From a bacterium (lineage in GTDB: Bacteria; SAR324; XYD2-FULL-50-16), in the NCBI GenBank assembly GCA_018829445.1, contig JAHJTV010000030.1:1-64000 (forward strand): DNA of 64,000 bases. The letters run 5' to 3'. How positions within the stretch are numbered: position 1 is the first letter of the stretch; each line of letters starts with the position of its first letter. Under the pieces are notes generated by a model. That model was given only the letters and a program-made list of their open reading frames with translations. It had not been told where the DNA came from and did no database searches. Both the position numbers and the translations under genes were made by a program. Shown piece by piece: positions 1 to 64,000 of the stretch.

Positions 1-397
1 AATCTACTTACTGCCTGAGCGGCGTCCGGTATAAAGATAGCGTGATCCTATTTTAGGCTCTTGTATGGAATCCCCAATCAAGTTGAGGACAGGCATTGGG
101 AACCTATCGCTCTGATGCCAAGGGAGCGGTTCAAGTGGGAATCACCCATAATAATCTGAGTACCGATGCAGGGAAAAGGGGCGGATCAACTCGTAGTAGT
201 GATGAAACTTCTGTAATGGAAGTGGAGCACAGGGGTTGACCAGCCTGTTTAACCAAATAGTCTACCGGAGACGGGAGGAACTTCCTGATTAAACAAACAC
301 TCGTTGGTTTAGTGGAGCTGGAAGAGCCGTATGAATCGAGAGGTTCACGTCCGGTTCTGTGAGAGGCTGAGGGGGAAGTTCCCTCGGCCTACTCGAC
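1..397 (+). mobile_element. Group II intron, 3' part (domains V and VI), no RT ORF
   Basis: Positions 324-357 form a 34-nt domain V: GAGCCG at the 5' side, GGTTC at the 3' side, with an internal GAATC..GGTTC stem. It is followed by a domain VI hairpin (about 365-388) and a CCTACTCGAC 3' end at about 397, as in bacterial group II introns. Upstream sequence (about 1-215) matches, motif by motif, the inverted fragment at 47838-48309, so it belongs to domains I-III of the same intron family. There is no reverse transcriptase frame between these parts, so the intron is ORF-less or has lost its ORF. The 5' end lies outside the window. A 60-residue frame at 331-513 runs through domain V and is not a gene. 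Confidence 0.8.
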
Positions 398-693
398 TAT
401 CGCCTCTGGTGAACACAAGTTATACGATTTTTGCAAAGACTATCTTCAAATTGAAATCCGTGCAGCTGCCGGCTATAATGATGTTAGCGCGCGGCACGAA
501 GTCGCATAGTTGAGTGCATTCAGGGGTAGCTACCTAAAATACCTGGTATGTTCCTACTAGTCCCTACCCGGGCATGCTTGCCACGCGCTGTTGTGGTTGG
601 TGTGAAGCCCCGGGGACAAGTGTACCGAATTGGGTCAGAGCAGCTCATGTGATTGGAAAACGGCTTAAAGTTGAATTTATATAGCCTATGGCA

Positions 694-786
694 GCATAAC
701 AAGTTACTGCACCGAAGCATTATCGTCGCTACGCTACGCTACGCTACGCTACGCTCCCCAAAAATCCGGTAAGCATAGCGTTTAAT
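694..786 (+). repeat. attC-like integron recombination site (tentative)
   Basis: GCATAACAAG at 694 and TAGCGTTTAATC ending near 787 resemble the outer core sites of attC elements (RYYYAAC ... GTTRRRY). The inner segments TGCACCG and CCGGTAAGCA can partly pair, and the 93-base length fits the attC range. The pairing is imperfect and GTTTAAT is not a canonical right core. No integrase or cassette array is visible. Treat as a candidate only. Confidence 0.35.
727..755. repeat. CGCTA pentanucleotide tandem repeat
   Basis: Five perfect CGCTA units plus a partial sixth (29 bases). It sits in the centre of the attC-like element, where GCTACGCT-type loop sequence is common. It may be a slippage expansion of that loop. 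Confidence 0.85.
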
Positions 787-818
787 CAGGCACGTCATTG
801 CGATATTATAATTCCGTT

Positions 819-2135
819 TTACCCGGGGAATCTTTTTTCTACCCAGTCAAAAAAAACTCCCTGCCAGAGGTGGGACGCTCCCAATTGACAATGTTCATGT
901 CCTCCCTCTTCTTCAGTAAACACTCTTAATTCCACACTATGGGCATTAGTCAGGGCGTTCTTGAAATCAACAGCATGGCTTAGCGGCATAAAATGGTCCT
1001 TTTCACCAGCTAGTATCAGCACGTCGCTTTTGATATTGGCGGATACGGTCTTCAAAGTGTATTTGCTGAATACATCGAAAATTGTGATGGGTTCCCTTAC
1101 TCCCATCGTCCACTGGGCATTACGGATCCCCCACCTTAGATTCGGCGTGGTTTTCATTTTTAGTTTCAGCAACAGGTTAATCGCGTCAAGGAAATCCAGG
1201 TTATAAAGGTGTTTGACAATGCCCGGAGCAACATGAAAGGCGATTTCCTGATAGTCATGGAATTGATCAAATGCCACAACCCCATCGATGCGGTTATCAA
1301 AAGCTGCAGCGCTCGGAGCCAAGTATCCGCCCATGCTCATGCCGATCAGCACAATTTTTCTTTTTTGGGAATATTGATTATAGAATTCATCCAGCACAGC
1401 ACCGGTCGGTTTTTCCCACTCGTGTGTAAAAATAAGGTTTTGTTCCCTAATGATCGATCCCTGTCCGGGCCCTTCATAGATCAAAGTAGAATATCCCCGA
1501 TCCAGAGCCGGTTTTACGATTACAAAATACAATTCCTCCAGGGTGGAATCATAACCGCCGCAGGCAACAATCAACGGTTTCTTCCCATCATCCCCCTTGG
1601 CCGGAAAATAGATCGCTTTCAACTGATGTTCACCATAAGGAACCTTAATAATCTTGTAATCGACCTTTAGTGTGTTCAGACCTTCATAGAATACCTCCTG
1701 GTTTTTACGAAACACCTTCGATCGACGGGTATCATCAGGATCCAGAAAGAATTCGGCTGTACGATAGTAGTTATGTGCACGTAACAAAGCCAGTCCTCGA
1801 CTGGTAGGATTGGTTAAACTCCTTCCCATCCATTCAACCCTAGCGCCGGTTTTTTCCCACTCTGTAAACCAACTCTCCTCTTCCCCTTGTTTGATTTTTT
1901 GAATTGTACCCAGAATTTCAGCTGTATCCCCACCCCCACTCGGAATATGACCAAAAGCTCTCAAGGTGTTAAAGTGATAGGGTTGATCGGCATAAAATCG
2001 ATCTATGCCCCGGGGTACAGGTTTGACCAACCAAATGAACAGAAGGATCAATAAAGCTGATCCGATTATCAGGAACAGCCGGTTTTTTCTGACAGTTAAC
2101 CAGCCTGATTGTATATTTTTGCGGTTTTCAATCAT
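819..2135 (-). CDS. Membrane-anchored alpha/beta hydrolase (FrsA/DUF1100-like)
   Basis: Predicted serine hydrolase of 438 residues. A single hydrophobic segment (about 19-38) after a basic N-terminus suggests a signal anchor with the enzyme domain outside the cytoplasm. An N-terminal helical part (about 50-165) precedes the alpha/beta hydrolase fold. The nucleophile elbow GMSMGG places Ser267, GEKDH gives Asp380 and GGHEH gives His413, so the triad looks complete. The arrangement recalls FrsA / 2,6-dihydroxypseudooxynicotine hydrolase-type enzymes; the substrate cannot be told. It is divergent from the AraC-type regulator at 2306, which may control it through the shared 170-bp gap. Confidence 0.8.
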   Translation of the reverse strand: MIENRKNIQSGWLTVRKNRLFLIIGSALLILLFIWLVKPVPRGIDRFYADQPYHFNTLRAFGHIPSGGGDTAEILGTIQKIKQGEEESWFTEWEKTGARVEWMGRSLTNPTSRGLALLRAHNYYRTAEFFLDPDDTRRSKVFRKNQEVFYEGLNTLKVDYKIIKVPYGEHQLKAIYFPAKGDDGKKPLIVACGGYDSTLEELYFVIVKPALDRGYSTLIYEGPGQGSIIREQNLIFTHEWEKPTGAVLDEFYNQYSQKRKIVLIGMSMGGYLAPSAAAFDNRIDGVVAFDQFHDYQEIAFHVAPGIVKHLYNLDFLDAINLLLKLKMKTTPNLRWGIRNAQWTMGVREPITIFDVFSKYTLKTVSANIKSDVLILAGEKDHFMPLSHAVDFKNALTNAHSVELRVFTEEEGGHEHCQLGASHLWQGVFFDWVEKRFPG

Positions 2136-2305
2136 AACATGACCTTTATTATAGGGTTATTAAGCGACAATTGACTTGCTTTCCACTCATAACCAGTATT
2201 ATCGTGAAGTGAATTTGATGCGCCAATGTCTTTTTGCGCCTAAAATGATGTTTTCTGCGCCAGATTTCAATCCAACTTCATCAATTCAAGATCCGTTAGA
2301 AGGAT

Positions 2306-3322
2306 ATGACCGCCTCTGAAAAACCGAAAAAACCGACGGCTACGATTGGCCTGATCAACCGATTGTTAGAAATTACCTCGAATTTGGGTTTTGATTCAAA
2401 TGATCTGCTTGCAGTTATCGATTTAGACGTCGAATCGCTGCAAGATCCCAATCGTCGGGTTCCCCTGGAAAAACTATTCAAAATAACAGAAGCAGCCGTG
2501 AGGTTGACGGGCGACGATGCCTTGGGAATCCATGCAGGTGAGTCGATTCGACCGGGTCTTTTTCATATCGTTGGGTATATTGCCATGAACAGTCGGACTG
2601 TTCGGGAGGCTTTGGGGCATTATATTCGATATGAGAAACTGATTTGCGAAAATGACAGGATCGTTCTACAGGAGCAGGAAAACCGGGCTACGATTTTTCT
2701 CGATTTTCGATATCCTGAAACCGGGTACTTCGTTTATCGGGTCGAAGCAGTTATTGTAACCTGGATTGTATATATCCGCTGGATCACCGGAACTGATGTT
2801 ATCCCGATACAAGTCTTTTTTAAACATCCCCAGCCACTCTATGTCGATGAATATCACAGGGTATTCCGGGCGCCGCTTAAATTTGAGTCTGATATAACCG
2901 GATTGGAGTTGGAAAATTCGGTGCTGGATCTTCCATTGGTTGAAGCAAATCAGGATCTGCTGGTTTGGTTTGAGAAGCAAGCCGGGGAACTATTAGCAAA
3001 TCTTCAATCCGAGCAACGGTTGACGGTTGAAATAACCAATGTTGTCATCAATCGCTATCAGGGGAAAGATCCGGGTGCCGGAGAGGTCGCAGAAAAACTT
3101 GGACTCAGTGTCCGCTCGCTACACAGAAAACTGCAGCAGGAAAACACCACTTATAAAGGGATCATTAATAAATGCAGAAAAGACATGGCTCTGCAATATC
3201 TATCCAATAAGGATCTGGCTATCTACGAGATTGCATTTCTGCTCGGTTACTCCGAAACCTCCGCCTTTTACCGCGCCTTTAAAAGATGGACGGGAACTTC
3301 CCCAAGTAACTATCGAAAATAA
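2306..3322 (+). CDS. AraC-family transcriptional regulator
   Basis: 338 residues. The N-terminal two thirds match the arabinose-binding-like domain found in OruR/ArgR-type AraC regulators. The C-terminal about 100 residues hold the double helix-turn-helix (EVAEKLGLSVRSLHRKLQ, then YEIAFLLGYSETSAFYRAFK and GTSPSNYRK). It should bind DNA and respond to a small ligand. It is divergent from the hydrolase at 819-2135, the most likely target. Length and domain order are normal for the subfamily. The start at 2306 is the first ATG and lacks a strong ribosome binding site. Confidence 0.88.
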   Translation: MTASEKPKKPTATIGLINRLLEITSNLGFDSNDLLAVIDLDVESLQDPNRRVPLEKLFKITEAAVRLTGDDALGIHAGESIRPGLFHIVGYIAMNSRTVREALGHYIRYEKLICENDRIVLQEQENRATIFLDFRYPETGYFVYRVEAVIVTWIVYIRWITGTDVIPIQVFFKHPQPLYVDEYHRVFRAPLKFESDITGLELENSVLDLPLVEANQDLLVWFEKQAGELLANLQSEQRLTVEITNVVINRYQGKDPGAGEVAEKLGLSVRSLHRKLQQENTTYKGIINKCRKDMALQYLSNKDLAIYEIAFLLGYSETSAFYRAFKRWTGTSPSNYRK

Positions 3323-3339
3323 AAAATCCGGAGTTTTCA

Positions 3340-3560
3340 ATAGGTGGGGGTCAGGTCTTTCATTTTGCTGATCAGGTACTCTCCCAATGATTTATGGTAG
3401 TTTTTCGTCGGTTCCAGACCAAAGACAACCTTTTCAAAGGAATACCTGGCCTTCTTCTCCTCGGTATGAGTAATGAGCTATTCAAAACCTTGTTGGTTAT
3501 TCTCAATGACAAGCTTTCTTAAAGGGGTATGCCCATTCGCATTCGCATCCCCAAAAGAAA
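3340..3560 (-). pseudogene. IS110-family transposase remnant
   Basis: Read on the minus strand, this stretch gives ENNQQGFE, a TAG stop near 3478, then KVVFGLEPTKNYHKSLGEYL. This matches the N-terminal DEDD-domain region of IS110-type transposases (VxGxEPTGxYxxxLxxxL). Only this piece is left and it carries an in-frame stop. No IS ends were found. A GGGGTCAGGTCTTTC motif borders it at 3347-3361. Confidence 0.6.
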
Positions 3561-3611
3561 GCACGGTGCTTCTCCTTGGCTATTGTTCAGTAACCCAAGC
3601 AAGGATATGAG

Positions 3612-3972
3612 ATGGTTGATGATTCATTTATACAGGAAGTGACGTTAAGGTTATTTCAGTCCCTTAACACGGAAGTATCTCTGCATCAGGTCTTGATTTA
3701 CTTCAATTCTGTATTTCCCGTTGATAATATCCATATCGTATCTTTTACCGTGAAGATGGAACCGTTCGTTATTTGTTGTCTGCTACTAAAGAAGCCGGCT
3801 TTTTAATGGATGGAAAAGTTGTTCTCTCGAAACGTGCGAAGAAGGAAGGACGATGGTTCGAGGCACGATTTTTCTGGACGAGATCGGAGATCTACTTTTA
3901 ACCGTTCAAGTCAAACTGCTCCGAGTTCTTCAGGAAAAATCCCTTTTTCGGGTTGGAGGAGATTTGTCTTAA
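3612..3972 (+). pseudogene. Sigma-54-dependent activator, decayed
   Basis: The first frame (from 3612) encodes FIQEVTLRLFQSLNTEVSL, resembling the GAF-type sensor start of sigma-54 activators. Near 3750 the frame shifts, and [16 protein letters not shown] continues the same domain. At 3862-3972 a second frame reads [13 protein letters not shown], then [10 protein letters not shown] and RVGGDLS-stop. That is the Walker B/GAFTGA-proximal part of the AAA+ domain. Most of the sensor and AAA+ core and the whole DNA-binding end are missing. A dead gene with at least one frameshift and a large deletion. Confidence 0.7.
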
Positions 3973-4060
3973 GGTGATTTAGGTGATTTGCCTATAACAA
4001 ATGATTAGTATGCCACAAAACAAGACTTGGCCCCTTTTATGGGGCACTAGATCATCCGAC

Positions 4061-4333
4061 TTACCCTGCTTTTTTAGAAATTTCTGTATCTAGATTTTCA
4101 GTCTCTTTTTTAAGTAGATAGTTCACATCATGTTGCCAAATTGGTTGTAATTTTACGATAGTGCTACCTGGCACTCCAATGTTTAACAATAGATTTTTAA
4201 TCTTGGAGATCTCATTTTCTGTATTTTTTTTGATATCAGCATACTTTTTTGCTGCTTCTTCGATTTGAACAACAATCTTTTGCTTTTCCAATGTTGTCTT
4301 GTTCATAATACCTCCATATTCAAGGGTATTCAA
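4061..4333 (-). CDS. Small hypothetical protein, coiled-coil-like
   Basis: 90 residues from the first ATG, or 80 from the internal MNKTTLEKQ start at 4303. That start is preceded by GGAGGTATTA on the coding strand, a good ribosome binding site, and is therefore preferred. The protein is charged and helical (KKYADIKKNTENEISKIKNLL), ending in DTEISKKAG. There is no signal peptide, membrane segment or motif I recognise. It stands alone between the dead-gene patch and the Hsp20 genes, so context does not help. Confidence 0.5.
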   Translation of the reverse strand: MNTLEYGGIMNKTTLEKQKIVVQIEEAAKKYADIKKNTENEISKIKNLLLNIGVPGSTIVKLQPIWQHDVNYLLKKETENLDTEISKKAG

Positions 4334-4699
4334 TTTGACATAAATGATATTTTTCCTATGAAAAAAAGATGCACTTTAAATCTATGAGTCTATTATAATT
4401 GTTTCATGTGGAATAATATCTTATAGTTTCATCGAAATTGAATATAATGTTTTCTTAAAAGCTTATGAAAGTACTGCCCAACCGATAGAAAAGGGATGGT
4501 AAATGTGTCCTCTGACATTTATTATTAAGCTGTCGGCAATTTTGTTCCCGACTGCTGGGTCTTTCTGTTTTCAGAGTATGAAGAGAAATCATATGATTCA
4601 TCTTACTGTAAACGTAAATGAATCTGCGACAGGAACGCGGTTAGCCGTGCTCTTGTCGCATCAATAATTCGGCAATCGAGAAACCGGGTACTGATTGTT
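4334..4699. other. Intergenic region downstream of hsp20
   Basis: AT-rich, no gene seen. The only structure is the hairpin at 4625-4660, listed separately. The left half probably holds the promoter of the small minus-strand gene at 4061. Confidence 0.5.
4625..4660 (-). terminator. Hairpin after hsp20 gene
   Basis: TGCGACA and TGTCGCA arms enclose about 22 bases, 40 bases past the stop of the Hsp20 gene at 4700. There is no clear T-run, so termination is only likely. Confidence 0.4.
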
Positions 4700-5104
4700 C
4701 TAATTCACCGAAATCATTTTTGGCTGCTTATCGGGCGCTTTCGGCAGCGTAAGGAGTAAAACACCATCCGTCATGGTCGCATTAATTCCGTTTTGATCGA
4801 TTTCGTTCGACAACTCGAAACTTCGCGAGAAGTGACCGATGTTATACTCGGTATACAACGGTTTCAGATTGGAGTATGGTGAAGAATCGATCTCCCCGTC
4901 TATGGCGAGAACATTCTTCTCTATTTTTACTCTAATTTTTTCTTTGCTGACACCGGGCATATCCATATATACTAAAAGCTCTTTGTCTGTTTCCACAATA
5001 TCGGTATTTGGAAGATAAACTTTTCCTGGGATTGTTGGTTCAGACTTGGTTTGAACTTCTTTTTTATCCTGGACAGTGATTTCCTTTTTTTCTTTGTCAT
5101 TCAT
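4700..5104 (-). CDS. Hsp20/alpha-crystallin family small heat shock protein
   Basis: ATP-independent holdase chaperone, 134 residues. The alpha-crystallin domain runs from about residue 35 to the end, with the typical ELLVYMDMPGVSKEKIRVKIE start and the closing GVLLLTLPKA strand. The N-terminus is short, charged and Lys/Glu-rich. ATG is preceded by GGAGGTTATC on the coding strand. It follows the second hsp20 gene by about 50 bases in the same direction, so the two likely form an operon. Confidence 0.9.
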   Translation of the reverse strand: MNDKEKKEITVQDKKEVQTKSEPTIPGKVYLPNTDIVETDKELLVYMDMPGVSKEKIRVKIEKNVLAIDGEIDSSPYSNLKPLYTEYNIGHFSRSFELSNEIDQNGINATMTDGVLLLTLPKAPDKQPKMISVN

Positions 5105-5153
5105 GATAACCTCCTTTCCGAAGATTGCAGTATTTCATTAGCGTGTTAAAATA

Positions 5154-5576
5154 TCAGTTTATATCGATCATTTTTGGCTTATCACTTTCTGCCCTTGGCA
5201 TGACAACTCTCAATATGCCATTCTCATAATCCGCCTTGACTTGGTTGATGTCCACCGTCACCGGTAGCTTCATTGTCCGGTTAAATTTATAAGCATGCCG
5301 TTCTAATCGATGAACACTTGCTTTTTCCGGATAATTGTTTTTTCTCTCACCGGAAATGGTGATCAGGTTGTCTTTTATTTGAACCTCAATTTCATCTTTT
5401 TTCACTCCCGGAACTTCTGCCATCAATATTATGTTATCTCCCTCCTGAAAGAGATTGGTGGAAGGAAATGTTCCTCGACTGGTGGTGCTGAGACCAAAGT
5501 AATCAGAAGTACTGGCCGCTTCAACCGCTTCCTGAAGAGCCAAAAGTGTATCTAAAGCACTTGAAAACCTAAACAT
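5154..5576 (-). CDS. Hsp20/alpha-crystallin family small heat shock protein
   Basis: Small heat shock chaperone of 140 residues when started at MFRFSSALDTLLAL. That ATG has GGGAGG five bases upstream on the coding strand, so a longer frame reaching 5654 is rejected. The N-terminal arm (1-38) is followed by the alpha-crystallin domain with NIILMAEVPGVKKDEIEVQI and the C-terminal NGILRVVMPRAE strand. First gene of the two-gene hsp20 unit. The promoter must lie in 5577-6129, where GGTCAA-type palindromes cluster. No CIRCE element (TTAGCACTC-N9-GAGTGCTAA) was seen. Confidence 0.9.
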   Translation of the reverse strand: MFRFSSALDTLLALQEAVEAASTSDYFGLSTTSRGTFPSTNLFQEGDNIILMAEVPGVKKDEIEVQIKDNLITISGERKNNYPEKASVHRLERHAYKFNRTMKLPVTVDINQVKADYENGILRVVMPRAESDKPKMIDIN

Positions 5577-5809
5577 TTGGACCTCCCTATAACAAGAGTT
5601 AAAGCATTTCCTGTCCACACCGAAAACATTTTGATTTGTTATCAACACAATCAATCATATGTCTTGGCCTTCCAGATGAAATGCAGCATAAGATGGTGTG
5701 GACTGAAAAGACCAAGTATCATATTTGAAAAAATTTTCAGCAACCGGCGTGCCAAGACAAAAATCCAACAATATTACAAATAGTTAATGCCGAGATTGGA
5801 GTTTAGTCA

Positions 5810-6071
5810 GGTCAATTTGATTAAATCAGATATATTTTAGGAAACAAAAGCGTAGGTCAATTTGACCGATCCGGTTCATTTTGACCTTATGCTTAGGTGG
5901 GTCGCCGTTCAGCTGTCGAATTGTCGATTTCAGATTCAGGCCAAATAATCTCGATAAAAAGCAGTTTGTTTTCAGGTTTTATACTACTCATAGTCTGTAT
6001 TGCCTTTAAAACCAATTGTATTATATAATATGGCAAAAGAATTTGACGTTTATCAGGAAGGTCAATTAGCC
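5810..6071. promoter_or_regulatory. Cluster of GGTCAA-TTGACC palindromes between chaperone genes
   Basis: GGTCAATTTGACC at 5855-5867 is a perfect 13-base palindrome. Partial copies lie at 5810-5821 (GGTCAATTTGAT), 5873-5886 (GGTTCATTTTGACC) and 6060-6071 (GGTCAATTAGCC). They sit in the divergent gap between the hsp20 pair and the J-protein gene. They look like an operator array for a shared regulator. The factor is unknown. Confidence 0.45.
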
Positions 6072-6129
6072 AAATAATTGATATTAGGTTTATATTGATG
6101 GTTTCATTGTACTGAGCTTTGGTAAAGCG

Positions 6130-6786
6130 ATGAAAGATTATTATTTGCTGTTGGGAGTTAATAAAGAAGCTGACAAGAATGAAATTAAGAAAGCATATCG
6201 AGATTCAGCCAAGAGGTTCCACCCGGACGGGGGAAACATAACAAAAGATTCAAAAAAATTCAGGGAAATAACTGAGGCCTATGAAACGCTTAGTGATAAT
6301 GGTAGACGTAAGGAATACGATAAGAGTTTCACAAATCGTATTCCGATAACTCCGCCTTTCGATGTTGAGTCCTTAAAACCCATTCATTCGTGTTTTAAAC
6401 ATAATCCAAATCCTTATGTTCAAGATTTTACACAAGATTATCAGCCCGAGTCTTTTAGCAGAAACATTAGGGGTAAGAAATCTATTAATTATGTTATCCA
6501 TTTGACACCTCAGGAAAACCAACATGATATTGAATATCCTTATACTATCAATATCGTAAAACCATGTCCTCACTGTAACAGCCTTTTTTCAGGATTTGTG
6601 TTTTTTTGCCCTCGATGCAATGGTAGTCAATATCTTTATGAAAAAAAAGAATTGATTATAAACATACCACAAGGCATTGAAAACGGCACCTGTGTTCATT
6701 TGGATTTGGACCATGTCGGACTTAGTGAAGTGAGTTTGAAAGTAAAAATATTGGTTTCATCAGATCGGGCAGAATACTGGTTTTAG
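6130..6786 (+). CDS. DnaJ-like co-chaperone with reduced zinc-finger region
   Basis: 218 residues. The J-domain (1-66) has the HPD motif at 31-33 that stimulates DnaK-type ATPase activity. A central linker follows, then only two CxxC motifs (Cys146/149 and Cys160/163) where DnaJ has four. Next is a beta-rich stretch (IINIPQGIENGTCVHLDL) like the first substrate-binding domain of DnaJ. The second beta domain and dimerisation end are missing, so the protein is about 60% of DnaJ length. It faces the hsp20 pair across a shared regulatory gap, suggesting a stress role. Possibly a specialised J-protein; the partner Hsp70 is not in the window. Confidence 0.82.
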   Translation: MKDYYLLLGVNKEADKNEIKKAYRDSAKRFHPDGGNITKDSKKFREITEAYETLSDNGRRKEYDKSFTNRIPITPPFDVESLKPIHSCFKHNPNPYVQDFTQDYQPESFSRNIRGKKSINYVIHLTPQENQHDIEYPYTINIVKPCPHCNSLFSGFVFFCPRCNGSQYLYEKKELIINIPQGIENGTCVHLDLDHVGLSEVSLKVKILVSSDRAEYWF

Positions 6787-6846
6787 TCTATTCTCCACTC
6801 ATCTTTCGACGAAGTTTAAAATCTGGTATGAACGTGAGAAAGAATC

Positions 6847-6868
6847 GGGGGTCAGGTTTTTTGACCCC
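6847..6868. terminator. Bidirectional terminator hairpin
   Basis: GGGGTCA-N7-TGACCCC followed by AAATCTTTTTT on the plus strand. It lies between the convergent J-protein and amidohydrolase genes. The GGGGTCAGGT half is shared with 3347-3356. Confidence 0.7.
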
Positions 6869-6908
6869 AAATCTTTTTTGAGGTAGACAGAAGGTATAAT
6901 CTCCTTAA

Positions 6909-8492
6909 TCAGGTTATCACCCTGCCGGACGTCAAGCTGTTTAACAACATGCTGCTTACCCCCATCCCCGGTTTGTAGGGCTCGCCATTAAGATAAAGTT
7001 GTTCTGCTTTTAAAGATTTGAGATCGGTTTTGTCCAATTCAAGGGGATTTTTGTTTAACAGGGTCATGTCTGCAATTTTGCCTGTTTCAAGACTTCCCCT
7101 GTCTTTTTCATCAAATGATGTCCAGGCTACTTCGTAGGTGTACAGTTTCAAGGCTTCCTGGATGGATAAAGATTGAGAATCGTCATAGGGGTGATTGCAG
7201 CAAAAGTACATCCCTTCGATGGGATCTGGGTGGGTCACCGGAGCATCTGAACCCCCACTGACATGAATTCCGCTATCCACCATTGTTCTTAGAGCGGAGC
7301 TGGTAAGAACCCGATCACCGAGGATTTTCTGCAGGTATTCAACGGGTTCGAGATCTGTTCCCAGAAATCCCGGCTGCAAAGTTATGCCGATGCCAAGCTT
7401 GGCACATCGTTCGATATTCTCTGTACTTAAAAGACAGGCGTGAATGATAGTATGCCGATGATCTTCCCGTGGCGTATCGGTAAGCGCTTTTTCAATGGCG
7501 CTTATGGCTTGATTTATGGCGGCATCACCAATGGCATGCAGTTCTATCTGAAGACCAGCTCTGTTAGCCTCTTTGGCGAACGAAGCCACTTCTTCATCCC
7601 GGTAAAAAAGGATTCCTTTGTTATCAGGTTCATGTGAATATGGTTCAACCAGTGCGGCGTCGCATGCTCCAAAACAGCCATCGAGGGCAGCAGCAAAACA
7701 GCCTCCAATCCTGGGCAGTTTTCGTTTAATCACTTTCTTGACGTCCAGGGTCTGGAAAAAAACTCTGGTTTGAAACCGATTCTTTTTCGCTCTGGCTTTG
7801 GCGATCATATTGACCAGTGTGACATCCATATCTCCCGGAAATCCGATTCCTTCCACAGTATGAATGAGTCCAATCCCTTTTTCCGCTAACAGATCATAGC
7901 CGCCAATAACACTTTTGATCAACTTGGGTAAAGAGATCTTGGAGGTTACATAATCAAGTCCTTCGTAATAGGCTTCATTGAACAGTTGCCCGGAATCGGA
8001 GTTAAATCCACGAAGATTTCTGATCTTTTCCGGATAAAGTTCAATCAGGGCACTGTTCGCTACCAAAGAGTGTCCATCGTAGCAGACAATCAGCAGTGGT
8101 CGTTTTGAATGGATGACATCCAGCTCCTTGCGGGTTATCAGTCGCTGTTCCTCAACACTATGGCTTGAGATGCCAAAACCTACAATAATTTTGCTTTTTT
8201 TATCCTGAGAGGTGAAACGGGTGATTATGTCTCCCATCTCCTTGAAATTTTTGGAGGTGCGCACATCAAAATACTCTCCGGCAATCAAGGCCCAGTTGGA
8301 AAAATGAAGGTGACCATCTCCAAAAGCCGGAATTAATGCGCGTGATCCCAACTCAATAACAGACTGATGGCGTGCAAACTGTTCCGGCAGTTCATCTCCT
8401 ACAAAAACGATCTTACCCCTATCTTCGACCAGATACTTGAATTGATTATTATTCTTGTCACAGGTTACGATTGATCCATGGAATATGTTCAT
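6909..8492 (-). CDS. Amidohydrolase, YtcJ-like (Amidohydro_3)
   Basis: Predicted metal-dependent hydrolase of 527 residues. The start MNIFHGSIVTC is chosen because GGAGAG stands five bases upstream of that ATG; the frame itself extends to 8621. The metal-binding HxH appears as GDGHLHFS, further ligand regions as ELHAIGDA and HACLLS, and the late aspartate as GGSDAPVTHPDP. The C-terminal TGKIADMTLLNKNPL strand is typical of the family. YtcJ-like enzymes cleave amide bonds of varied substrates; none can be named here. Two strong hairpins lie directly upstream and may regulate it. It stands alone on its strand. Confidence 0.85.
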   Translation of the reverse strand: MNIFHGSIVTCDKNNNQFKYLVEDRGKIVFVGDELPEQFARHQSVIELGSRALIPAFGDGHLHFSNWALIAGEYFDVRTSKNFKEMGDIITRFTSQDKKSKIIVGFGISSHSVEEQRLITRKELDVIHSKRPLLIVCYDGHSLVANSALIELYPEKIRNLRGFNSDSGQLFNEAYYEGLDYVTSKISLPKLIKSVIGGYDLLAEKGIGLIHTVEGIGFPGDMDVTLVNMIAKARAKKNRFQTRVFFQTLDVKKVIKRKLPRIGGCFAAALDGCFGACDAALVEPYSHEPDNKGILFYRDEEVASFAKEANRAGLQIELHAIGDAAINQAISAIEKALTDTPREDHRHTIIHACLLSTENIERCAKLGIGITLQPGFLGTDLEPVEYLQKILGDRVLTSSALRTMVDSGIHVSGGSDAPVTHPDPIEGMYFCCNHPYDDSQSLSIQEALKLYTYEVAWTSFDEKDRGSLETGKIADMTLLNKNPLELDKTDLKSLKAEQLYLNGEPYKPGMGVSSMLLNSLTSGRVIT

Positions 8493-8546
8493 TTCTCTCC
8501 TTTTTGTGAGACGAGTGTTGTCATACGTTGATTGCCCAACTGATGC

Positions 8547-8591
8547 CTGGAATACGGGGACATGTGACCGGTACATACCCCCGTATTCCAG
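8547..8591. repeat. Inverted repeat upstream of amidohydrolase
   Basis: Perfect 13-base arms CTGGAATACGGGG (8547-8559) and CCCCGTATTCCAG (8579-8591), 55 bases before the amidohydrolase start. It could fold in the mRNA leader. Confidence 0.8.
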
Positions 8592-8607
8592 CTGAAATGT
8601 GATCATC

Positions 8608-8666
8608 ACTTGCCAACTCATCCAAAATTGGCTTCAGACTATTCAATTTTGGATGGGTTGGCAAGT
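8608..8666. repeat. Long inverted repeat (23-base arms)
   Basis: The arms at 8608-8630 and 8644-8666 pair over 23 bases with one mismatch. Key bases are ACTTGCCAAC on the left and GTTGGCAAGT on the right, with a 13-base loop. It may be a terminator/attenuator, a REP-like unit or an IS end remnant. Confidence 0.8.
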
Positions 8667-8975
8667 ATCTATAAGCAACCAAAATCCACCATCAATTTAT
8701 GTCATCATGCTAATTCCTCAATGCCTATCAGGTAAGGGCTAGCATTAAATTAGGAACATGTACTCCGTAACGTCCCGGATTTAATGCGGTGAGAGCAATG
8801 TTGATGGTGGATTTGGGGGTTATGGATACATCTCCGGCTTTTTTTGGGGGAAAATGTGATTGTTTTCCAAAAAAAATAGTCTTTGATTGACACAAGTGTT
8901 ACCAATGTACCATGATATGCATGTAACAAAACACCACTCTCTTTTTGAGCATAAACTCTACTATTTAAAACCAAT
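8667..8975. other. Intergenic region before ribbon-helix-helix gene
   Basis: No gene supported. A minus-strand 74-residue frame here (8750-8974) has no recognisable start signal or motif. The region must contain the promoter of the 8976 gene. Confidence 0.4.
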
Positions 8976-9221
8976 ATGAAAATCGATAGAATTCAGACCG
9001 GTATGCGGATTGAGAAACGACTGGTTAAGGTGCTGAAGGCATTAGCTGAGTATCTTGATATTACCCTGGGTGATCTGATAGAGGGCATCGTGCTGCATGC
9101 CTTCGAAGGAAAAGCTCCGTTTAGTAAAGAAACTCAGGCTAAAATTGCTGAAATCAAAAAAATCTATGAACTGAACCTGGATGCATCCCACAGCCATAAG
9201 TTGGTGGAAAAAGAGAATTAA
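8976..9221 (+). CDS. Small ribbon-helix-helix-like protein
   Basis: 81 residues. The stretch TGMRIEKRLVKVLKALAEY followed by LDITLGDLIEGIVLHAF has the strand-helix-helix spacing of CopG/Arc-type DNA-binding proteins. A charged helical tail follows. It ends 11 bases before the MFS transporter gene, so the two are an operon and the small protein may regulate the pump. The ribosome binding site is weak. The family assignment rests on pattern only. Confidence 0.6.
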   Translation: MKIDRIQTGMRIEKRLVKVLKALAEYLDITLGDLIEGIVLHAFEGKAPFSKETQAKIAEIKKIYELNLDASHSHKLVEKEN

Positions 9222-9232
9222 ATGGAGAAATT

Positions 9233-10459
9233 ATGGGAATTAATAAAAACCTGTCCATCCTTTTAAGCGGGCAACTTATCTCCCAAATCGGAGATAAATT
9301 CTATCTACTGGCGCTTTCCTATTGGATTCTGGAGTCAACCGGATCAGCGACCATGATGGGTGTTGTGCTTTTTTGTACCATATTTCCCGAGACTGTTATC
9401 AGCTTGGTTGCCGGTGCCTTTGTGGATAGATTTAATCGAAAATGGATTATCGTCGGTACGGATTTTTTCAGGGGATTGATTGTTCTGACCCTGGGTGTAC
9501 TATTCTATTTTGACTCTCTGAACCTGGTTGTTATCCTCCTCGCCCAGGTGTTGCTGTCTGTTAATGCGGCTTTTTTTAATCCGGCTATTCCCGCTGTTAT
9601 TCCGCAAATCGTACGTGAGGATCAATTAAGCAAAGCCAATTCGCAGACACAGCTGATCAGAGGGATTTCCATGATAGCAGGCCCCGTGTTGGGCGGTCTA
9701 TCGGTTGCCGTCTTCGGATACCTGTTTGTTTTCCTCTTTAATGCGGCTTCATTTTTGATCTCTTCCTTTTTTGAACTTTTTCTAAAGCTTCCTTCCCCGG
9801 GAGAAAGCCAATCAAAAACAACCCTGATTGAAGATATCAAAGAGGGGTACCGTTTCATACTGGTCGACCGCCAATTGATCGCTCTGATTGCAACCATTGC
9901 CGTTATTCACTTTTTCGTAGGTGCCATTCATACCATTACCCCAGTATTCGCGTCCCAATTAGCTGGTAACGGGGCGAAAAATCTCGGGTTCTTACAAACA
10001 TCCTTCGGCATGGGTATGGTTATGGTTTCCCTTGTTTTTGGTTTTGTGAAAGGGATGGAAAACCGAGAGCGGAAAATACTGTTTGCATCGATTTTTATGG
10101 TCGGATTGGTAAATATGATAATTTCGTTTTTCTATTATCTGGGTTTAAACAAAGCTACGTACCATCTTATCCCTTTTTTTTGCTACGGCGGTTTTATCAT
10201 CCTGGCGGTTACCAGCTTTAGAACCTTGATACAAAAGAGCATTCCCAATCGTATGGCTGGGAGGGTTTTTGGGGTGACATTTTCCGCAGGTGACGTTTCC
10301 ATTCCACTGGCAATGCTGCTATTCGGCTTCCTCCTGGACCGGTTCAGCATGATTGCCTTGCTCGCTGTCTCCGGAATCTGCTTGATGATATTCTGTCTGG
10401 TCGTTATCGGACAGACCCGAAAAAAGTCCGCTGTTGAGGCTGGTGAAGTAGTTGCCTAG
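9233..10459 (+). CDS. MFS efflux transporter (MFS_3, macrolide-efflux-like)
   Basis: Integral inner-membrane protein of 408 residues with 10-12 hydrophobic segments. It has the LSGQLISQIGDKFYLLAL start and the GAFVDRFNRKWIIVGTD loop between helices 2 and 3 that mark the MefA/EntS-like MFS group. It probably exports a small amphiphilic compound by proton antiport. ATG is preceded by GGAGAAATT. Second gene of a pair with the ribbon-helix-helix protein and followed by a terminator hairpin at 10504. Confidence 0.88.
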   Translation: MGINKNLSILLSGQLISQIGDKFYLLALSYWILESTGSATMMGVVLFCTIFPETVISLVAGAFVDRFNRKWIIVGTDFFRGLIVLTLGVLFYFDSLNLVVILLAQVLLSVNAAFFNPAIPAVIPQIVREDQLSKANSQTQLIRGISMIAGPVLGGLSVAVFGYLFVFLFNAASFLISSFFELFLKLPSPGESQSKTTLIEDIKEGYRFILVDRQLIALIATIAVIHFFVGAIHTITPVFASQLAGNGAKNLGFLQTSFGMGMVMVSLVFGFVKGMENRERKILFASIFMVGLVNMIISFFYYLGLNKATYHLIPFFCYGGFIILAVTSFRTLIQKSIPNRMAGRVFGVTFSAGDVSIPLAMLLFGFLLDRFSMIALLAVSGICLMIFCLVVIGQTRKKSAVEAGEVVA

Positions 10460-10503
10460 CCTCATGCCCCCCCCCATTCTGTGTGTGATCACGGATTGAA
10501 AAA

Positions 10504-10530
10504 AGGGGACATGTATCGATTGCATGTCCT
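10504..10530 (+). terminator. Terminator hairpin after MFS gene
   Basis: AGGGGACATG and CATGTCCT arms around a 9-base loop, 45 bases past the MFS stop, then a short T-rich stretch. Confidence 0.6.
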
Positions 10531-10613
10531 CATGTTTTAAACCTGGTTACGATGTATTTACCGCTCATATACCATTGAAATCTCTTCTGATAACTGTGTG
10601 TCCGGAAATATTT

Positions 10614-10687
10614 TTAACTGTGGGTTAATTTTGCCATTGCCATTATATTAACTGTGAGTTAAAACATAATTATTAACTCACAGTTAA
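10614..10687. promoter_or_regulatory. Three palindromic operators TTAACT-N3-AGTTAA
   Basis: TTAACTGTGGGTTAA (10614-10628), TTAACTGTGAGTTAA (10648-10662) and its exact reverse complement (10673-10687) lie 65-135 bases before the 126-residue gene. Two further copies precede the XRE gene. The spacing suggests cooperative binding of a dimeric repressor, most likely that XRE protein. Confidence 0.65.
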
Positions 10688-10750
10688 TAACTGAGAACAT
10701 ATCAACCGAAGGGAATATCAACATCAAGTTTAGTAAAAAAGGGAGGAATC

Positions 10751-11131
10751 ATGACAAAAAACTCGTATGTGGCAGGGCAATCCGCCCTTGAACAATTTCA
10801 CCCCGTGGAGCAGAACAGGGGAGTTATCCAAAAAACAGAACAATCGATTATTCAAGATAACAGATCAAAAAACCAATCCGATCTGGTCAGACCAGAATCC
10901 TTTAATTCCGCGGTCAAAGAGGATGAATCGGCTGTAAAAGACTCAAGATGGGTTATCATGATAATAGAAAGATCCAAGTCATCTATCGGTAAAATCAAAA
11001 ATTTTCAAAACCGATGGCTAAAAAAAAGGGATTATTTTTACTATAAAGAGCAGAGGCATTCTGAACTTGAGGATGAAAAGCGAAGGAGTTGGCCTGATCT
11101 TTACATTCCACGGGATTATACTAACAGGTAA
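10751..11131 (+). CDS. Hypothetical protein of the XRE operator unit
   Basis: 126 residues; ATG is preceded by GGGAGGAATC, a strong ribosome binding site. The protein is polar, with a Gln/Asn/Ser-rich N-terminal half and a basic, aromatic C-terminal half (KKRDYFYYKEQRHSELEDEKRR). There is one short hydrophobic patch (WVIMIIE) and no signal peptide or known domain. It sits directly behind three TTAACT palindromes, so it is probably tightly controlled. Function unknown. Confidence 0.6.
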   Translation: MTKNSYVAGQSALEQFHPVEQNRGVIQKTEQSIIQDNRSKNQSDLVRPESFNSAVKEDESAVKDSRWVIMIIERSKSSIGKIKNFQNRWLKKRDYFYYKEQRHSELEDEKRRSWPDLYIPRDYTNR

Positions 11132-11253
11132 TATCCATGGATCAGACTCGCTTGTAATCCTGTTAAGGTACAAAATCGTAGAGAATTGCAGCAGAGAATT
11201 CGAAGGGTCTGTTTTGGTGGATTTTTTAAATTTTTGAGAAATAATCGGGAAAA

Positions 11254-11303
11254 GTCACTGTGAGTTAAATTTTACACTTGCATTTTTTTTTACTGCTGGT
11301 TAA
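11254..11303. promoter_or_regulatory. Two further TTAACT-type operators before XRE gene
   Basis: GTCACTGTGAGTTAA (11254-11268) and TTTACTGCTGGTTAA (11289-11303) are diverged copies of the palindromes at 10614-10687. They lie 40-90 bases before the XRE start, which suggests autoregulation with weaker sites. Confidence 0.55.
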
Positions 11304-11342
11304 ATTCAGCTATTGTTTTTTTAAATTAATTCAAAATCTAAG

Positions 11343-11684
11343 ATGAAAAGTAAAAAGCAACCGGAACCGAACAACTTGGAATATGCCCAGGCGATGGGAA
11401 CCGTTCTTCGAGAAGAGCGGAAAATGCAAGGGATCAGTATAGAAGTGGCGGCGAAGGCATTAAATATTACTGCTTCTTACATATCTCAGATTGAAACCGG
11501 TAAAAAGAATCCGACGTTATCGGTTGTAGAGAATTACGCTTCGTTTCTCGGACTCGGCATGTTTGAATTGTCGTTAAGGGTCAAGATTATTCGATCCCCG
11601 GATAAAAGAAGCCTGGAGCGTCTAATCGCGGATCTGTCCGGGAAGATAGACGTCCTGGCGGAACTCAGAAAAAAAAAACCGTGA
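11343..11684 (+). CDS. XRE-family helix-turn-helix regulator
   Basis: 113 residues. The HTH_3 domain spans about 15-70, with TVLREERKMQGISIEVAAKA, LNITASYISQIETGKKNPT and LSVVENYASFLGL, the lambda-repressor-like five-helix pattern. The C-terminal 40 residues are basic and helical (RSLERLIADLSGKI) and may dimerise. It lies behind diverged copies of a palindrome found three times upstream of 10751, so it is the natural candidate to bind them. No toxin partner is recognised. Confidence 0.85.
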   Translation: MKSKKQPEPNNLEYAQAMGTVLREERKMQGISIEVAAKALNITASYISQIETGKKNPTLSVVENYASFLGLGMFELSLRVKIIRSPDKRSLERLIADLSGKIDVLAELRKKKP

Positions 11685-11982
11685 ATTATTATTTGTCGGA
11701 TGTGGAGGGTGAGCTCCTGCAGAATTTGCCACTCCCAGTTAATCAAGCTTCATGGCCGAAAGGGATTGTCGCAGGAGGCCGTGAAATTCAATCCAAAAAT
11801 TTTATTTAGAGGAGATAAAATGATTTTTTACTGTACAAAGGGAAGCATCAATCACTGCCGAAATGGCAGTACAGGAATGATGCGAAGAGCCGGCACTGAT
11901 CCGTTAGTAATAATACGAAACTGGATCGAAAACTTCTTTGTGGTACAACGAAAGCGAAAACTATTAATCAAAGGTATTTGGA

Positions 11983-12264
11983 ATGGAGAACTTATATTTA
12001 AGATTGGAACAGCTTTTGGAGGACTTTGTTGCAGGCTTCCTAGGTAAAATCCTGAAAACAGGAGTAAGTGAATCAGAACGACTCCTTCCTAACGAATTAA
12101 ACGCACAATACATCGACTATTTGAATAGATTTCAAACCATACAGACAAGTATTGAACGTTTTGCACCTTCATCCAAGGAAGAAGCACTTCTTAGAAGCCG
12201 CGCATTAGCAGTATTGAAATCCTCCTCTGAAAATATTATCAATACGTTTTCCTTTGAGGGGTAA
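11983..12264 (+). CDS. Small hypothetical helical protein
   Basis: 93 residues, helical (LYLRLEQLLEDFVAGFLGKIL), no known motif. The stop codon lies inside a strong terminator-like hairpin (12256-12293), which supports it being the last gene of the XRE unit. The ribosome binding site is weak. An overlapping frame at 11700-12047 has atypical composition and is not called. Confidence 0.45.
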   Translation: MENLYLRLEQLLEDFVAGFLGKILKTGVSESERLLPNELNAQYIDYLNRFQTIQTSIERFAPSSKEEALLRSRALAVLKSSSENIINTFSFEG

Positions 12265-12293
12265 TAATTTGAATTATTTGATTATTACCCCTC
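12256..12293. terminator. Terminator hairpin overlapping stop codon
   Basis: GAGGGGTAATAAT (12256-12268) and ATTATTACCCCTC (12281-12293) are perfect 13-base arms with a 12-base loop. It separates the XRE unit from the convergent hydrolase gene. Confidence 0.75.
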
Positions 12294-12356
12294 ATGGGGT
12301 ATTAAATTTCAGAATCTCAGTATCAATCAAAACTCAAGAACCTTATCTCGGGACTG

Positions 12357-13787
12357 TCAGTACTTGTTTCCCAGGAAGAGTTTTATCACCGTATGAACAT
12401 AGATGCTCTGGTAAGGGCTGTCCACCTGGCTTACTGAAAAGAGAACGGTACTTTTAAACTCCGATTCCAGAGAAGAGTCCTGTCCCTGCAGATAACTGCC
12501 CGCAATGTCAAGGTCACTGTTATTGGTCTTAATGGCGGTATTGCCGTATACAGACACCCCGGTCAGGCGCAGAATCGAATTCTTGACATAGATTCCAGTC
12601 TGTTGTGATCGAATCACGCTGTTTTTTATGTTGACGTTGGAGTTGTCGATTATTATCCGGTTTGCAGTCGTATTTTCAATGTTTACATAATTACTGTCTT
12701 TTATTTCCAGGAGATCAAAGTCGCCCTGAATAATTATGCCATTGCCCTTAACCACCTCTTTATTGGCACGGTTGCTCGATAGAAACGGTTTCTGCCTTAT
12801 CTTGTCAAAGGGTTTGATCTCTCCTTGTGCCAGGGATTTGAGCAGGATTCTTCTAAAGGTGGCGGGATCTTCCAGCATGGGACTGTGTTCCAAGCCGGGG
12901 AGTACAGCCAAATATGATTTCTGGATATTTGTCGCCAGTAAAAACCCGGTTCTCAGCGGAGCAATCGGATCCTTTTCTCCCCAGATTATGTAGGTTGGTG
13001 CTTTTACTTTTCCCAGGATTCGGCTGAAATCAGTGTGAATCATCGCCATGGCTGAGATGCGGATAGGATCGCCACTAAGCGCTTTTTCCCTGAAGAGTTT
13101 AATGTTAAGGGTACTACTCATATCATCGGGCATCAGGCTGCTGTCGAAACTTTCAATGGTGGAATTCATCAGGTATTTTAAAGACGAGATGGGACCTTCC
13201 AGCAGGTCTTTATTGCCGACTTTCAGCTCTCCGGAAATCAAGCCGTCCAGCATGTTCTTGGTAAAGGCAGCCCTGTGTAAAATCCCGGCGGCATCCACGA
13301 GAATCAATCGATCAAGCGAATCCGGGTACATCCCTGCAAAATAAAGGCTGATTGCACCTCCCATGGAATGCCCGATTACGTATACCGGTGCTGTTGTATA
13401 GGTATCGATAAACCACTTCAGGAACCGGGCATAGTTTTCGGGCGAATAAAGCTCGTTTTTCTGCTCGGATCGACCAAAACCGGGGAAATCAAAGGCGTAA
13501 ACGCGATAGGATTCAGCCAGATACTTGATATCTTCGTCCCATATCTTGGCTCCAAGATCACCGGTTCCATGGCATAGGACCAGGCTGAGTCTGTTTTTAC
13601 TGCCGTGTTCTTCAAAGTAAAAGGTTCCCCCGAAAATAGGCTCATCTTCATATCGTCCCAATTCTAGTGCTGACAGGATATCCCATTGGAACATCACTGC
13701 CAGTAACAGGGCAATTATGCTCATTTTTCTCATTTTTTCCTTTAAGACAAACAGTTTATTCTTTGTATTGAGTTTGGTACGAATCAT
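12357..13787 (-). CDS. Alpha/beta hydrolase fused to a beta-helix-like domain
   Basis: 476 residues. A basic start and hydrophobic segment (about 22-40) look like a signal peptide or anchor. The hydrolase domain (about 55-325) has GHSMGG with Ser141, GEKDP with Asp273 and GLEHSP with His301. Residues 345-435 change character to short repeats rich in Asn, Val and Ile (DFDLLEIKDSNYVNIENTT, NSNVNIKNSVI, NSDLDIAGSYL), the look of a right-handed parallel beta-helix. This tail is unusual on such a hydrolase. The first ATG has AGGAG at good spacing; Met19 is an alternative start. Substrate unknown; probably acts outside the cytoplasm. Confidence 0.75.
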   Translation of the reverse strand: MIRTKLNTKNKLFVLKEKMRKMSIIALLLAVMFQWDILSALELGRYEDEPIFGGTFYFEEHGSKNRLSLVLCHGTGDLGAKIWDEDIKYLAESYRVYAFDFPGFGRSEQKNELYSPENYARFLKWFIDTYTTAPVYVIGHSMGGAISLYFAGMYPDSLDRLILVDAAGILHRAAFTKNMLDGLISGELKVGNKDLLEGPISSLKYLMNSTIESFDSSLMPDDMSSTLNIKLFREKALSGDPIRISAMAMIHTDFSRILGKVKAPTYIIWGEKDPIAPLRTGFLLATNIQKSYLAVLPGLEHSPMLEDPATFRRILLKSLAQGEIKPFDKIRQKPFLSSNRANKEVVKGNGIIIQGDFDLLEIKDSNYVNIENTTANRIIIDNSNVNIKNSVIRSQQTGIYVKNSILRLTGVSVYGNTAIKTNNSDLDIAGSYLQGQDSSLESEFKSTVLFSVSQVDSPYQSIYVHTVIKLFLGNKY

Positions 13788-13972
13788 TCAGAATCTCCTG
13801 CAATTTGAAGAATAATGGCCCAAACGTATCTTCTTTTGCCAAAAATTGTCGGTAATGCCCTTATAATACAATAAAAACCAGTTATCAGGCACTGATTATG
13901 CACATTCGGTGAGAAATATTAGCAACGTAATTCTACCATATGATTTAACAGTCTATTTACTCTTGATCAATC

Positions 13973-15361
13973 ATGAACTCGTCTGATACCGAATCTTTCT
14001 ATAACGTGAGAATAATCGGGTTGTTAGGCCTCGCTGTATTGTTATGCTTGGGCACTCTTGTCTTTAGGGCATTTTATGGATGCTCGACAAAAATACATAG
14101 CTGTCTGGTGGTTCTGACCGCCACTCTCACTATAGCCTTTCTGCTGCTGGGCTGGCGGTTGCTGGTTAGAGAGATTGGGCGCTTAAAAACTGCGGAGGAA
14201 AGCATAAGCGAGAAGGAGAAGCGATTCCGCAGGATTCTGGAGAGCATCGAAGAAGCCTATTATGAGGTTGATCTGGCCGGAAACTTCACGTTTTTCAATC
14301 AATCCATGACCAAGATACTGGGGTATTCCAGGGATGAGCTGATGAATATGAATTACAGGCAGTATACCGACAACGTCAATAGAAAACAGGTTTTTGAACG
14401 ATTTAACAGAACATTTCGAACCGGTGAGTCGGTCAAAACCCACAGTTGGGAAGCGATTACAAAACAGGGAGAAAGAAGGTTCATGGAGGGGTCCATTCAG
14501 TTGAACAGGGATACGAAAGGAGATGTGATCGGCTTTTTGGGTATTATCAGGGATATCACCGAAAGAAAAAAAACAGAGGCTGCCCTGGAATTAGCTCAAG
14601 AGGAGCTGGAAGATAAAATCGAAGAACGAACTGCCGAATTGAGGATTGCCAAGGAGAAAGCAGAGACTGCAAATCAATCAAAAAGTGAGTTCCTGGCAAA
14701 TATCAGTCACGAATTGCGAACTCCCATGCACGCAATTTTGAGCTACTCCAAATTTGGTATTAAAAAAATAGATATCCGGTCCAGAAAACAGCTATTAAAA
14801 TATTTCATAAATATCAACATCAGCGGTAAAAGATTATTGCTTCTGCTGGATGGATTGTTTGATCTCTCCAGACTGCAGGCAAACAAAATGGAATATAATA
14901 TTGAGCCAAATAACCTGAGATCCGTGTTTGAGGAGATTGAAGATGAGTTTTCCGTTATGTTACGGGAGAGGGATTTAATGTTGAAAATTCGCGATAATGA
15001 GGATGTGATCGTTCCCTTCGATAAGGACAGGTTGCTGCAGGTAGCATCAAATGTTTTGAATAATGCTATTAAATTTGCAAGGGATCGGTCGGTAATCGAT
15101 GTCAGGTTTTCATCGACTAAAAGACGGGTGACGGTAAGTGTTGTCAATGAAGGTATCCCAATTCCGAACGACGAACTGGAGATGATATTCGAACCCTTCA
15201 TGCAGGGTTCTAAAACAAAAACCGGAGCCGGAGGTACAGGGTTGGGACTTCCCATCTGTAAACAGATTATCAAAGATCACGGAGGGAAAATTTGGGCGGT
15301 TTCCAATCCGGAAGGTGCTACGATCAAATTCTTTCTGCCGAAACCTGATCTTAAAACCTGA
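13973..15361 (+). CDS. PAS-domain sensor histidine kinase
   Basis: 462 residues. Two membrane segments (about 12-33 and 42-62) enclose a very short loop. A PAS domain (84-200) ends in the PAC-like FLGIIRDITERKK. A coiled-coil linker follows, then HisKA with SHELRTPMH (His246) and the ATPase domain with the NNAIKFA N-box and GTGLGLPICKQI G-box. It should autophosphorylate and pass phosphate to a response regulator. No regulator gene is adjacent, so it is an orphan kinase whose signal is probably sensed in the membrane or cytoplasm. Confidence 0.9.
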   Translation: MNSSDTESFYNVRIIGLLGLAVLLCLGTLVFRAFYGCSTKIHSCLVVLTATLTIAFLLLGWRLLVREIGRLKTAEESISEKEKRFRRILESIEEAYYEVDLAGNFTFFNQSMTKILGYSRDELMNMNYRQYTDNVNRKQVFERFNRTFRTGESVKTHSWEAITKQGERRFMEGSIQLNRDTKGDVIGFLGIIRDITERKKTEAALELAQEELEDKIEERTAELRIAKEKAETANQSKSEFLANISHELRTPMHAILSYSKFGIKKIDIRSRKQLLKYFININISGKRLLLLLDGLFDLSRLQANKMEYNIEPNNLRSVFEEIEDEFSVMLRERDLMLKIRDNEDVIVPFDKDRLLQVASNVLNNAIKFARDRSVIDVRFSSTKRRVTVSVVNEGIPIPNDELEMIFEPFMQGSKTKTGAGGTGLGLPICKQIIKDHGGKIWAVSNPEGATIKFFLPKPDLKT

Positions 15362-15560
15362 TCCACAGCTATTTCAAAATTTGTTGCCATAAGCGGCCAA
15401 TTGATCGGTTCATCGCTTTGGTTTATTCTTTTTGATCTCGGAAGTTCAGTTTTTCCCGGGACTTTTCCCCAATATGTTGGTAATAATAGAAAACTAAAGA
15501 AGTTTCCCAATTACCTAAATGGACTGTATTTTATTAATAATCGGACAACTCTAACTGATA

Positions 15561-17387
15561 ATGAAACAGCAAAACTGGAAACCTGCAACGGGACATATTC
15601 AAACAGCATGGGCAGATGATATTGATCCAGCCAATGTGTTACCCGATTATCCCCGCCCCCAACTGGTGCGTAAAGAGTGGATGAATCTCAACGGATTATG
15701 GGACTATGCCATTCAACCGAAAGACCAGCCTGTTCCTTCACGTTATCAGGGGCAAATACTGGTTCCCTTCTGCCTGGAGTCTTCACTTTCAGGAGTGAAA
15801 CGAAAACTGTTCCCGAGCCAGCGGTTGTGGTATCACAGAACTTTTACCATTCCAGCAAAATGGAAAAACAGTTCGATCGTCCTTCATTTTGGTGCCGTGG
15901 ATTGGGAAGCTAAGGTTTATCTGAACCAGAAGTTGGTGGGACAACATACGGGCGGATTTTACCCCTTTTCATTTGATATATCGGGGTTTCTGAAAGAGGG
16001 AGACAATGAACTGATCGTCTCGGTTTGGGACCCGACGGATAGTCACTGGCAGGAGCGAGGAAAACAAGTACTATCACCTAAAGGTATTATGTATACGGCC
16101 GTATCGGGTATCTGGCAGACGGTATGGCTGGAGCCTGTGCACCCCGTCCATATTGAACAGGTAAAAATTACCCCGGATTTTGATAATAGCAGGGTAATGC
16201 TGAAACTGTCTCTGACCGGGGACGAAGAGTGTCAGGCAATTGTTTCCGTTCTTGAACAAGGTAAAGAGGTTAAGACAGAAAAAGGGAGTTCTGCAGATCC
16301 GTTCCTGATAGAACTTCCAAATCCTAGAATCTGGTCTCCTGAATCCCCGTTCTTGTATGATTTGACAATAAAGCTGACAAAGGGGAGAAAGGTCTATGAC
16401 CAGGTCAACAGTTACTTCGGCATAAGGAAGTTTGGCATCGATTTCGATTCCAGTAATATCCCACGATTGTATCTGAACAACCAACCCCTGTTTCATAACG
16501 GTATCCTGGATCAGGGCTACTGGCCGGATGGGTTGTATACGGCTCCTACGGACGAAGCTTTGAAGTTTGATATTGAGCTGGCCAAGAAACTTGGGTTTAA
16601 CACCCTGCGGAAACATATCAAAATAGAACCCGCCAGATGGTATTATCATTGTGATCGTCTGGGAATGATCGTGTGGCAGGATATGATCAATGGCGGTACT
16701 GCCATTAACCCCTTTGCCGCCGGCGTACTACCCTTTTTGGGTGTTCATCTGAATGACAATCGTCTGCTCGGGCGTTTTGGTCGCAACAGTATTGCATCCC
16801 GCATCAATTTTCGAAAAGAGATCAAAGAGATGATCGATTGTCTCTATAACTTTCCCTGTATCGGTGTCTGGGTGCCTTTTAATGAATCCTGGGGACAGTT
16901 CAACGCAAAACAGACGGCAGACTGGGTTAAGGAACAGGACCCCACTCGTATTGTGGACCATGCCAGTGGATGGCATGACCAGGGGGGCGGAGATCTGGTG
17001 AATCTTCATACCTATTTCAAACAACTGAAATTGCCAAAACGGAAAGATGAACGTGTGATGGTTATCTCCGAATTCGGAGGATATAGCTTATCGATACCGG
17101 GGCATGTCTGGAACAAGGAGATTGTGTTCGGGTATAAGAAGTTTGAAACTTTAGAAGCGTTCGCCAATGCCTTTCGAAAACTGATACATGCGCAGGTAAA
17201 GCCGCTGATTGCAGAAGGTTTGAGTGCAATTATCTACACTCAACTGACCGATGTTGAAGTTGAGACCAACGGGTTGATCACTTACGATCGTGACATCCTT
17301 AAGATCAAAGAGGAGATCATCAGGCAGGTTAACCAGGATCTCCAACGGGAAATAAATAAAGTGTTGGAAATAAAATCTTCTGAGTGA
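15561..17387 (+). CDS. Glycoside hydrolase family 2 (beta-glycosidase)
   Basis: 608 residues, retaining beta-galactosidase/beta-glucuronidase type. The N-terminal sugar-binding jelly roll (about 35-195) holds the LWYHRTFTIP and FDISGFLKEGDNELIVSVWD strands. An Ig-like domain (about 195-295) and a TIM barrel (about 300-595) follow. The acid/base is Glu442 in WVPFNESWGQF and the nucleophile Glu504 in VISEFGGYS. No signal peptide is evident, so it is probably cytoplasmic. Sugar specificity cannot be read from sequence. It stands between the kinase and the envelope genes without obvious partners. Confidence 0.88.
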   Translation: MKQQNWKPATGHIQTAWADDIDPANVLPDYPRPQLVRKEWMNLNGLWDYAIQPKDQPVPSRYQGQILVPFCLESSLSGVKRKLFPSQRLWYHRTFTIPAKWKNSSIVLHFGAVDWEAKVYLNQKLVGQHTGGFYPFSFDISGFLKEGDNELIVSVWDPTDSHWQERGKQVLSPKGIMYTAVSGIWQTVWLEPVHPVHIEQVKITPDFDNSRVMLKLSLTGDEECQAIVSVLEQGKEVKTEKGSSADPFLIELPNPRIWSPESPFLYDLTIKLTKGRKVYDQVNSYFGIRKFGIDFDSSNIPRLYLNNQPLFHNGILDQGYWPDGLYTAPTDEALKFDIELAKKLGFNTLRKHIKIEPARWYYHCDRLGMIVWQDMINGGTAINPFAAGVLPFLGVHLNDNRLLGRFGRNSIASRINFRKEIKEMIDCLYNFPCIGVWVPFNESWGQFNAKQTADWVKEQDPTRIVDHASGWHDQGGGDLVNLHTYFKQLKLPKRKDERVMVISEFGGYSLSIPGHVWNKEIVFGYKKFETLEAFANAFRKLIHAQVKPLIAEGLSAIIYTQLTDVEVETNGLITYDRDILKIKEEIIRQVNQDLQREINKVLEIKSSE

Positions 17388-17411
17388 TCTCTTTCTTTTC
17401 ACATTATAACT

Positions 17412-20036
17412 TTGAAATGCTTATTGTTGTTAAGAATGGCTGTGAAGCCGTTAACATCATTAATCCTGGGAACCGTATTGAATCCTGATATGTTTTGTAT
17501 TTCTGTTGTTCAAACTGGGAAAAGAATCCTGCAGTATCATCTTGTAGCCCTTTTTTTTTCAGGGTCGCTGTTTTTCGCTGATGGGCTGACGGCCCAGACC
17601 ATGGAAGCAGTATTGAGCCAGGTTGGAGAGCGGATAGAGAAGCAGTTTCCCGGGGATAACGCCAATAAGAAAATTTCAATCCATCTGGTTGAATCCATCA
17701 GCGGGACTGTCGATTCGGTGGCAGAAGATCTGGCACGACAGTTGGAGTTGAAGATTCGGCGTCATCTGTTAAAAAACAGGTCCTATTCCGAACCTGTTGA
17801 CCCGTTTGAGATTCAGATAAAGGGAGCTTACAAACGGGCAGGCATTAATGTGGATCTAACCTTTAAAATTCAACACTACCACCCGCTCACAGAGGAAACT
17901 GAAAAACTTGAACAAAGTGTTCGCTTTGAATACCTGGAAGACTCACCACAAAAACATGTTCTTATTCTGGATATTCAGTCCCCAGAGCTGGATAAAATCT
18001 TGAACAGCCGTTTCAGCAATGAGCTGCGAGAAGAGATTACAAAACGGCAGATTTTCACTCCGGGACAAAGAGGATTTAGACCGGATGTCTCCAACTGCCG
18101 GTCTGTTTCATGCTTAAGCGACCTGGGAAAACAGTTGGATATTGACTATCTGCTACTGCCACGTCTTGATAAAATCGGTAACTGGAAATATATTCTAGGT
18201 GCCGATCTGATTGATGTAAAAGACCGATCAATAAAGGGAAAGATAGATATTCATCATAATGGCAGACTCTCTTTTTTGAGTGGAAGCATCGCAGAACTGG
18301 CAAATCGTCTGTTTTTGCAGGAACAGATGATGGCTGCTGCCGAAGCCGGCATCAAAAGGGAGATGGGAAGTATTTCCATAACATCTGAACCGTCTGAAGC
18401 AGATGTTTATCTGGATGAAAAGAGGTTGGATCAAACCACCAACCTATTGTTGGAGAAGATTGAGGCAGGGATGCATACCGTTGTTATCAAAAAAGGCTCC
18501 CTTCAAAGAACGTTTAAATTTGTTCTAAACGCAGGTGAAACCAGACATTTACATGCATTGTTGCAGCCATTTCAGGTGAGCTCTTTCAAGCTGGTCAGAG
18601 ATCCGGCTGATCCCCTTAAAATCGAGTTTCAGATCGACTATTCTCTGCCGGTTGATCCTGCATCAGTCACCGATCAAACATTTTTTGTACAAAAAGGTGC
18701 CGGGAAACTGCCGGGAATAATTAAAATCGACTCCAATGTCATAATATTTTCTCCTGCCAAACCGCTGCAATATGGGAGAACCTATAAAATCATAGCAACC
18801 CGAGCTGTCAGAAGTGAATTCGGTGATACTCCGGATCTGTTGTATGAAAGGCGCTATCGCACCTCACCCTATCCGGTCGAGACTGATCCCAATATTTTGA
18901 TCTTCAGTGAATCCCACGGGCCGGAAAGCTGGGTAAAAAACAGAAGAGGAGTCCTAAAGGTTGGTGTCAGTTCCTTTATTCCCTTAAAGCATATTGATAT
19001 CAATGGGCAACGGCTTGAATTACAGGATAAAACAATCATGGAACGGGAGATCCCTTTTGAATTCTCCGAACGGCAGCAGAAATTCTCCTATCTGGTCACT
19101 GCCTTAACAGAAGAGGGAAAATCTCAAAAAAGATTTGTGATCCACTTCGGCAGAAAACCAGAACGGAAAAAATCACCTCTTCAATTGATCACCATGTTGA
19201 AGTATTCCAATAATGACAATCTTTACAGTACATCGTCCGAAATTGAAAATATCAGTGCAAGCAAAACAACACTTACCCTGATGCCGATCTATACTTTTAT
19301 CACAGGCGAAAGATCAAGGCTTAAGCTCAAGGGCATAATCCTGCGGGACATGATGGATGACGATCAGCACAGCTCTAAAGAGAATTCATACACTCAGATT
19401 GCTCTGGAATGGCTATTGAGTAAGACTTTTGTCGGCACTCTTAAAACGGAATTTGGATATAATGATTACAAAACCGACAATGCTGACATTTTTGTAGGGG
19501 AGGAGGAATCCAAAAGCCAGGTATTTCTTAATCTGGGATCGCAAGTGAATTTTGACAAGGTTTCCAGGTTTGAGTTTGAGTTGAGCGCGATCAGTCAGAC
19601 AGAAGCGAACCCGGCAACGGAAGATGATGACGCCAGTGGATTTATTACCGGCCTGACAACCAGCTACCAATTCGAGTTGCTGGGGGCAAAAAGTCGGATT
19701 AAACTTAAGATTGAAGAACTGGATGCCAGCGGACAATATAAGGATAATACGGAAACCGGAATGGAGGCAAAACAGGATTATAGCTGGGGGAACTGGCTTC
19801 CCTCCTGGAGTTATGCTCTGACCAGCACAGCCTACAAACAGAAAGACACCAGGCTTACCGTTGAGGGCATAGCCATTGAAAATACCTTGGCCGCGTTAAC
19901 ACTCAAGCTTGGATATAAACTGTTTGACAGCACCAAACTCGAATTGGAGGTTAAAAATAAAAAACAGGAGTCAAATGTCTTAAGTTACAATTATGAAGCA
20001 ACGATAATTGCCTTGGGCGTATCTCTTCAGTTGTAA
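17412..20036 (+). CDS. PEGA-domain protein with C-terminal outer-membrane beta-barrel
   Basis: 874 residues from a TTG, fewer if the in-frame ATG at 17436 (MAVKPL) is used. A hydrophobic stretch ending in FFADGLTAQ looks like a signal peptide. Residues about 75-310 may be a periplasmic domain that reports on lipoprotein/CsgG-like assemblies. A PEGA domain follows (GSISITSEPSEADVYLDEKR, about 315-385), then an Ig-like Big_5-type domain (about 390-485). The last 270 residues alternate hydrophobic and polar positions and end in ALGVSLQL, the C-terminal signature of outer-membrane barrels. First of three consecutive envelope genes. Function unknown. Confidence 0.7.
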   Translation: MKCLLLLRMAVKPLTSLILGTVLNPDMFCISVVQTGKRILQYHLVALFFSGSLFFADGLTAQTMEAVLSQVGERIEKQFPGDNANKKISIHLVESISGTVDSVAEDLARQLELKIRRHLLKNRSYSEPVDPFEIQIKGAYKRAGINVDLTFKIQHYHPLTEETEKLEQSVRFEYLEDSPQKHVLILDIQSPELDKILNSRFSNELREEITKRQIFTPGQRGFRPDVSNCRSVSCLSDLGKQLDIDYLLLPRLDKIGNWKYILGADLIDVKDRSIKGKIDIHHNGRLSFLSGSIAELANRLFLQEQMMAAAEAGIKREMGSISITSEPSEADVYLDEKRLDQTTNLLLEKIEAGMHTVVIKKGSLQRTFKFVLNAGETRHLHALLQPFQVSSFKLVRDPADPLKIEFQIDYSLPVDPASVTDQTFFVQKGAGKLPGIIKIDSNVIIFSPAKPLQYGRTYKIIATRAVRSEFGDTPDLLYERRYRTSPYPVETDPNILIFSESHGPESWVKNRRGVLKVGVSSFIPLKHIDINGQRLELQDKTIMEREIPFEFSERQQKFSYLVTALTEEGKSQKRFVIHFGRKPERKKSPLQLITMLKYSNNDNLYSTSSEIENISASKTTLTLMPIYTFITGERSRLKLKGIILRDMMDDDQHSSKENSYTQIALEWLLSKTFVGTLKTEFGYNDYKTDNADIFVGEEESKSQVFLNLGSQVNFDKVSRFEFELSAISQTEANPATEDDDASGFITGLTTSYQFELLGAKSRIKLKIEELDASGQYKDNTETGMEAKQDYSWGNWLPSWSYALTSTAYKQKDTRLTVEGIAIENTLAALTLKLGYKLFDSTKLELEVKNKKQESNVLSYNYEATIIALGVSLQL

Positions 20037-20123
20037 CTCCTTTGATTTCGGTTAGAAAATTGCAGTTTATACCCCGAGGTATAAGCGAAAATCAGTTCCT
20101 GTAAAATCTTTAAACAAAGAAGA

Positions 20124-21020
20124 ATGCGAAAATACACTACATCTTTAATCATACTGATTTTTCTCCTGAGTTTTACCTTTCATTTCAGCCTTATGGGAAA
20201 CGAGCTGGAATTGATCAAGGGGCAGGTAAAAATAAGGAGCAAAGGACTTGATCTGGTCCATCGCCAGAAAGGGAAACGGATACCGGTTTTTAACGGGGAT
20301 CAGGTTCAAACCGGGCCCAACAGCGAGGTTAAAATCTACCTGGAAGAACAGGGAGATACTATTGAGCTGCAATCTTTCTCCTTTTTTAAGGTCGCAGTGG
20401 GGGAGGATAACGTTGATAAGATGGTGCTTCCGGTTGGGAAAGCAAGGTTTACGGTAAAAAAACGGGTGGGATTAACCAACCGCTTTAAAGTCAGAACTGG
20501 CAATGCCATTGTCGGGGTTAAGGGAACCGAATGGGTGATGTCCTCCGGGGAGGGAGATACTTCGGTCTTAACAGTGTCAGGAATTGTATCCCTGGCCAAT
20601 ATTCTGGCACCTGAAATCTCGGTGGATATCCAGGAAAACCAGGCCTCCAGAATTGAACAGAACAAGTTGCCGACAACACCGGTTGAAGTGCCACCCCAGG
20701 TAAGGGAACAGGTTGCCAAGTCCAGTAGCCGCAAGGCGTTCTCTGCCATTACCTATGGAGCGCCCATCGTCCCAACCAAAGAACAACTACAGGAATTGCA
20801 GCGGAAGAAGGAGGAAAAAGAGAAGACAGAAGATTCAACAGAAAAAAAAGAGGGGCAGACTGATGAGACTCCAGTGGAATCTGAATTCCTGGTTGATACC
20901 GGCGAGGAAGAGGAATATATAGATGTTTTCATTGATGAACCTCCTGAAATTCCGGATGAACTAGAGGAGGTTACATCAGAAGTTGAGATTGAAACCATAA
21001 AGATCAAAATCGATCATTAA
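20124..21020 (+). CDS. FecR-domain periplasmic protein
   Basis: 298 residues with a signal peptide (1-25, ending FSLMG). A FecR domain spans about 25-165, with GDQVQTGPNSEVKIYL and RTGNAIVGVKGTEWVM as hallmarks. The C-terminal third is strongly acidic and low-complexity (Glu/Thr/Lys-rich, 225-298). FecR proteins outside iron uptake often act as periplasmic scaffolds. It lies 87 bases after the PEGA/barrel gene in the same direction, so they are probably co-expressed. Confidence 0.82.
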   Translation: MRKYTTSLIILIFLLSFTFHFSLMGNELELIKGQVKIRSKGLDLVHRQKGKRIPVFNGDQVQTGPNSEVKIYLEEQGDTIELQSFSFFKVAVGEDNVDKMVLPVGKARFTVKKRVGLTNRFKVRTGNAIVGVKGTEWVMSSGEGDTSVLTVSGIVSLANILAPEISVDIQENQASRIEQNKLPTTPVEVPPQVREQVAKSSSRKAFSAITYGAPIVPTKEQLQELQRKKEEKEKTEDSTEKKEGQTDETPVESEFLVDTGEEEEYIDVFIDEPPEIPDELEEVTSEVEIETIKIKIDH

Positions 21021-21212
21021 TCGGACAAGGAACAAGGAAATAACCTGTTGAAACTTTAGAAATATTAGATCTGATTAGATAACAGCCCACATACAAACGA
21101 TTGGGATCTGGTTGAAAATAGTCGTTTTTCATCCATTTTCAAACGGAAGGGTCACATACCTTTTTAAAAATATTGAACTGTGGTAATTTTGAAACTTAAA
21201 AAGTAGACAAAG

Positions 21213-24200
21213 ATGAAAACCAGTTTAGTCAATTTTGTCGTATTTTTACTGCTGGCGGTTGGCTTAACATCCTGTGTGGAGCCCAAGGATGAGTCCGATT
21301 TCAGTGACCAGCAAAGAATTGTTTCGGTCACCTTGCAGTTAGAGGATCAGGGCCAACGGTCCCTATGGAATCCTTTTCGTCAATCCGGGCTGTCAACCCT
21401 GCCAAAAAATACACAAACGATTTTGGTAGTGGCTGTTAGCGAATCGATCGGATTTACCAATGAGTTTTATGCCATCTCCTCTTACTACGATAAAGCACTG
21501 CTTGACTTAAACACCTTTACGGTCAATCTCAATTTGCCTTTGAATACTCCCATCAAGCTTTATGAATACGCTTTTGGCAAAGCCAAGTCGTTGGAACAAC
21601 TGGGACAGGGTGATCTGGTCATCGCCAGTGCTGCCATTGATCTCAGTTTGAACAGCAGTGATGTCGGCAAAACGAAAACCCTGCAGTCAAGTCTGGAGTT
21701 GGTGGCTGCACCCTCATCGCTTTCGATTTCGCCTGCGGTTGCCATGTTGGAGATTGGAGCCGTACAGGAATTCACGGCTACCGGAGTATTTCAGGATGGC
21801 AGCAGCCTGGGCATCACCAATTTTGTTAACTGGTCGGTTTCCGATACCAGTGTTGCCACTATTACAGATTCGGGTACCTCCAAGGGAGTGCTCACAGTAG
21901 CCAGGTCCGGTATTATCACCGTAAAAGCTGCCATCGGAACGATATCCGCAACAGCCCTGGTTTATACGGGAACTGCTGCAAATGCGCCCGCTTCCGCCAA
22001 CAATACTGTTACCACAACGCAGCCAAAAGACTATTCTTTTTCCAGTGGTGATTTTCCCTTTACTGGCGTAGTTGCCGGCGATACACTGGCAGCGGTGAAA
22101 ATAACCTCGCTACCGTCAAGAGGAACTCTCTATCTGGATTCCAATTTAAATACGATTGTGGATTCGGGAGAATCGATTGCCATTGATCAGGTAATAGCGG
22201 CCAATGATATTCAGTACCTGAAATTTAAACCCATTCCCGATGAAAACGGCACCAACTACGATCAGTTCACCTTTACGGTCAGCAACGGCGCCAACTATAG
22301 TTTTTTCCCGAACACCATGACGATCAATGTTACAGCGGTCAGCTATAGCTGTGCATCAATCTCCAGTGGCTATATAAGCGACTCTTTAAATTTCTCAGGT
22401 GGCGCCACCTGTATCTCGGGTGGTTCCAGTATCAACATCATGAAGGGGCATACGATAACCGTTGGTGCCGCCGGAACTCTGGTGGGATCAATACAGATAA
22501 ATCCCGGGGGTACCCTTGTTGTCGAGGAGGGAACGATCAGCAGTGACATCATCCTCAATGGAGGAGTACTCAAAGTGGACGGTAATCTCCTGTTCAATGG
22601 CGATATCACCCATACCATGTCTTCAACCATTGATATACAAACCGGTACAACACTTGATTATAAAGGATCTGACATTCCGGTGGGATCTTACCAGTTGACA
22701 ATCAAAGGCGGAGGCGAGTTTATCGGTTCCAGTTCCGTTTATCTCAACGCTGCACTCAGTCATCTTTACCTGTCTGAGGATGTGAAGATTGAAACAGTGA
22801 CAGTCGGTAATACAGCACTGTTCCCCGGAAAAGGAATAGAGGTATTTGGTAATTGTATGATCAAAATCCTGTATATGGGCGCAGATGCCTGGATTACTGT
22901 TGTTTCCGGCAGCCTGACCATAGACAAAAATTTATGGATCACTCTGGGTAACGGGGTGGAGCTGACGATTTCGGGAAGTGTCAACGTCGGCGGAATTGTT
23001 CTTGAGGCAGATCTTGACATTGATGGTGTCATTACTCTGGGGGAGTTTGCACAACTGGTTGTCAAAGCCGATGCAACTTTTGGGGCAGGCAGTGATCTGA
23101 CATTTACCGGGGGAGTGCACGTTGATCCCGGTGTAACTTTGAACATTGAGGATGAGGACCTGGTTGTAACCATCACCTTTCCCGGATACTCGGATATTCA
23201 AGGCGATATTATTGTGGAAGGGAATGATAACCTGGTATTTGCCAATCCGCCCCTGAGTGGAACGGTTTTCACCTATACCGTAACCGATAACAGTACAGGG
23301 ACAGTAACCAATATCGATGTCACCACCAATCTCTCCAGTATCAGTCCCCTGTGGCAGTCTGATTTTTACTGCGAGGAGTTTGAAATGGGTGGATGTCCCG
23401 ATCTGGAGCAGGCAATTGCCTATACTTATCCCGGTTTCAGCTGGTTCATGGAAACTGATATAAACGGCAACAATCATAGTGTTCACTTTATTCCGGATGA
23501 CGAAAAATCTCCGCTTTTGGGGGGTGACCTTTACGGCAGGCAACTATTACCCGATAGCCACGATTGGAGCCCCGGAAGTGAATTTGTTTACCTGGGACGA
23601 TATGGCTATACCACGGTCAATGGGGGAATTGAAGCGGTCATCGCTACCGGCTCCCAGGTAATGAGTTTTGTAACCTGGGTAGATTCAGGGAAGTTGTATC
23701 ATGCCTGGTATTATACAACCGATGCCCGGGTTAACGGCTACTATTTCGATGCCAGTGATGATCTTTATGTCTACTTCAATCAGGATATGGATACCGCTTA
23801 CGACAACATTACCGGGCTGCCATTTGCTCCGACAACCTCCTGGATTAATTTCAGAACCTTTAAGGTTGAACTGGCTCCCTATGCCGATGGTGACACAGCA
23901 ACCCTGCCCATGGGATCATTCCAAACTATGGCAACCAATACTCTGGTTGAGGATGGCACCTTCACCATCTATCACTTTGTCAAGGTGGAAGGACAGGTGG
24001 TCGATGCCAGTGGTGATCCGCTGGAATGGTCACAAGTAAGTAGTAATCTGGATTACGTCAAAACCAGGAGTGATTCCGGTGGCAATTTTACTCTGGCGAC
24101 ACTTTCTTCCGATCCCAGCACCGATTACCAGGTTTTTATTGAGGGCGGATGTGATATCGTCGGCTATGTTAAAAGTGGGTTAACACCTGCTTGGCAGCAG

Positions 24201-25307
24201 CATTATATTGACTATTGCAGCGGCGGAACTTCCGGTCCGATTGTCACTTCCGGTCTCTATGCTCCGGCAGGTGTGACTGTCCCCAATATTGGAGGGATCA
24301 TATGGTATCACAACTCTACCGAGACCATCACCTGGAATACGGGTACTTATGATGCTTCCGGTGACCTGGATATTTATCTGCTCTATGATGATCCGACCGG
24401 TCTGGATGCCACCGATAGTGCAATTCTTGCCACCAACGTCAACAGCAAACACTGGGGAAAACTTTATGATAATCTCTCCAACAGCGGCACAATATCGCTT
24501 GATCCCGAACGCTATCGGGACCATGGTGACTACTATCGGGTATTGATAATAGACAACAGCGGGAATTGGGATATCAGCGACAATGAATTCGCCATACACC
24601 TGGTGAATTCAGGGAATGAATACAATACCGCTCTCTATGGCCCCAACGGCGGAGAAAGCTGGGAATTCGGTCAATTGGATGAGATTACCTGGGATACCAG
24701 TATGCTCACTACCGGCAGAATCTCGATTTTCCTCCTGATGGATGATTCCACCGCTTTAGACACGACGGGGGATATGGCAACGGCCGTTAATTCACTTAAG
24801 TGGGAAGGACGGCAGCTTAATCAGTTCAACTTGGGAATCAGGACACTTGACCCAACCTATCTGGGATCTAATGGCACTAAATCCCGAGTATTGGTGATGG
24901 ATGATGCCGGGTCCTGGGATATTAGTGATGCTAATTTTACTATCACCATGGTGAAGTCCGGAAATTATCACTCAACAGCCCTCTTTTCTCCAAACGGGGG
25001 TGAAAACTGGGTACAGGGCTCCATGGAGACATTAAACTGGGATAGCTCATTGATTGGCAGCGGTTATCTGATGGTGTTTGCTCTGGGAGACTCCACAGCG
25101 GATCTGGATGAAACCGATCCGGTTTTATTGACCAATGCGGTCAATGACAAACGTTGGGAGCTAAGACATAAAGCCGACGCATTCTTAGGGAGTGAGTCTG
25201 TTGATCCCAGCCATTTCAGTGGTAGTGGCAGTTCTTCCTGGCTATTGATTATGGATGAGAATGGGAATTGGGACATTAGTGATACCCAATTCAGTATCAG
25301 TCCTTAG
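21213..25307 (+). CDS. Giant repeat-containing surface lipoprotein
   Basis: 1364 residues. The lipobox LTSC places the lipidated cysteine at residue 21. A Big_2-like Ig domain (about 170-250) is followed by a cadherin-like segment (GDTLAAVKITSLPSRGTLYLD), a long beta-helix-like part (about 380-680) and a carboxypeptidase-regulatory-like domain near 930. Three C-terminal repeats of about 100 residues follow, each with PNGGE-W and W-D-T/S in the middle and GNWDISD near the end, like Ser-Thr-rich Kre9/KNH-type modules. It probably projects from the outer membrane as an adhesin or matrix protein. Third gene of the envelope set. Confidence 0.78.
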   Translation: MKTSLVNFVVFLLLAVGLTSCVEPKDESDFSDQQRIVSVTLQLEDQGQRSLWNPFRQSGLSTLPKNTQTILVVAVSESIGFTNEFYAISSYYDKALLDLNTFTVNLNLPLNTPIKLYEYAFGKAKSLEQLGQGDLVIASAAIDLSLNSSDVGKTKTLQSSLELVAAPSSLSISPAVAMLEIGAVQEFTATGVFQDGSSLGITNFVNWSVSDTSVATITDSGTSKGVLTVARSGIITVKAAIGTISATALVYTGTAANAPASANNTVTTTQPKDYSFSSGDFPFTGVVAGDTLAAVKITSLPSRGTLYLDSNLNTIVDSGESIAIDQVIAANDIQYLKFKPIPDENGTNYDQFTFTVSNGANYSFFPNTMTINVTAVSYSCASISSGYISDSLNFSGGATCISGGSSINIMKGHTITVGAAGTLVGSIQINPGGTLVVEEGTISSDIILNGGVLKVDGNLLFNGDITHTMSSTIDIQTGTTLDYKGSDIPVGSYQLTIKGGGEFIGSSSVYLNAALSHLYLSEDVKIETVTVGNTALFPGKGIEVFGNCMIKILYMGADAWITVVSGSLTIDKNLWITLGNGVELTISGSVNVGGIVLEADLDIDGVITLGEFAQLVVKADATFGAGSDLTFTGGVHVDPGVTLNIEDEDLVVTITFPGYSDIQGDIIVEGNDNLVFANPPLSGTVFTYTVTDNSTGTVTNIDVTTNLSSISPLWQSDFYCEEFEMGGCPDLEQAIAYTYPGFSWFMETDINGNNHSVHFIPDDEKSPLLGGDLYGRQLLPDSHDWSPGSEFVYLGRYGYTTVNGGIEAVIATGSQVMSFVTWVDSGKLYHAWYYTTDARVNGYYFDASDDLYVYFNQDMDTAYDNITGLPFAPTTSWINFRTFKVELAPYADGDTATLPMGSFQTMATNTLVEDGTFTIYHFVKVEGQVVDASGDPLEWSQVSSNLDYVKTRSDSGGNFTLATLSSDPSTDYQVFIEGGCDIVGYVKSGLTPAWQQHYIDYCSGGTSGPIVTSGLYAPAGVTVPNIGGIIWYHNSTETITWNTGTYDASGDLDIYLLYDDPTGLDATDSAILATNVNSKHWGKLYDNLSNSGTISLDPERYRDHGDYYRVLIIDNSGNWDISDNEFAIHLVNSGNEYNTALYGPNGGESWEFGQLDEITWDTSMLTTGRISIFLLMDDSTALDTTGDMATAVNSLKWEGRQLNQFNLGIRTLDPTYLGSNGTKSRVLVMDDAGSWDISDANFTITMVKSGNYHSTALFSPNGGENWVQGSMETLNWDSSLIGSGYLMVFALGDSTADLDETDPVLLTNAVNDKRWELRHKADAFLGSESVDPSHFSGSGSSSWLLIMDENGNWDISDTQFSISP

Positions 25308-25317
25308 AAACAGTAGG

Positions 25318-26745
25318 TTACGCAACAATACGGAGTTCGGAAAACCGGTTAATTGCCTGACTGCTGAAAACATCAGTGACGCTCACATCACTTTTGATAA
25401 AAAGATCTTTTTCTTCTTGAAGATCAACCAGGGTGTGCTTTTCCAGATCCTCACCATAGGCATTCCGGATAATGACAACCTGAGGACGTAGCAGGTCCTC
25501 ATCTTTTTCAGGTACATTCATGACAAATCCCATGGAATCATCGTTCAGAATAACAAGCGATCCTACCGGGAATTCACCCATCAGGCTGAGGAACAGGTCC
25601 CAAATACTTTCTTCATATTCTATTCCAGCCAGTGCCGACAGATATCGCATGGCCTGGGGAGGCGTCCAGGATCGTTTGTAGGACCTTTTGCCTACAAGTG
25701 CTTGATAAATATCGATGACGGACAGCAACTTGGTTTCGAAGGTAGAGTCATTATAGGACAGTTTTTCCGGATAACTGGTATTCAGAGATTCATCCATTTT
25801 GACATGGTGGTACAGTGACATGTTGACAATGCTGTCCGGCATACTCATCCCGGTTAGCAGCTTCGCTCCGTGCTGCGGATGTTTTTTAATCAATTGCATC
25901 TCCCTGCTGTTGGTATCGAACCGGGCAGTGCTATCCAGTAACTCCTTGGGAAGTTGGGATTTTCCGAAATCATGGAGAAAGGCTCCCAATAGCATCTGGT
26001 TTTTGGTTTGGAAGGTCGATTTATGTTTTCCATCATCCACTGCTTTAAAATATAAAGTCTGGAAAAACACACCAACATCGATGCAATGGCTGTAAGTCTG
26101 ATCGCTGGATTTCAGGTTGGCAATGGCAGACATCGCTTCCGATGAAGAGTGTTTAACCACGTTATCCACGTACACTTCAATATCACTCATGTTCAGCTTC
26201 CCTTGACGGGCACTGTCCATCAGGTGCTCAATGATGTCCGATCCCTCTTTTCGTTTTCTCTGTTCCTCTTTTACTTTTTCAACCAATTTGTTAGCCCTGA
26301 ACACTCCCAGTTTCAAGCGCTCCTGTTTTCTGCTAGGGGTTCGCATCATCAGGTTGACTTGTTCGATAGCCTCCTGCAGATCGTTGGAAAAATCTTTTGG
26401 AAGACTTCTCAATTTTCTGATTTTAAAAGAGAGGATTCCTTTTTTCTTCAAGGCGGCAGCCAGTTTAGGATCCGCAACAGTAAGTCGTTTCTTGGAGCTG
26501 GGAAAGGAAAAGATCTGGATAATAGTATCACCTTCCCTGACCTGTTCTACCGGGAGTTCCACCTTTTTGCCGTTGCGGGAAACCAGCACTTTAGACCCCC
26601 CGAAATTATGGTGCAGGAAAGCGCATACCTTCCTGTCAATTGAGGTGTAATGGTCGCTGAAACCGGTATATGCGATAATTGTCGCACTATTCTTTAACTC
26701 ATCAACATGAACTGTTGTAATAATATATTTCGAAGGATGATCCAT
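25318..26745 (-). CDS. HD-GYP-type protein with altered GYP motif
   Basis: 475 residues. The N-terminal 110 residues form an unassigned beta-rich domain. A helical linker (115-205) leads to the HD-GYP domain (about 215-400). It keeps His258-Asp259 (LGAFLHDFGK), KHPQHG, His313-His314 and the D-x-Y-x-A-L motif (Asp345), all used for metals. The signature loop reads LNTSYP rather than GSGYP. Such proteins normally hydrolyse cyclic-di-GMP; the changed loop leaves activity open. Convergent with the giant lipoprotein gene, only 10 bases apart. Confidence 0.82.
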   Translation of the reverse strand: MDHPSKYIITTVHVDELKNSATIIAYTGFSDHYTSIDRKVCAFLHHNFGGSKVLVSRNGKKVELPVEQVREGDTIIQIFSFPSSKKRLTVADPKLAAALKKKGILSFKIRKLRSLPKDFSNDLQEAIEQVNLMMRTPSRKQERLKLGVFRANKLVEKVKEEQRKRKEGSDIIEHLMDSARQGKLNMSDIEVYVDNVVKHSSSEAMSAIANLKSSDQTYSHCIDVGVFFQTLYFKAVDDGKHKSTFQTKNQMLLGAFLHDFGKSQLPKELLDSTARFDTNSREMQLIKKHPQHGAKLLTGMSMPDSIVNMSLYHHVKMDESLNTSYPEKLSYNDSTFETKLLSVIDIYQALVGKRSYKRSWTPPQAMRYLSALAGIEYEESIWDLFLSLMGEFPVGSLVILNDDSMGFVMNVPEKDEDLLRPQVVIIRNAYGEDLEKHTLVDLQEEKDLFIKSDVSVTDVFSSQAINRFSELRIVA

Positions 26746-27170
26746 AATCTGTCTATGTAGCCAGGATGCCTAATGGGAGACAACCGACGTTACGCTGCTG
26801 AAAAGGATAGTGATGAACCCATGACCGTTATCAAAAAATTTAACGCCCTGGTGAAAATGATCCATAAAAATTCTGAAATATCAAAAAAACCGGTCGTGAA
26901 AAAGACACCGGATTTTTAACCTGCTTTAAAAAAACATAATCATTCAATAACGTCAAGCATAGCTTCTCCTGATGGCACACAACAGACGAGTGCTATTGCT
27001 TAACCGCAAGGAACCCATTCATGTGGAATCAATCAATCTCTCTATTGAGTGAACTGAAATATTATCGTAAAACGGGTATAATAAAAGCCATGCCAACTAA
27101 AAAGTATTCTTAACAGACAGAAATGTAAAGCTAATAAAAGTAAGATTTAATCCAACAGGTTTTTAAGTTG
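26746..27170. other. Intergenic region with one small frame
   Basis: 425 bases between two minus-strand genes. It holds the small plus-strand frame listed next and a GTGTCTTTTTCACGACC-like AT-rich stretch. No other structure was recognised. Confidence 0.4.
26773..26919 (+). CDS. Possible 48-residue protein
   Basis: A basic frame beginning MGDNRRYAAEK and ending KKTPDF, preceded by AGGA seven bases before ATG. No motif is known. The only support is the ribosome binding site and the clean frame in an otherwise empty gap. Confidence 0.3.
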   Translation: MGDNRRYAAEKDSDEPMTVIKKFNALVKMIHKNSEISKKPVVKKTPDF

Positions 27171-27404
27171 TCAAAAACTCTTGATCTTTCGGTGTGAAAA
27201 AACGGCTTTTAAAAAATGCCTGCCTTCCAATTCCCCTTTTAGAGTACCGGACTTTTCCAGAAATCTAAAATTAAGGAGTGTCATGACACCATCCTTTCTT
27301 AACTCGGCTATCATCAAAGGTACATGTACGATCAACGAACATTTTTCATCTGTAAAATCGGTATGGGGATCGATGAGAATCATGTGATTTTTACCGTTAA
27401 CCAT
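27171..27404 (-). CDS. Hypothetical small protein overlapping the MATE gene end
   Basis: 77 residues from MVNGKNHMILIDPH, or 91 from an upstream ATG at 27446. It overlaps the last 25 bases of the MATE gene in another frame, as coupled genes do. Content: IDPHTDFTDEKCSLIVHVPL, then a basic tail with FLKAVFSHRKIK. It has a faint PilZ-like look, but I do not recognise a family. It could also be spurious. Confidence 0.4.
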   Translation of the reverse strand: MVNGKNHMILIDPHTDFTDEKCSLIVHVPLMIAELRKDGVMTLLNFRFLEKSGTLKGELEGRHFLKAVFSHRKIKSF

Positions 27405-28744
27405 TTGCCTGACATGAATCCAATCATCAGAACCCCGCTGTGACATACCAGGTAAAGCCCGAATGCGGTCCAGGCCCCGAAAATACCTAAATTGAAGACA
27501 TTAATCAGGATAAAGGTTAAGCCAAGGACAAAAACCAGGTTGGTTATGATCTCACTGGTCAACACGAACTTTCCCCAGCCGTTATGGGTGAATATAATTT
27601 CAAAGGAAAACCCAAGGGTTTCTATGAAGAAGAATCCGGCAAAGAATCTCAGAGCCATTGATCCAACTTCAATCATCTCCGGTTCTGAATTGAAAATGCG
27701 TACGATCAGTTCGGGAAAAACCAAGGCAAGTATCAGAATAGGTGTTCCTACCCCGATGGCGATCAACTCGGTGGCATGAGCATAACTCTTGGCATTTTTA
27801 CGATCCCCACGCCCCAAGGCATTTCCGATCAAAATCGAACCGCCTTCTGCCAGTCCTCCGACAATTGTTTTATTTATCTGTAGAGAGATAAAAACAATAT
27901 GGGTTGCAGCGAGATAAATATTTCCCATATGGCTAATCATCGCCTCATATAAGAGATAGACTGAGAGGGCAATCCCAAGCTGCATCGCTACGGGGGCACT
28001 TACCCTTAGAATTTCCATCAGGACTGTTTTCCTGATTAACCGGAAGCGAAAACAGTGATATCGTCTTAAGGGCTTAAAACTTAAGATAAACAGCAACAGA
28101 AAAAAGGAAGTCAGGGAATAAGCAATGACTGTTCCCAATGCAGCTCCTTTAATACCAAGCTTTGGCAGTCCGAAATTTCCAAATATCAGACCGTAATTGA
28201 GAATGGCATTAACAATATTCAGACTAACAGCGGTAACCATGATGGTTTTTGTACGGTTGATGGCAGCCAGAAATCCGTACATGGCAAAATACATAGCACC
28301 GAACGGCAAACACCATTTTATAATCGAGATATAAGAATAAGAAAGTCTCATCAACTCTTTGTCAACCAGAACCATTCCAAGAATCGGTTCTGCCAGAGAG
28401 GCTATCAAAAAACTGAAGGAAAAGATAATCAAGGAGACCAGAATGGCATTATCCAGCGTACTCCCGATATTAAAATAGGCAGCTAGCCGGTCTTTTCGGG
28501 TTTTGCAGGATCTTAACTGTCCAAATAATCTGGAAACAACCGATTGAGTACCAGGGGCAATTCCCCAGATGGTCAACCACAAAATCTCGGAGTAAACAAC
28601 CGCTATTCCGATTGCAGCAAGCTCCAATGATCCTAAACGACCAACCATTGCAGAGTCGATTATGTACATCAGGTACTCGGAAAAAAGTCCCAATATCAGG
28701 GGTGATCCCAGTACAAGTGTTTTACGGACATGCTTAAGTTCCAT
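27380..28744 (-). CDS. MATE-family efflux transporter
   Basis: 454 residues with about 12 membrane helices in two repeats. GLFSEYLMYIIDSAMVGRLG is the MatE domain start, and LAEGGSILIGNALGRGD marks the start of the second half. Such proteins export drugs or metabolites using sodium or proton gradients. Length is normal. It is followed by a small overlapping gene, and the promoter lies in the gap next to the sulfosugar locus. Confidence 0.9.
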   Translation of the reverse strand: MELKHVRKTLVLGSPLILGLFSEYLMYIIDSAMVGRLGSLELAAIGIAVVYSEILWLTIWGIAPGTQSVVSRLFGQLRSCKTRKDRLAAYFNIGSTLDNAILVSLIIFSFSFLIASLAEPILGMVLVDKELMRLSYSYISIIKWCLPFGAMYFAMYGFLAAINRTKTIMVTAVSLNIVNAILNYGLIFGNFGLPKLGIKGAALGTVIAYSLTSFFLLLFILSFKPLRRYHCFRFRLIRKTVLMEILRVSAPVAMQLGIALSVYLLYEAMISHMGNIYLAATHIVFISLQINKTIVGGLAEGGSILIGNALGRGDRKNAKSYAHATELIAIGVGTPILILALVFPELIVRIFNSEPEMIEVGSMALRFFAGFFFIETLGFSFEIIFTHNGWGKFVLTSEIITNLVFVLGLTFILINVFNLGIFGAWTAFGLYLVCHSGVLMIGFMSGKWLTVKIT

Positions 28745-29234
28745 CGGTTATCGAATAGTCAGAGATTAAAACCTGAAGTGCAAAAAACTGTTTACCGCAG
28801 AAAATCAACAAGAAGATAATAGAGGCTGGCAGTTAATATTGACTTGTTTTGGTGAAAACTTATTCAATTCGCGTAAAATAATAAAAATAATTATATGTAT
28901 CGTGATTATATGAGCCAATATTGCCTGTTGTCAATAAGTTAACGTCACTCTGCCGAACTAAGCCCTTTGAGTATGGAAACAGTTTTAACTTTGGAACAGG
29001 TTTTATTTCTACAAATTGATTTAAGATGAGTTCAGACTTTCTCATCCATCGTTTTATACGAAAGCATCCTGGTAATAGAAGCCTATAAAGAACAATTGAC
29101 GGAATTCACAAGTTTATTTAAAATTCATATAATATATATCTTATATAAGACATAAAATTTTGTTAGCCTCGGATAGTCTCACATATCTGGGGACGAATGT
29201 GTATGATAAATTACAATAACGGAAGGTGAAACGG
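28745..29234. other. Intergenic region upstream of sulfolactate genes
   Basis: 490 bases, AT-rich, with no supported gene. It must hold divergent promoters for the MATE gene and the slcC operon. The GntR-type palindrome at 29139-29150 is the only clear regulatory element. Confidence 0.5.
29139..29150. promoter_or_regulatory. GntR operator 1 (slcC operon)
   Basis: Perfect palindrome TCTTATATAAGA flanked ATA..CAT, about 85 bases before the slcC start. Identical 12-mers occur at 34537, 40936 and 42340. Confidence 0.75.
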
Positions 29235-30161
29235 ATGAAGAAAATAGTGATTACCGAATTTATGGATGAAACTGCTGTTGAAAGTTTAAGATCGGAATTT
29301 GATGTTCTTTATGATCCGACACTGGTTGATCGTATGCAGGATTTGGAACGGTGCCTGGTTGAAGCGGATGCCATTATTATCAGGAACAGAACTCAAGTCA
29401 GAGGAGAACTACTTAAAAAAGCCAGAAAGCTAAAAGCTGTGGGGAGACTTGGTGTCGGACTCGATAATATCGACATGCAGGCCTGTCAGATACGGGGAAT
29501 TGATGTTTTTCCGGCAACCGGCGCCAATGACGAAGCAGTGGCTGAATATGTGATTACCGTCGTCCTGATGCTGTTCAGACGGGCCTATTTTTCCTTTGAA
29601 GCGATGACAAAGGGAGAATGGCCCAGAACCGAACTGATGGGATGTGAAACATCCGGTAAACTGATGGGACTGGTAGGGTATGGTGGTATCGCCAGGGAGA
29701 CTGCCGTCAGGGCAAAAGCACTCGGAATGGAAGTGATCGCTTTTGATCCGTTTTTACCGGAGAATCATCCTGCCTGGCAGGGGGTAAAATCGGTTGCCCT
29801 GAATGATCTGTTAAAGCAGGCGGACGTTGTCAGTCTTCATGTGCCTTTGACAGATAAAACCCATCATTTAATCAATGAGAGTGCAATCGGAGAGATGAAA
29901 CCGGGTGCCTTGTTGATCAATGCTGCCAGAGGGGGAGTTGTAGATGATTCAGCGTTGATTGCTGCCTTAAAGTCCGGCCGCTTGGGGGGAGCTGCCTTGG
30001 ATGTTTATGAAAATGAGCCCTTAAGTAACGACTTAGGTAAAGAAATGGTCGGATTAAAGAACCTGATTCTCACCCCCCATATAGCAGGAGTCACCGTTGA
30101 GTCTAATGTGCGTGTCAGCGCTGTTACCGCTGAAAATATCAGACAAGTACTGGGGGATTAA
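29235..30161 (+). CDS. slcC: (S)-sulfolactate dehydrogenase, SlcC-like
   Basis: 308 residues of the D-2-hydroxyacid dehydrogenase / SerA type. The N-terminus (ITEFMDETAVESL) and the central EWPRTELMGCE region resemble SlcC of sulfolactate degraders. The NAD-binding loop is GLVGYGGIARE. Catalytic Arg lies in NAARGG, Glu in YENEPL and His in LTPHIAG. Known SlcC oxidises (S)-sulfolactate to sulfopyruvate with NAD. The ATG at 29235 is chosen because GGAAGG lies eight bases upstream; a GTG at 29226 is in frame. comC starts 3 bases after its stop. A plain phosphoglycerate dehydrogenase role is unlikely next to comC and suyAB. Confidence 0.82.
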   Translation: MKKIVITEFMDETAVESLRSEFDVLYDPTLVDRMQDLERCLVEADAIIIRNRTQVRGELLKKARKLKAVGRLGVGLDNIDMQACQIRGIDVFPATGANDEAVAEYVITVVLMLFRRAYFSFEAMTKGEWPRTELMGCETSGKLMGLVGYGGIARETAVRAKALGMEVIAFDPFLPENHPAWQGVKSVALNDLLKQADVVSLHVPLTDKTHHLINESAIGEMKPGALLINAARGGVVDDSALIAALKSGRLGGAALDVYENEPLSNDLGKEMVGLKNLILTPHIAGVTVESNVRVSAVTAENIRQVLGD

Positions 30162-30163
30162 TC

Positions 30164-31177
30164 ATGCCTGAAATAAGGAAGACAATCGAGGAATTGACGG
30201 AGCTGGTAGCAACTGTTTTGGTTTCCCACAACGCATCCGAAGACAACGCCCGGCAAGTGGCTATTGCCTTAATAGCGGCTGAAGTTGAAGGCCAAAAAGG
30301 GCACGGGGTGTCAAGGGTAGCCTCCTATTCTGCTCAGGCAAAAAGCGGAAAGGTGAATGGCTTTGCCATTCCGGAAGTTATCAAAGTAGCTGATGCCGCT
30401 ATCAGGGTGGATGCAAAACACGGGTTTGCTTTTCCCGCTTTTTCAGCAGCAATCGAAACCTTGACAGATCTGGCATCAAACAAGGGAATAGCAGCGGCGG
30501 TTATCACCCAATCGCATCATTGCGGCATGCTGGGATATCATGCTGAAAAACTGGCACAGAAAGGATTGATCGCCCTGGTTTTTTCAAACAGCCCCAAGGC
30601 AATAGCTCCCTGGGGAGGAAACCAGGCCGTGTTTGGCACCAATCCCATTGCCTTTGCAGCCCCCAGGGCAAACAGCGAGCCTCTGGTGATCGACCTTTCT
30701 CTCTCGAAAGTGGCAAGAGGAAAAGTGAAAATGGCATATGAAAACAATCAATCGATTCCAGAAGGGTGGGCTTTGGACAAGGATGGCAAAACCACTACCG
30801 ATGCCGCTGCTGCCCTGTCGGGAACAATGGTGCCCATGGGAGAGGGTAAGGGTTCTGCATTGGTGTTGATGGTCGAGATTCTGGCTGCCGCCTTGAGTGC
30901 CTCCCATTTTGGCTTTGAAGCCTCATCCTTTTTTACGGCGGATGGACCCGCACCTGACATCGGACAATTGATGATCGCAATTTCCCCGGGACCGCTTTCC
31001 GCTAACCTGTATTTTAATAGAATTGAAGCTTTAATTGCTGCCATTTTAGGGCAAGAAGGAACCCGTTTACCCGGGTCAGCCAGAGCTGAAAAATGGGAGG
31101 AAGCAAGAGCAAATGGAATAAAAATTGGAGATCAGCTGTTCAGCAACTTGTTGAAACTCAGAAATAACCCTTTATGA
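30164..31177 (+). CDS. comC: (R)-sulfolactate dehydrogenase, ComC-like (Ldh_2 family)
   Basis: 337 residues of the malate/L-lactate dehydrogenase-2 family, a fold unrelated to Rossmann lactate dehydrogenases. GQKGHGVSRV near the N-terminus, SHHCGMLGYHAEKLA with the catalytic His, and APWGGNQAVFGTNPIAFA for NAD(P) binding are visible. Characterised ComC interconverts sulfopyruvate and (R)-sulfolactate. Coupled to slcC with a 2-base gap. The two enzymes together would change (S)- to (R)-sulfolactate through sulfopyruvate, the form SuyAB needs. Confidence 0.82.
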   Translation: MPEIRKTIEELTELVATVLVSHNASEDNARQVAIALIAAEVEGQKGHGVSRVASYSAQAKSGKVNGFAIPEVIKVADAAIRVDAKHGFAFPAFSAAIETLTDLASNKGIAAAVITQSHHCGMLGYHAEKLAQKGLIALVFSNSPKAIAPWGGNQAVFGTNPIAFAAPRANSEPLVIDLSLSKVARGKVKMAYENNQSIPEGWALDKDGKTTTDAAAALSGTMVPMGEGKGSALVLMVEILAAALSASHFGFEASSFFTADGPAPDIGQLMIAISPGPLSANLYFNRIEALIAAILGQEGTRLPGSARAEKWEEARANGIKIGDQLFSNLLKLRNNPL

Positions 31178-31239
31178 AGTATAAGATTAAACCATTCAAA
31201 AAAGCCCCAGTTTTATTCCCAACTTTAAGGAGCGATTAG

Positions 31240-33147
31240 ATGCCAGAAAAAAAACCTTCGATCAAGCCGTTTGGTTACAACGGAAAAATCCTGCATGTTG
31301 ATTTATCAAACAAAACCTGGCATGTGGAGGAACCGAGTGAAAAATGGTACCGCACCTACGTGGGTGGTTCATCCATGGCATCTTATTATCTTTTAAAAGA
31401 GCTAAAACCAGGGGTTGATCCATTGTCTGCAGAAAATGTGCTGGTTTTTGCCTGCAGTGTATTAACGGGGGCACCCCTGTCCGGGTTCAACCGGTTTACA
31501 GTGGCCGCAAAATCGCCCCTCTCCCATGGTTTCGGGGAAACCGAAGCCGGAGGATTTTGGGGGCCGGAACTTAAGTTCTCCGGGTTTGACGGGATAGTGA
31601 TAAAGGGGAGGGCAGATAAACCGGTTTATCTCTGGATTAACCAGGGAAAGGTGGAAATTCGGGACGCCGCTCACTTATGGGGAAAGGACAACTGGCAAAC
31701 CAAAGAGATAATAAGGGAGGAGCATGGTGATAAAAGAATCCGTATGGTTTCGATTGGACAAGCCGGGGAAAACCTGGTCAGGTTTGCCAATGTTCAGCAC
31801 GAAATGGCTCATTTCAATGGACGCACCGGGATGGGCGCTGTCATGGGGGCTAAAAACCTGAAGGCAATTGCGGTGCGAGGCAAGGGAAAAATGATCTTGG
31901 CTGATGCAGAAAAGGTCAGGGAGATCGGCCGTTGGCATAACGAGCGCATAAAATCACACCCCTCCAACATTAATCTCACCAAGTTCGGAACCACCTTTCA
32001 AGTCTCTGTTCTCAACCATACTGGTATGCTGCCTACCCATAATTTCAGAGATGGAGTCTTTGCCGGTGCTCATAAAATCAACGAGGTAACCTACCACGAT
32101 ACTATTTTTCATTCACGGGGAACCTGCTATGCCTGTTCGGTAAAGTGCAAGCGAGAAGTTTCCAAAGATGATGGTAAGTATCTTCTGGATCTGCGCCATG
32201 GAGGTCCGGAATATGAAACCTTGGGAACCCTGGGGTCCATGTGTGAAATTGATGATTTGGCAGCCATTGCCAAAGGGAATCAAATCTGTGGGTTAACCGG
32301 AATGGATACCGTGGCTGCTGGTTGTGTTGTCGCATTTGCCATGGAATGCTATGAAAAAGGGATTTTGACAAAAGAGGATACGGGGGGAAAGGCGATCCGA
32401 TTTGGTAATGCCGATGCCATGATCTGGTTGCTGGAACAGATGGCAATCCGAAAAGGGATCGGGAAAACCCTGTCCGAAGGTGTTAAAAGGGCTGCGGAAA
32501 TCATTGGCAATGGGGCAGACAGGTATGCTTTCCATATCAAGGGAAGTGAATTGCCGGCTCATGACGGACGAGGAAAAACAGCAATGGCTATGGGCTATGC
32601 TCTATCAGCCACCGGGGCTGATCATGTAGAATGCCCGCATGACACGGCTTTCGCAGCCAATATCTCACCATTGAACCCTGTCGGGTTGCTGGATACGGTT
32701 GAACCTCTGATCAACGATTATAACAAGGTGCGATATTTTTCCATTGGTCAGAGAGTCTGGGGGATTAACAATTGTTACGGAATCTGTAATTTCTGTTCGG
32801 TTCCCATCCATGCCATGGATTTTGATCATCTGGTCAAAACCGTTAATGCAGTCACAGGTTGGCAAACCAGTCTTTTTGAGATCATGAAGGTTTCCGAACG
32901 ATCTATTACCATGTCCAGGGTGTTCAATAACAGGGAAGGATTCGGACCTGAAGACGACCGGGTAATCCGGCGCTGGCATGAAGGATTTAAAGAGGGTGCT
33001 CTCAAGGATAAACCGATTGATCGGGATTCTTTCAGAAAAGTTATTGACCTTTACTATGAAGTATCAGGCTGGAATGCTGAAGGAAGCCCTACCACCGGTA
33101 AACTGATTGATCTTAATCTCGACTGGCTGATTGAGGAAGCAGTGTAA
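31240..33147 (+). CDS. Aldehyde:ferredoxin oxidoreductase family (candidate sulfolactaldehyde oxidoreductase)
   Basis: 635 residues, full AOR length. The N-terminal tungsto/molybdopterin domain starts KILHVDLSNKTW and holds SHGFGETEAGGFWGPELK. The [4Fe-4S] ligands are Cys296, Cys299 and Cys303 (CYACSVKC), with a fourth near Cys516 (YGICNFC). Family members oxidise aldehydes to acids and reduce ferredoxin. Third gene after slcC-comC (63-base gap, TAAGGAG ribosome binding site). No NAD-dependent aldehyde dehydrogenase is present in the locus, so I infer that this enzyme oxidises sulfolactaldehyde to sulfolactate. That substrate would be new for the family. Confidence 0.85.
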   Translation: MPEKKPSIKPFGYNGKILHVDLSNKTWHVEEPSEKWYRTYVGGSSMASYYLLKELKPGVDPLSAENVLVFACSVLTGAPLSGFNRFTVAAKSPLSHGFGETEAGGFWGPELKFSGFDGIVIKGRADKPVYLWINQGKVEIRDAAHLWGKDNWQTKEIIREEHGDKRIRMVSIGQAGENLVRFANVQHEMAHFNGRTGMGAVMGAKNLKAIAVRGKGKMILADAEKVREIGRWHNERIKSHPSNINLTKFGTTFQVSVLNHTGMLPTHNFRDGVFAGAHKINEVTYHDTIFHSRGTCYACSVKCKREVSKDDGKYLLDLRHGGPEYETLGTLGSMCEIDDLAAIAKGNQICGLTGMDTVAAGCVVAFAMECYEKGILTKEDTGGKAIRFGNADAMIWLLEQMAIRKGIGKTLSEGVKRAAEIIGNGADRYAFHIKGSELPAHDGRGKTAMAMGYALSATGADHVECPHDTAFAANISPLNPVGLLDTVEPLINDYNKVRYFSIGQRVWGINNCYGICNFCSVPIHAMDFDHLVKTVNAVTGWQTSLFEIMKVSERSITMSRVFNNREGFGPEDDRVIRRWHEGFKEGALKDKPIDRDSFRKVIDLYYEVSGWNAEGSPTTGKLIDLNLDWLIEEAV

Positions 33148-33276
33148 AGACATTTTCACAACGCAACCGTCCTGCTGGCAGAATGACGGGACAGGGTTAA
33201 ATCCTGAACTTTATAGAATCGCTTCAGCCCCTATCCCATCATTGGAGGAGTTCCTCAAATGTTGTGCATCCAGTTC

Positions 33277-34329
33277 TTACTTGGTGTCAATGGCATATGC
33301 CGCGTCAATCTGTCTTTCACAAGCCTTGATATGGTCGTTGAGCTGATCCAGAGCCTTGGTTCCATACTTGTCCGTAAACCATTTTCTCATGGGGGCAACG
33401 GCATCCTGAAACATTTTCTTTTCAGCTGCTGTCGGGACATAAATTGTACCACCACTCTTCTTGAACTCTTCGTACGCAGAAATCTGTCTTCTTTTTGGAT
33501 AAGCTCTCACAACCTGACGCAGGTTGATAAAACCGTCCACAACCACTTTTCTTAAATCCAAAGGCAGCGATTGAAACAAATTATCGTTCATCATCCATAA
33601 AGCAGCCATGTAGGCATGTCCATCCAGTGTCATATATTTAATATGTTCATGGAATTTCATCCCAACGATATCAGTGATTCCATTCTTGGAGCCTTCAACA
33701 ACACCGGTTGCCAGTGAAGTGTAGACTTCTGCCCAGGCTATTCCGGTCGGGTTCCCGCCCAGCAATTTTACCATCTCAATCTGGATGTCGGAATTGATGG
33801 TTCGTAGCTTTTGCCCTTTCACATCGTCAGGAGTTCTGATCTGCTTTTTAACCGTGGCGAAATTTCTCCAGCCACCGGTGTTTCCGATTACCATCAGGCG
33901 AACATTCTTCAGCTTTTTCAAAACATCTCTTCTGAGTTCTTCAACATATGGCCCATCAAAAACACATTCTGCTGTCCTGTCATCCCGAAACATATAGGGG
34001 AGGTCCAGAACCTGTGCTTCCGGATAAAGATTACTAAATCCACCAATTGTTGTAATGTACACTTCCAATATACCAGCTTGTATGGATTCCATACACTCAC
34101 GGGCATTACCGCAAAGCTGGGTTCCGGGATAGATCTCGACCATGATCTGACCATTGGAGTGGGATTCAACAAAGTCCTTGAAAACCATGGCACCATCATA
34201 ATCTTCGTCGGCCATGTTGGCATTATGTACAATTTTAATGGTGTACTTCGCAGCCATTGCCGGCGTGGTTACAATAAATAAAGCGATTGTGATAAAGATC
34301 CCAACCAACAGTATCCAACGTTTTTTCAT
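33277..34329 (-). CDS. dctP: TRAP transporter periplasmic solute receptor (DctP type)
   Basis: 350 residues with a signal peptide (1-26, FIVTTPAMA-AK). It has the DctP fold markers: YPGTQLCGNARECMESIQAG, DVKGQKLRT and an Asn/Arg-lined acid-binding region. The ATG follows AGGAGGACAAG, an optimal ribosome binding site. It delivers an organic acid or sulfonate to the DctQM permease. Encoded last on the minus strand, with its own operator-bearing 330-base leader, so it can be expressed more strongly than the permease. Ligand may be sulfolactate, DHPS or a sulfoquinovose derivative; sequence alone does not decide. Confidence 0.9.
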   Translation of the reverse strand: MKKRWILLVGIFITIALFIVTTPAMAAKYTIKIVHNANMADEDYDGAMVFKDFVESHSNGQIMVEIYPGTQLCGNARECMESIQAGILEVYITTIGGFSNLYPEAQVLDLPYMFRDDRTAECVFDGPYVEELRRDVLKKLKNVRLMVIGNTGGWRNFATVKKQIRTPDDVKGQKLRTINSDIQIEMVKLLGGNPTGIAWAEVYTSLATGVVEGSKNGITDIVGMKFHEHIKYMTLDGHAYMAALWMMNDNLFQSLPLDLRKVVVDGFINLRQVVRAYPKRRQISAYEEFKKSGGTIYVPTAAEKKMFQDAVAPMRKWFTDKYGTKALDQLNDHIKACERQIDAAYAIDTK

Positions 34330-34658
34330 CTTGTCCTCCTTTTTGTGTTAAAAATAAAACACTTAATTAATACATTAACTCTCATTTTTAAACCCTGCGT
34401 TTTTAATCTCTTCGCCGTTTCCTCCTTTTGATAGTGTTATGATGAGACGGTCTGAAAATTGCGGCCCATCCGTCTGTGGTAAAAAAATAGCAGTGATTCT
34501 CCATCATTAAATATGTCTTAAGTAATTCAGTATATATCTTATATAAGACAAAAAACAAAAAATCTACTCATTCACCACTTTTATTTGATTCACTGTTCAA
34601 GCAAATCTTATGGTGATCAAGATAGGTGTATCGAGAAACACAGCTGAATGGTCACAAC
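34330..34658. other. Leader of the TRAP receptor gene
   Basis: No gene. It holds the GntR palindrome at 34537 and a weaker half-site ATATGTCTTAAG at 34511-34522. The distance of about 200 bases to the start suggests a long 5' untranslated leader. Confidence 0.5.
34537..34548. promoter_or_regulatory. GntR operator 2 (TRAP receptor)
   Basis: Perfect palindrome TCTTATATAAGA flanked ATA..CAA upstream of the DctP gene. A degenerate half-site lies 26 bases away. Confidence 0.75.
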
Positions 34659-35852
34659 TCAGATTAAGTCCCTGATCTTCACTGGCAGTCCTTGTTTTGC
34701 CGATTTTTCTGCTGCCGCTCCGACAACAATAGACCAGAAACCTTCTTCCACCGTTGCAGTGTCGGTTTGTAAGCCTTTTATGTTATCAATAAACTTGATG
34801 TGTTCATAATAGGTGGCGCCATTATGTCCACCGGCCTCGATATAGGTCGGATAGTAAGGCGTGGAGACACGAGACGGGTTCCCTTCTCCCCGCATGATCT
34901 CCAGGCTGGTTTTGAGTCTGGGACCGGGAAGATAATCTTCACACTCCCAAGCTTTTAACCTTCCTTCGTTTCCGCAGAGTACAATCTCCTCGTAGAACAT
35001 GGGGGCAAACATACAGAGATTAAAACTGGCGCGGATGTTGTTCTCATAGATGACGGTGACAAAAGCGTTATCAAGAATATCCGATTTCCTCTTTTCATGC
35101 TCAAATTCCAGGAAGTTAACTGCCATGCTTCCACTGGCGTATACTTCCACTGGTTTGGATTGAGCGAACAGGTTCATCAGGTCGAAATAGTGACAGCATT
35201 TTTCCACCAGGGTTCCCCCGGAGAACCGGGAGAATTTATTCCATTGACTGACTTTATCCAAAAAAGGTAAGCGGTGTTCCATGATACTGATCAGTTTGAT
35301 ATCGCCAATGGATTTGCGTTTGAGTCCTTCGTAGATGGCTTCGATGTACATGGCCTTGTAGCGATATTGCAGCCCGATTTGAAAAACAGCTTTGTAATCG
35401 TTGGCAATTCTTGTTATCTCTGCTGCGTCTGGGATGGTGGTTGCCATTGGTTTTTCCAGCAGGATATGTTTTCCTGATTGGGAGGCAATCCTGACGACAT
35501 CAATATGGGTATAATTTGGAGTGCAGATGATCAACCCATCAACTTCCGGATCATTACACGCCTTTTCCAGAGAATCATATACAATCAGATCCTGGCCGGG
35601 GGCCATCATGGCAAAGGTCTGCTTTGCCGTTTCCACACTCTGGGGATTTGGATCATAAACTCCACGCACGGTGGCTCTTCCTTCAAGGATCGTAATTCGA
35701 ATGTGCTCCTGCCCCATAATTCCGGTGCCAATAATATTGAACTTGTATTCCGGTTTTTCCACCTGGCTGAGGTAGCGATCTTCATCTGGGATATAATTAA
35801 AAATGGAGCTGGTGGAAAAAAACCGACTTCTAATCTCTTTTCCTTTTTTCAT
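34659..35852 (-). CDS. Gfo/Idh/MocA-family NAD-dependent protein (candidate sulfoquinovosidase)
   Basis: 397 residues. The N-terminal Rossmann domain has FNIIGTGIMGQEHIR, and HILLEKPMATT is the family's EKP loop. The C-terminal alpha/beta domain holds GGTLVEKCCHYFDLM, where Lys and His are catalytic in the family. Most members are sugar dehydrogenases. NAD-dependent sulfoquinovosidases with this fold (GH188) are known at the gateway of sulfoquinovose pathways, and the neighbours make that role plausible. It sits directly after the TRAP permease gene (28-base gap) in the same operon. A dehydrogenase acting on a sulfosugar is the alternative. Confidence 0.8.
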   Translation of the reverse strand: MKKGKEIRSRFFSTSSIFNYIPDEDRYLSQVEKPEYKFNIIGTGIMGQEHIRITILEGRATVRGVYDPNPQSVETAKQTFAMMAPGQDLIVYDSLEKACNDPEVDGLIICTPNYTHIDVVRIASQSGKHILLEKPMATTIPDAAEITRIANDYKAVFQIGLQYRYKAMYIEAIYEGLKRKSIGDIKLISIMEHRLPFLDKVSQWNKFSRFSGGTLVEKCCHYFDLMNLFAQSKPVEVYASGSMAVNFLEFEHEKRKSDILDNAFVTVIYENNIRASFNLCMFAPMFYEEIVLCGNEGRLKAWECEDYLPGPRLKTSLEIMRGEGNPSRVSTPYYPTYIEAGGHNGATYYEHIKFIDNIKGLQTDTATVEEGFWSIVVGAAAEKSAKQGLPVKIRDLI

Positions 35853-35880
35853 CTGTTTATCCGGTTAATCTGTTTTAAGT

Positions 35881-37170
35881 TTATGTTGAAAAGCCAAGTA
35901 AGTGGGGAATAAATAAAGTCAACTGTGGAAAAAACGTTATCAAAAAAATAACGGCCACTTCCACTGCCAGAAAGGGTAAGATCTCCACGGTAATTCGTTC
36001 AATGCTCTCCTTGCTTAAACTGGCGGCTACAAATAAGACCAATCCCATGGGGGGAGTGGCGAGCCCTACGGTAACATTCACACACATGACAACGGCAAAA
36101 TGAAGTGGGTCGACTCCCATGCTGGTGACGACCGGTCCCAGAATAGGTCCCAGGATTAAAATTGCTGGACCTGCATCCAAAAACATGCCAACGATAAACA
36201 GCAGGATGTTGATCAAAAAGAGCAGTATCATCGGGTTGTCACTCACAGAAATAACTGCATTGGTTATATATGCCGGTGTGCCGGATAAGCTGACAATTGA
36301 GGAAAATGAGACTGCAGCCCCTACCAGAAAGAGAATCACACCAGAGGAGATAGCAGATTCCCGTAATACTGCGGGTAAATCCTTGAATTTCAAGGATCGG
36401 GTCACAAAAAGACTGATGATCAAAGCATAACCGGCTGCCACGGCAGCAGCTTCAGTCGGGGTAAAAACGCCGGTTAGTATTCCGCCAATTAAAATAACAG
36501 GGGTCAGCAACGGCCAGAATGCTTCCTTGGTGGCCACTGCACGTTCTTTGAAGGTCGCTCTCCTGTTGGCCACTGGGTAGCCTCGTCTTTTGGAAATATA
36601 CCAGGTAACAGACATCAAGCCCACTCCCACCAGAAGACCGGGTACCATGCCAGCAGCAAATAATCCTCCCACAGATACGTTCATGACAAAGGCATATAGA
36701 ATCATAAGTCCACTGGGAGGGATAATGGGGCCGATCACCGATGAGGCGGCTGTGATGGCTGCTGAAAATTTTCGGCTATACCCGTTTTTCTCCATTGCCG
36801 GAATCAGCATGGATCCAAGAGCGGAGGTATCAGCGACAGCGGATCCGGATAACCCTGCAAAAAGAATACTGGAAAGAATGTTCACCTGGGCTAGCCCACC
36901 GCGGACATGCCCAATTAGAGCCTTGCTGAAATTGACCAGATTCTGGGTGATTTTTCCGGCGTTCATGATCTCCCCTGCCAGAATAAAAAAGGGAACAGCC
37001 ATCAGAGGGAAGCTATCGATTCCATTATAAAGTCTTTGCACCAAAAGGGTTAAAAAGATATCCCTCCCTTCAACCATCAGGCTGATGCCCGGGGCTAAAA
37101 TTAAAGCAAAGACTATGGGAAGCCCCAGTATCATAAAAGCCAAAAACAACCAGAAAAACAGTAATGACAT
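35881..37170 (-). CDS. dctM: TRAP transporter large permease (DctM type)
   Basis: 429 residues, about 12 membrane helices. The conserved SILFAGLSGSAVADTSALGS region and IIPPSGLMILYA mark the DctM channel domain. It moves the substrate with sodium or proton gradient, together with DctQ and DctP. ATG follows AGGAGTCATC. DctQ ends 8 bases upstream, and the Gfo/Idh/MocA gene follows. Confidence 0.92.
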   Translation of the reverse strand: MSLLFFWLFLAFMILGLPIVFALILAPGISLMVEGRDIFLTLLVQRLYNGIDSFPLMAVPFFILAGEIMNAGKITQNLVNFSKALIGHVRGGLAQVNILSSILFAGLSGSAVADTSALGSMLIPAMEKNGYSRKFSAAITAASSVIGPIIPPSGLMILYAFVMNVSVGGLFAAGMVPGLLVGVGLMSVTWYISKRRGYPVANRRATFKERAVATKEAFWPLLTPVILIGGILTGVFTPTEAAAVAAGYALIISLFVTRSLKFKDLPAVLRESAISSGVILFLVGAAVSFSSIVSLSGTPAYITNAVISVSDNPMILLFLINILLFIVGMFLDAGPAILILGPILGPVVTSMGVDPLHFAVVMCVNVTVGLATPPMGLVLFVAASLSKESIERITVEILPFLAVEVAVIFLITFFPQLTLFIPHLLGFST

Positions 37171-37178
37171 GATGACTC

Positions 37179-37715
37179 CTATTCCCCGGAAAATTCATAA
37201 CGGTGTTCCTCATGGACAGAATTGTTTTTGACCAGGAGAACCAGTGAAGAAAGCAGCATTTCCAGATTAACACATGCTGTTAATAACAGACCAATGGGAA
37301 GACAAATATAAACCGGAGTCATGGTAATGGGAAGAGAGGTAGCATTTATACTGGCTCCCCGTTGAATCATACCGAGAGATCTTTGAAACAGGATGACGAT
37401 GGTGACAAGAGTTCCTGATTGAATGAGGAGTGTCATCGCGGTATGCAATCGACCTTTTAACGTCTTATGGAGCATATCCAGTGAGACATTGGCTCCAATT
37501 CGATAAGCAATTGGAGCTGCCAGAAAAGTCATCCAGACCATCATAAACCTTGCGGTTTCTTCAGGCCATGTCAGGGAATTGTTCAATACATACCGGAAGA
37601 ACACCTGAATCAAGACAATGACCATCATCAATCCGATCAATCCGGTTTCCGCTTGTTTGCAAACCCATATGCTGAGGTCGTTAAATCGGGAGAGTCCATT
37701 TATTAAAAACATCAT
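37179..37715 (-). CDS. dctQ: TRAP transporter small permease (DctQ type)
   Basis: 178 residues with four membrane helices (starting near LIGLMMVIVLIQVFFRYVL). The motif NNSLTWPEETARFMMVWMTF between helices 1 and 2 is diagnostic for DctQ. Start chosen at the ATG pair at 37715/37712, with GGA seven bases upstream, instead of the frame's first ATG at 37742. First gene after the suyB terminator hairpin, so it may have partial read-through from suyAB. Confidence 0.88.
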   Translation of the reverse strand: MMFLINGLSRFNDLSIWVCKQAETGLIGLMMVIVLIQVFFRYVLNNSLTWPEETARFMMVWMTFLAAPIAYRIGANVSLDMLHKTLKGRLHTAMTLLIQSGTLVTIVILFQRSLGMIQRGASINATSLPITMTPVYICLPIGLLLTACVNLEMLLSSLVLLVKNNSVHEEHRYEFSGE

Positions 37716-37842
37716 GGTAATTCCTTGTCTCTGTTGATCCATATTGAACGCTATGCCCGCTTAGCTTGGCTGAACTCGCTCTAAACAGGCTGTGGAATCC
37801 GAATTTCCCCGGTTTTGTCTAATCCATCACTGGAGAAATCTG

Positions 37843-37878
37843 TTTTCAGGATTCCGCAGATCTGCGAAATCCTGAAAA
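37843..37878 (-). terminator. Attenuating hairpin between suyB and dctQ
   Basis: TTTTCAGGATTCCGCAG and CTGCGAAATCCTGAAAA arms (17 bases, one mismatch) with a 2-base loop, a few bases after the suyB stop. It lacks a long T-run on the minus strand. Probably reduces expression of the TRAP genes relative to suyAB. Confidence 0.6.
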
Positions 37879-37884
37879 AGGTTA

Positions 37885-39051
37885 TTAGGCACTTCGATAG
37901 AGCTTGGTCAGCACAAACTCCCGATGTCCAAGCACTTCAGCAGCGGTCAATCTGCCATTGCAGACCCGCAGCATCATCTCCAACAACACATCCCCGGCTT
38001 GGTCAATGTTCATTTCCCGTTGCAGAATGCCGGATACATCGACATCGACATGTTCTCCCATAGTACGGACAGTCCTGGGATTTGCAGTCAATTTAATAAC
38101 CGGTTCGATGGGGTTCCCGATGATGTTACCCTGACCGGTGGGAAAAAGATGAACCACATAGCCAGCAGCTGCCTGAAGAGTCACACATTCTGCTGCTGCG
38201 GACGAGGTATCCATGTAATAAAGCCCCGCTCCCTTTTTGGGTTCTTCAGCCGGTTCCAGCACATCGATATACTTGGATTCCCGACCGATTTTCTGGATGT
38301 TTCCAAAGGCTTTTTCTTCGATGGTTGTCAATCCCCCCTCGATGTTTCCCTTGGTGGGCTGGGAGTCTGACAGGTCGTTTGTCTTGCATTCAAGGATGAA
38401 ATTGTTGTAGGCTGTCCAGGTTTTTTTGAATTTTTCACCAATCTCGGGTGAAATCGCCCGTTGGACCACAACATCTTCCGCTCCGGTGATTTCGGAGGTT
38501 TCGCCAAAACAGGTCGTGGCTCCCATGGCATTCATCTTATCAACCACATTTCCAACGGTTGGATTGGAAGCCAGTCCGGAGGTAGTGTCGGACTCACCGC
38601 ATTTGACAGACACCCATAGCTCGGAAACATTGCATTCTGTTCGTCTCAATTCCGATGCCCAGTGCACGTACTCCTTGGCTTTTCGTGAAGCTCTGGCAAT
38701 GGTTTCGATATCACCATGCTGTTCAATGGAAAAGCCGGTAACGGGTTTACCGGTTTCCCTGATTCCCTCCACAATGCGGTTAGTCCAGCCCGGCTCGATC
38801 CCAATCACAATCACTGCCGCTACATTGGGATTTTTTCCTGTTCCGATTATTGTTCTGAAAAAAAGTTCCAGATCCTCGCCAAACTGTAGTCGCCCATAGG
38901 CGTGAGGCAGAGCCAGAGTTCCTTTGATGTTGTGGGCAACGGCTTCACAGGCCGAGTTGGAAAGATCGTCCAGGGGAAGAATCACGACATGATTGCGAAT
39001 TCCCACTCGTCCATTTTCTCTTCTGAATCCCCAAAATGTTTTATCTGTCAT
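37885..39051 (-). CDS. suyB: (2R)-sulfolactate sulfo-lyase, beta subunit
   Basis: 388 residues of the UxaA/altronate dehydratase C-terminal family. The sequence follows SuyB closely as I know it: [57 protein letters not shown] and [15 protein letters not shown]. Conserved cysteines and Asp/Glu around KCGESD likely bind iron. With SuyA it eliminates sulfite from (R)-sulfolactate, giving pyruvate. The start at 39051 directly follows the suyA stop (TAG-A-ATG), with GAGGTGG inside suyA as ribosome binding site. Altronate dehydratase is rejected because of these specific matches and the sulfolactate neighbours. Confidence 0.93.
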
Positions 39052-39052
39052 T

Positions 39053-39340
39053 CTACCACCTCTTCGTTTTGACGTTATGGACATGAACATGATCGCCCTT
39101 TTTAATATCTGACACTACCTTTCCAATATCATAGCCGTATTTTAAAATAGTGCCTCCGTTTGCGATGTTTTCAAGCGCAATTTTATGTCCCAGGGGGATA
39201 TCTTGGTTTGCCTTGACAACGATGGTCTCGTCCCTATCCATGACCCAGCCTGTTAACTCACAGCCGGCAGTTGCAGTTTCGACAACAACCACACCCACAG
39301 AATCAGTGCTGTCATGAACTAAAAAATGTGTTTCACTCAT
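39053..39340 (-). CDS. suyA: (2R)-sulfolactate sulfo-lyase, alpha subunit
   Basis: 95 residues, a single SAF domain. Hallmarks: [41 protein letters not shown] and the C-terminal [10 protein letters not shown], which match SuyA. Small partner of SuyB; the two are separate polypeptides, as in known sulfolactate degraders. It follows the GPH symporter gene by 29 bases on the minus strand and is translationally coupled to suyB. Confidence 0.93.
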
Positions 39341-39369
39341 AAAAACTCCTTAAAAAATACTTAAAATAG

Positions 39370-40833
39370 CTACAATCCTGAATAAAGATTCTCATAAGGG
39401 ATGCCTGTTATACTTTCGCAAGTCTCCCTGGTTTTTAGGTCTACATCCTTTTTATCGCCTCCACTCTTTAATCGTTCAATCTCTTTTGTCAAAATGGCAT
39501 GGGCCTGTGGTGTTACTTTGAAACCAAAGGCGATCAATATTCCCAGCAGGATCAAAATAGACGGCCCCAGAAAGAGAAACAGTTTTAAGCGGAACATCAC
39601 TTCAAGGGTTTGTTCCTGGTTGGATTGAAAACCGATAGTCTGCAATACAAAACCTATCACCGGCATGGCAACGATACCCTGGACAAATTTGCGAACCAGC
39701 GTCATTGCCCCTGAATAGACACCTGATCGTTTTTGGGTGGTAATCAATTCATCCACATCAATGATGGACGGGAGTATTGCCCAGGGAATCATCACCCCGG
39801 CCGATGTTCCCAATCCGATGACACCGCAGATGATTGCAACCAGCCAGACAGGAGTTGCGGGGGTCATGAAAAACGTCAGCAACATACCGACCAACCAGAT
39901 AAAAAGTCCGATAATGTACGATCGCCCCTTTCCTTTGCGATTGGATAAAAAAACATACAGGGGGAAAGCGGCAATCTGTACAATAAGCAAAGATCCCATG
40001 GCGATGGGATAAATCTGGGGTTTGCCGATATAATAAGTGATATAGTAGGCAAACAGAGCCATAAGAATATCGATGGCGGTATAGGAGAAAATATACATCG
40101 CTATATGGATTCGGAAAGAGCGATTACGGAAAATAGTGGCAAAATGGGAAAAGATCGCCAGCCCTTCTTTTCGATCCTGGTGCCCCGATTCATAGGGCAG
40201 TTCCCAGGTTCCCAGGAAAACAATAATCCAGGGTAGAGAAAACAAAGCCCCGAAAAAAAACGACATTACCAGATATCCCATGGCCGGATTCGAAGAGTAT
40301 TGATCTATGATCACTTTGGGTAGGGTGCCTCCCAACAGAGAAGCCACCCCGGAGAAGATTAAACGGGCTCCTGATAATCGGGTTCTCACTTTGTATTCAT
40401 GGGACATTTCAGCATTAAGTGCGGCGTAGGGAACCATAACCATCGTAAAAACGGTGCTGAAAAGAATATAAGCAAGACTGTAATAAACAAACAGGGCCGC
40501 ATCGGATTCAAATTTTACCGGAACCCACATGAGCACAAAAGTAATGGCAATAGGAATAATGCCAATCAAAAAGAAGATCCTGCGTCTTCCAAAACGAGAC
40601 TTGGTGCGATCGGAGATATACCCCATCAAAGGATCGGAAATGGCATCCCACACTTTGCCGATGGCAAAAACAAATCCCGCTAAAACCGGCGAAAGCCCGA
40701 TGACCTCCGTTAAATAAAACATGAACAGCATGCCGATGATGAGAAAGGATCCTCCTCCGTAAAGATCCCCCAGGCCATAAAATATCAGATGGGGCAGTCT
40801 TACCTTTTTTGATTTGCTGTCTGTAGTCTTCAA
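39370..40833 (-). CDS. GPH-family (glycoside-pentoside-hexuronide) sugar symporter, YihO/YihP-like
   Basis: 487 residues with 12 predicted helices. FYGLGDLYGGGSF and GKVWDAISDPLMGYISDRT followed by RFGRRR are the GPH signature, as in MelB and the sulfoquinovose importers YihO/YihP. It should import a sugar or glycoside, here most likely sulfoquinovose or its glyceryl glycoside, with a cation. The frame begins with TTG at 40833; no in-frame ATG lies near. First gene of the minus-strand operon leading into suyAB, 100 bases behind a perfect GntR palindrome. Confidence 0.88.
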   Translation of the reverse strand: MKTTDSKSKKVRLPHLIFYGLGDLYGGGSFLIIGMLFMFYLTEVIGLSPVLAGFVFAIGKVWDAISDPLMGYISDRTKSRFGRRRIFFLIGIIPIAITFVLMWVPVKFESDAALFVYYSLAYILFSTVFTMVMVPYAALNAEMSHEYKVRTRLSGARLIFSGVASLLGGTLPKVIIDQYSSNPAMGYLVMSFFFGALFSLPWIIVFLGTWELPYESGHQDRKEGLAIFSHFATIFRNRSFRIHIAMYIFSYTAIDILMALFAYYITYYIGKPQIYPIAMGSLLIVQIAAFPLYVFLSNRKGKGRSYIIGLFIWLVGMLLTFFMTPATPVWLVAIICGVIGLGTSAGVMIPWAILPSIIDVDELITTQKRSGVYSGAMTLVRKFVQGIVAMPVIGFVLQTIGFQSNQEQTLEVMFRLKLFLFLGPSILILLGILIAFGFKVTPQAHAILTKEIERLKSGGDKKDVDLKTRETCESITGIPYENLYSGL

Positions 40834-40935
40834 TGTTTTATCTCAAATTAGTGTGTCGGTTAAGGCAGATTATAAATTTGCCAATAAAAACAGTGATAAA
40901 CGGTTCATTTATATTCTTTGATAAGTATACATATG

Positions 40936-40947
40936 TCTTATATAAGA
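40936..40947. promoter_or_regulatory. GntR operator 3 (symporter-suyAB operon)
   Basis: Perfect palindrome TCTTATATAAGA flanked ATG..TAT, about 103 bases before the symporter start. Confidence 0.75.
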
Positions 40948-41160
40948 TATAAATTATTAAAGCAAGTGTTTTTCCATCTAAGAATCATATTATGGATTAG
41001 CAACTGCAGACAATGACCATCACTAGGCAATCCGACCCGGTTGATGAATATGAGATGTGAATGAATTTTATTGGTTAATCACTTTTTGAGTGTCCTGGTT
41101 TTGATCAATATCGTCAAACATTCGATTGATTTATTGTTAACTTTTATATAAAATGATAAA

Positions 41161-41172
41161 ACTTATATAAAA
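41161..41172. promoter_or_regulatory. GntR operator 4 (autoregulatory, degenerate)
   Basis: ACTTATATAAAA matches the 12-mer at 10 of 12 positions. It lies about 145 bases before gntR in a TATA-rich stretch with another partial copy at 41139-41150. Weak autoregulation is likely. Confidence 0.5.
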
Positions 41173-41314
41173 TATAAGATATGAGACCAAAGAATTTACT
41201 GGATTTGATCGACAGAACTCTTGACCGTTCAGCAAGGGTGTGATTATCTGGACTAAAAATCCGAGACGATTGGGTTTGATAACATTAATATAAACAGTAT
41301 GCGGTGGAAAGATT

Positions 41315-42040
41315 ATGGTTACTTCTTCGACGTTAAACTATCAGCCTTTATATAAACAGATAAAATCGCTGATTTTGCAGAGGGTGATTGATGGTATCTG
41401 GGCCCCCGGATCTGCACTACCCAGTGAACAACAGTTGGCAAAAGAGTTCGGAGTCAGCCAGGGAACCATTCGCAAAGCCCTGGATGAAATGACGGCAGAG
41501 AATATATTTGTCAGAAAGCAAGGGAAGGGCACATACGTTTCCCAACATTCCGCCAATCGATCATTGTTCCATTTTTTCTACATTGTCAGCAATGATGGCA
41601 AACGCGTCATGCCGGACAGCAGAGTGATTAGTGTGATTCGGTCAACGGCCAATAAGGGGGAAATTGAACGGTTGGATCTCAAGCAGGGTGAGAAAGTTGT
41701 TCGCTTGAAACGAATCAGGCTGTTGAATAAAAAACCGGTTATCGTTGAACATATTTCCCTGGCAGTTAAGATGTTCAGCGATTTTGGGAAAAAAGAGGAT
41801 ATTCCCAATACCTTGTATGAGTTGTATGAATCACAATATGATGTCAGGGTGATGAAGGCAGTGGAAAAGCTTCGGGCTGTGAAGTTAAAAAAAGAGGATG
41901 CCATTCACCTGGAGTTACCAGAAGGAACACCGGTGCTGGAAATTGATCGCACTGCTATTTCGCTGGATCAACGGCCTGTTGAATGGCGGTTGAGTTACAT
42001 TGACACTCAAAACTATTTTTATCTTTCGGAGCTGACGTAA
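41315..42040 (+). CDS. GntR/HutC-family regulator of the sulfosugar locus
   Basis: 241 residues. The N-terminal winged helix (about 8-75) contains LPSEQQLAKEFGVSQGTIRK and RKQGKGTYVS, typical of GntR. The C-terminal UTRA effector domain (about 90-235), with EKVVRLKRIRLLNKKPVIVE and DRTAISLDQRPVEWR, places it in the HutC group, whose ligands are often sugar phosphates. It lies in the middle of the locus, and TCTTATATAAGA palindromes precede four surrounding units. It is probably a repressor released by a pathway intermediate such as a sulfosugar phosphate. Known sulfo-EMP clusters use a DeoR regulator (YihW), so this control is different. Confidence 0.9.
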   Translation: MVTSSTLNYQPLYKQIKSLILQRVIDGIWAPGSALPSEQQLAKEFGVSQGTIRKALDEMTAENIFVRKQGKGTYVSQHSANRSLFHFFYIVSNDGKRVMPDSRVISVIRSTANKGEIERLDLKQGEKVVRLKRIRLLNKKPVIVEHISLAVKMFSDFGKKEDIPNTLYELYESQYDVRVMKAVEKLRAVKLKKEDAIHLELPEGTPVLEIDRTAISLDQRPVEWRLSYIDTQNYFYLSELT

Positions 42041-42076
42041 TTTTGCTCTGGCTGTCGGCGAATAGCACCATGATTG

Positions 42077-42127
42077 ACTGTTTGCTGTTTTAAGAATGTC
42101 ATTTTTCTTTAGAAGCAAACAGTTTTT
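42077..42127 (+). terminator. Terminator after gntR
   Basis: ACTGTTTGCT (42077-42086) and AGCAAACAGT (42114-42123) arms followed by TTTTT. Confidence 0.65.
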
Positions 42128-42339
42128 GCAGGATGGGCTGGCTGAGCTGATGCAAATAACTTCAAAACAGTTGTTTGATGCTGAAAAATTAGATTTAAAA
42201 AGAAAGTTTTGCCTGCCCATGCTGAAACGGCATCCGCGGGAGCACAAAATACGTGCCAATCCGACAACATTTTTTTGAAAACCCAAGATGTGTATCTATA
42301 AGCAAACAGCTAAATGGAAGGAGTTAATCGCCAAGTAAA
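42128..42339. other. Intergenic remainder before kinase operon
   Basis: No gene supported. A 60-residue frame across 42096-42278 overlaps the terminator and lacks a ribosome binding site. Confidence 0.4.
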
Positions 42340-42351
42340 TCTTATATAAGA
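42340..42351. promoter_or_regulatory. GntR operator 5 (kinase-aldolase-isomerase operon)
   Basis: Perfect palindrome TCTTATATAAGA flanked AAA..CAT, only 38 bases before the kinase start, so it probably overlaps the promoter. Confidence 0.75.
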
Positions 42352-42389
42352 CATTATATACAAAATATAACTATTTTTCTGATTTAAGA

Positions 42390-43286
42390 ATGAAAAAAAT
42401 CATCTGTCTGGGAATAGCCGTTCTGGATCAAATCTTTACACTGTCTGAATTACCCGCAAAGTCTGGAAAGTATTTCGCGGAGAATTATCTGGAAGTGGGT
42501 GGGGGACCTGCCGCAACTGCTGCTGTAACCATTGCCAGACTTGGAGGACAGGTGGAATTTTGGGGTCGAGTTGGTGATGATGGCGTTGGGAATCGGATCA
42601 TTAGTGAATTAAAGGGGTATGGGGTTGACGTATCACAAGTCAGAAGGATTGCGCATGCTCAGTCTTCTGTATCCGTGGTGCTGGTGGATCAAACAGGGGA
42701 ACGGTTAATCGTGAACCGGGCCAATTCAGGTCTTGACAGCGATCCATCCTGGCTGCCATTGGAACGGTTAGCGGATTGCAGTGCTGTGCTGGTGGATTCA
42801 AGATGGATTGAAGGAGCGCGTTTACTCCTAAGGCAGGCAAAGCTAGCTGAAATCACATCTGTCCTGGATGCGGATAGCACTCCGGATCATGACATCTCTG
42901 ACCTGGTTAAGATGGCGAGCCATATTGCCTTTTCAAAAAGCGGGTTATTTGAAGTCAGCAAGGAAAGAGATTTTAAAAAGGCATTAGATCGAATCAACCG
43001 GAACTCAGAGGGTTGGGTCTGTGCAACCAGGGGCGATAAAGGAACCTTCTGGATTGACGAAGGGAAACTAAGACAGGTGCCTGCATTTAGAACAGAGGTG
43101 GTAGATACTTTGGGAGCCGGAGATGTTTTCCACGGGGCTTTCGCATTTGCATTGACCGAGGGTATGAATCCGGAGAAGGCTATCAGGTTTTCCAATGCAG
43201 CGGCTGCCCTGAAATGCAGAAAACTGGGTGGCCGGGCCGGGATTCCTGACAGAAGGGAAGTTGAAGACTTAATTAATAGAGGATAA
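42390..43286 (+). CDS. PfkB-family sugar kinase (candidate sulfofructose kinase)
   Basis: 298 residues. The N-terminal sugar site is GGGPAATAAVTIARLGG. The C-terminal PfkB signature VDTLGAGDVFHGAFAFAL carries the catalytic Asp in GAGD. This fold includes 6-deoxy-6-sulfofructose kinases (YihV, SqiK). The gene is followed at once (2-base gap) by a LacD/YihT-type aldolase and then a sugar isomerase, the order expected for a sulfo-EMP route. I infer phosphorylation of 6-deoxy-6-sulfofructose at C1. Another hexulose kinase cannot be excluded from sequence alone. Confidence 0.85.
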   Translation: MKKIICLGIAVLDQIFTLSELPAKSGKYFAENYLEVGGGPAATAAVTIARLGGQVEFWGRVGDDGVGNRIISELKGYGVDVSQVRRIAHAQSSVSVVLVDQTGERLIVNRANSGLDSDPSWLPLERLADCSAVLVDSRWIEGARLLLRQAKLAEITSVLDADSTPDHDISDLVKMASHIAFSKSGLFEVSKERDFKKALDRINRNSEGWVCATRGDKGTFWIDEGKLRQVPAFRTEVVDTLGAGDVFHGAFAFALTEGMNPEKAIRFSNAAAALKCRKLGGRAGIPDRREVEDLINRG

Positions 43287-43288
43287 TC

Positions 43289-44332
43289 ATGGAATTAACA
43301 GCGGGAAAATTGTGGTGTTATCGACGTCTGGCCGATGAAAATGGTATTTTTAAAATGACGGCTGTGGATCAGAGGCCGCCGATCATGAACCTGGTAAAGG
43401 ATAAAATCGGGGTCACTGAAGCAAATTATAAAGATGTGGCAGCTGTAAAAGCATTGCTTACAAAAACTCTGGCACCCTGTTCCACAGCAATGCTGCTGGA
43501 TCCGATCTGGGCTTATCCCAATGCGATCCAATATGTTAACCCGGGCCAGGGATTGCTGCTTACTCTTGAAGCTCATAACTTTGTCGATACCAAAAATGGG
43601 CGACTCTCGTCCGAGATTGTTGACTGGAGTGTTGAAAAAATCAAGAGAATCGGGGCAGATGGAGTTAAGTTTTTGTCCTGGTATCGCCCCGATGCAGATC
43701 CTTCGGTTTGCGAACAACAACAGAATCTGGTGGAAAAAATTGGGAAGGCTTGCAAACGCTTTGATATCAGTTTTCTGCTGGAGCTTCTGGTTTATCCTTT
43801 ACCAGGCGACAGCAATCAGACAACAGATTATATTGAACATGCGTCCAAACATCCGCAAAACGTGGTGGATTCCTTGAAGGCTTTTGCCGATCCGCGGTTT
43901 GGAGTTGATATCTTTAAACTGGAAAGTCCCGTTCCCGGGAGAGCTGTTCCTTCGCCCGAGTCTGCAGAGTCTGGTCAATGCCAGGAGTGGTTTGACAAGC
44001 TGGGTGAAATCTGTCAGGTCCCCTGGGTGATGTTAAGTGCGGGTGCTGATATGGCGACCTTTAAAAACATCCTGACCTATGCCTATAGAGCTGGTGCCAG
44101 TGGATACTTGGCAGGACGGGCTATCTGGTGGGAAGCGGCACAGCAATTTCCCGATTTGGGTTCCATGGAGGAACAGCTGGTGAAAAAGGCTGTTCCCTAT
44201 GCAAGAGAAATAGGAGATCTTACGGTGAAAAATGCAACTCCGTGGTTCAGAAACAAAGCGTTTGCTGACGGCATCAATCTGTCAGGATTTGGAGAGACTT
44301 TTCCGGCCGAATACCGGGCATTGAATAACTAG
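43289..44332 (+). CDS. LacD/YihT-type aldolase (candidate sulfofructose-1-phosphate aldolase)
   Basis: 347 residues of the class I tagatose-1,6-bisphosphate aldolase family. TAVDQRPPIMNLV near the N-terminus and GADGVKFLSWYRPD form the phosphate site. VDIFKLESPVPG contains the predicted Schiff-base lysine, Lys210. YihT and SqiA of sulfoglycolysis belong to this superfamily and split sulfofructose-1-phosphate into DHAP and sulfolactaldehyde. It is tightly coupled to the kinase gene and 21 bases before the isomerase. Role inferred from family and from suyAB, slcC and comC in the same regulon. Confidence 0.85.
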   Translation: MELTAGKLWCYRRLADENGIFKMTAVDQRPPIMNLVKDKIGVTEANYKDVAAVKALLTKTLAPCSTAMLLDPIWAYPNAIQYVNPGQGLLLTLEAHNFVDTKNGRLSSEIVDWSVEKIKRIGADGVKFLSWYRPDADPSVCEQQQNLVEKIGKACKRFDISFLLELLVYPLPGDSNQTTDYIEHASKHPQNVVDSLKAFADPRFGVDIFKLESPVPGRAVPSPESAESGQCQEWFDKLGEICQVPWVMLSAGADMATFKNILTYAYRAGASGYLAGRAIWWEAAQQFPDLGSMEEQLVKKAVPYAREIGDLTVKNATPWFRNKAFADGINLSGFGETFPAEYRALNN

Positions 44333-44353
44333 AACATAAAAGGGGTGGATATA

Positions 44354-45697
44354 ATGAAAAGCAGAAAACCGGTGATTGGAGTAGCCAACCTGGCACGAAC
44401 GACATTTGATATTCCATTTGCAGAATCAAAGGCCGGTCAAGCCTGGGTGAGCTTGAATTCCCTTGATGCCGTCATAATTGGAAGTCAAGAGCTGTTGTGT
44501 GATGGTGAAGCAGTGCAAAAAACGATTGCATACTTCAAAAAGCAAAAACCGGATATTCTGTTGATCATTCAGGTTACTTTTACCGATGCCATGATGACGG
44601 TGGAATTGGCCCGACAGCTTCAAATTCCCACCTTTATCTGGTCATTTCCGGAACCGAGAGAGGGTGGCAGACTTAGATTGAACTCTTTTTGCGGTCTAAA
44701 TCTGGCAGCTCATGCCATGGGAAAAGCGGGTATCGAAATTGAATATACTTATCAACCGGCCGATAGCCCTTCAGCTGTAAATAAGATTTTCGGTTTTGCC
44801 AGGGCGGCTTTGACAGTGCAGCAGATCTCTGAAAGTCGCTTACTGGTCATCGGACAGCACCCTGACGGGTTTGATACCTGTGTATATGATAAAGCGGATT
44901 TAAAAAACTGGTGTGGGGTTGAAGTGGATCAGACCGATCTGATGACTTTCCTGGAGCAGGTGCCCTCTATTCCCGATGAAGAGATGATGGAAGTTCACCG
45001 GCAACTGAATTCTCAGGTGGTTAATCTTGCAGAGATGGAGGAAGACCCCTTAAAACTTAGCCTAAAAGTCTATCTGAGCCTGAAAAGGACTGCTATCGAC
45101 AGTCAATATGACGGATTAGCAGTCAGGTGCTGGCCAGAGTTTTTTACGGAACTGGGGTGCGCTGCCTGTGGTGCCATGTCCATGATGAATGAAGATCGGA
45201 TACCCTGTGCCTGCGAAGCAGACCTGTACGGCGTTTTAACCTCATTGATGCTGCAGATTCTAAGCGATTCCCCGGTTTTCCTCTCAGATCTGGTTGATAT
45301 AGATACTGAAGACAATACAGGCGTTTTCTGGCATTGCGGATTAGCCCCTTTATCCATGGCCGATCCCGATAAGGAGGTCAGAGCCCAGATTCATACCAAT
45401 CGTAAAAAACCATTTCTTTACGAATTCACCTTGAAGCCAGGCCGAATTACTTTTGCTCGCATTAGTCAATCACAGCATGAAAGAAAAATCATTATTGGAG
45501 CAGGTGAAGTGATTGCGGCACCCATGAGCTTTACAGGTACCTCCGGGGTGGTGCGGTTTGATTCTCTGGCAGCAGATGTATTGGATGCCGTCATCAACCA
45601 AAAACTGGAGCACCACTTCTCCCTGGTTTATGGAGACTATCGTGCAGAGTTGATCGCCGTCGCCAAGATGCTCAAAGTCCCCGTTGAACTGATTTAA
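44354..45697 (+). CDS. Fucose/arabinose-isomerase-fold protein (candidate sulfoquinovose isomerase)
   Basis: 447 residues from the ATG at 44354, which has AGGGG eight bases upstream; a GTG at 44345 is also in frame. The N-terminal Rossmann-like part (DILLIIQVTFTDAMMTVELA, FIWSFPEPREGGRLRLNSFC) and the C-terminal part with PCACEADLYGVLTSL (metal-ligand Glu) and VFWHCGLAP (His) fit L-fucose/L-arabinose isomerase-like proteins. Sulfoquinovose isomerases of this fold (SqvD/SftI type) are known in variant sulfoglycolysis, whereas YihS is a different fold. Last gene of the operon, followed by a terminator. Role: sulfoquinovose to 6-deoxy-6-sulfofructose, inferred. Confidence 0.82.
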   Translation: MKSRKPVIGVANLARTTFDIPFAESKAGQAWVSLNSLDAVIIGSQELLCDGEAVQKTIAYFKKQKPDILLIIQVTFTDAMMTVELARQLQIPTFIWSFPEPREGGRLRLNSFCGLNLAAHAMGKAGIEIEYTYQPADSPSAVNKIFGFARAALTVQQISESRLLVIGQHPDGFDTCVYDKADLKNWCGVEVDQTDLMTFLEQVPSIPDEEMMEVHRQLNSQVVNLAEMEEDPLKLSLKVYLSLKRTAIDSQYDGLAVRCWPEFFTELGCAACGAMSMMNEDRIPCACEADLYGVLTSLMLQILSDSPVFLSDLVDIDTEDNTGVFWHCGLAPLSMADPDKEVRAQIHTNRKKPFLYEFTLKPGRITFARISQSQHERKIIIGAGEVIAAPMSFTGTSGVVRFDSLAADVLDAVINQKLEHHFSLVYGDYRAELIAVAKMLKVPVELI

Positions 45698-45701
45698 AAA
45701 C

Positions 45702-45747
45702 TAGCTTGAGTTAGCAAGGTTCTGCCATTCTAATCTCAAGCTATTTT
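45702..45747 (+). terminator. Terminator of the kinase-aldolase-isomerase operon
   Basis: TAGCTTGAG (45702-45710) and CTCAAGCTA (45735-45743) arms followed by TTTT. Confidence 0.7.
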
Positions 45748-45986
45748 AAGGATCAGAAACCCAAAATCCCTCATTTCCCTCTGCTTGCGAAAACCAATGT
45801 TTTCCAGTTGATAAAGCCAAAAGTCCTGTTGATAACCTCCTTTTACCATTGACTTATCTGTCAAATTCTATATGGTGTCTGTTGTCAAAAATAAGTATGT
45901 TACTGTTTTTTACTTCATCAGCATCAGGCCCCAGGCGGCATGAAAGGGAGGTTCCGGTGCATCATCACTCTAACGGGAAAACAATA

Positions 45987-47777
45987 ATGGTTGAATATTT
46001 ATTTAAGAACATTCATGAGCAGATAGTTTCCACTGTTAACAAGCGAACAGACAGGACGGCATTTAAATGGTTTCAGGAAGACGGCCAATTGGCCGGCATC
46101 TCCTGGACAGGGTTTTATGAACAGCTAAAACAGGCGGGTAAGAGCCTGATGTCGTTGGGTGTGGAAAAGGGAGATAAGGTCAACGTGTTGAGTAATACCT
46201 GTTATCGCTGGGTTTTAAGTGATTTTGCCACGGTCAGTATCGGCGGTGCTACGGTGGGAATTTACCAATCCAACCTGGCCAAGGATTGTCAATATATCAT
46301 CGACCACTCTGATTCCGTACTCATATTTGCAGAAGATGATGAACAACTGCAAAAACTGCAGAATATCCGCAACGAAATTCCCAATATCCGCAAAGTGGTT
46401 ATGTTTACCGGCAATCATAAAGGCGATGATTGGGTAATTGATTTTGATGATTTTATGAAACTGGGTGAAGCGATTTCTGATGAGGAATTCAAAAAACGGG
46501 CTGATTCTGTGGGCTTGGACGATACAGCCGGGATTATTTACACTTCAGGGACAACCGGTGTTCCCAAAGGAGCAGTCACTTCCAACGGGAATTTTTTGTT
46601 TACCACCGCTGCTGTAAGAAAAGCGCTGTATTTCTATGATGATGATGAAACCTTTCTATTCCTACCGCTGGCTCACGTTTTTGCCCGGATTCTGGTGAAT
46701 AGTGTGATCAATGTTGGTAACACCATGACCTTTTTCAGGGGTATGGACACACTGGTGGCCGATTTTCAGGTTGTTCGGCCCCACTATTTCGCCAGCGTGC
46801 CCCGGATATTTGAAAAGGTGTACTCCAAGGTTCTCAGCGGTGCGGAAAGCAAGGGCGGTGTTGCCTTGAAAATCTTCAACTGGGCGTCCGATGTCGGTGG
46901 TCAGGTGAGTGACCTGATACTGGCTAAAAAGAGTATTCCCATTCTGTTGAGCATTAAATATAAAGTGGCGACCAAGCTGGTTTTCAGCAAGGTTCAGGCT
47001 GCCCTGGGCGGACGAGTTCGCAATTGCGTCAGCGGAGCGGCTCCTCTTAATCCCACCATCGCCAAATTCTTCCATGCTGCTGGAATTTTGGTTCTGGAAG
47101 GAATTGGCATGTCGGAGAATACCTCGGTTACCAATGTCAACCGACCGGATAATTATAAGTTCGGGTATGTTGGTCCTCCGGTGGAAGGCGTAGAACAGAA
47201 AATCGCCGAGGACGGTGAAATTTGTTTCAGGGGACCCAACGTTATGCAGGGATACTATAAGATGCCGGAAAAAACTGCGGAAACGATTGTAGACGGCTGG
47301 CTCCTTACTGGCGACCTGGGCGAAATCGACGAAGATAACTTTCTCAAGGTAACCGGTCGCAAAAAGGATTTGATCATTACGGCAGGTGGAAAAAACATAG
47401 CACCTTCACGAATTGAAGGAATTATTGCCACCTCCAAGTATATCAACCAGGTTTGCGTAATTGGAGATAAAAGAAAATTCCTGAGTGCCCTGGTAACCCT
47501 GGATGAAGAAAATACCAAGGAGTATGCGGATAGTCACGGTATTGTATATGACAGTTTTGAGGCTCTGCTGAAGAATGACAAAATTCAGGTGTTGCTGGAA
47601 AAAGAGGTTGAAGAGAAGAACAAGGAACTAGCGTCCTTTGAAAGTATCAAAAAGATCACGCTGGTCCCGGAGTTCACCGTTGAGAATGAGCTGATCACAC
47701 CAACATTTAAGATCAAGAAAAATGTTGTGGCTCAGACTTACGAAAAGGTGATCGATAATATGTATCCCCGAAATTAA
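45987..47777 (+). CDS. Long-chain acyl-CoA synthetase (AMP-forming)
   Basis: 596 residues from MVEYLFKNIHEQ; the frame runs back to 45849 but that extension has no family features. The P-loop AMP motif is IIYTSGTTGVPKGAV, with GIGMSENTSVTN and the hinge DGWLLTGDLGEIDEDNFLKVTGRKKDLIITAGGKNI. The split into the long (FAA1/bubblegum-like) insert form suggests fatty-acid activation. It forms acyl-CoA via acyl-AMP, probably membrane-associated. Single gene, ended by a hairpin at 47793. It has no clear link to the sulfosugar genes. Confidence 0.88.
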   Translation: MVEYLFKNIHEQIVSTVNKRTDRTAFKWFQEDGQLAGISWTGFYEQLKQAGKSLMSLGVEKGDKVNVLSNTCYRWVLSDFATVSIGGATVGIYQSNLAKDCQYIIDHSDSVLIFAEDDEQLQKLQNIRNEIPNIRKVVMFTGNHKGDDWVIDFDDFMKLGEAISDEEFKKRADSVGLDDTAGIIYTSGTTGVPKGAVTSNGNFLFTTAAVRKALYFYDDDETFLFLPLAHVFARILVNSVINVGNTMTFFRGMDTLVADFQVVRPHYFASVPRIFEKVYSKVLSGAESKGGVALKIFNWASDVGGQVSDLILAKKSIPILLSIKYKVATKLVFSKVQAALGGRVRNCVSGAAPLNPTIAKFFHAAGILVLEGIGMSENTSVTNVNRPDNYKFGYVGPPVEGVEQKIAEDGEICFRGPNVMQGYYKMPEKTAETIVDGWLLTGDLGEIDEDNFLKVTGRKKDLIITAGGKNIAPSRIEGIIATSKYINQVCVIGDKRKFLSALVTLDEENTKEYADSHGIVYDSFEALLKNDKIQVLLEKEVEEKNKELASFESIKKITLVPEFTVENELITPTFKIKKNVVAQTYEKVIDNMYPRN

Positions 47778-47792
47778 TTCCAAATGGACTTT

Positions 47793-47826
47793 AAGGCTGT
47801 TGACCCTCCGATGGATTGACAGCCTT
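47793..47826 (+). terminator. Terminator after acyl-CoA synthetase
   Basis: AAGGCTGT (47793-47800) and ACAGCCTT (47819-47826) arms with an 18-base loop; the following TTTGTGGCTTTT is T-rich. Confidence 0.6.
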
Positions 47827-47837
47827 TGTGGCTTTTC

Positions 47838-48309
47838 AATTTCAGAAAACTCATCACTGCAATAAGACAGTCCGCCGCAGCGCTGCATATTGGTACTCAG
47901 ATGCTCATCGATTCTTCCAACTTGCATCGCTCCCTTGACACCGCAACGGACGGTTACCATGTTTCATACGAAAGCCTGAATTAGACTCGTGACGTCTCAA
48001 TGCCGGATGCTGCTCAGGCAGTAAACAGATTCCCTGAACTCTTCCTGTGCCAGTGCACAGTACCTCGGTTTTGACATCGTTTACTTTTTTCGGCACCTTA
48101 ACGGCGGTTCACTTTCGTTCCCCTATCTGATCCATACCTGACACATTTCATCATGCCTTTTCCTCATCGCTCACCACCAGGACTCTTAATCCGGGCGGCA
48201 TGAGGTGGTTTAAAACCTGCTTCCGAAATCCGGTTTTGAGGGAGCCCTCCCTCATCTCTCGTGCAGCAAGGAACATTATACAGATTGTTCCGTCCTCGTA
48301 CACACGCAC
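47838..48309 (-). mobile_element. Group II intron 5' fragment (domains I-III), inverted
   Basis: On the minus strand the fragment opens with GTGCGTGTGTAC at 48309, a good group II 5' end. It then shares, in order, the segments TTTACTGCCTGAGC, AAGGGAGCGATGCAAG, ATCTGAGTACC and AGTGATGAGTTTTCTG with positions 5-215 of the window. It stops before any domain IV, RT gene or domain V. It is a truncated relic or failed insertion of the same intron family as at 1-397. The break lies next to the acyl-CoA synthetase terminator. Confidence 0.75.
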
Positions 48310-48889
48310 CAAAAACTCTCAGGAGCTATGAACGGAAAGAGGTTGTTAGTTTAAAAAATATTTAAAATATGAGTTGTGAAACTCATAACTTCGTACTATT
48401 TCATATGAACTCCAGACAGGGATTCATGCGCTTTTCTGGGTAATCAACCTCTTACAGCTGTTGAAGTCTGTGAGCTTATAGCCATTTGGCACACTTAATT
48501 ATGCAATAAATTTTGCAAATCTCTTGTTTTTTGATTATATAAGTTTTTGGATGGATACCTATCATAGATACCTGAAACTAATTTAATAAAATCACATAAC
48601 TCAGACTATCATCTCAAGACATTTCAAGGGGCTCGCCCAATGCTGTTCACATCACCCAAGCAGCTCGTCTTTTGCCAGCAAGACCCTTTTTACGTACTCC
48701 TTCCCTCCTTCAATCCGGCACCTTATTTTGTGAAAAAACAAAATATTTAACAGATTTTTGCTCAAAAATTCTTGACAAAAATTTTTGCAGTATGTTAAAA
48801 ATTGCCATGCTGTTTTGCAGTATCCGTTTCAATTTCTCGAAGATTGAATCCCCATTGAAAATGTCCTTTTTCTTGCCATTTCTGGCGAT

Positions 48890-48977
48890 GCGGCGAATCT
48901 CGCACCTCATGACCAGGAATCCTGATTTTGGATTAACTCTCCCGGATGCCATGATCAGTGCGGCGAGTCTCGCACCT
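48890..48977. repeat. Pair of 18-base direct repeats
   Basis: GCGGCGAATCTCGCACCT and GCGGCGAGTCTCGCACCT, start-to-start distance 70 bases, one mismatch. Origin unknown. Confidence 0.7.
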
Positions 48978-49029
48978 TAAGTCCGGTACGACGGGCGTTC
49001 AAGTCTTCATGACCCTAGGAATCCTTGAG

Positions 49030-49066
49030 CCTAAAAAGTCAAATAAGTATTACCAGACTTTTTAGG
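49030..49066. terminator. Hairpin in gene desert
   Basis: Perfect 11-base arms CCTAAAAAGTC and GACTTTTTAGG with a 15-base loop. It could be a terminator or a mobile-element end; no gene is attached to it. Confidence 0.4.
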
Positions 49067-49568
49067 GGGAGATTCATGATCTTATGGGGTATGGAAAACC
49101 GAAGGAACAATCATCCTTTTCTTCGGATGGGGTTCTTGGAAAACGTAGAAGATATCGCCTGTCTGTTTTTTTAACAAACTGTTTTTTCACAGGATGCTAT
49201 CTATGAGTCAATGTCTATTCTGGCATTTTGATTGATTCAACAAGGCTAATTAGTCAGTAAAAAAGGGATGCTTGTTAATTTAGGCGCCTGCTTATTGAAT
49301 CAAAATAGTTACAACTATAATAATGATGCGACTTGACCGCCAAAAGAAATATCGCAGGCTATGTTGCGCATTGGGAAAGGTGGTTAATCGGTGATTTTTA
49401 TGGTGATCATAGACCGTAATCGGTTTGAAGAAGTTCTGTAACAAAAAGAGTCGGATATCCATTTACAAGCGTTTGGTCAGATGACCTTGAACAGAATTTT
49501 CGGGTGAATCGATTCGGTTTTTTTGAAGTTCTCTTTGTTAACACCTTTTAAATATTGGGAGAATGCTT

Positions 49569-51443
49569 ATGAATTCAAGATTGTTTTCAAGACTGTTTTT
49601 GTTCATCGCGTCCGTTCTGTTTGTCACAGCATGTACCCCGACGACTCAAAAAACCGTTGAGGTCAAAAAACATGAAGGGCTCATCGGGATCGAAATCCAT
49701 GCCAAAAACGGAGTGATAGCTTCTAGCCACCCCCTGGCAAGTGCCGCCGGATTGGAGATTATTAATAAGGGCGGAAATTTCATGGACGCAGCGGTTGCGA
49801 CAGCTTTCGCTCTTGGGGTGGTTGAGCCCAACAGTAGCGGCGTTGGCGGTGAAGGAATGATGTTGATTCAATTAGCGGGATCGAATGAACCCGTTGTGAT
49901 CGATTTTCGATCAATGTCACCAAAGCTGCCCGGTGAATTGGCTCTAGCTGGGAAATGGGACAACTCCGAATATGGTCCTAATGCAATCGGTGTTCCTGGC
50001 ATGGTGGCTGGAGCTTATCGTGCCTGGGAAAAATACGGATCCGGAAAAGTCACCTTTGCACAGTGTCTTGAACCTGCCATTCGCTACGCAAGTGAGGGGG
50101 TAGCCCTGACACAGCCCATGGCGGATCGTCTTGTTTCAACCATGGAAAGCATTACGTCGACTCCTGCTCTTGCCAAGATCTTCATGACTGAAGAAGGACT
50201 GCTCAAGGAAGAGGGACAGCGCTATAAGATGGAAAAGCTTGCTGAAACCTTGAAAACTATTGCAGTCGGTGGAGCAGATGCGTTTTATAAGGGTTCGTTG
50301 GCGGAAAAAATGGCTGCCGACATCCAGGCCGACGGCGGGATGATCACGGCAGAGGATTTTGCCAAATACTCGATTCAGGAAACAAAGCCATTGAAAGGTA
50401 CCTACAAAGGTTACGACATATACGGTGGTTCGGGGCCCGTGGGTGGTCTCGCTGTTCTGAATGCAATGCAGGTGCTGGATCGGTTTGATCTTAAAAAATA
50501 CCCATTCCAATCAGCAGAGCATTTGAATCTGATTGATGAAGCTCTCAAACTTGGACAAGGTGATCATCGACTGTACGCAAGGGATCTGGCTTTTTATACA
50601 CCTCCCTACGAACAGCTCCTGAGCCAGGAATATGCTGACGCCAGGGCTTCCCATATCAATCCTGAGACGAATATTAATGATGATATTATCTTCGCCGCTT
50701 TTGATACCCCCGGTTACAAAAGAGTATCCGCTAACTTCACTGAAATCGATGTTATGAAAGCCGTTGCAGCCAATCATGGCGATTACCGGATGCTTGGCAC
50801 AAAGGTTGCTGTCGGCAGCGAAGTGGCATATCTTAATAGCACCGCCATCGATCTCCAGGCTCTAAAAATACCGTTCAGTCCCGACACAACCCATCTGGTA
50901 ACTGCCGATATCAAAGGCAACGTGGTAACCTGGACTCAGACTATCAGCTATAACTGGGGATCAAGGTTTGTTTCATCCAGTACCGGGGTACTTTTTAATA
51001 ATGAGATGAATAATTTCAAAGGTCGCCTCAAAAAAGGTGGATTCAAGCCTTATGAACGGATGACCACGTCAATTGCTCCGACCATCGTCCTCAAGGACGG
51101 TAAACCATACATGGGATTGGGCTCACCGGGCGGAGGACAGATTGTGCCGGCCGTGATGAATGTTATCATCAACCATGTTGATTATAAAATGGGGCTACAG
51201 GAATCGATTGAAGCCCCCCGTTTCTACAGTACTCTGTCCAAACACGGTCAGATCACGATGGAAAAAGGGATCAGTGAAGCAACTGTCAAAAAGCTCAAGA
51301 GTTTTAGTAAAGATCCCGTTATGGATTCCTTACGATTCAATAAAGCTTATGGTTGTGTTCAAGCCGCACTATTCGATTGGGATGCCGGTATTGTCATCGG
51401 TGGTGCTGACCCGAGACGTGGAGCAGTCTCCGTTGGTTACTAG
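49569..51443 (+). CDS. ggt: Gamma-glutamyltransferase, lipoprotein
   Basis: 624 residues. A lipobox ending in TAC puts the lipidated Cys at residue 22, so the enzyme is anchored in the periplasm or outer membrane. Family signatures: SSHPLASAAGLEIINKGG, the substrate-binding SSGVGGEGMM, the autoprocessing Thr440 in DTTHLVTAD, WTQTISYNWGS and GLGSPGGGQI. GGT cleaves itself before that Thr and then hydrolyses or transfers gamma-glutamyl groups. Start set at the second ATG, seven bases after GGGAG. In this locus, ending in pgsB, the substrate may be poly-gamma-glutamate rather than glutathione. Confidence 0.92.
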   Translation: MNSRLFSRLFLFIASVLFVTACTPTTQKTVEVKKHEGLIGIEIHAKNGVIASSHPLASAAGLEIINKGGNFMDAAVATAFALGVVEPNSSGVGGEGMMLIQLAGSNEPVVIDFRSMSPKLPGELALAGKWDNSEYGPNAIGVPGMVAGAYRAWEKYGSGKVTFAQCLEPAIRYASEGVALTQPMADRLVSTMESITSTPALAKIFMTEEGLLKEEGQRYKMEKLAETLKTIAVGGADAFYKGSLAEKMAADIQADGGMITAEDFAKYSIQETKPLKGTYKGYDIYGGSGPVGGLAVLNAMQVLDRFDLKKYPFQSAEHLNLIDEALKLGQGDHRLYARDLAFYTPPYEQLLSQEYADARASHINPETNINDDIIFAAFDTPGYKRVSANFTEIDVMKAVAANHGDYRMLGTKVAVGSEVAYLNSTAIDLQALKIPFSPDTTHLVTADIKGNVVTWTQTISYNWGSRFVSSSTGVLFNNEMNNFKGRLKKGGFKPYERMTTSIAPTIVLKDGKPYMGLGSPGGGQIVPAVMNVIINHVDYKMGLQESIEAPRFYSTLSKHGQITMEKGISEATVKKLKSFSKDPVMDSLRFNKAYGCVQAALFDWDAGIVIGGADPRRGAVSVGY

Positions 51444-51575
51444 AACCTGATATCTTCCAATTAGACGGGTGTGACAGGTCGATATAGTGAGATTCGACCA
51501 TCGCACCTGTACCTTTTTTTATTAATAAAACCCGGATATTCAAAAGGATGGGGATCAAGACAACAAGTTGAATTA

Positions 51576-52958
51576 ATGACACTGACAATTGTTTTTCTTT
51601 TTATGGCGGTTACCTTCGTCCTGGGGGTTTTTGTCTTGAGGCTTCCGATCGGTCTGGCTCTCGTGCTGGCATCGGTTGTGGGAGCTCTGGCAGGCGGGGA
51701 GGGATTTCCCCTGCGCCATCTGGTCGAAGGAGAGTTCGGATACCTGGACAGTATTCTGATTATTGCTTCAGCCATGGTCTTCATGAAGGTCATTCAACAT
51801 TCCGGCTTGTTGGATACCATTGCCAGAAAAATCATCGATCACCTGCATGATAAGCCGGTATTGCTGCTGCTTTCCATGATGATCATGATCATGTTTCCCG
51901 GAATGATCACCGGGTCATCCACAGCCGCTGTACTCACGACCGGCTCCCTGGTTGCTCCGGTTCTTATCGGCCTGGGAATTCCCCGTGCAAAATCGGCTGC
52001 AATCATTGCCATGGGAGCGATCTACGGCATGGTGGCCCCACCGGTGAATATTCCGGTAATGATTATCGGTGGTGGAATCGACATGCCCTATGTCGGATTC
52101 AGCTTACCATTGCTGGTGGCCAGTCTGCCCCTAGCGGTAACCGTCGTCATCATGATCGGATACTCCTATGTCCGCAAGGTAGACCTTACGGAACTTGAAT
52201 GTCAACTGCCGGTCTCCTACCAGGAAATATACGGACTCAAACTGTACCTACCTATTGTTGTCCTGGTGGTTTTGATGGTGGGGGAAAAAATGCTTCCCGA
52301 AGTTTTTCCCTCCTTCGGTCTCTCCCTGGTTTTTCTCCTGGCAAGTCTAACGGGTGTTTTTACCGGTCGGAGGCTAAATTTTTTTAAAGTTTCATGGGAA
52401 GCAGTACACGATGCCCTGCCGGTGATGGGGATTCTCATGGGGGTTGGCATGTTCATCCAGATCATGACTCTGACAGGCGTCCGTGGTACATTGGTGATCC
52501 TTTGTTTGGCACTGCCTTCATTTTTACTTTACCTGGGAATTGCGACCAGTATGCCGTTGTTCGGGGCCATCTCGTCTTACGGTTCAGCCAGCGTTCTCGG
52601 TGTACCCTTTGTGCTGGCTTTGTTGGGACAGAATGAAATCCTGACAGCCAGCGGATTGTCACTGATCGCCGGTCTTGGGGACCTGATGCCTCCCACGGCC
52701 CTGGCCGGGATTTTTGCCGCCCAGGTGGTTGGAATCGACAACTATTTCAAGGTTCTCAAATATTGTATTTGGCCGGCAATCCTGACTGCCGTCTACGGTA
52801 TCATTATAATCCTGAATGCCAGTGCGATAATGCAGTTGTTCTCAACCGTGACAGGCGGTCTGATCGGCCTGGCCGTCTTTTTCGGATACCTGTTGTTAAT
52901 CGTAGCCCTGGCCCGTGTTGGAGTTAAATTGTCGGGAAGGAAGGAGGTTGTATGTTGA
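51576..52958 (+). CDS. DctM-like (TRAP/IT superfamily) permease
   Basis: 460 residues from MTLTIVFLFMAVTF, with about 12 membrane helices; the frame extends back to 51471 without hydrophobic character. FPGMITGSSTAAVLTTG and AIYGMVAPPVNIPVM are DctM-type motifs. No solute receptor gene accompanies it. The following 48-residue membrane protein overlaps its stop by 7 bases and is probably its partner, replacing a DctQ. Cargo unknown; glutamate or gamma-glutamyl products are a guess from context. Confidence 0.82.
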   Translation: MTLTIVFLFMAVTFVLGVFVLRLPIGLALVLASVVGALAGGEGFPLRHLVEGEFGYLDSILIIASAMVFMKVIQHSGLLDTIARKIIDHLHDKPVLLLLSMMIMIMFPGMITGSSTAAVLTTGSLVAPVLIGLGIPRAKSAAIIAMGAIYGMVAPPVNIPVMIIGGGIDMPYVGFSLPLLVASLPLAVTVVIMIGYSYVRKVDLTELECQLPVSYQEIYGLKLYLPIVVLVVLMVGEKMLPEVFPSFGLSLVFLLASLTGVFTGRRLNFFKVSWEAVHDALPVMGILMGVGMFIQIMTLTGVRGTLVILCLALPSFLLYLGIATSMPLFGAISSYGSASVLGVPFVLALLGQNEILTASGLSLIAGLGDLMPPTALAGIFAAQVVGIDNYFKVLKYCIWPAILTAVYGIIIILNASAIMQLFSTVTGGLIGLAVFFGYLLLIVALARVGVKLSGRKEVVC

Positions 52959-53098
52959 CCGTAATCTACCAGTTGATTGTCTTGTTTTTCATTATTCTTG
53001 TCGTCTGGGATCTCTGGCGGGAGAAAAAATGGACACTTCAGGTGGTAGCCAGTATCGTACTGATCCCACTGGTTTTGCGATTTCTAATGCTGAAATAA
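52952..53098 (+). CDS. 48-residue membrane microprotein, permease partner
   Basis: A small gene, easy to miss. ATG at 52952 follows AAGGAGG and overlaps the permease stop codon, so it is translationally coupled. The protein starts MLTVIYQLIVLFFIILVVW (one helix), has a charged turn DLWREKKWT, then a second helix with VLIPLVLRF. A paralogue of identical length and layout lies at 56235 behind the other permease. Equal size and shared position argue for a real gene. Possibly a minimal small subunit of the permease. Confidence 0.8.
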   Translation: MLTVIYQLIVLFFIILVVWDLWREKKWTLQVVASIVLIPLVLRFLMLK

Positions 53099-53118
53099 CT
53101 GTATCCATAAAGATTTAA

Positions 53119-54270
53119 ATGAAAAAACATCTCGTATTCTTATCGATCCTTGCTGTGACGGCTGCCGTTATTATTGAAGCTGCTTCGTTATTCAGCGAAA
53201 TGAGCGAAATGCCGACGGAAAATCCGGGAAAGGGGGTGACGGAAATCCGCATGCTCAGCCGATACTGGCCAAATCTAAAGGGAACTGCCGGTGATACTGA
53301 AGTGTTTGTCCTCAGGGGCGAAAAACCCGGGGCTTCCATGCTGATACTGGGGGGAACCCACCCCAACGAACCGGCCTCGAATGTGGCCGCAACCGTACTG
53401 ATAGAACATGCCAAAGTCAATGAAGGTTGCCTGTATATTATCACCCGGGCCAATCGCAGCGGTTTTACCCACAACGATCCAACGGAAGGATATCCCCAAC
53501 ACTATTCCATTCCGCTTCCCGATGGATCGAAAAGAATCTTTCGCTTCGGATCCAGGGCTACCAACCCGGTTCACCAGTGGCCGGATCCGGATATTTACAT
53601 TCACGAAAGCGGGCAGGCTTTGTCCGGTGCAGAAACACGCAACCTGAACCGGGCCTATCCGGGGAAACCGGACGGAACACTGACCGAACAAATTGCCTAT
53701 TCCATTGTTCAGCTGATTAAAACGGAAGCCATCGATATTTCCATCGATCTGCATGAAGCCTCGCCCGAATACCCTGTCATCAATGCCATTGTTGCTCATA
53801 ATCGGGCCTTTGAGCTGGCAGCAGTGTCAATGATGGCACTGGATATGGAAGGATTGCCATTCAGCCTGGAACCCTCTCCAGTAAACCTCCGTGGTCTTTC
53901 TCACAGAGAGTGGGGCGACAGTACCGATACCCTTGCCCTCTTGATGGAGTCTGCCAATGCGATTCAGGGCAGGCTCAGGGGAAAAACCGACGAGGCATTA
54001 ATTATGACTGCAAAGGATTCGATGTATGTACGAGCTGCTCAACTGGGGCGCCTCTACGTCGATTACTCGGAAAAGGGACATCCCCTGGAAGAGAGGGTGG
54101 GACGGCATATTGCCGGTATCCGTGCAATAATCGACGCGTACAACACTCTGGATAAGGGGAAGATATTCGAAGTTGAGAAATTTCCCGAGTACGGCGAATT
54201 GCAGGAAAAAGGCATCGGATACTTCCTGAATCCTTTGTCAAAATTATTATTTCAACGGTTTACCGCTTGA
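53119..54270 (+). CDS. Periplasmic aspartoacylase/succinylglutamate desuccinylase-like hydrolase
   Basis: 383 residues with an N-terminal hydrophobic segment (5-24) acting as signal or anchor. The zinc motif is LGGTHPNEP (His81, Glu84) with His212 in SIDLHEAS. The substrate-binding ETRNLNRAYPG matches AstE/AspA (M14-like) enzymes. The family cleaves N-acyl-amino acids or C-terminal amino acids. It follows the 48-residue protein by 20 bases. The nearby GGT and pgsB point to gamma-glutamyl material as substrate, which is inference. Confidence 0.83.
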   Translation: MKKHLVFLSILAVTAAVIIEAASLFSEMSEMPTENPGKGVTEIRMLSRYWPNLKGTAGDTEVFVLRGEKPGASMLILGGTHPNEPASNVAATVLIEHAKVNEGCLYIITRANRSGFTHNDPTEGYPQHYSIPLPDGSKRIFRFGSRATNPVHQWPDPDIYIHESGQALSGAETRNLNRAYPGKPDGTLTEQIAYSIVQLIKTEAIDISIDLHEASPEYPVINAIVAHNRAFELAAVSMMALDMEGLPFSLEPSPVNLRGLSHREWGDSTDTLALLMESANAIQGRLRGKTDEALIMTAKDSMYVRAAQLGRLYVDYSEKGHPLEERVGRHIAGIRAIIDAYNTLDKGKIFEVEKFPEYGELQEKGIGYFLNPLSKLLFQRFTA

Positions 54271-54356
54271 TCCGGAAATACAGGATCAGCATTATCAATT
54301 CTCTGTGTGATGGATTTTGCACAGGGAGAATAATCAATACGAAAGGAGTAAATCTT

Positions 54357-54917
54357 ATGAAAAGAGTATTCAACAGTTGTTTTCTCGTGCTTGTAATAGT
54401 TATTTTTGCATCCACTTCATTTGCAGCGGAGTGGGGAGAGCAGAAAGTGGCAACCCCGGTTCTGATTACATCAGTCGGCCAGAGCCCAGATGCGTTGATG
54501 GTCAAGGTATTATTGAAGCGACTTAAGCTGGATTTTACTTACGACAATATGGCAAAAGCCGATGTTGTGGGACAATTTAAATCCATAATCATGGTTGTCG
54601 GATTTAGTGGCAAAGGTCTTGGAGCAGCCCAGATTTCCAAAAAAGATGAGATCGAAAGAGCTGAGAGGCTTCTGGATGAAGCTAAAGCAAAAAATGTCAC
54701 CGTTGTGATGGCACATATAGGGGGTAAGGCACGTCTTGGAGCCGGATCAAATCACCTGGTGGATATGGTGGCCTCAAAATCGGATTACCTGGTTTATGTT
54801 TCGGATGCGGAGGTAGAACCTGTTTTTCGCAAAATGATTGACAAATACAATCTGCCGGCCAAATCAGCTCCAAAAATCAGCAGTACCGCTTCGGTTTTCA
54901 AAGAACTCTATCAATAG
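54357..54917 (+). CDS. Periplasmic protein of unknown function (DUF6305-like)
   Basis: 186 residues; the ATG at 54357 follows AAAGGAG, so the frame's earlier start at 54267 is rejected. A signal peptide ends at FASTSFA-AEW. The mature part alternates strands and helices (TPVLITSVGQSPDALMVKVL, NVTVVMAHIGGKARLGAGSN, KSDYLVYVSDAEVEP), like a Rossmann-type fold. I associate it with the group annotated DUF6305, without certainty. A decayed copy lies at 60987-61184, so it belongs to the repeated module. It may be a solute-binding or sensing component. Confidence 0.7.
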   Translation: MKRVFNSCFLVLVIVIFASTSFAAEWGEQKVATPVLITSVGQSPDALMVKVLLKRLKLDFTYDNMAKADVVGQFKSIIMVVGFSGKGLGAAQISKKDEIERAERLLDEAKAKNVTVVMAHIGGKARLGAGSNHLVDMVASKSDYLVYVSDAEVEPVFRKMIDKYNLPAKSAPKISSTASVFKELYQ

Positions 54918-54959
54918 ACTAATATCTAGATAAACGACCCATTTCGAAGGAGATTTGCT

Positions 54960-56222
54960 TTGACTCACTTAGTTGTTTTTTTGAGCTTTATCGGGCTGGT
55001 TTGCATATTATATCTGATCAGGCCCAAATGGACTTATTTCGGTATCATTCCCCTGGCCATTTTGGGAGGTGTTATAGGCGGGTTGATTCTATATCAGAAT
55101 CTGATTGAAGGTACCACCGCTTACATCATGGAGATGCTGACCATTTTTTGTGGAGCAGTTTTTGTCTACATGCTGAAGAGCACGGGTTCACTGGAAAGCC
55201 TCATATTCAGCTGGATTCAGATTGGACGAAAAAACCGATATTTGATGTTGCTGGGATTAATCACCATAGGCTTAATTCCCGGAATGGGCACGGGTTCAGC
55301 ACTGTTCTCTTTTTTTGTTTTAAATACGGTCATGCTGCCCATTATCAGGCAGTGTGGTGTTGGAAAAGCGCAGATAAAATCCCTTTTGCTGACCACAGCC
55401 GTCCTGGGCATGATGGCGCCTCCGGTGAATATTCCCCTGATGATACTAAAACCATTCAGCGGTGGAGCAAACGCCGATGTTTATCCGTTTTTATGGCTGG
55501 TGGTCATCCCCGGGGTCCTTTTTTCCGCCCTCTATTTTATGCGGCACTGTCGGTTTGATCAAGAGAAGATCAAACACCTGCCAAATCGTAAGACCTCTGC
55601 AGGGGACTTTTCCGGGATTGTGTTCGTCGGCATCCTTTTGGTTTTGCGAGGACTCTTTCCTTTCGGCGAGATTGAAGATATCGGATTACCACTGATTTTC
55701 ATGTTGGGAGTATGTCTCCAATGGATGGTATCCTGGGATAAGAAGGAATCTTTTTTCTCCATCTCCCAGCAGGCATTGACAGCTACAAAACCACTCCTGC
55801 TTCTTCTGGTCGGCTGTTCTTTGGTTATGCAAGTCACCCATTACACAGCGGCTCATTATGTCATTGTGGGACTTGCGAAGAACCTGCCTTTTGTCTATGC
55901 CATGGTGCTCCTCATACTCGCAGGTATCGTGTTTGGTTCTCTCTGGGAGGGGCTTGCTGCCATTGTGGTGATGCCCATCTACATTGCTCATTATTCAAAA
56001 GATATAGTAAGTTCGCTGGATGTGTTTTCCGCTGTCGTCGCCTGTATCATCTGCATCGGAATGCTTCTTCCCATCGGATGGAATCGACCTGTATTCGAAA
56101 CTGGAACCTTTGAAAACAAGATGGCGGGCCTGACAATCATTCCGGCTTTCTTTCTGCTGGTTTGGATGCTGTTAGTGTATTGGAAGGTCGGAATCTGGTT
56201 CAATCAATTTTTCCTTTCTTAG
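54960..56222 (+). CDS. DctM-like permease, second copy
   Basis: 420 residues, about 12 helices. GLIPGMGTGSALFSFFVLN and TAVLGMMAPPVNIPLMIL match the corresponding motifs of the 51576 permease, so the two are paralogues. It follows the periplasmic protein by 42 bases, with AAGGAG before its start (TTG or the first in-frame codon at 54960). A 48-residue microprotein follows 12 bases later. Cargo unknown. Confidence 0.8.
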   Translation: MTHLVVFLSFIGLVCILYLIRPKWTYFGIIPLAILGGVIGGLILYQNLIEGTTAYIMEMLTIFCGAVFVYMLKSTGSLESLIFSWIQIGRKNRYLMLLGLITIGLIPGMGTGSALFSFFVLNTVMLPIIRQCGVGKAQIKSLLLTTAVLGMMAPPVNIPLMILKPFSGGANADVYPFLWLVVIPGVLFSALYFMRHCRFDQEKIKHLPNRKTSAGDFSGIVFVGILLVLRGLFPFGEIEDIGLPLIFMLGVCLQWMVSWDKKESFFSISQQALTATKPLLLLLVGCSLVMQVTHYTAAHYVIVGLAKNLPFVYAMVLLILAGIVFGSLWEGLAAIVVMPIYIAHYSKDIVSSLDVFSAVVACIICIGMLLPIGWNRPVFETGTFENKMAGLTIIPAFFLLVWMLLVYWKVGIWFNQFFLS

Positions 56223-56234
56223 AAGGAGTTATTT

Positions 56235-56381
56235 ATGTTGCAAATCATATACTGTTTATTAGCGATTTATGTGGTTGTGATGTTGATTGTCAGTCTGTTT
56301 AAACAACGGAACTGGAGAGATCAACTAGCAGCCTGTGTCATTTTGATTCCGCTAATCATGCGTTCATTTCTGATACGGTAA
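56235..56381 (+). CDS. 48-residue membrane microprotein, second copy
   Basis: ATG follows AGAAGGAGTTATTT. The protein begins MLQIIYCLLAIYVVVMLIV, then has the charged turn LFKQRNWRDQ and a second helix with ILIPLIMRSF. It lines up over its whole length with the 52952 protein (ML-x-x-IY start, basic-aromatic turn, ILIPL-x-x-R end). It lies between a DctM-like permease and an aspartoacylase-like gene, exactly as the first copy. The gene is real by conservation; function unknown. Confidence 0.82.
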   Translation: MLQIIYCLLAIYVVVMLIVSLFKQRNWRDQLAACVILIPLIMRSFLIR

Positions 56382-56392
56382 AGGAGTTGACT

Positions 56393-57487
56393 ATGCCAAA
56401 GCAAGAGCCCAGAGGATGGTTAAGAGAAATATGCCTTATGGGGATCGTGGCGGTGATGGTTATCAGCGGCGCAATCCTGGTGAAACAGGGGAGGAAAATG
56501 GATCTTTTCAAACCCGGGCCGGGGGTTAAACAGATCAAACACCTGAGCGACTATTACGGCGAACTGAAAGGATCTTCCGGAGATACTCCGGTCTTCATCC
56601 TGGAAGGAGAACAACCCGGCGGAACAACCCTAGTGGTTGGCGGAACCCATCCGCCGGAAATTACGGGTATCATTGTGGCCACCCTGCTGATTGAAAACGC
56701 CGTTGTTAGCAAAGGACGTCTGATCGTCATTCCCCGCGCAAATAACAGCGCGGCTTCATTCATTCCTTCAAGAGGGAGGTTCACTGGAACTCCTGCCGGA
56801 TATACACTTACCAACAAACATGGCGAGGATCGGTATTTTCGAATTGGAGAACGAGTGTCCAACCCGGTTGACCAGTGGCCGGATCCGGAATACTACTGCA
56901 CCAATTCTGGCCCTTTGTGCCTGGAGGGACGTGAGGGCAGAAACCTGAACCGCTCCTATCCCGGAAACTCCAAGGGCACTTTCACGGAAAAGGTTGCCTG
57001 GGGAATCATGGAACTGATTCGAAAGGAAAATGTCGCTGTCTCCTATGATATTCATGAGGCTGGTATAGGTAGCCGCTTGGCCGGACTTCTGGTGGCCAAT
57101 CCAGTGCAAAAGGAGAACGGCATAAGCGCCCTGGAGCTGGCAACCATGGCGACAATGGAACTGGAGATGCAGGAAGTCACCATGCGGCCCGAACGCTCAT
57201 CCGAAGCATTTCGGGGACTGTCCCACCGCGAATGGGGGGACTACACCCAGACCTTTTCCTTTCTCAGTGAAACAGAAAATCCGGAATGGTCAAGAACCAG
57301 GCTTTATGACGCGCTCTCTTTGGACAGCGAATTCCCGCTAAAGGAAAGAGTCGGCAGAGTCATTCGTACTGTTGTAGCAGTTATTGACTCGTTCAGCATG
57401 ACCTTTCCGGATCGTGAGGTCATCGTTGAGGGAATGCCGGAATACGAGGAAATCATGACGAACGGAGTCTCATATTATCTGAACTGA
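56393..57487 (+). CDS. Aspartoacylase-like hydrolase, second copy
   Basis: 364 residues from the ATG six bases after AAGGAG. A membrane segment (about 14-32) anchors it facing the periplasm. The zinc motif VGGTHPPEI gives His86 and Glu89; His221 lies in SYDIHEAG, and GREGRNLNRSYPG is the substrate loop. A paralogue of the 53119 protein, sharing the LSDYYGELKGSSGDTPVF-type lead-in. The C-terminal motif EGMPEYEEIMTNGVSYYL recurs in the remnant at 63485. Confidence 0.83.
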   Translation: MPKQEPRGWLREICLMGIVAVMVISGAILVKQGRKMDLFKPGPGVKQIKHLSDYYGELKGSSGDTPVFILEGEQPGGTTLVVGGTHPPEITGIIVATLLIENAVVSKGRLIVIPRANNSAASFIPSRGRFTGTPAGYTLTNKHGEDRYFRIGERVSNPVDQWPDPEYYCTNSGPLCLEGREGRNLNRSYPGNSKGTFTEKVAWGIMELIRKENVAVSYDIHEAGIGSRLAGLLVANPVQKENGISALELATMATMELEMQEVTMRPERSSEAFRGLSHREWGDYTQTFSFLSETENPEWSRTRLYDALSLDSEFPLKERVGRVIRTVVAVIDSFSMTFPDREVIVEGMPEYEEIMTNGVSYYLN

Positions 57488-57513
57488 CATCCATCCCAGG
57501 AAAGTCGCAACAA

Positions 57514-57587
57514 AACATGAAAATGAGGTGACTTGTACTCGTTATGGTGAATTGCGAGCCACGCAGCAAGACCACTATTTTCATGTT
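57514..57587 (+). terminator. Long-loop inverted repeat between hydrolase genes
   Basis: AACATGAAAAT and ATTTTCATGTT arms 52 bases apart, 26 bases past the stop. Weak terminator or leader structure. Confidence 0.35.
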
Positions 57588-57627
57588 TAAATCTGAATTT
57601 TAAAGGATATTTAAAGGATATCGGCAA

Positions 57628-58512
57628 ATGAGGTTATCTAAAATATTGGCAATCGGGCTGATACTGTTTCTGGCAGCAGGTTGCACCGGAAGTACCGGTC
57701 TCGAAAAAGAAAAAAACGGGGTGATTAATCAAGAGGCTCAACAGATTTTCCCGTATCCCTATCAAGACACCTCGCTCCATCAGCTGTATCTCAAGCATAT
57801 TGACTCCGTTCGACAAATCCGGATACCTGACCTCCCCCAGCCGGATGGTTATATCGGCAAGGGAGAGATCTGGCAAACTCCGTATTATGTACGTGAAGGA
57901 AAAACGGAAGGCCCCACTGTGCTAATTCTCGGAGGAACCCACGGGCACGAAATGGCAGGCTGGATAGCAGCGCAACGACTGCTTGAATATCGAATCGATG
58001 TTGGAAAAGTATACCTCATTCCCAGGATCAATTATCGGGCAGTAACGGAAAGGCATCGTTTTATTCCAGGGGAAAAGGATCTCAATCGCTGTTACCCGGG
58101 AGATCCAACAGGTGAAACCACGGATCGTCTGGCATTCGATGTCTTCGAATTTGTTAAAAACAAAAAAATCCAAATACTGCTGGATCTTCATGAGTCCTTC
58201 AGATTTCACCTGGAGGGAGGGCTGGGTCAAACGCTGATCATCTACCCAAACGATGAAACAGCCTGGATCGCAATGGCCATCAGCGAGTCCATCAACGAGG
58301 GGATTTCCGAACCGCTGGAAAAAATAGTGATACTCCAGGGGCCGAAACAAGGATCAACAGCCTGGGCAAGCGGTAAGTTTCTAGGGATTCAGGGGTACAC
58401 CGTGGAAACGGCTATCCCTCTGCCATTGGAAAAAAGGATCGAATACCAGATCCTGATGGTACGTTCAATCCTGATCGAAAACGGCATTCAACTTGACCAT
58501 GATAGCTCTTGA
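57628..58512 (+). CDS. Aspartoacylase-like hydrolase, lipoprotein (third copy)
   Basis: 294 residues. The lipobox LAAGC places the lipidated Cys at residue 19. Zinc motif LGGTHGHEM (His105, Glu108), EKDLNRCYPGDP and His188 in LLDLHES. It is shorter than the other two copies and more distant, so it is a separate branch of the family. Anchored in the envelope. It closes the run of module genes before the chemoreceptor. Confidence 0.82.
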   Translation: MRLSKILAIGLILFLAAGCTGSTGLEKEKNGVINQEAQQIFPYPYQDTSLHQLYLKHIDSVRQIRIPDLPQPDGYIGKGEIWQTPYYVREGKTEGPTVLILGGTHGHEMAGWIAAQRLLEYRIDVGKVYLIPRINYRAVTERHRFIPGEKDLNRCYPGDPTGETTDRLAFDVFEFVKNKKIQILLDLHESFRFHLEGGLGQTLIIYPNDETAWIAMAISESINEGISEPLEKIVILQGPKQGSTAWASGKFLGIQGYTVETAIPLPLEKRIEYQILMVRSILIENGIQLDHDSS

Positions 58513-58717
58513 AATGATGCCGGTATTTGTCAGTTGAAGCCCGGTTGCATTGCCGGTTCTGCTGAAAACCGGCCGGAAAACATTCCATGAGAAACAGCTT
58601 TTCTCGATTCCTCACCGACCCGGTCTCCTTTCAGGTCATTATTTCAATTAAAAAAAAAGACAGGAGACAATATAACGTAACTGTCCAAGCAGGTCTTCGT
58701 ACAAATGAAGGATAAAC

Positions 58718-60919
58718 ATGAATGTAATAAAGAGATTTTCACATAGTTTTTCGCTGAAGTACAAGCTGATGATTACCAGTTTGTCGATGGTAATATTTGT
58801 GGTGATCGCATGTACAATTATGATTTCTTTGGTAATATATCATCAGAATAAAAATTCAGCCCAGGAGTTGATAAAAAAAACTCTGTTTCTCTCGGAAAAA
58901 AAATTCGTCCTGAAAAATGCATCTCTGGTTAAAAGCACTGAAAATGTTCCGTCCAATACCGAGATTGTAGAAACCCTTACCACGTTGCACTCCCTTGGTG
59001 GTTTGGAAGACCACTCACAAGCCGATCATTATTATAACTTCCGCAAAATTACAAAGGCATTGTACAATATCGGGTTGGCCGCCGATCTCGCAAAAATAGC
59101 CATCTACACAAAAGATGGAAGACTGATGTCTTTTGTTAACTTTTATAAAAACAGCAGTCTTGTGGGGTATGCATTGGACAATGAATTTGAGGTTACCACA
59201 ATAAAAGACCATGACACCTTAAATTTCGAAAATTGGCATAGAAGTGAACGGGTTGAAAATATTAAGACAAGATATCAAATGGGATCCACAGATACTTCCC
59301 AAATGTTTTTCGAAAACAGGGAACTCTCTCTTGTCGCCTTTGCCCCCATCAAAGTGGAAGCTTACGATGTTGAAAAAGATCAAGATCTTCAAGTGATGGT
59401 CGCTTTCGTTGTCGCAGTCGCCAAAATAGACGGTGAATTCTGTGCTGATCTGAAAGACATAACCGGAACCGAGTTTAATATCTTCCACAACAACGGATTA
59501 AGCACTGGAACTTTGAATGAGCTTTCCACCTTGGAAAGCACAAGGCAGTACAGACAATCTAACACAAAAAACCAGTTATTCGGAGAGACGAATTTTGATA
59601 ACATGACAGTGGCATCCCATGACTATTTTACCGGGCACGTCTCCTTGATGGCAGATTCAAAAAAAATCGGAGATGTTGTGGTCCTTTATAAAACCGAAAC
59701 CGCAATGTCTAACACCTGGCAGGTGATAAGTACCCTGGTTGGCATCGCCTTCGCCTGTCTTGTTATCTTTATCCCCCTCTCTTTCTTCTTTTCCAATTCG
59801 GTCTCAAAGCGCATGATCATGGTGTATGAGCTTATCAGAGATGTCGAAAAAGACGGAGATTTTTCCAGAAGAGTTAGTATTTCCGGTAAAGATGAAATCG
59901 GTCAGATGGCCATGGCCTTCAACCAGATGATGGATGCATTGCAAAAGGCATTTAACGAAATTGATTGTGTGATGACTCAAGTCGGAAACGGAAATCTGAC
60001 CAATCTGGTTACAGGAGATTATAAAGGAGCGTTGAGCAATCTTCAAAATGGGACCAACCAGTCGATTCAAGCGCTTCGCGAAACAGTCTTGCAGGTGATT
60101 CCGCTTTGTGAAAACGTTGACGCCAACAGTTCAGAGCTTAAATCCTCGGCGCATAGCCTGTCCATAGGCACAAATACCCAGGCATCAAGTGCGGAAGAGA
60201 TGTCTTCCACGATGGAAGAGATAAAGGCTAATGCCATTTCGAATAGTGAGAGCTCTAATCTGGCAAGCCAATGTGCAGATAAGGCACTTAAACTGACTGA
60301 ATCCGGAACTTCACTAATGGAACAGATGGTTCTGTCCATGTTCGATATCCAATCGACCAGTAATGATGTCAAAAAGGTTGTCTCAACCATTAATGACATT
60401 GCATTCCAAACCAATCTATTGGCTCTCAATGCTGCTGTGGAGGCTGCTCGTGCCGGAATCCACGGAAAGGGATTTGCAGTCGTGGCTGATGAGGTCAGGA
60501 ACCTGGCTACCAGGTGTGGAAAAGCTGCAGATAGCACGACAGAGTTGATTGAGAGTTCCAATAAAAACGTGGAAGCAGGTGTCATCAAAGCTGAGAATAC
60601 TGCAAAATCATTGATGCAGATAACAGAGTCAGTTATAGAAATCAATACCCTAGTAAAATCGATTTCCGATGCCTCCAATGAACAAAAGGTAAGCCTCAAC
60701 GAGTTTAACCAGGGCTTGGTGCAAATCAATAATATTGTTCAGCAAAATTCGTCTATTTCCGAGCAGACTTCCACATCTGCCGAAGAACTATCCTATCAGG
60801 CGAGTGAATTGTCCAAGTTAATGGCCAAGTTCAAGGTTCAGGAAAACAACCGTCTGACTCAGGCAAATCCCATTTCCAGAATCGAATATCAAGAGTTAAA
60901 AAAACTAAGAACACTGTAA
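58718..60919 (+). CDS. Methyl-accepting chemotaxis protein
   Basis: 733 residues. A membrane helix (about 20-42) is followed by a periplasmic sensor of about 290 residues, a second helix (about 332-360) and HAMP (about 360-415). The signalling domain has [19 protein letters not shown] and the hairpin tip [20 protein letters not shown]. It lacks a C-terminal pentapeptide for CheR. Placed inside the gamma-glutamyl locus, so it may sense a product of it. Confidence 0.9.
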
Positions 60920-60986
60920 GGGCTTTTGAAATCATTGGTGTCTCCTTTGGGTGAAGAATGATTAGCGAAGTGATCATGGACCATGA

Positions 60987-61184
60987 GCTAAAGCGAAAAA
61001 GCAGGGAATCAAGGTTATAGCCATGCATATAGGTGGTAAGGGACGAAGAGTTATACTTTCCGGCCTGTTTATTCGGGAAGCTGTACCGAAGGCTGATAAA
61101 ACCGTTGTGGTAGAAGGCGATGATCATGATAGAATCTTCAGTTCAATTCTGGAAAGTAAAAATATTGAGACGCTTTCCGCATAA
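60987..61184 (+). pseudogene. Truncated copy of the DUF6305-like gene
   Basis: The frame reads AKAKKQGIKVIAMHIGGKGR, then VILSGLFIREAVPKADKTVV and ends SKNIETLSA-stop. It lines up with EAKAKNVTVVMAHIGGKAR and following residues of the 54357 protein. The N-terminal half and signal peptide are missing, and a stop precedes the aligned part. The only internal ATG is at 61023. A relic of a further copy of the module. Confidence 0.65.
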
Positions 61185-61303
61185 TTGGTAAGGGGGGCGA
61201 CTGCCCCATTGCAAAAAATTCTAACAGAATGGGGAATCATCAAATGATTGAGCAGCAGTCTCAATCATTTCAACATAAAAACATATCCTAAAGGGAGGAG
61301 TAT

Positions 61304-63106
61304 ATGAAACGAAACTTTTTTGCCATTGTTATGATTGTCTTTTTTATCTTACCTCTTCATGTGGGGTGTACGCCACAAAGTACGAGCATGAGCGCCAAAT
61401 CCGGAGGCGACGCGGTTGTATTCGCCCCCAGTTTGAGTTCAAAAAAAGGTATGGTAACTGCCGCGCACCCACTTGCTGCCAAAGCAGGAGCTGAGATACT
61501 GGCCAAAGGGGGAAACGCCATTGATGCCGCAATTGCAGTCAGTTTTGCATTGGGTGTTGTGGAGCCTTACGCCTCGGGATTGGGAGGTGAAGGTTATATG
61601 GTTGCCGCATTGGCTAACGGACAGGATATCGCCATTGATTTTCGCAGTACGGCACCAGCGATGGCCACCTATGAGAATTTAGCCAAAACCGCGCAGAAAT
61701 CCTTATCAAAAATCAAGTATTCGCCCAAGGGATACTGTGTTGCAGGGATCCCAGCCGGTGTGGATAAGGCAATGAAATATGCCACACTCCCATTAAAAGA
61801 CCTGATAGCACCTGCCATAAAACTTGCCGAAGAGGGATTTGAAGTTAATGAGACCTTCTCCAGGCTGACCTTTGACGCCTATGAAAAACTCTCCAATAAT
61901 GCTCCGGGTTTTTTAAATGAGGGAATGGCTTGGTCCACGGGAGAGAAATTCCGCAATCCTGAATTGGCCAAGACTCTTAGAATTATTGCGGAAAAAGGTA
62001 TTGATGCCTTCTACAATGGTGAACTGGCAGATAATCTGGATCGGTTCATGAAGGAGAACGACGGGTGGACCCGCAAATCAGACCTACAGTCTTACAGGGC
62101 TATTGAGCTTGCCCCTATCAAAGGGACATACCGTGGTTATGAAGTGATTGCTCCGGGTAGCCCTGTTGGCGGGCCAAGGGTTCTGGCCACCCTGAATATC
62201 CTGGAACATTTCAATATGGGACTTATGAACTGGGATGATCCGTTGGCAATTCATATCATGCAGGAAGCAATGATTTTGACATCTTTGGATCAAAGAAGAT
62301 GGGTTGGTGATCCCTTAACGAATCCATATATCCCGGAAAAGGGGTATATCAGTAAAGATTATGCACGCCAGCGCCTGATGCGCATTGATTTGGACAAGGC
62401 CTCCGATCCGGAACTCTGGGTCAAGGAACGGACTGGTAATCCCGGCCCATATGAAAAAGATGAAAACTATATTGATGTGATGCTGGAGGCAGCCAAGGCA
62501 AAAAAAGAGGTCGCGGCTTTGGAAGGTTCCCAACCGGAAATCCCGCCATCCACTACGCACTTCTCAATTGTGGATAGCAAAGGAAACGCTGTTTCATGGA
62601 CTCAAACAATTTCTTCCTTTTTCGGTACCAGCGTTATATTGAACGGCTATTTTCTCAACAATGAAATCGGCAACTTCAAGAACAAGCCTGTTGAATTCAG
62701 CCCGATCAACCTGGAGCCCGGACGACGTCCACGTACCACAATCGCACCCTTAATTGTTCGGGAAGATGGTAAGGTTCGCTGGATAGTCGGCTCTCCGGGT
62801 GGCGGTCGCATCGGTTCAACCGTTATTGAAATTCTGGTTAATCTGATCGACTTCAACATGGATATCGAACAAGCTATTAAAACCCCCAAGTTCGCAGGTT
62901 ACGATTCATACAAGGAAATATATCTTGAAGACAGCTATCCTGAGAAGACACTCCTGTTTCTGGAGATGCTGGGTCATCAAATTAAAAAATATAATTATCC
63001 GGACCTCTTTTTTGGCGGCCCAAACGTGATTGCAGTGTCTGAAGACGGAACAATAACAGGTGTCGGTTCCATCAGACGTCTTGGTGGCGCTGCTGCCCCG
63101 AATTAG
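61304..63106 (+). CDS. ggt: Gamma-glutamyltransferase, lipoprotein (second copy)
   Basis: 600 residues; ATG follows AAAGGGAGGAG. The lipobox ends at Cys22 (LHVGC). GGT signatures: TAAHPLAAKAGAEILAKGG, SGLGGEGYM, the autoprocessing Thr417 in PSTTHFSIVD, VSWTQTISSFFGT and VGSPGGGRIGS. A paralogue of 49569 with moderate divergence, so not a recent duplication. It precedes a strong terminator, then a hydrolase remnant and pgsB. Confidence 0.92.
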   Translation: MKRNFFAIVMIVFFILPLHVGCTPQSTSMSAKSGGDAVVFAPSLSSKKGMVTAAHPLAAKAGAEILAKGGNAIDAAIAVSFALGVVEPYASGLGGEGYMVAALANGQDIAIDFRSTAPAMATYENLAKTAQKSLSKIKYSPKGYCVAGIPAGVDKAMKYATLPLKDLIAPAIKLAEEGFEVNETFSRLTFDAYEKLSNNAPGFLNEGMAWSTGEKFRNPELAKTLRIIAEKGIDAFYNGELADNLDRFMKENDGWTRKSDLQSYRAIELAPIKGTYRGYEVIAPGSPVGGPRVLATLNILEHFNMGLMNWDDPLAIHIMQEAMILTSLDQRRWVGDPLTNPYIPEKGYISKDYARQRLMRIDLDKASDPELWVKERTGNPGPYEKDENYIDVMLEAAKAKKEVAALEGSQPEIPPSTTHFSIVDSKGNAVSWTQTISSFFGTSVILNGYFLNNEIGNFKNKPVEFSPINLEPGRRPRTTIAPLIVREDGKVRWIVGSPGGGRIGSTVIEILVNLIDFNMDIEQAIKTPKFAGYDSYKEIYLEDSYPEKTLLFLEMLGHQIKKYNYPDLFFGGPNVIAVSEDGTITGVGSIRRLGGAAAPN

Positions 63107-63118
63107 AAAAATAGCTTT

Positions 63119-63180
63119 CAGGTATTTCTCATCACATTCCTGTCTTCTCTTGCGGAGACGGGGATGAATACCTGTTTTTT
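63119..63180 (+). terminator. Strong terminator after second ggt
   Basis: A long stem: CAGGTAT...CTGTCTTC paired with GGAGACGG...ATACCTG (outer arms 63119-63125 and 63168-63174), followed by TTTTTT. Confidence 0.8.
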
Positions 63181-63484
63181 CTGTCATGACTTTCTGTGCA
63201 GTGAGTTTTGCCCCCTCACCGATCCGATGTCAAGGATGAAAAGCAAGCTATTTAAAATGGATCTCGGAATGACAAAGCAGGGCGATTTGAGCTTATTAAA
63301 TTTGGTCATGATTAATACCTAAACAGGTCAAAAATCTGACAGTAGCCACTACCCTGCTTACCGAACATTTCATATGCCCTGGTCGACATTCGATCAGTCG
63401 TTCTGGATAGTTGAGAAGAATATTCAACTATTTTTATAAACAAAACCGGATAGCAGCGGCTATTTAATAAATCTGTAATTTGTC
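63181..63484. other. Intergenic region before pgsB
   Basis: About 300 bases with no gene. The remnant at 63485 suggests that this stretch replaced the body of an aspartoacylase-like gene. Confidence 0.4.
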
Positions 63485-63571
63485 AGGGAAGGGAAAGAGA
63501 TTATCCTGGAAGGTATTCCGGTATACGATAAAATCATAGACTTGGGAGTTGGTGCTTTTCTGGTGGAATAA
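63485..63571 (+). pseudogene. C-terminal remnant of an aspartoacylase-like gene
   Basis: 29 codons read REGKEIILEGIPVYDKIIDL and end AFLVE-stop. They match the last residues of the 56393 protein (DREVIVEGMPEYEEIMTNG). Everything upstream is lost. It shows that a further hydrolase copy once stood directly before pgsB. Confidence 0.6.
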
Positions 63572-64000
63572 AAATCTGTTTCTCAGTATCTGGTGCTATA
63601 TTATGTTAAAAAGACTGTGTCATCCTGACTATCGAATATTGGTAACCGGCAGTCGAGGGAAAAGTTCGGTAACCCGGCTGTTGCATGCATCGCTTAACAG
63701 TTGTGGAATCAAGACGTTTGCCAGGATTACCGGGGTTGTTCCCCGTGAACTGGGACCGAAAGGTTGCAGGACGATTATTAGAACAGCCGGTGCCCATGTG
63801 GAAGAGATGCGTTGGTGGCTCAGGCAACTACCGGCCAGTGCGAAAGGTGTTGTGCTCGAAAACAGTGCCATAGCGCCCGATCTCCAACTTCTGGCTGGCA
63901 AATGGCTAAAACCGCAGGTGATAATATTAACCAACACGTATCCAGATCATCAGGAGGTTTGGGGGCCGACCTCCTCTGCTGCCAGAAATACTCTGTTATC
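63552..64000 (+). CDS. pgsB: Poly-gamma-glutamate synthase PgsB/CapB, N-terminal part (runs off window)
   Basis: 149 codons are visible and the frame is open at the right edge. A GTG start at 63552 would give a short membrane segment (LFLSIWCYI), as other PgsB proteins have; the first ATG is at 63603. The P-loop is LVTGSRGKSSVTRLL. ENSAIAPDLQ and VIILTNTYPDHQEVWGP are the Mur-ligase-like signatures specific for PgsB/CapB. The enzyme uses ATP to join glutamates through gamma-linkages at the membrane, with PgsC. Its presence suggests that the preceding genes deal with gamma-glutamyl polymer. Confidence 0.85.
   Translation, partial: MLFWWNKNLFLSIWCYIMLKRLCHPDYRILVTGSRGKSSVTRLLHASLNSCGIKTFARITGVVPRELGPKGCRTIIRTAGAHVEEMRWWLRQLPASAKGVVLENSAIAPDLQLLAGKWLKPQVIILTNTYPDHQEVWGPTSSAARNTLL

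Follow-up and report, generated by a model that had tools for sequence, protein, structure and literature searches.

A predicted GntR-controlled gene cluster for the complete breakdown of sulfoquinovose in an uncultured SAR324 bacterium

A cluster of 14 neighbouring genes, all of them open frames, was found in a 64-kb stretch of DNA (the window) from an uncultured SAR324 bacterium. This cluster probably constitutes a single GntR-controlled regulon which yields DHAP, pyruvate and sulfite from sulfoquinovose (SQ) and its glycosides within one cell. According to the initial annotation, one regulon combines a sulfo-EMP-type sulfosugar pathway with SuyAB. Family searches recovered all of the gene families it had named as open frames, and the proposal as such is supported. 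Direct findings are the genes with their family assignments, the sites of the palindrome and the conservation of residues and gene order. No 16S gene was found in the window's own genome.

An exact palindrome of 12 bp, TCTTATATAAGA, occurs four times in the window, and all copies lie in intergenic regions of the cluster. Copy 1 (29139..29150), whose first base is the position at which the initial annotation had let the region begin, is located upstream of slcC, copy 2 (34537..34548) upstream of dctP, copy 3 (40936..40947) between gph and gntR and copy 4 (42340..42351) upstream of pfkB. All four were found at the same positions in the related locus L013, and the fourth also in L016. In 100 shuffled windows the palindrome never occurred (mean 0.00, maximum 0). 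Allowing one mismatch revealed no extra site in the 64-kb window. The gene gntR (41315..42040, plus strand) encodes a GntR/HutC-type regulator with PF00392 and UTRA (PF07702) domains. The palindrome was present in 20 of the 22 related loci with a GntR gene and in none of the 58 loci without one (80 loci). Thus, the claim of one regulon is strongly backed. Both the GntR and UTRA domains and the sites upstream of the target genes are present, and binding of the regulator to these sites is predicted. Since the palindrome sites are only the four named, two flanking genes, a MATE gene preceding slcC and a FadD-like gene following that of the isomerase, were placed outside the regulon.

The substrate would be imported via the TRAP and GPH carriers. 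The TRAP transporter is encoded on the minus strand by dctP for the binding protein (33277..34329, PF03480), dctM (35881..37170, PF06808) and dctQ (37179..37742, PF04290). The GPH-type sugar symporter (39370..40833, minus strand) matched TIGR00792 with 234 bits at a cut-off of 231. SQ would be freed from its glycosides by a Gfo/Idh/MocA protein (34659..35852, minus strand), which was assigned by PDB matches and conserved residues as a predicted NAD-dependent sulfoquinovosidase (GH188/SqgA-like). Its PDB matches were 8zn9, 8qc3 and 8qc2 at 3e-66 to 6e-63, with the next at 2e-15. The residues contacting SQ and its sulfonate group in NAD-dependent sulfoquinovosidases (GH188) are conserved. An alignment to 8qc3/8qc2 with the ArSqgA residues given in PMC10755693 and a fitted numbering offset of 13 revealed that the sulfonate triad R166, L170 and K172 as well as K107, Y136, E189, H193 and H321 are all kept. 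The motif EHRxPFLxK was found in 21 of 21 related loci among the matches listed, on 18 distinct contigs. The Gfo protein is therefore likely the sulfoquinovosidase of the cluster, as far as its sequence indicates.

Three genes on the plus strand would carry out the sulfoglycolytic steps. SQ would be converted to sulfofructose by a predicted sulfoquinovose isomerase (SqvD/SftI-like; 44345..45697) with a fucose-isomerase C domain. Its best model was NF048012 (sulfoquinovose isomerase) with 297 bits, under the cut-off of 700. The fold of its AF2 model (pLDDT 86.8) resembles arabinose and fucose isomerases. Sulfofructose would then be phosphorylated to sulfofructose-1-phosphate by a YihV-like sulfofructose kinase of the PfkB family (42390..43286, PF00294). 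This protein matched the E. coli sulfofructose kinase 7ag6 best (1e-78), followed by 2rbc (7e-55) and ribokinases from 3e-29. A class I aldolase of the DeoC/LacD family (43289..44332, PF01791, PRK12858), the predicted sulfofructose-1-phosphate aldolase, would yield DHAP and sulfolactaldehyde. Its PDB matches were 8tnf (3e-85), LacD (2e-42) and YihT (2e-21). YihT belongs to the same PF01791 family, LacD is nearer than YihT, and the named relatives of the aldolase are mostly tagatose-bisphosphate aldolases.

The initial annotation had stated that closest relatives clearly from tagatose or fucose pathways would speak against its proposal. This was not observed for the kinase, the isomerase and the Gfo protein but was half observed for the aldolase. 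The substrate could be a sulfosugar other than SQ. That it is an SQ epimer such as sulfofucose, degraded via sulfotagatose-1-phosphate and a tagatose-type aldolase, is very improbable, although the relatives of the aldolase point this way and the sulfofucose cluster of Paracoccus contains PF00294 and PF01791 genes, which were not significantly increased there. The kinase is nearest to sulfofructose kinase and the isomerase to sulfoquinovose isomerase, and the Gfo protein retains the residue touching the C4-OH of SQ.

The lower part of the pathway would start from (S)-sulfolactate, which SlcC and ComC would together invert to its (R)-enantiomer. The predicted SlcC-like (S)-sulfolactate dehydrogenase (29226..30161, plus strand; PF02826/PF00389) is a 2-hydroxyacid dehydrogenase and is followed by ComC and the aldehyde:ferredoxin oxidoreductase (AOR). 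The predicted ComC-like (R)-sulfolactate dehydrogenase (30164..31177, plus strand) belongs to PF02615 (Ldh_2). Its best NCBIfam model was L-sulfolactate dehydrogenase NF040650 with 199.9 bits, below the cut-off of 500. (R)-sulfolactate would be cleaved to pyruvate and sulfite by SuyAB. The genes for the SuyB-like large subunit of sulfolactate sulfo-lyase (37885..39051, PF04295 and PF20629; start placed inside the longer frame 37885-39090) and the SuyA-like small subunit (39053..39340, 95 aa, PF08666 SAF domain) are both on the minus strand and represent the split form. The presence of SuyAB in a sugar cluster is a family-level assignment. Every activity and every substrate named here is predicted, as are repression and the use of ferredoxin.

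In the genome G046 of the same genus 13 of the 14 genes lie together with 62-90% identity (SuyB 90%) and the AOR is missing. A sister SAR324 genome, G032, contains 11 of the 14 genes with 48-82% identity (SuyB 82%) and no AOR, Gfo or GPH gene in the 20 kb examined. Since most of the gene set is together in both genomes, the clustering is not due to chance. G047, also of the same genus, possesses the GntR, isomerase, Gfo, AOR, ComC and SlcC genes in the 30 kb examined, and the kinase and aldolase genes were not found there. SlcC is 66-68% identical in G046 and G047. Sulfoglycolysis joined to SuyAB was observed in 14 of 80 related loci. The joining of both halves in a single cell is supported, but the initial annotation overstated its novelty: similar clusters have been published (PMC9594981, PMC11465081, PMC12421959), and the joining is not unique and not new in kind.

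Sulfolactaldehyde would be oxidized to (S)-sulfolactate by the AOR (31240..33147, plus strand), and the electrons would likely be transferred to ferredoxin and not to NAD. The protein contains the AFOR N domain (PF02730, 7e-79) and the AFOR C domain (PF01314, 9e-118), and its PDB relatives belong to the AOR family. Gene context indicates that the AOR is likely the sulfolactaldehyde oxidase and as such a new element of the cluster; it likely performs the step which is given to an NAD-dependent enzyme in known pathways. In G032 a GabD-type aldehyde dehydrogenase gene fills the operon slot of the AOR. A second locus of G047 carries an AOR of 67% identity in a LacI-SuyAB-TRAP-AOR-betaHAD-SDR run, with a DHPS-dehydrogenase-like gene near the AOR; the 20 kb examined there contained no gene of the GabD type. 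An AOR of 64% identity accompanies LacI, TRAP, betaHAD and SDR genes in G045, with no SuyAB in the 19 kb examined. In the AOR tree these two proteins group with the AOR of the window and with that of G047:C43 in a single clade (100/100). The initial annotation had recognized neither the Gfo protein as a likely sulfoquinovosidase nor the AOR in the slot of an aldehyde dehydrogenase.

With the same regulon and end products, the oxidation of sulfolactaldehyde might instead fall to a GabD/SlaB-type dehydrogenase that depends on NAD and is encoded elsewhere, the AOR being accessory, for example in aldehyde detoxification. We consider this possible but doubtful. In Desulfovibrio sp. DF1 an AOR induced by DHPS is encoded together with a functional SlaB; this AOR did not oxidize sulfolactaldehyde when produced in E. 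coli, and the role of the AOR induced during growth on DHPS was stated to be an open question (PMC6278857). Of the 20 AOR neighbourhoods examined, 8, all from SAR324 genus g19, have a GabD-type gene adjoining a more distant AOR. The cluster of G046, with only a 35% paralog of the AOR elsewhere, counts against the AOR as oxidase. Among the 14 full clusters of the 80 loci, judged on the DNA covered, six contain a GabD-type gene and eight neither GabD nor AOR. Sulfolactaldehyde oxidation is therefore often not encoded in the cluster, which slightly weakens both the main reading and that of a cell respiring its own sulfite and strengthens the case for a dehydrogenase encoded elsewhere. On the other hand, the cluster of the window lacks an aldehyde dehydrogenase, its AOR occupies the slot of GabD in G032, and the AOR in the second locus of G047 again occurs with SuyAB and no GabD-type gene. 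Because no aldehyde dehydrogenase adjoins the AOR, the cluster offers a direct test of the question raised for growth on DHPS (PMC6278857).

The search of the genome for dsrAB, suggested in the initial annotation, was positive. Sat-apr-qmo-dsr genes are present, and the released sulfite would meet this set as electron acceptor or donor. Beside dsrAB lie an IscA/DsrR-like gene and a PRK12771-type oxidoreductase gene, the latter presumably dsrL. DsrD (PF08679) was absent from 10 of 10 dsrA-bearing SAR324 genomes tested and found in 5 of 5 Desulfobacterota. Taken alone, this absence would suggest sulfite oxidation. Against that reading stand the lack of any COX1 match for a heme-copper oxidase in the genome (control positive in 8/14), the grouping of DsrA and a small protein encoded directly after dsrB. 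In a tree without characterized oxidative-type sequences the DsrA of this family falls on the Desulfobacterota (sulfate reducer) side, away from two f4 SAR324 DsrA. The small protein of 89 aa, a predicted winged helix, occurs in all six members of the family that were compared. Compared with DsrD (1wq2) it gave a TMt of 0.74, with other winged helices alike, and 0.5% in hhalign; its fold is compatible with DsrD, its sequence profile is not. There was no TIGR03012 match for DsrE in the genome (control positive in 4/14). PF02635 had four matches, two of which adjoin each other at C90, where we take the genes to be Hdr.

Acceptor use of sulfite is thus weakly favoured over donor use. Its oxidation as a donor by reverse AprAB-Sat is a real possibility, if not a probable one: the missing DsrD and the putative DsrL and IscA/DsrR-like genes argue for it, and PMC10591310 read four marine MAGs of the SAR324 family NAC60-12, with which f4 is not equated here, as oxidative. 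The DsrA grouping, the 89-aa protein and the lack of COX1 and of a TIGR03012-kind DsrE argue against it. Rather unlikely, in our view, is the full proposal that a tungsten-type AOR of SAR324 serves as sulfolactaldehyde oxidase for SQ and DHPS, that the sulfonate half yields reduced ferredoxin, and that one anaerobic cell respires its own sulfite. If true, one cell would do what the known anaerobic co-culture models need two organisms for; the models of anaerobic SQ breakdown described in PMC6278857 and PMC9594981 are cross-feeding pairs. Annual production of SQ is on the order of billions of tons, and the cluster represents a predicted single-cell route for it in SAR324. The available part of PMC10591310 contained no link between SAR324 and SQ, and a broader literature search gave no SAR324 among the matches listed.

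The predicted pathway was compared with known systems. The same intermediates are expected as in the sulfo-EMP pathway of E. coli (YihS/YihV/YihT), the kinase is a YihV relative and both aldolases are class I. In contrast to YihS, the isomerase of the cluster is SqvD/FucI-like (Fucose_iso_C, arabinose/fucose isomerase fold), and the aldolase lies on the LacD side, unlike YihT. Sulfolactaldehyde is reduced to DHPS and exported in E. coli, whereas oxidation and desulfonation are predicted for SAR324. The sulfo-EMP2 pathway of Bacillus urumqiensis (SqvD, SqiK, SqiA) may share its SqvD-type isomerase with the cluster, the SAR324 match being below the model cut-off, but it employs the PfkA-family SqiK and the class II SqiA (PMC9594981) in place of PfkB (PF00294) and class I DeoC/LacD (PF01791) enzymes. 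In Thermotogae and Chloroflexi sulfo-TAL and SuyAB share a cluster and full use of SQ carbon was proposed; a transaldolase acts there instead of kinase and aldolase, and the AOR is found in SAR324 (PMC9594981). The actinobacterial GH188 cluster of the Tyr variant (Y160) likewise combines GH188, a fucose-type isomerase, sulfofructose kinase, sulfofructose-phosphate aldolase, sulfolactaldehyde oxidation, a PGDH gene and SuyAB. It differs in its sulfolactaldehyde dehydrogenase versus AOR, in ABC versus TRAP/GPH transport and in the Tyr where the SAR324 Gfo protein retains Leu (PMC11465081). The tandem sulfofucolytic-SuyAB pathway of Paracoccus joins the SlcC/ComC/SuyAB tail to a sugar half in one bacterium as in SAR324, but is of the Entner-Doudoroff type and degrades sulfofucose (PMC12421959). 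Desulfovibrio sp. DF1 possesses SuyAB and an AOR induced with its pathway, both part of the SAR324 gene set, but the pathway is for DHPS, not SQ, and SlaB is present beside the AOR (PMC6278857). The core of the published SdhR box is identical to the 12-bp TCTTATATAAGA and a GntR-UTRA regulator (GntR/HutC) is common to both systems (PMC4494728). The likeness comprises box and domain type, whereas the adjoining genes in the SAR324 window are sulfosugar genes, unlike those of SdhR. This operator, shared across phyla, provides a means of finding further regulon members in other genomes.

The genome of the window (G000; 7.67 Mb in 122 contigs, 93% complete) carries 14 open genes between 29.2 and 45.7 kb of the window, and every family was placed by Pfam and NCBIfam. 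The runs slcC-comC-aor and pfkB-aldolase-isomerase as well as gntR are encoded on the plus strand, dctP and the run gph-suyA-suyB-dctQ-dctM-gfo on the minus strand. Thus, the cluster was present as the initial annotation had observed it, with all 14 genes as open frames of the named families. The functions of the whole pathway, from sulfoquinovose to DHAP, pyruvate and sulfite, are predicted from sequence. The isomerase gene is followed on the same strand by a gene for a FadD-like acyl-CoA ligase (45849-47777) without an operator; fatty acids would be released from sulfolipid too.

Comparison of the intergenic regions of the cluster yielded the exact 12-bp palindrome TCTTATATAAGA, the proposed operator of the GntR/HutC (UTRA) regulator. 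Three copies lie upstream of slcC (29139), dctP (34537) and pfkB (42340), respectively, and the fourth (40936) in the gph-gntR gap; 100 shuffles gave no copy, and a one-mismatch search of the window revealed no site beyond these four. If gph to gfo form one transcript, all cluster genes lie downstream of some copy. The same four positions are occupied in G046 (L013), a genome of the window's genus. One more match in G000 is located within an HdrA-like coding frame (L106). Among the 80 loci surveyed (1.27 Mb), the best of 233 encoding a relative, 22 encode the GntR protein (≥35% identity). Of these GntR loci, 20 also contain the palindrome, compared to none of the 58 others (Fisher p 6.5e-17, uncorrected for kinship; flanking bases are also common to several Gammaproteobacteria). 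Of the GntR loci, L034 showed no palindrome within one mismatch and L057 no exact one, with two sites at one mismatch. In 35 aligned sites the flanks vary and the core is invariant because only exact matches were collected. The four exact sites and this co-occurrence support the earlier claim of a single regulon. These 12 bp also form the centre of the palindrome published for SdhR, a member of the HutC subfamily (PMC4494728); therefore, the box was already known. No report of an SdhR-type box used with sulfoquinovose was recognised among the literature matches listed, and a cross-phylum operator at sulfosugar genes is new.

PDB matches of the PfkB kinase were led by the sulfofructose kinase of E. 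coli (7ag6, 1e-78), ahead of 2rbc (7e-55), a sugar kinase with no stated substrate, and of ribokinases (3e-29 or worse). The top model for the isomerase was sulfoquinovose isomerase (NF048012) with 297 bits versus a cut-off of 700, and the protein therefore represents a distant branch. Its AF2 model (pLDDT 86.8) placed arabinose isomerases at rank 1 (E 5e-25) and fucose isomerases lower. With an E-value threshold of 1e-20, this family was detected in 7 of the 52 SAR324 genomes. A second, distant relative (26-28% identity) is encoded in G000 (C97:110280-111491, L012) and in G047 (C45, L011), another genome of the genus. The aldolase belongs to the DeoC/LacD family and matched 8tnf at 3e-85, LacD at 2e-42 and YihT at 2e-21; its sugar cannot be read from its sequence. 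In the SAR324 cluster of G039 the kinase match is broken across two reading frames (L018:14006-14901).

The initial annotation had taken the Gfo/Idh/MocA protein for a generic oxidoreductase, which missed its likely role. The protein matched 8zn9, 8qc3 and 8qc2 at 3e-66 to 6e-63, and everything else at 2e-15 or worse; 8QC2 is a GH188 structure (PMC11465081). ArSqgA contact residues are named in PMC10755693, to whose numbering an offset of 13 was fitted in this analysis. In the alignment the window protein is identical at K107, Y136, R166, L170, K172, E189, H193 and H321; E163 of that paper falls one place off in the fitted count and so outside the conserved set. The motif EHRxPFLxK was present in all 21 related loci examined (18 distinct contigs). 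The GH188-type structures and the sulfoquinovose contacts point to a likely function as sulfoquinovosidase. The cluster of the sister SAR324 genome G032 contains a GH31 glycosidase (L016:8845-11058), for which the alpha-xylosidase model outscores other GH31 models, and no GH188 in the stretch examined. GH31 relatives (≥35%) occur in 25 of the best 80 of 233 loci.

SlcC-like and ComC-like dehydrogenases and a split SuyAB lyase were identified at the family level (Pfam/NCBIfam). In the pathways of PMC9594981 and PMC12421959, SlcC/ComC carry out the inversion before the (R)-specific SuyAB acts. The window's cluster contains no aldehyde dehydrogenase. In G032 (L016) the gene next after slcC-comC encodes an aldehyde dehydrogenase of the GabD type, and this slot is occupied by the aldehyde:ferredoxin oxidoreductase (AOR) in the window and in G047 (77% identity between the two). 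In a tree of 22 rows the AORs of the window, G047:C43, a second G047 locus (L129) and the compared genome G045 formed one clade (100/100), separate from eight GabD-paired AORs of the SAR324 genus g19 (family f4) and the remaining paralogs. An AOR (E 1e-100 or better) was found in 18 of 52 SAR324 genomes. In g19 the GabD-type gene and AOR adjoin in all eight AOR neighbourhoods fetched (L134 to L141); in L134, the only one so checked, a sigma-54 activator adjoins them. The cluster of G046 has no AOR in 20.0 of the contig's 21.9 kb examined (genome 88% complete). Among the best 80 of 233 loci, 14 carry a full cluster, defined as isomerase, kinase, aldolase and SuyB together (each ≥35%). In six of these a GabD-type gene is present, in one case as a fragment where the contig ends. 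The other eight show neither GabD nor AOR, two of those stretches being only 6 and 12 kb long. An AOR of the window's kind was present in one of the 80 loci (L025), a 33% AOR in L090.

Locus L129 (G047:C17:43001-63000) encodes at approximately 3.6-14.5 kb LacI, SuyA, SuyB, DctP, DctQ, DctM, AOR, a 3-hydroxyisobutyrate-dehydrogenase-type protein (betaHAD), SDR and ADH. Its AOR is 67% identical to that of the window. For the betaHAD gene, sulfolactaldehyde 3-reductase was the fifth-best family model (2e-42, under cut-off); DhpA of Desulfovibrio DF1 is also of the 3-hydroxyisobutyrate-dehydrogenase type (PMC6278857). Judged by its genes, this run resembles an operon for DHPS degradation in which AOR replaces SlaB. 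G045 carries an AOR (64%) with LacI, TRAP and 74-75% copies of the betaHAD and SDR genes; SuyAB was not seen in the 19 kb examined around it. The DHPS-induced AOR of Desulfovibrio DF1, recombinantly produced in E. coli, was inactive on sulfolactaldehyde, lactaldehyde and acetaldehyde, and its role was left unclear by its authors (PMC6278857). That result speaks against sulfolactaldehyde as substrate of the window's AOR, as do the G046 cluster lacking an AOR and the eight full clusters with neither gene. The inactivity of the DF1 enzyme might reflect an inactive cofactor state. An AOR in the sulfolactaldehyde slot is new, and its activity as sulfolactaldehyde oxidase is predicted.

The initial annotation had proposed a genome search for dsrAB, and both genes were found in G000 together with dsrC, dsrM, J, O and P, a DsrK-like and an IscA/DsrR-like gene. 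One gene of the set we take to be dsrL. Also present are aprA, aprB, two HdrA/Qmo-like genes, qmoC, ATP-citrate-lyase-like genes and a sat match cut by the stretch end and under cut-off. On contig C90 (L149) two DsrE-family genes lie side by side, preceded by two genes which by eye are presumably Hdr-like.

Published SAR324 sets comprise reductive, oxidative and mixed ones (PMC11406059), and oxidation of the sulfite is a real rival to its reduction. It is favoured by the absence of DsrD (PF08679) from all 10 dsrA-bearing SAR324 tested, compared to its presence in 5/5 Desulfobacterota. Against it, COX1 was absent from G000 (control positive in 8/14), and in a DsrA tree of 14 sequences a split separated two f4 SAR324 from family f1, to which G000 belongs, together with five Desulfobacterota (100/100; midpoint root, characterised oxidative types not among the 14). 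A further point against oxidation is an 89-aa frame directly 3' of dsrB (G000:C60, L021:10121-10390, minus strand). It is kept in 6/6 other f1 members entered, G049 being omitted for its broken dsrA match, and was not seen at the two f4 dsr loci. The protein is a predicted winged helix (pLDDT 80). Its model matched DsrD (1wq2) at rank 22 with a TMt of 0.74, equalled by other winged helices and none under E 0.001, and the profile comparison with DsrD gave 0.5%. Perhaps it is a divergent DsrD, as the model would allow. Overall, we lean slightly towards sulfite being reduced rather than oxidised in this organism.

The interpretation that both halves of the pathway are joined in one cell was largely right, and the arrangement is less singular than thought. 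Full clusters occur in at least 14 of the best 80 of 233 loci, at least 12 of them also with SlcC or ComC, and two belong to SAR324 (L024 and L096); these counts are lower bounds because many loci are cut by contig ends. In ten further loci of the 80, isomerase and SuyB occur together and the kinase is missing; the title of each reads Chloroflexi, Chloroflexota, Anaerolineae or Anaerolineales. For this pathway from sulfosugar to SuyAB the phylum SAR324 is new. SuyAB is carried in sulfo-TAL clusters of Thermotogae and Chloroflexi (PMC9594981), and for the tandem pathway of Paracoccus the coexistence was termed unusual (PMC12421959). Actinobacterial GH188 clusters encode fucose isomerase, SF kinase, SFP aldolase, SLA dehydrogenase, PGDH and SuyAB, as described in PMC11465081. 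In contrast to their SLA dehydrogenase, the cluster of the window has an AOR.
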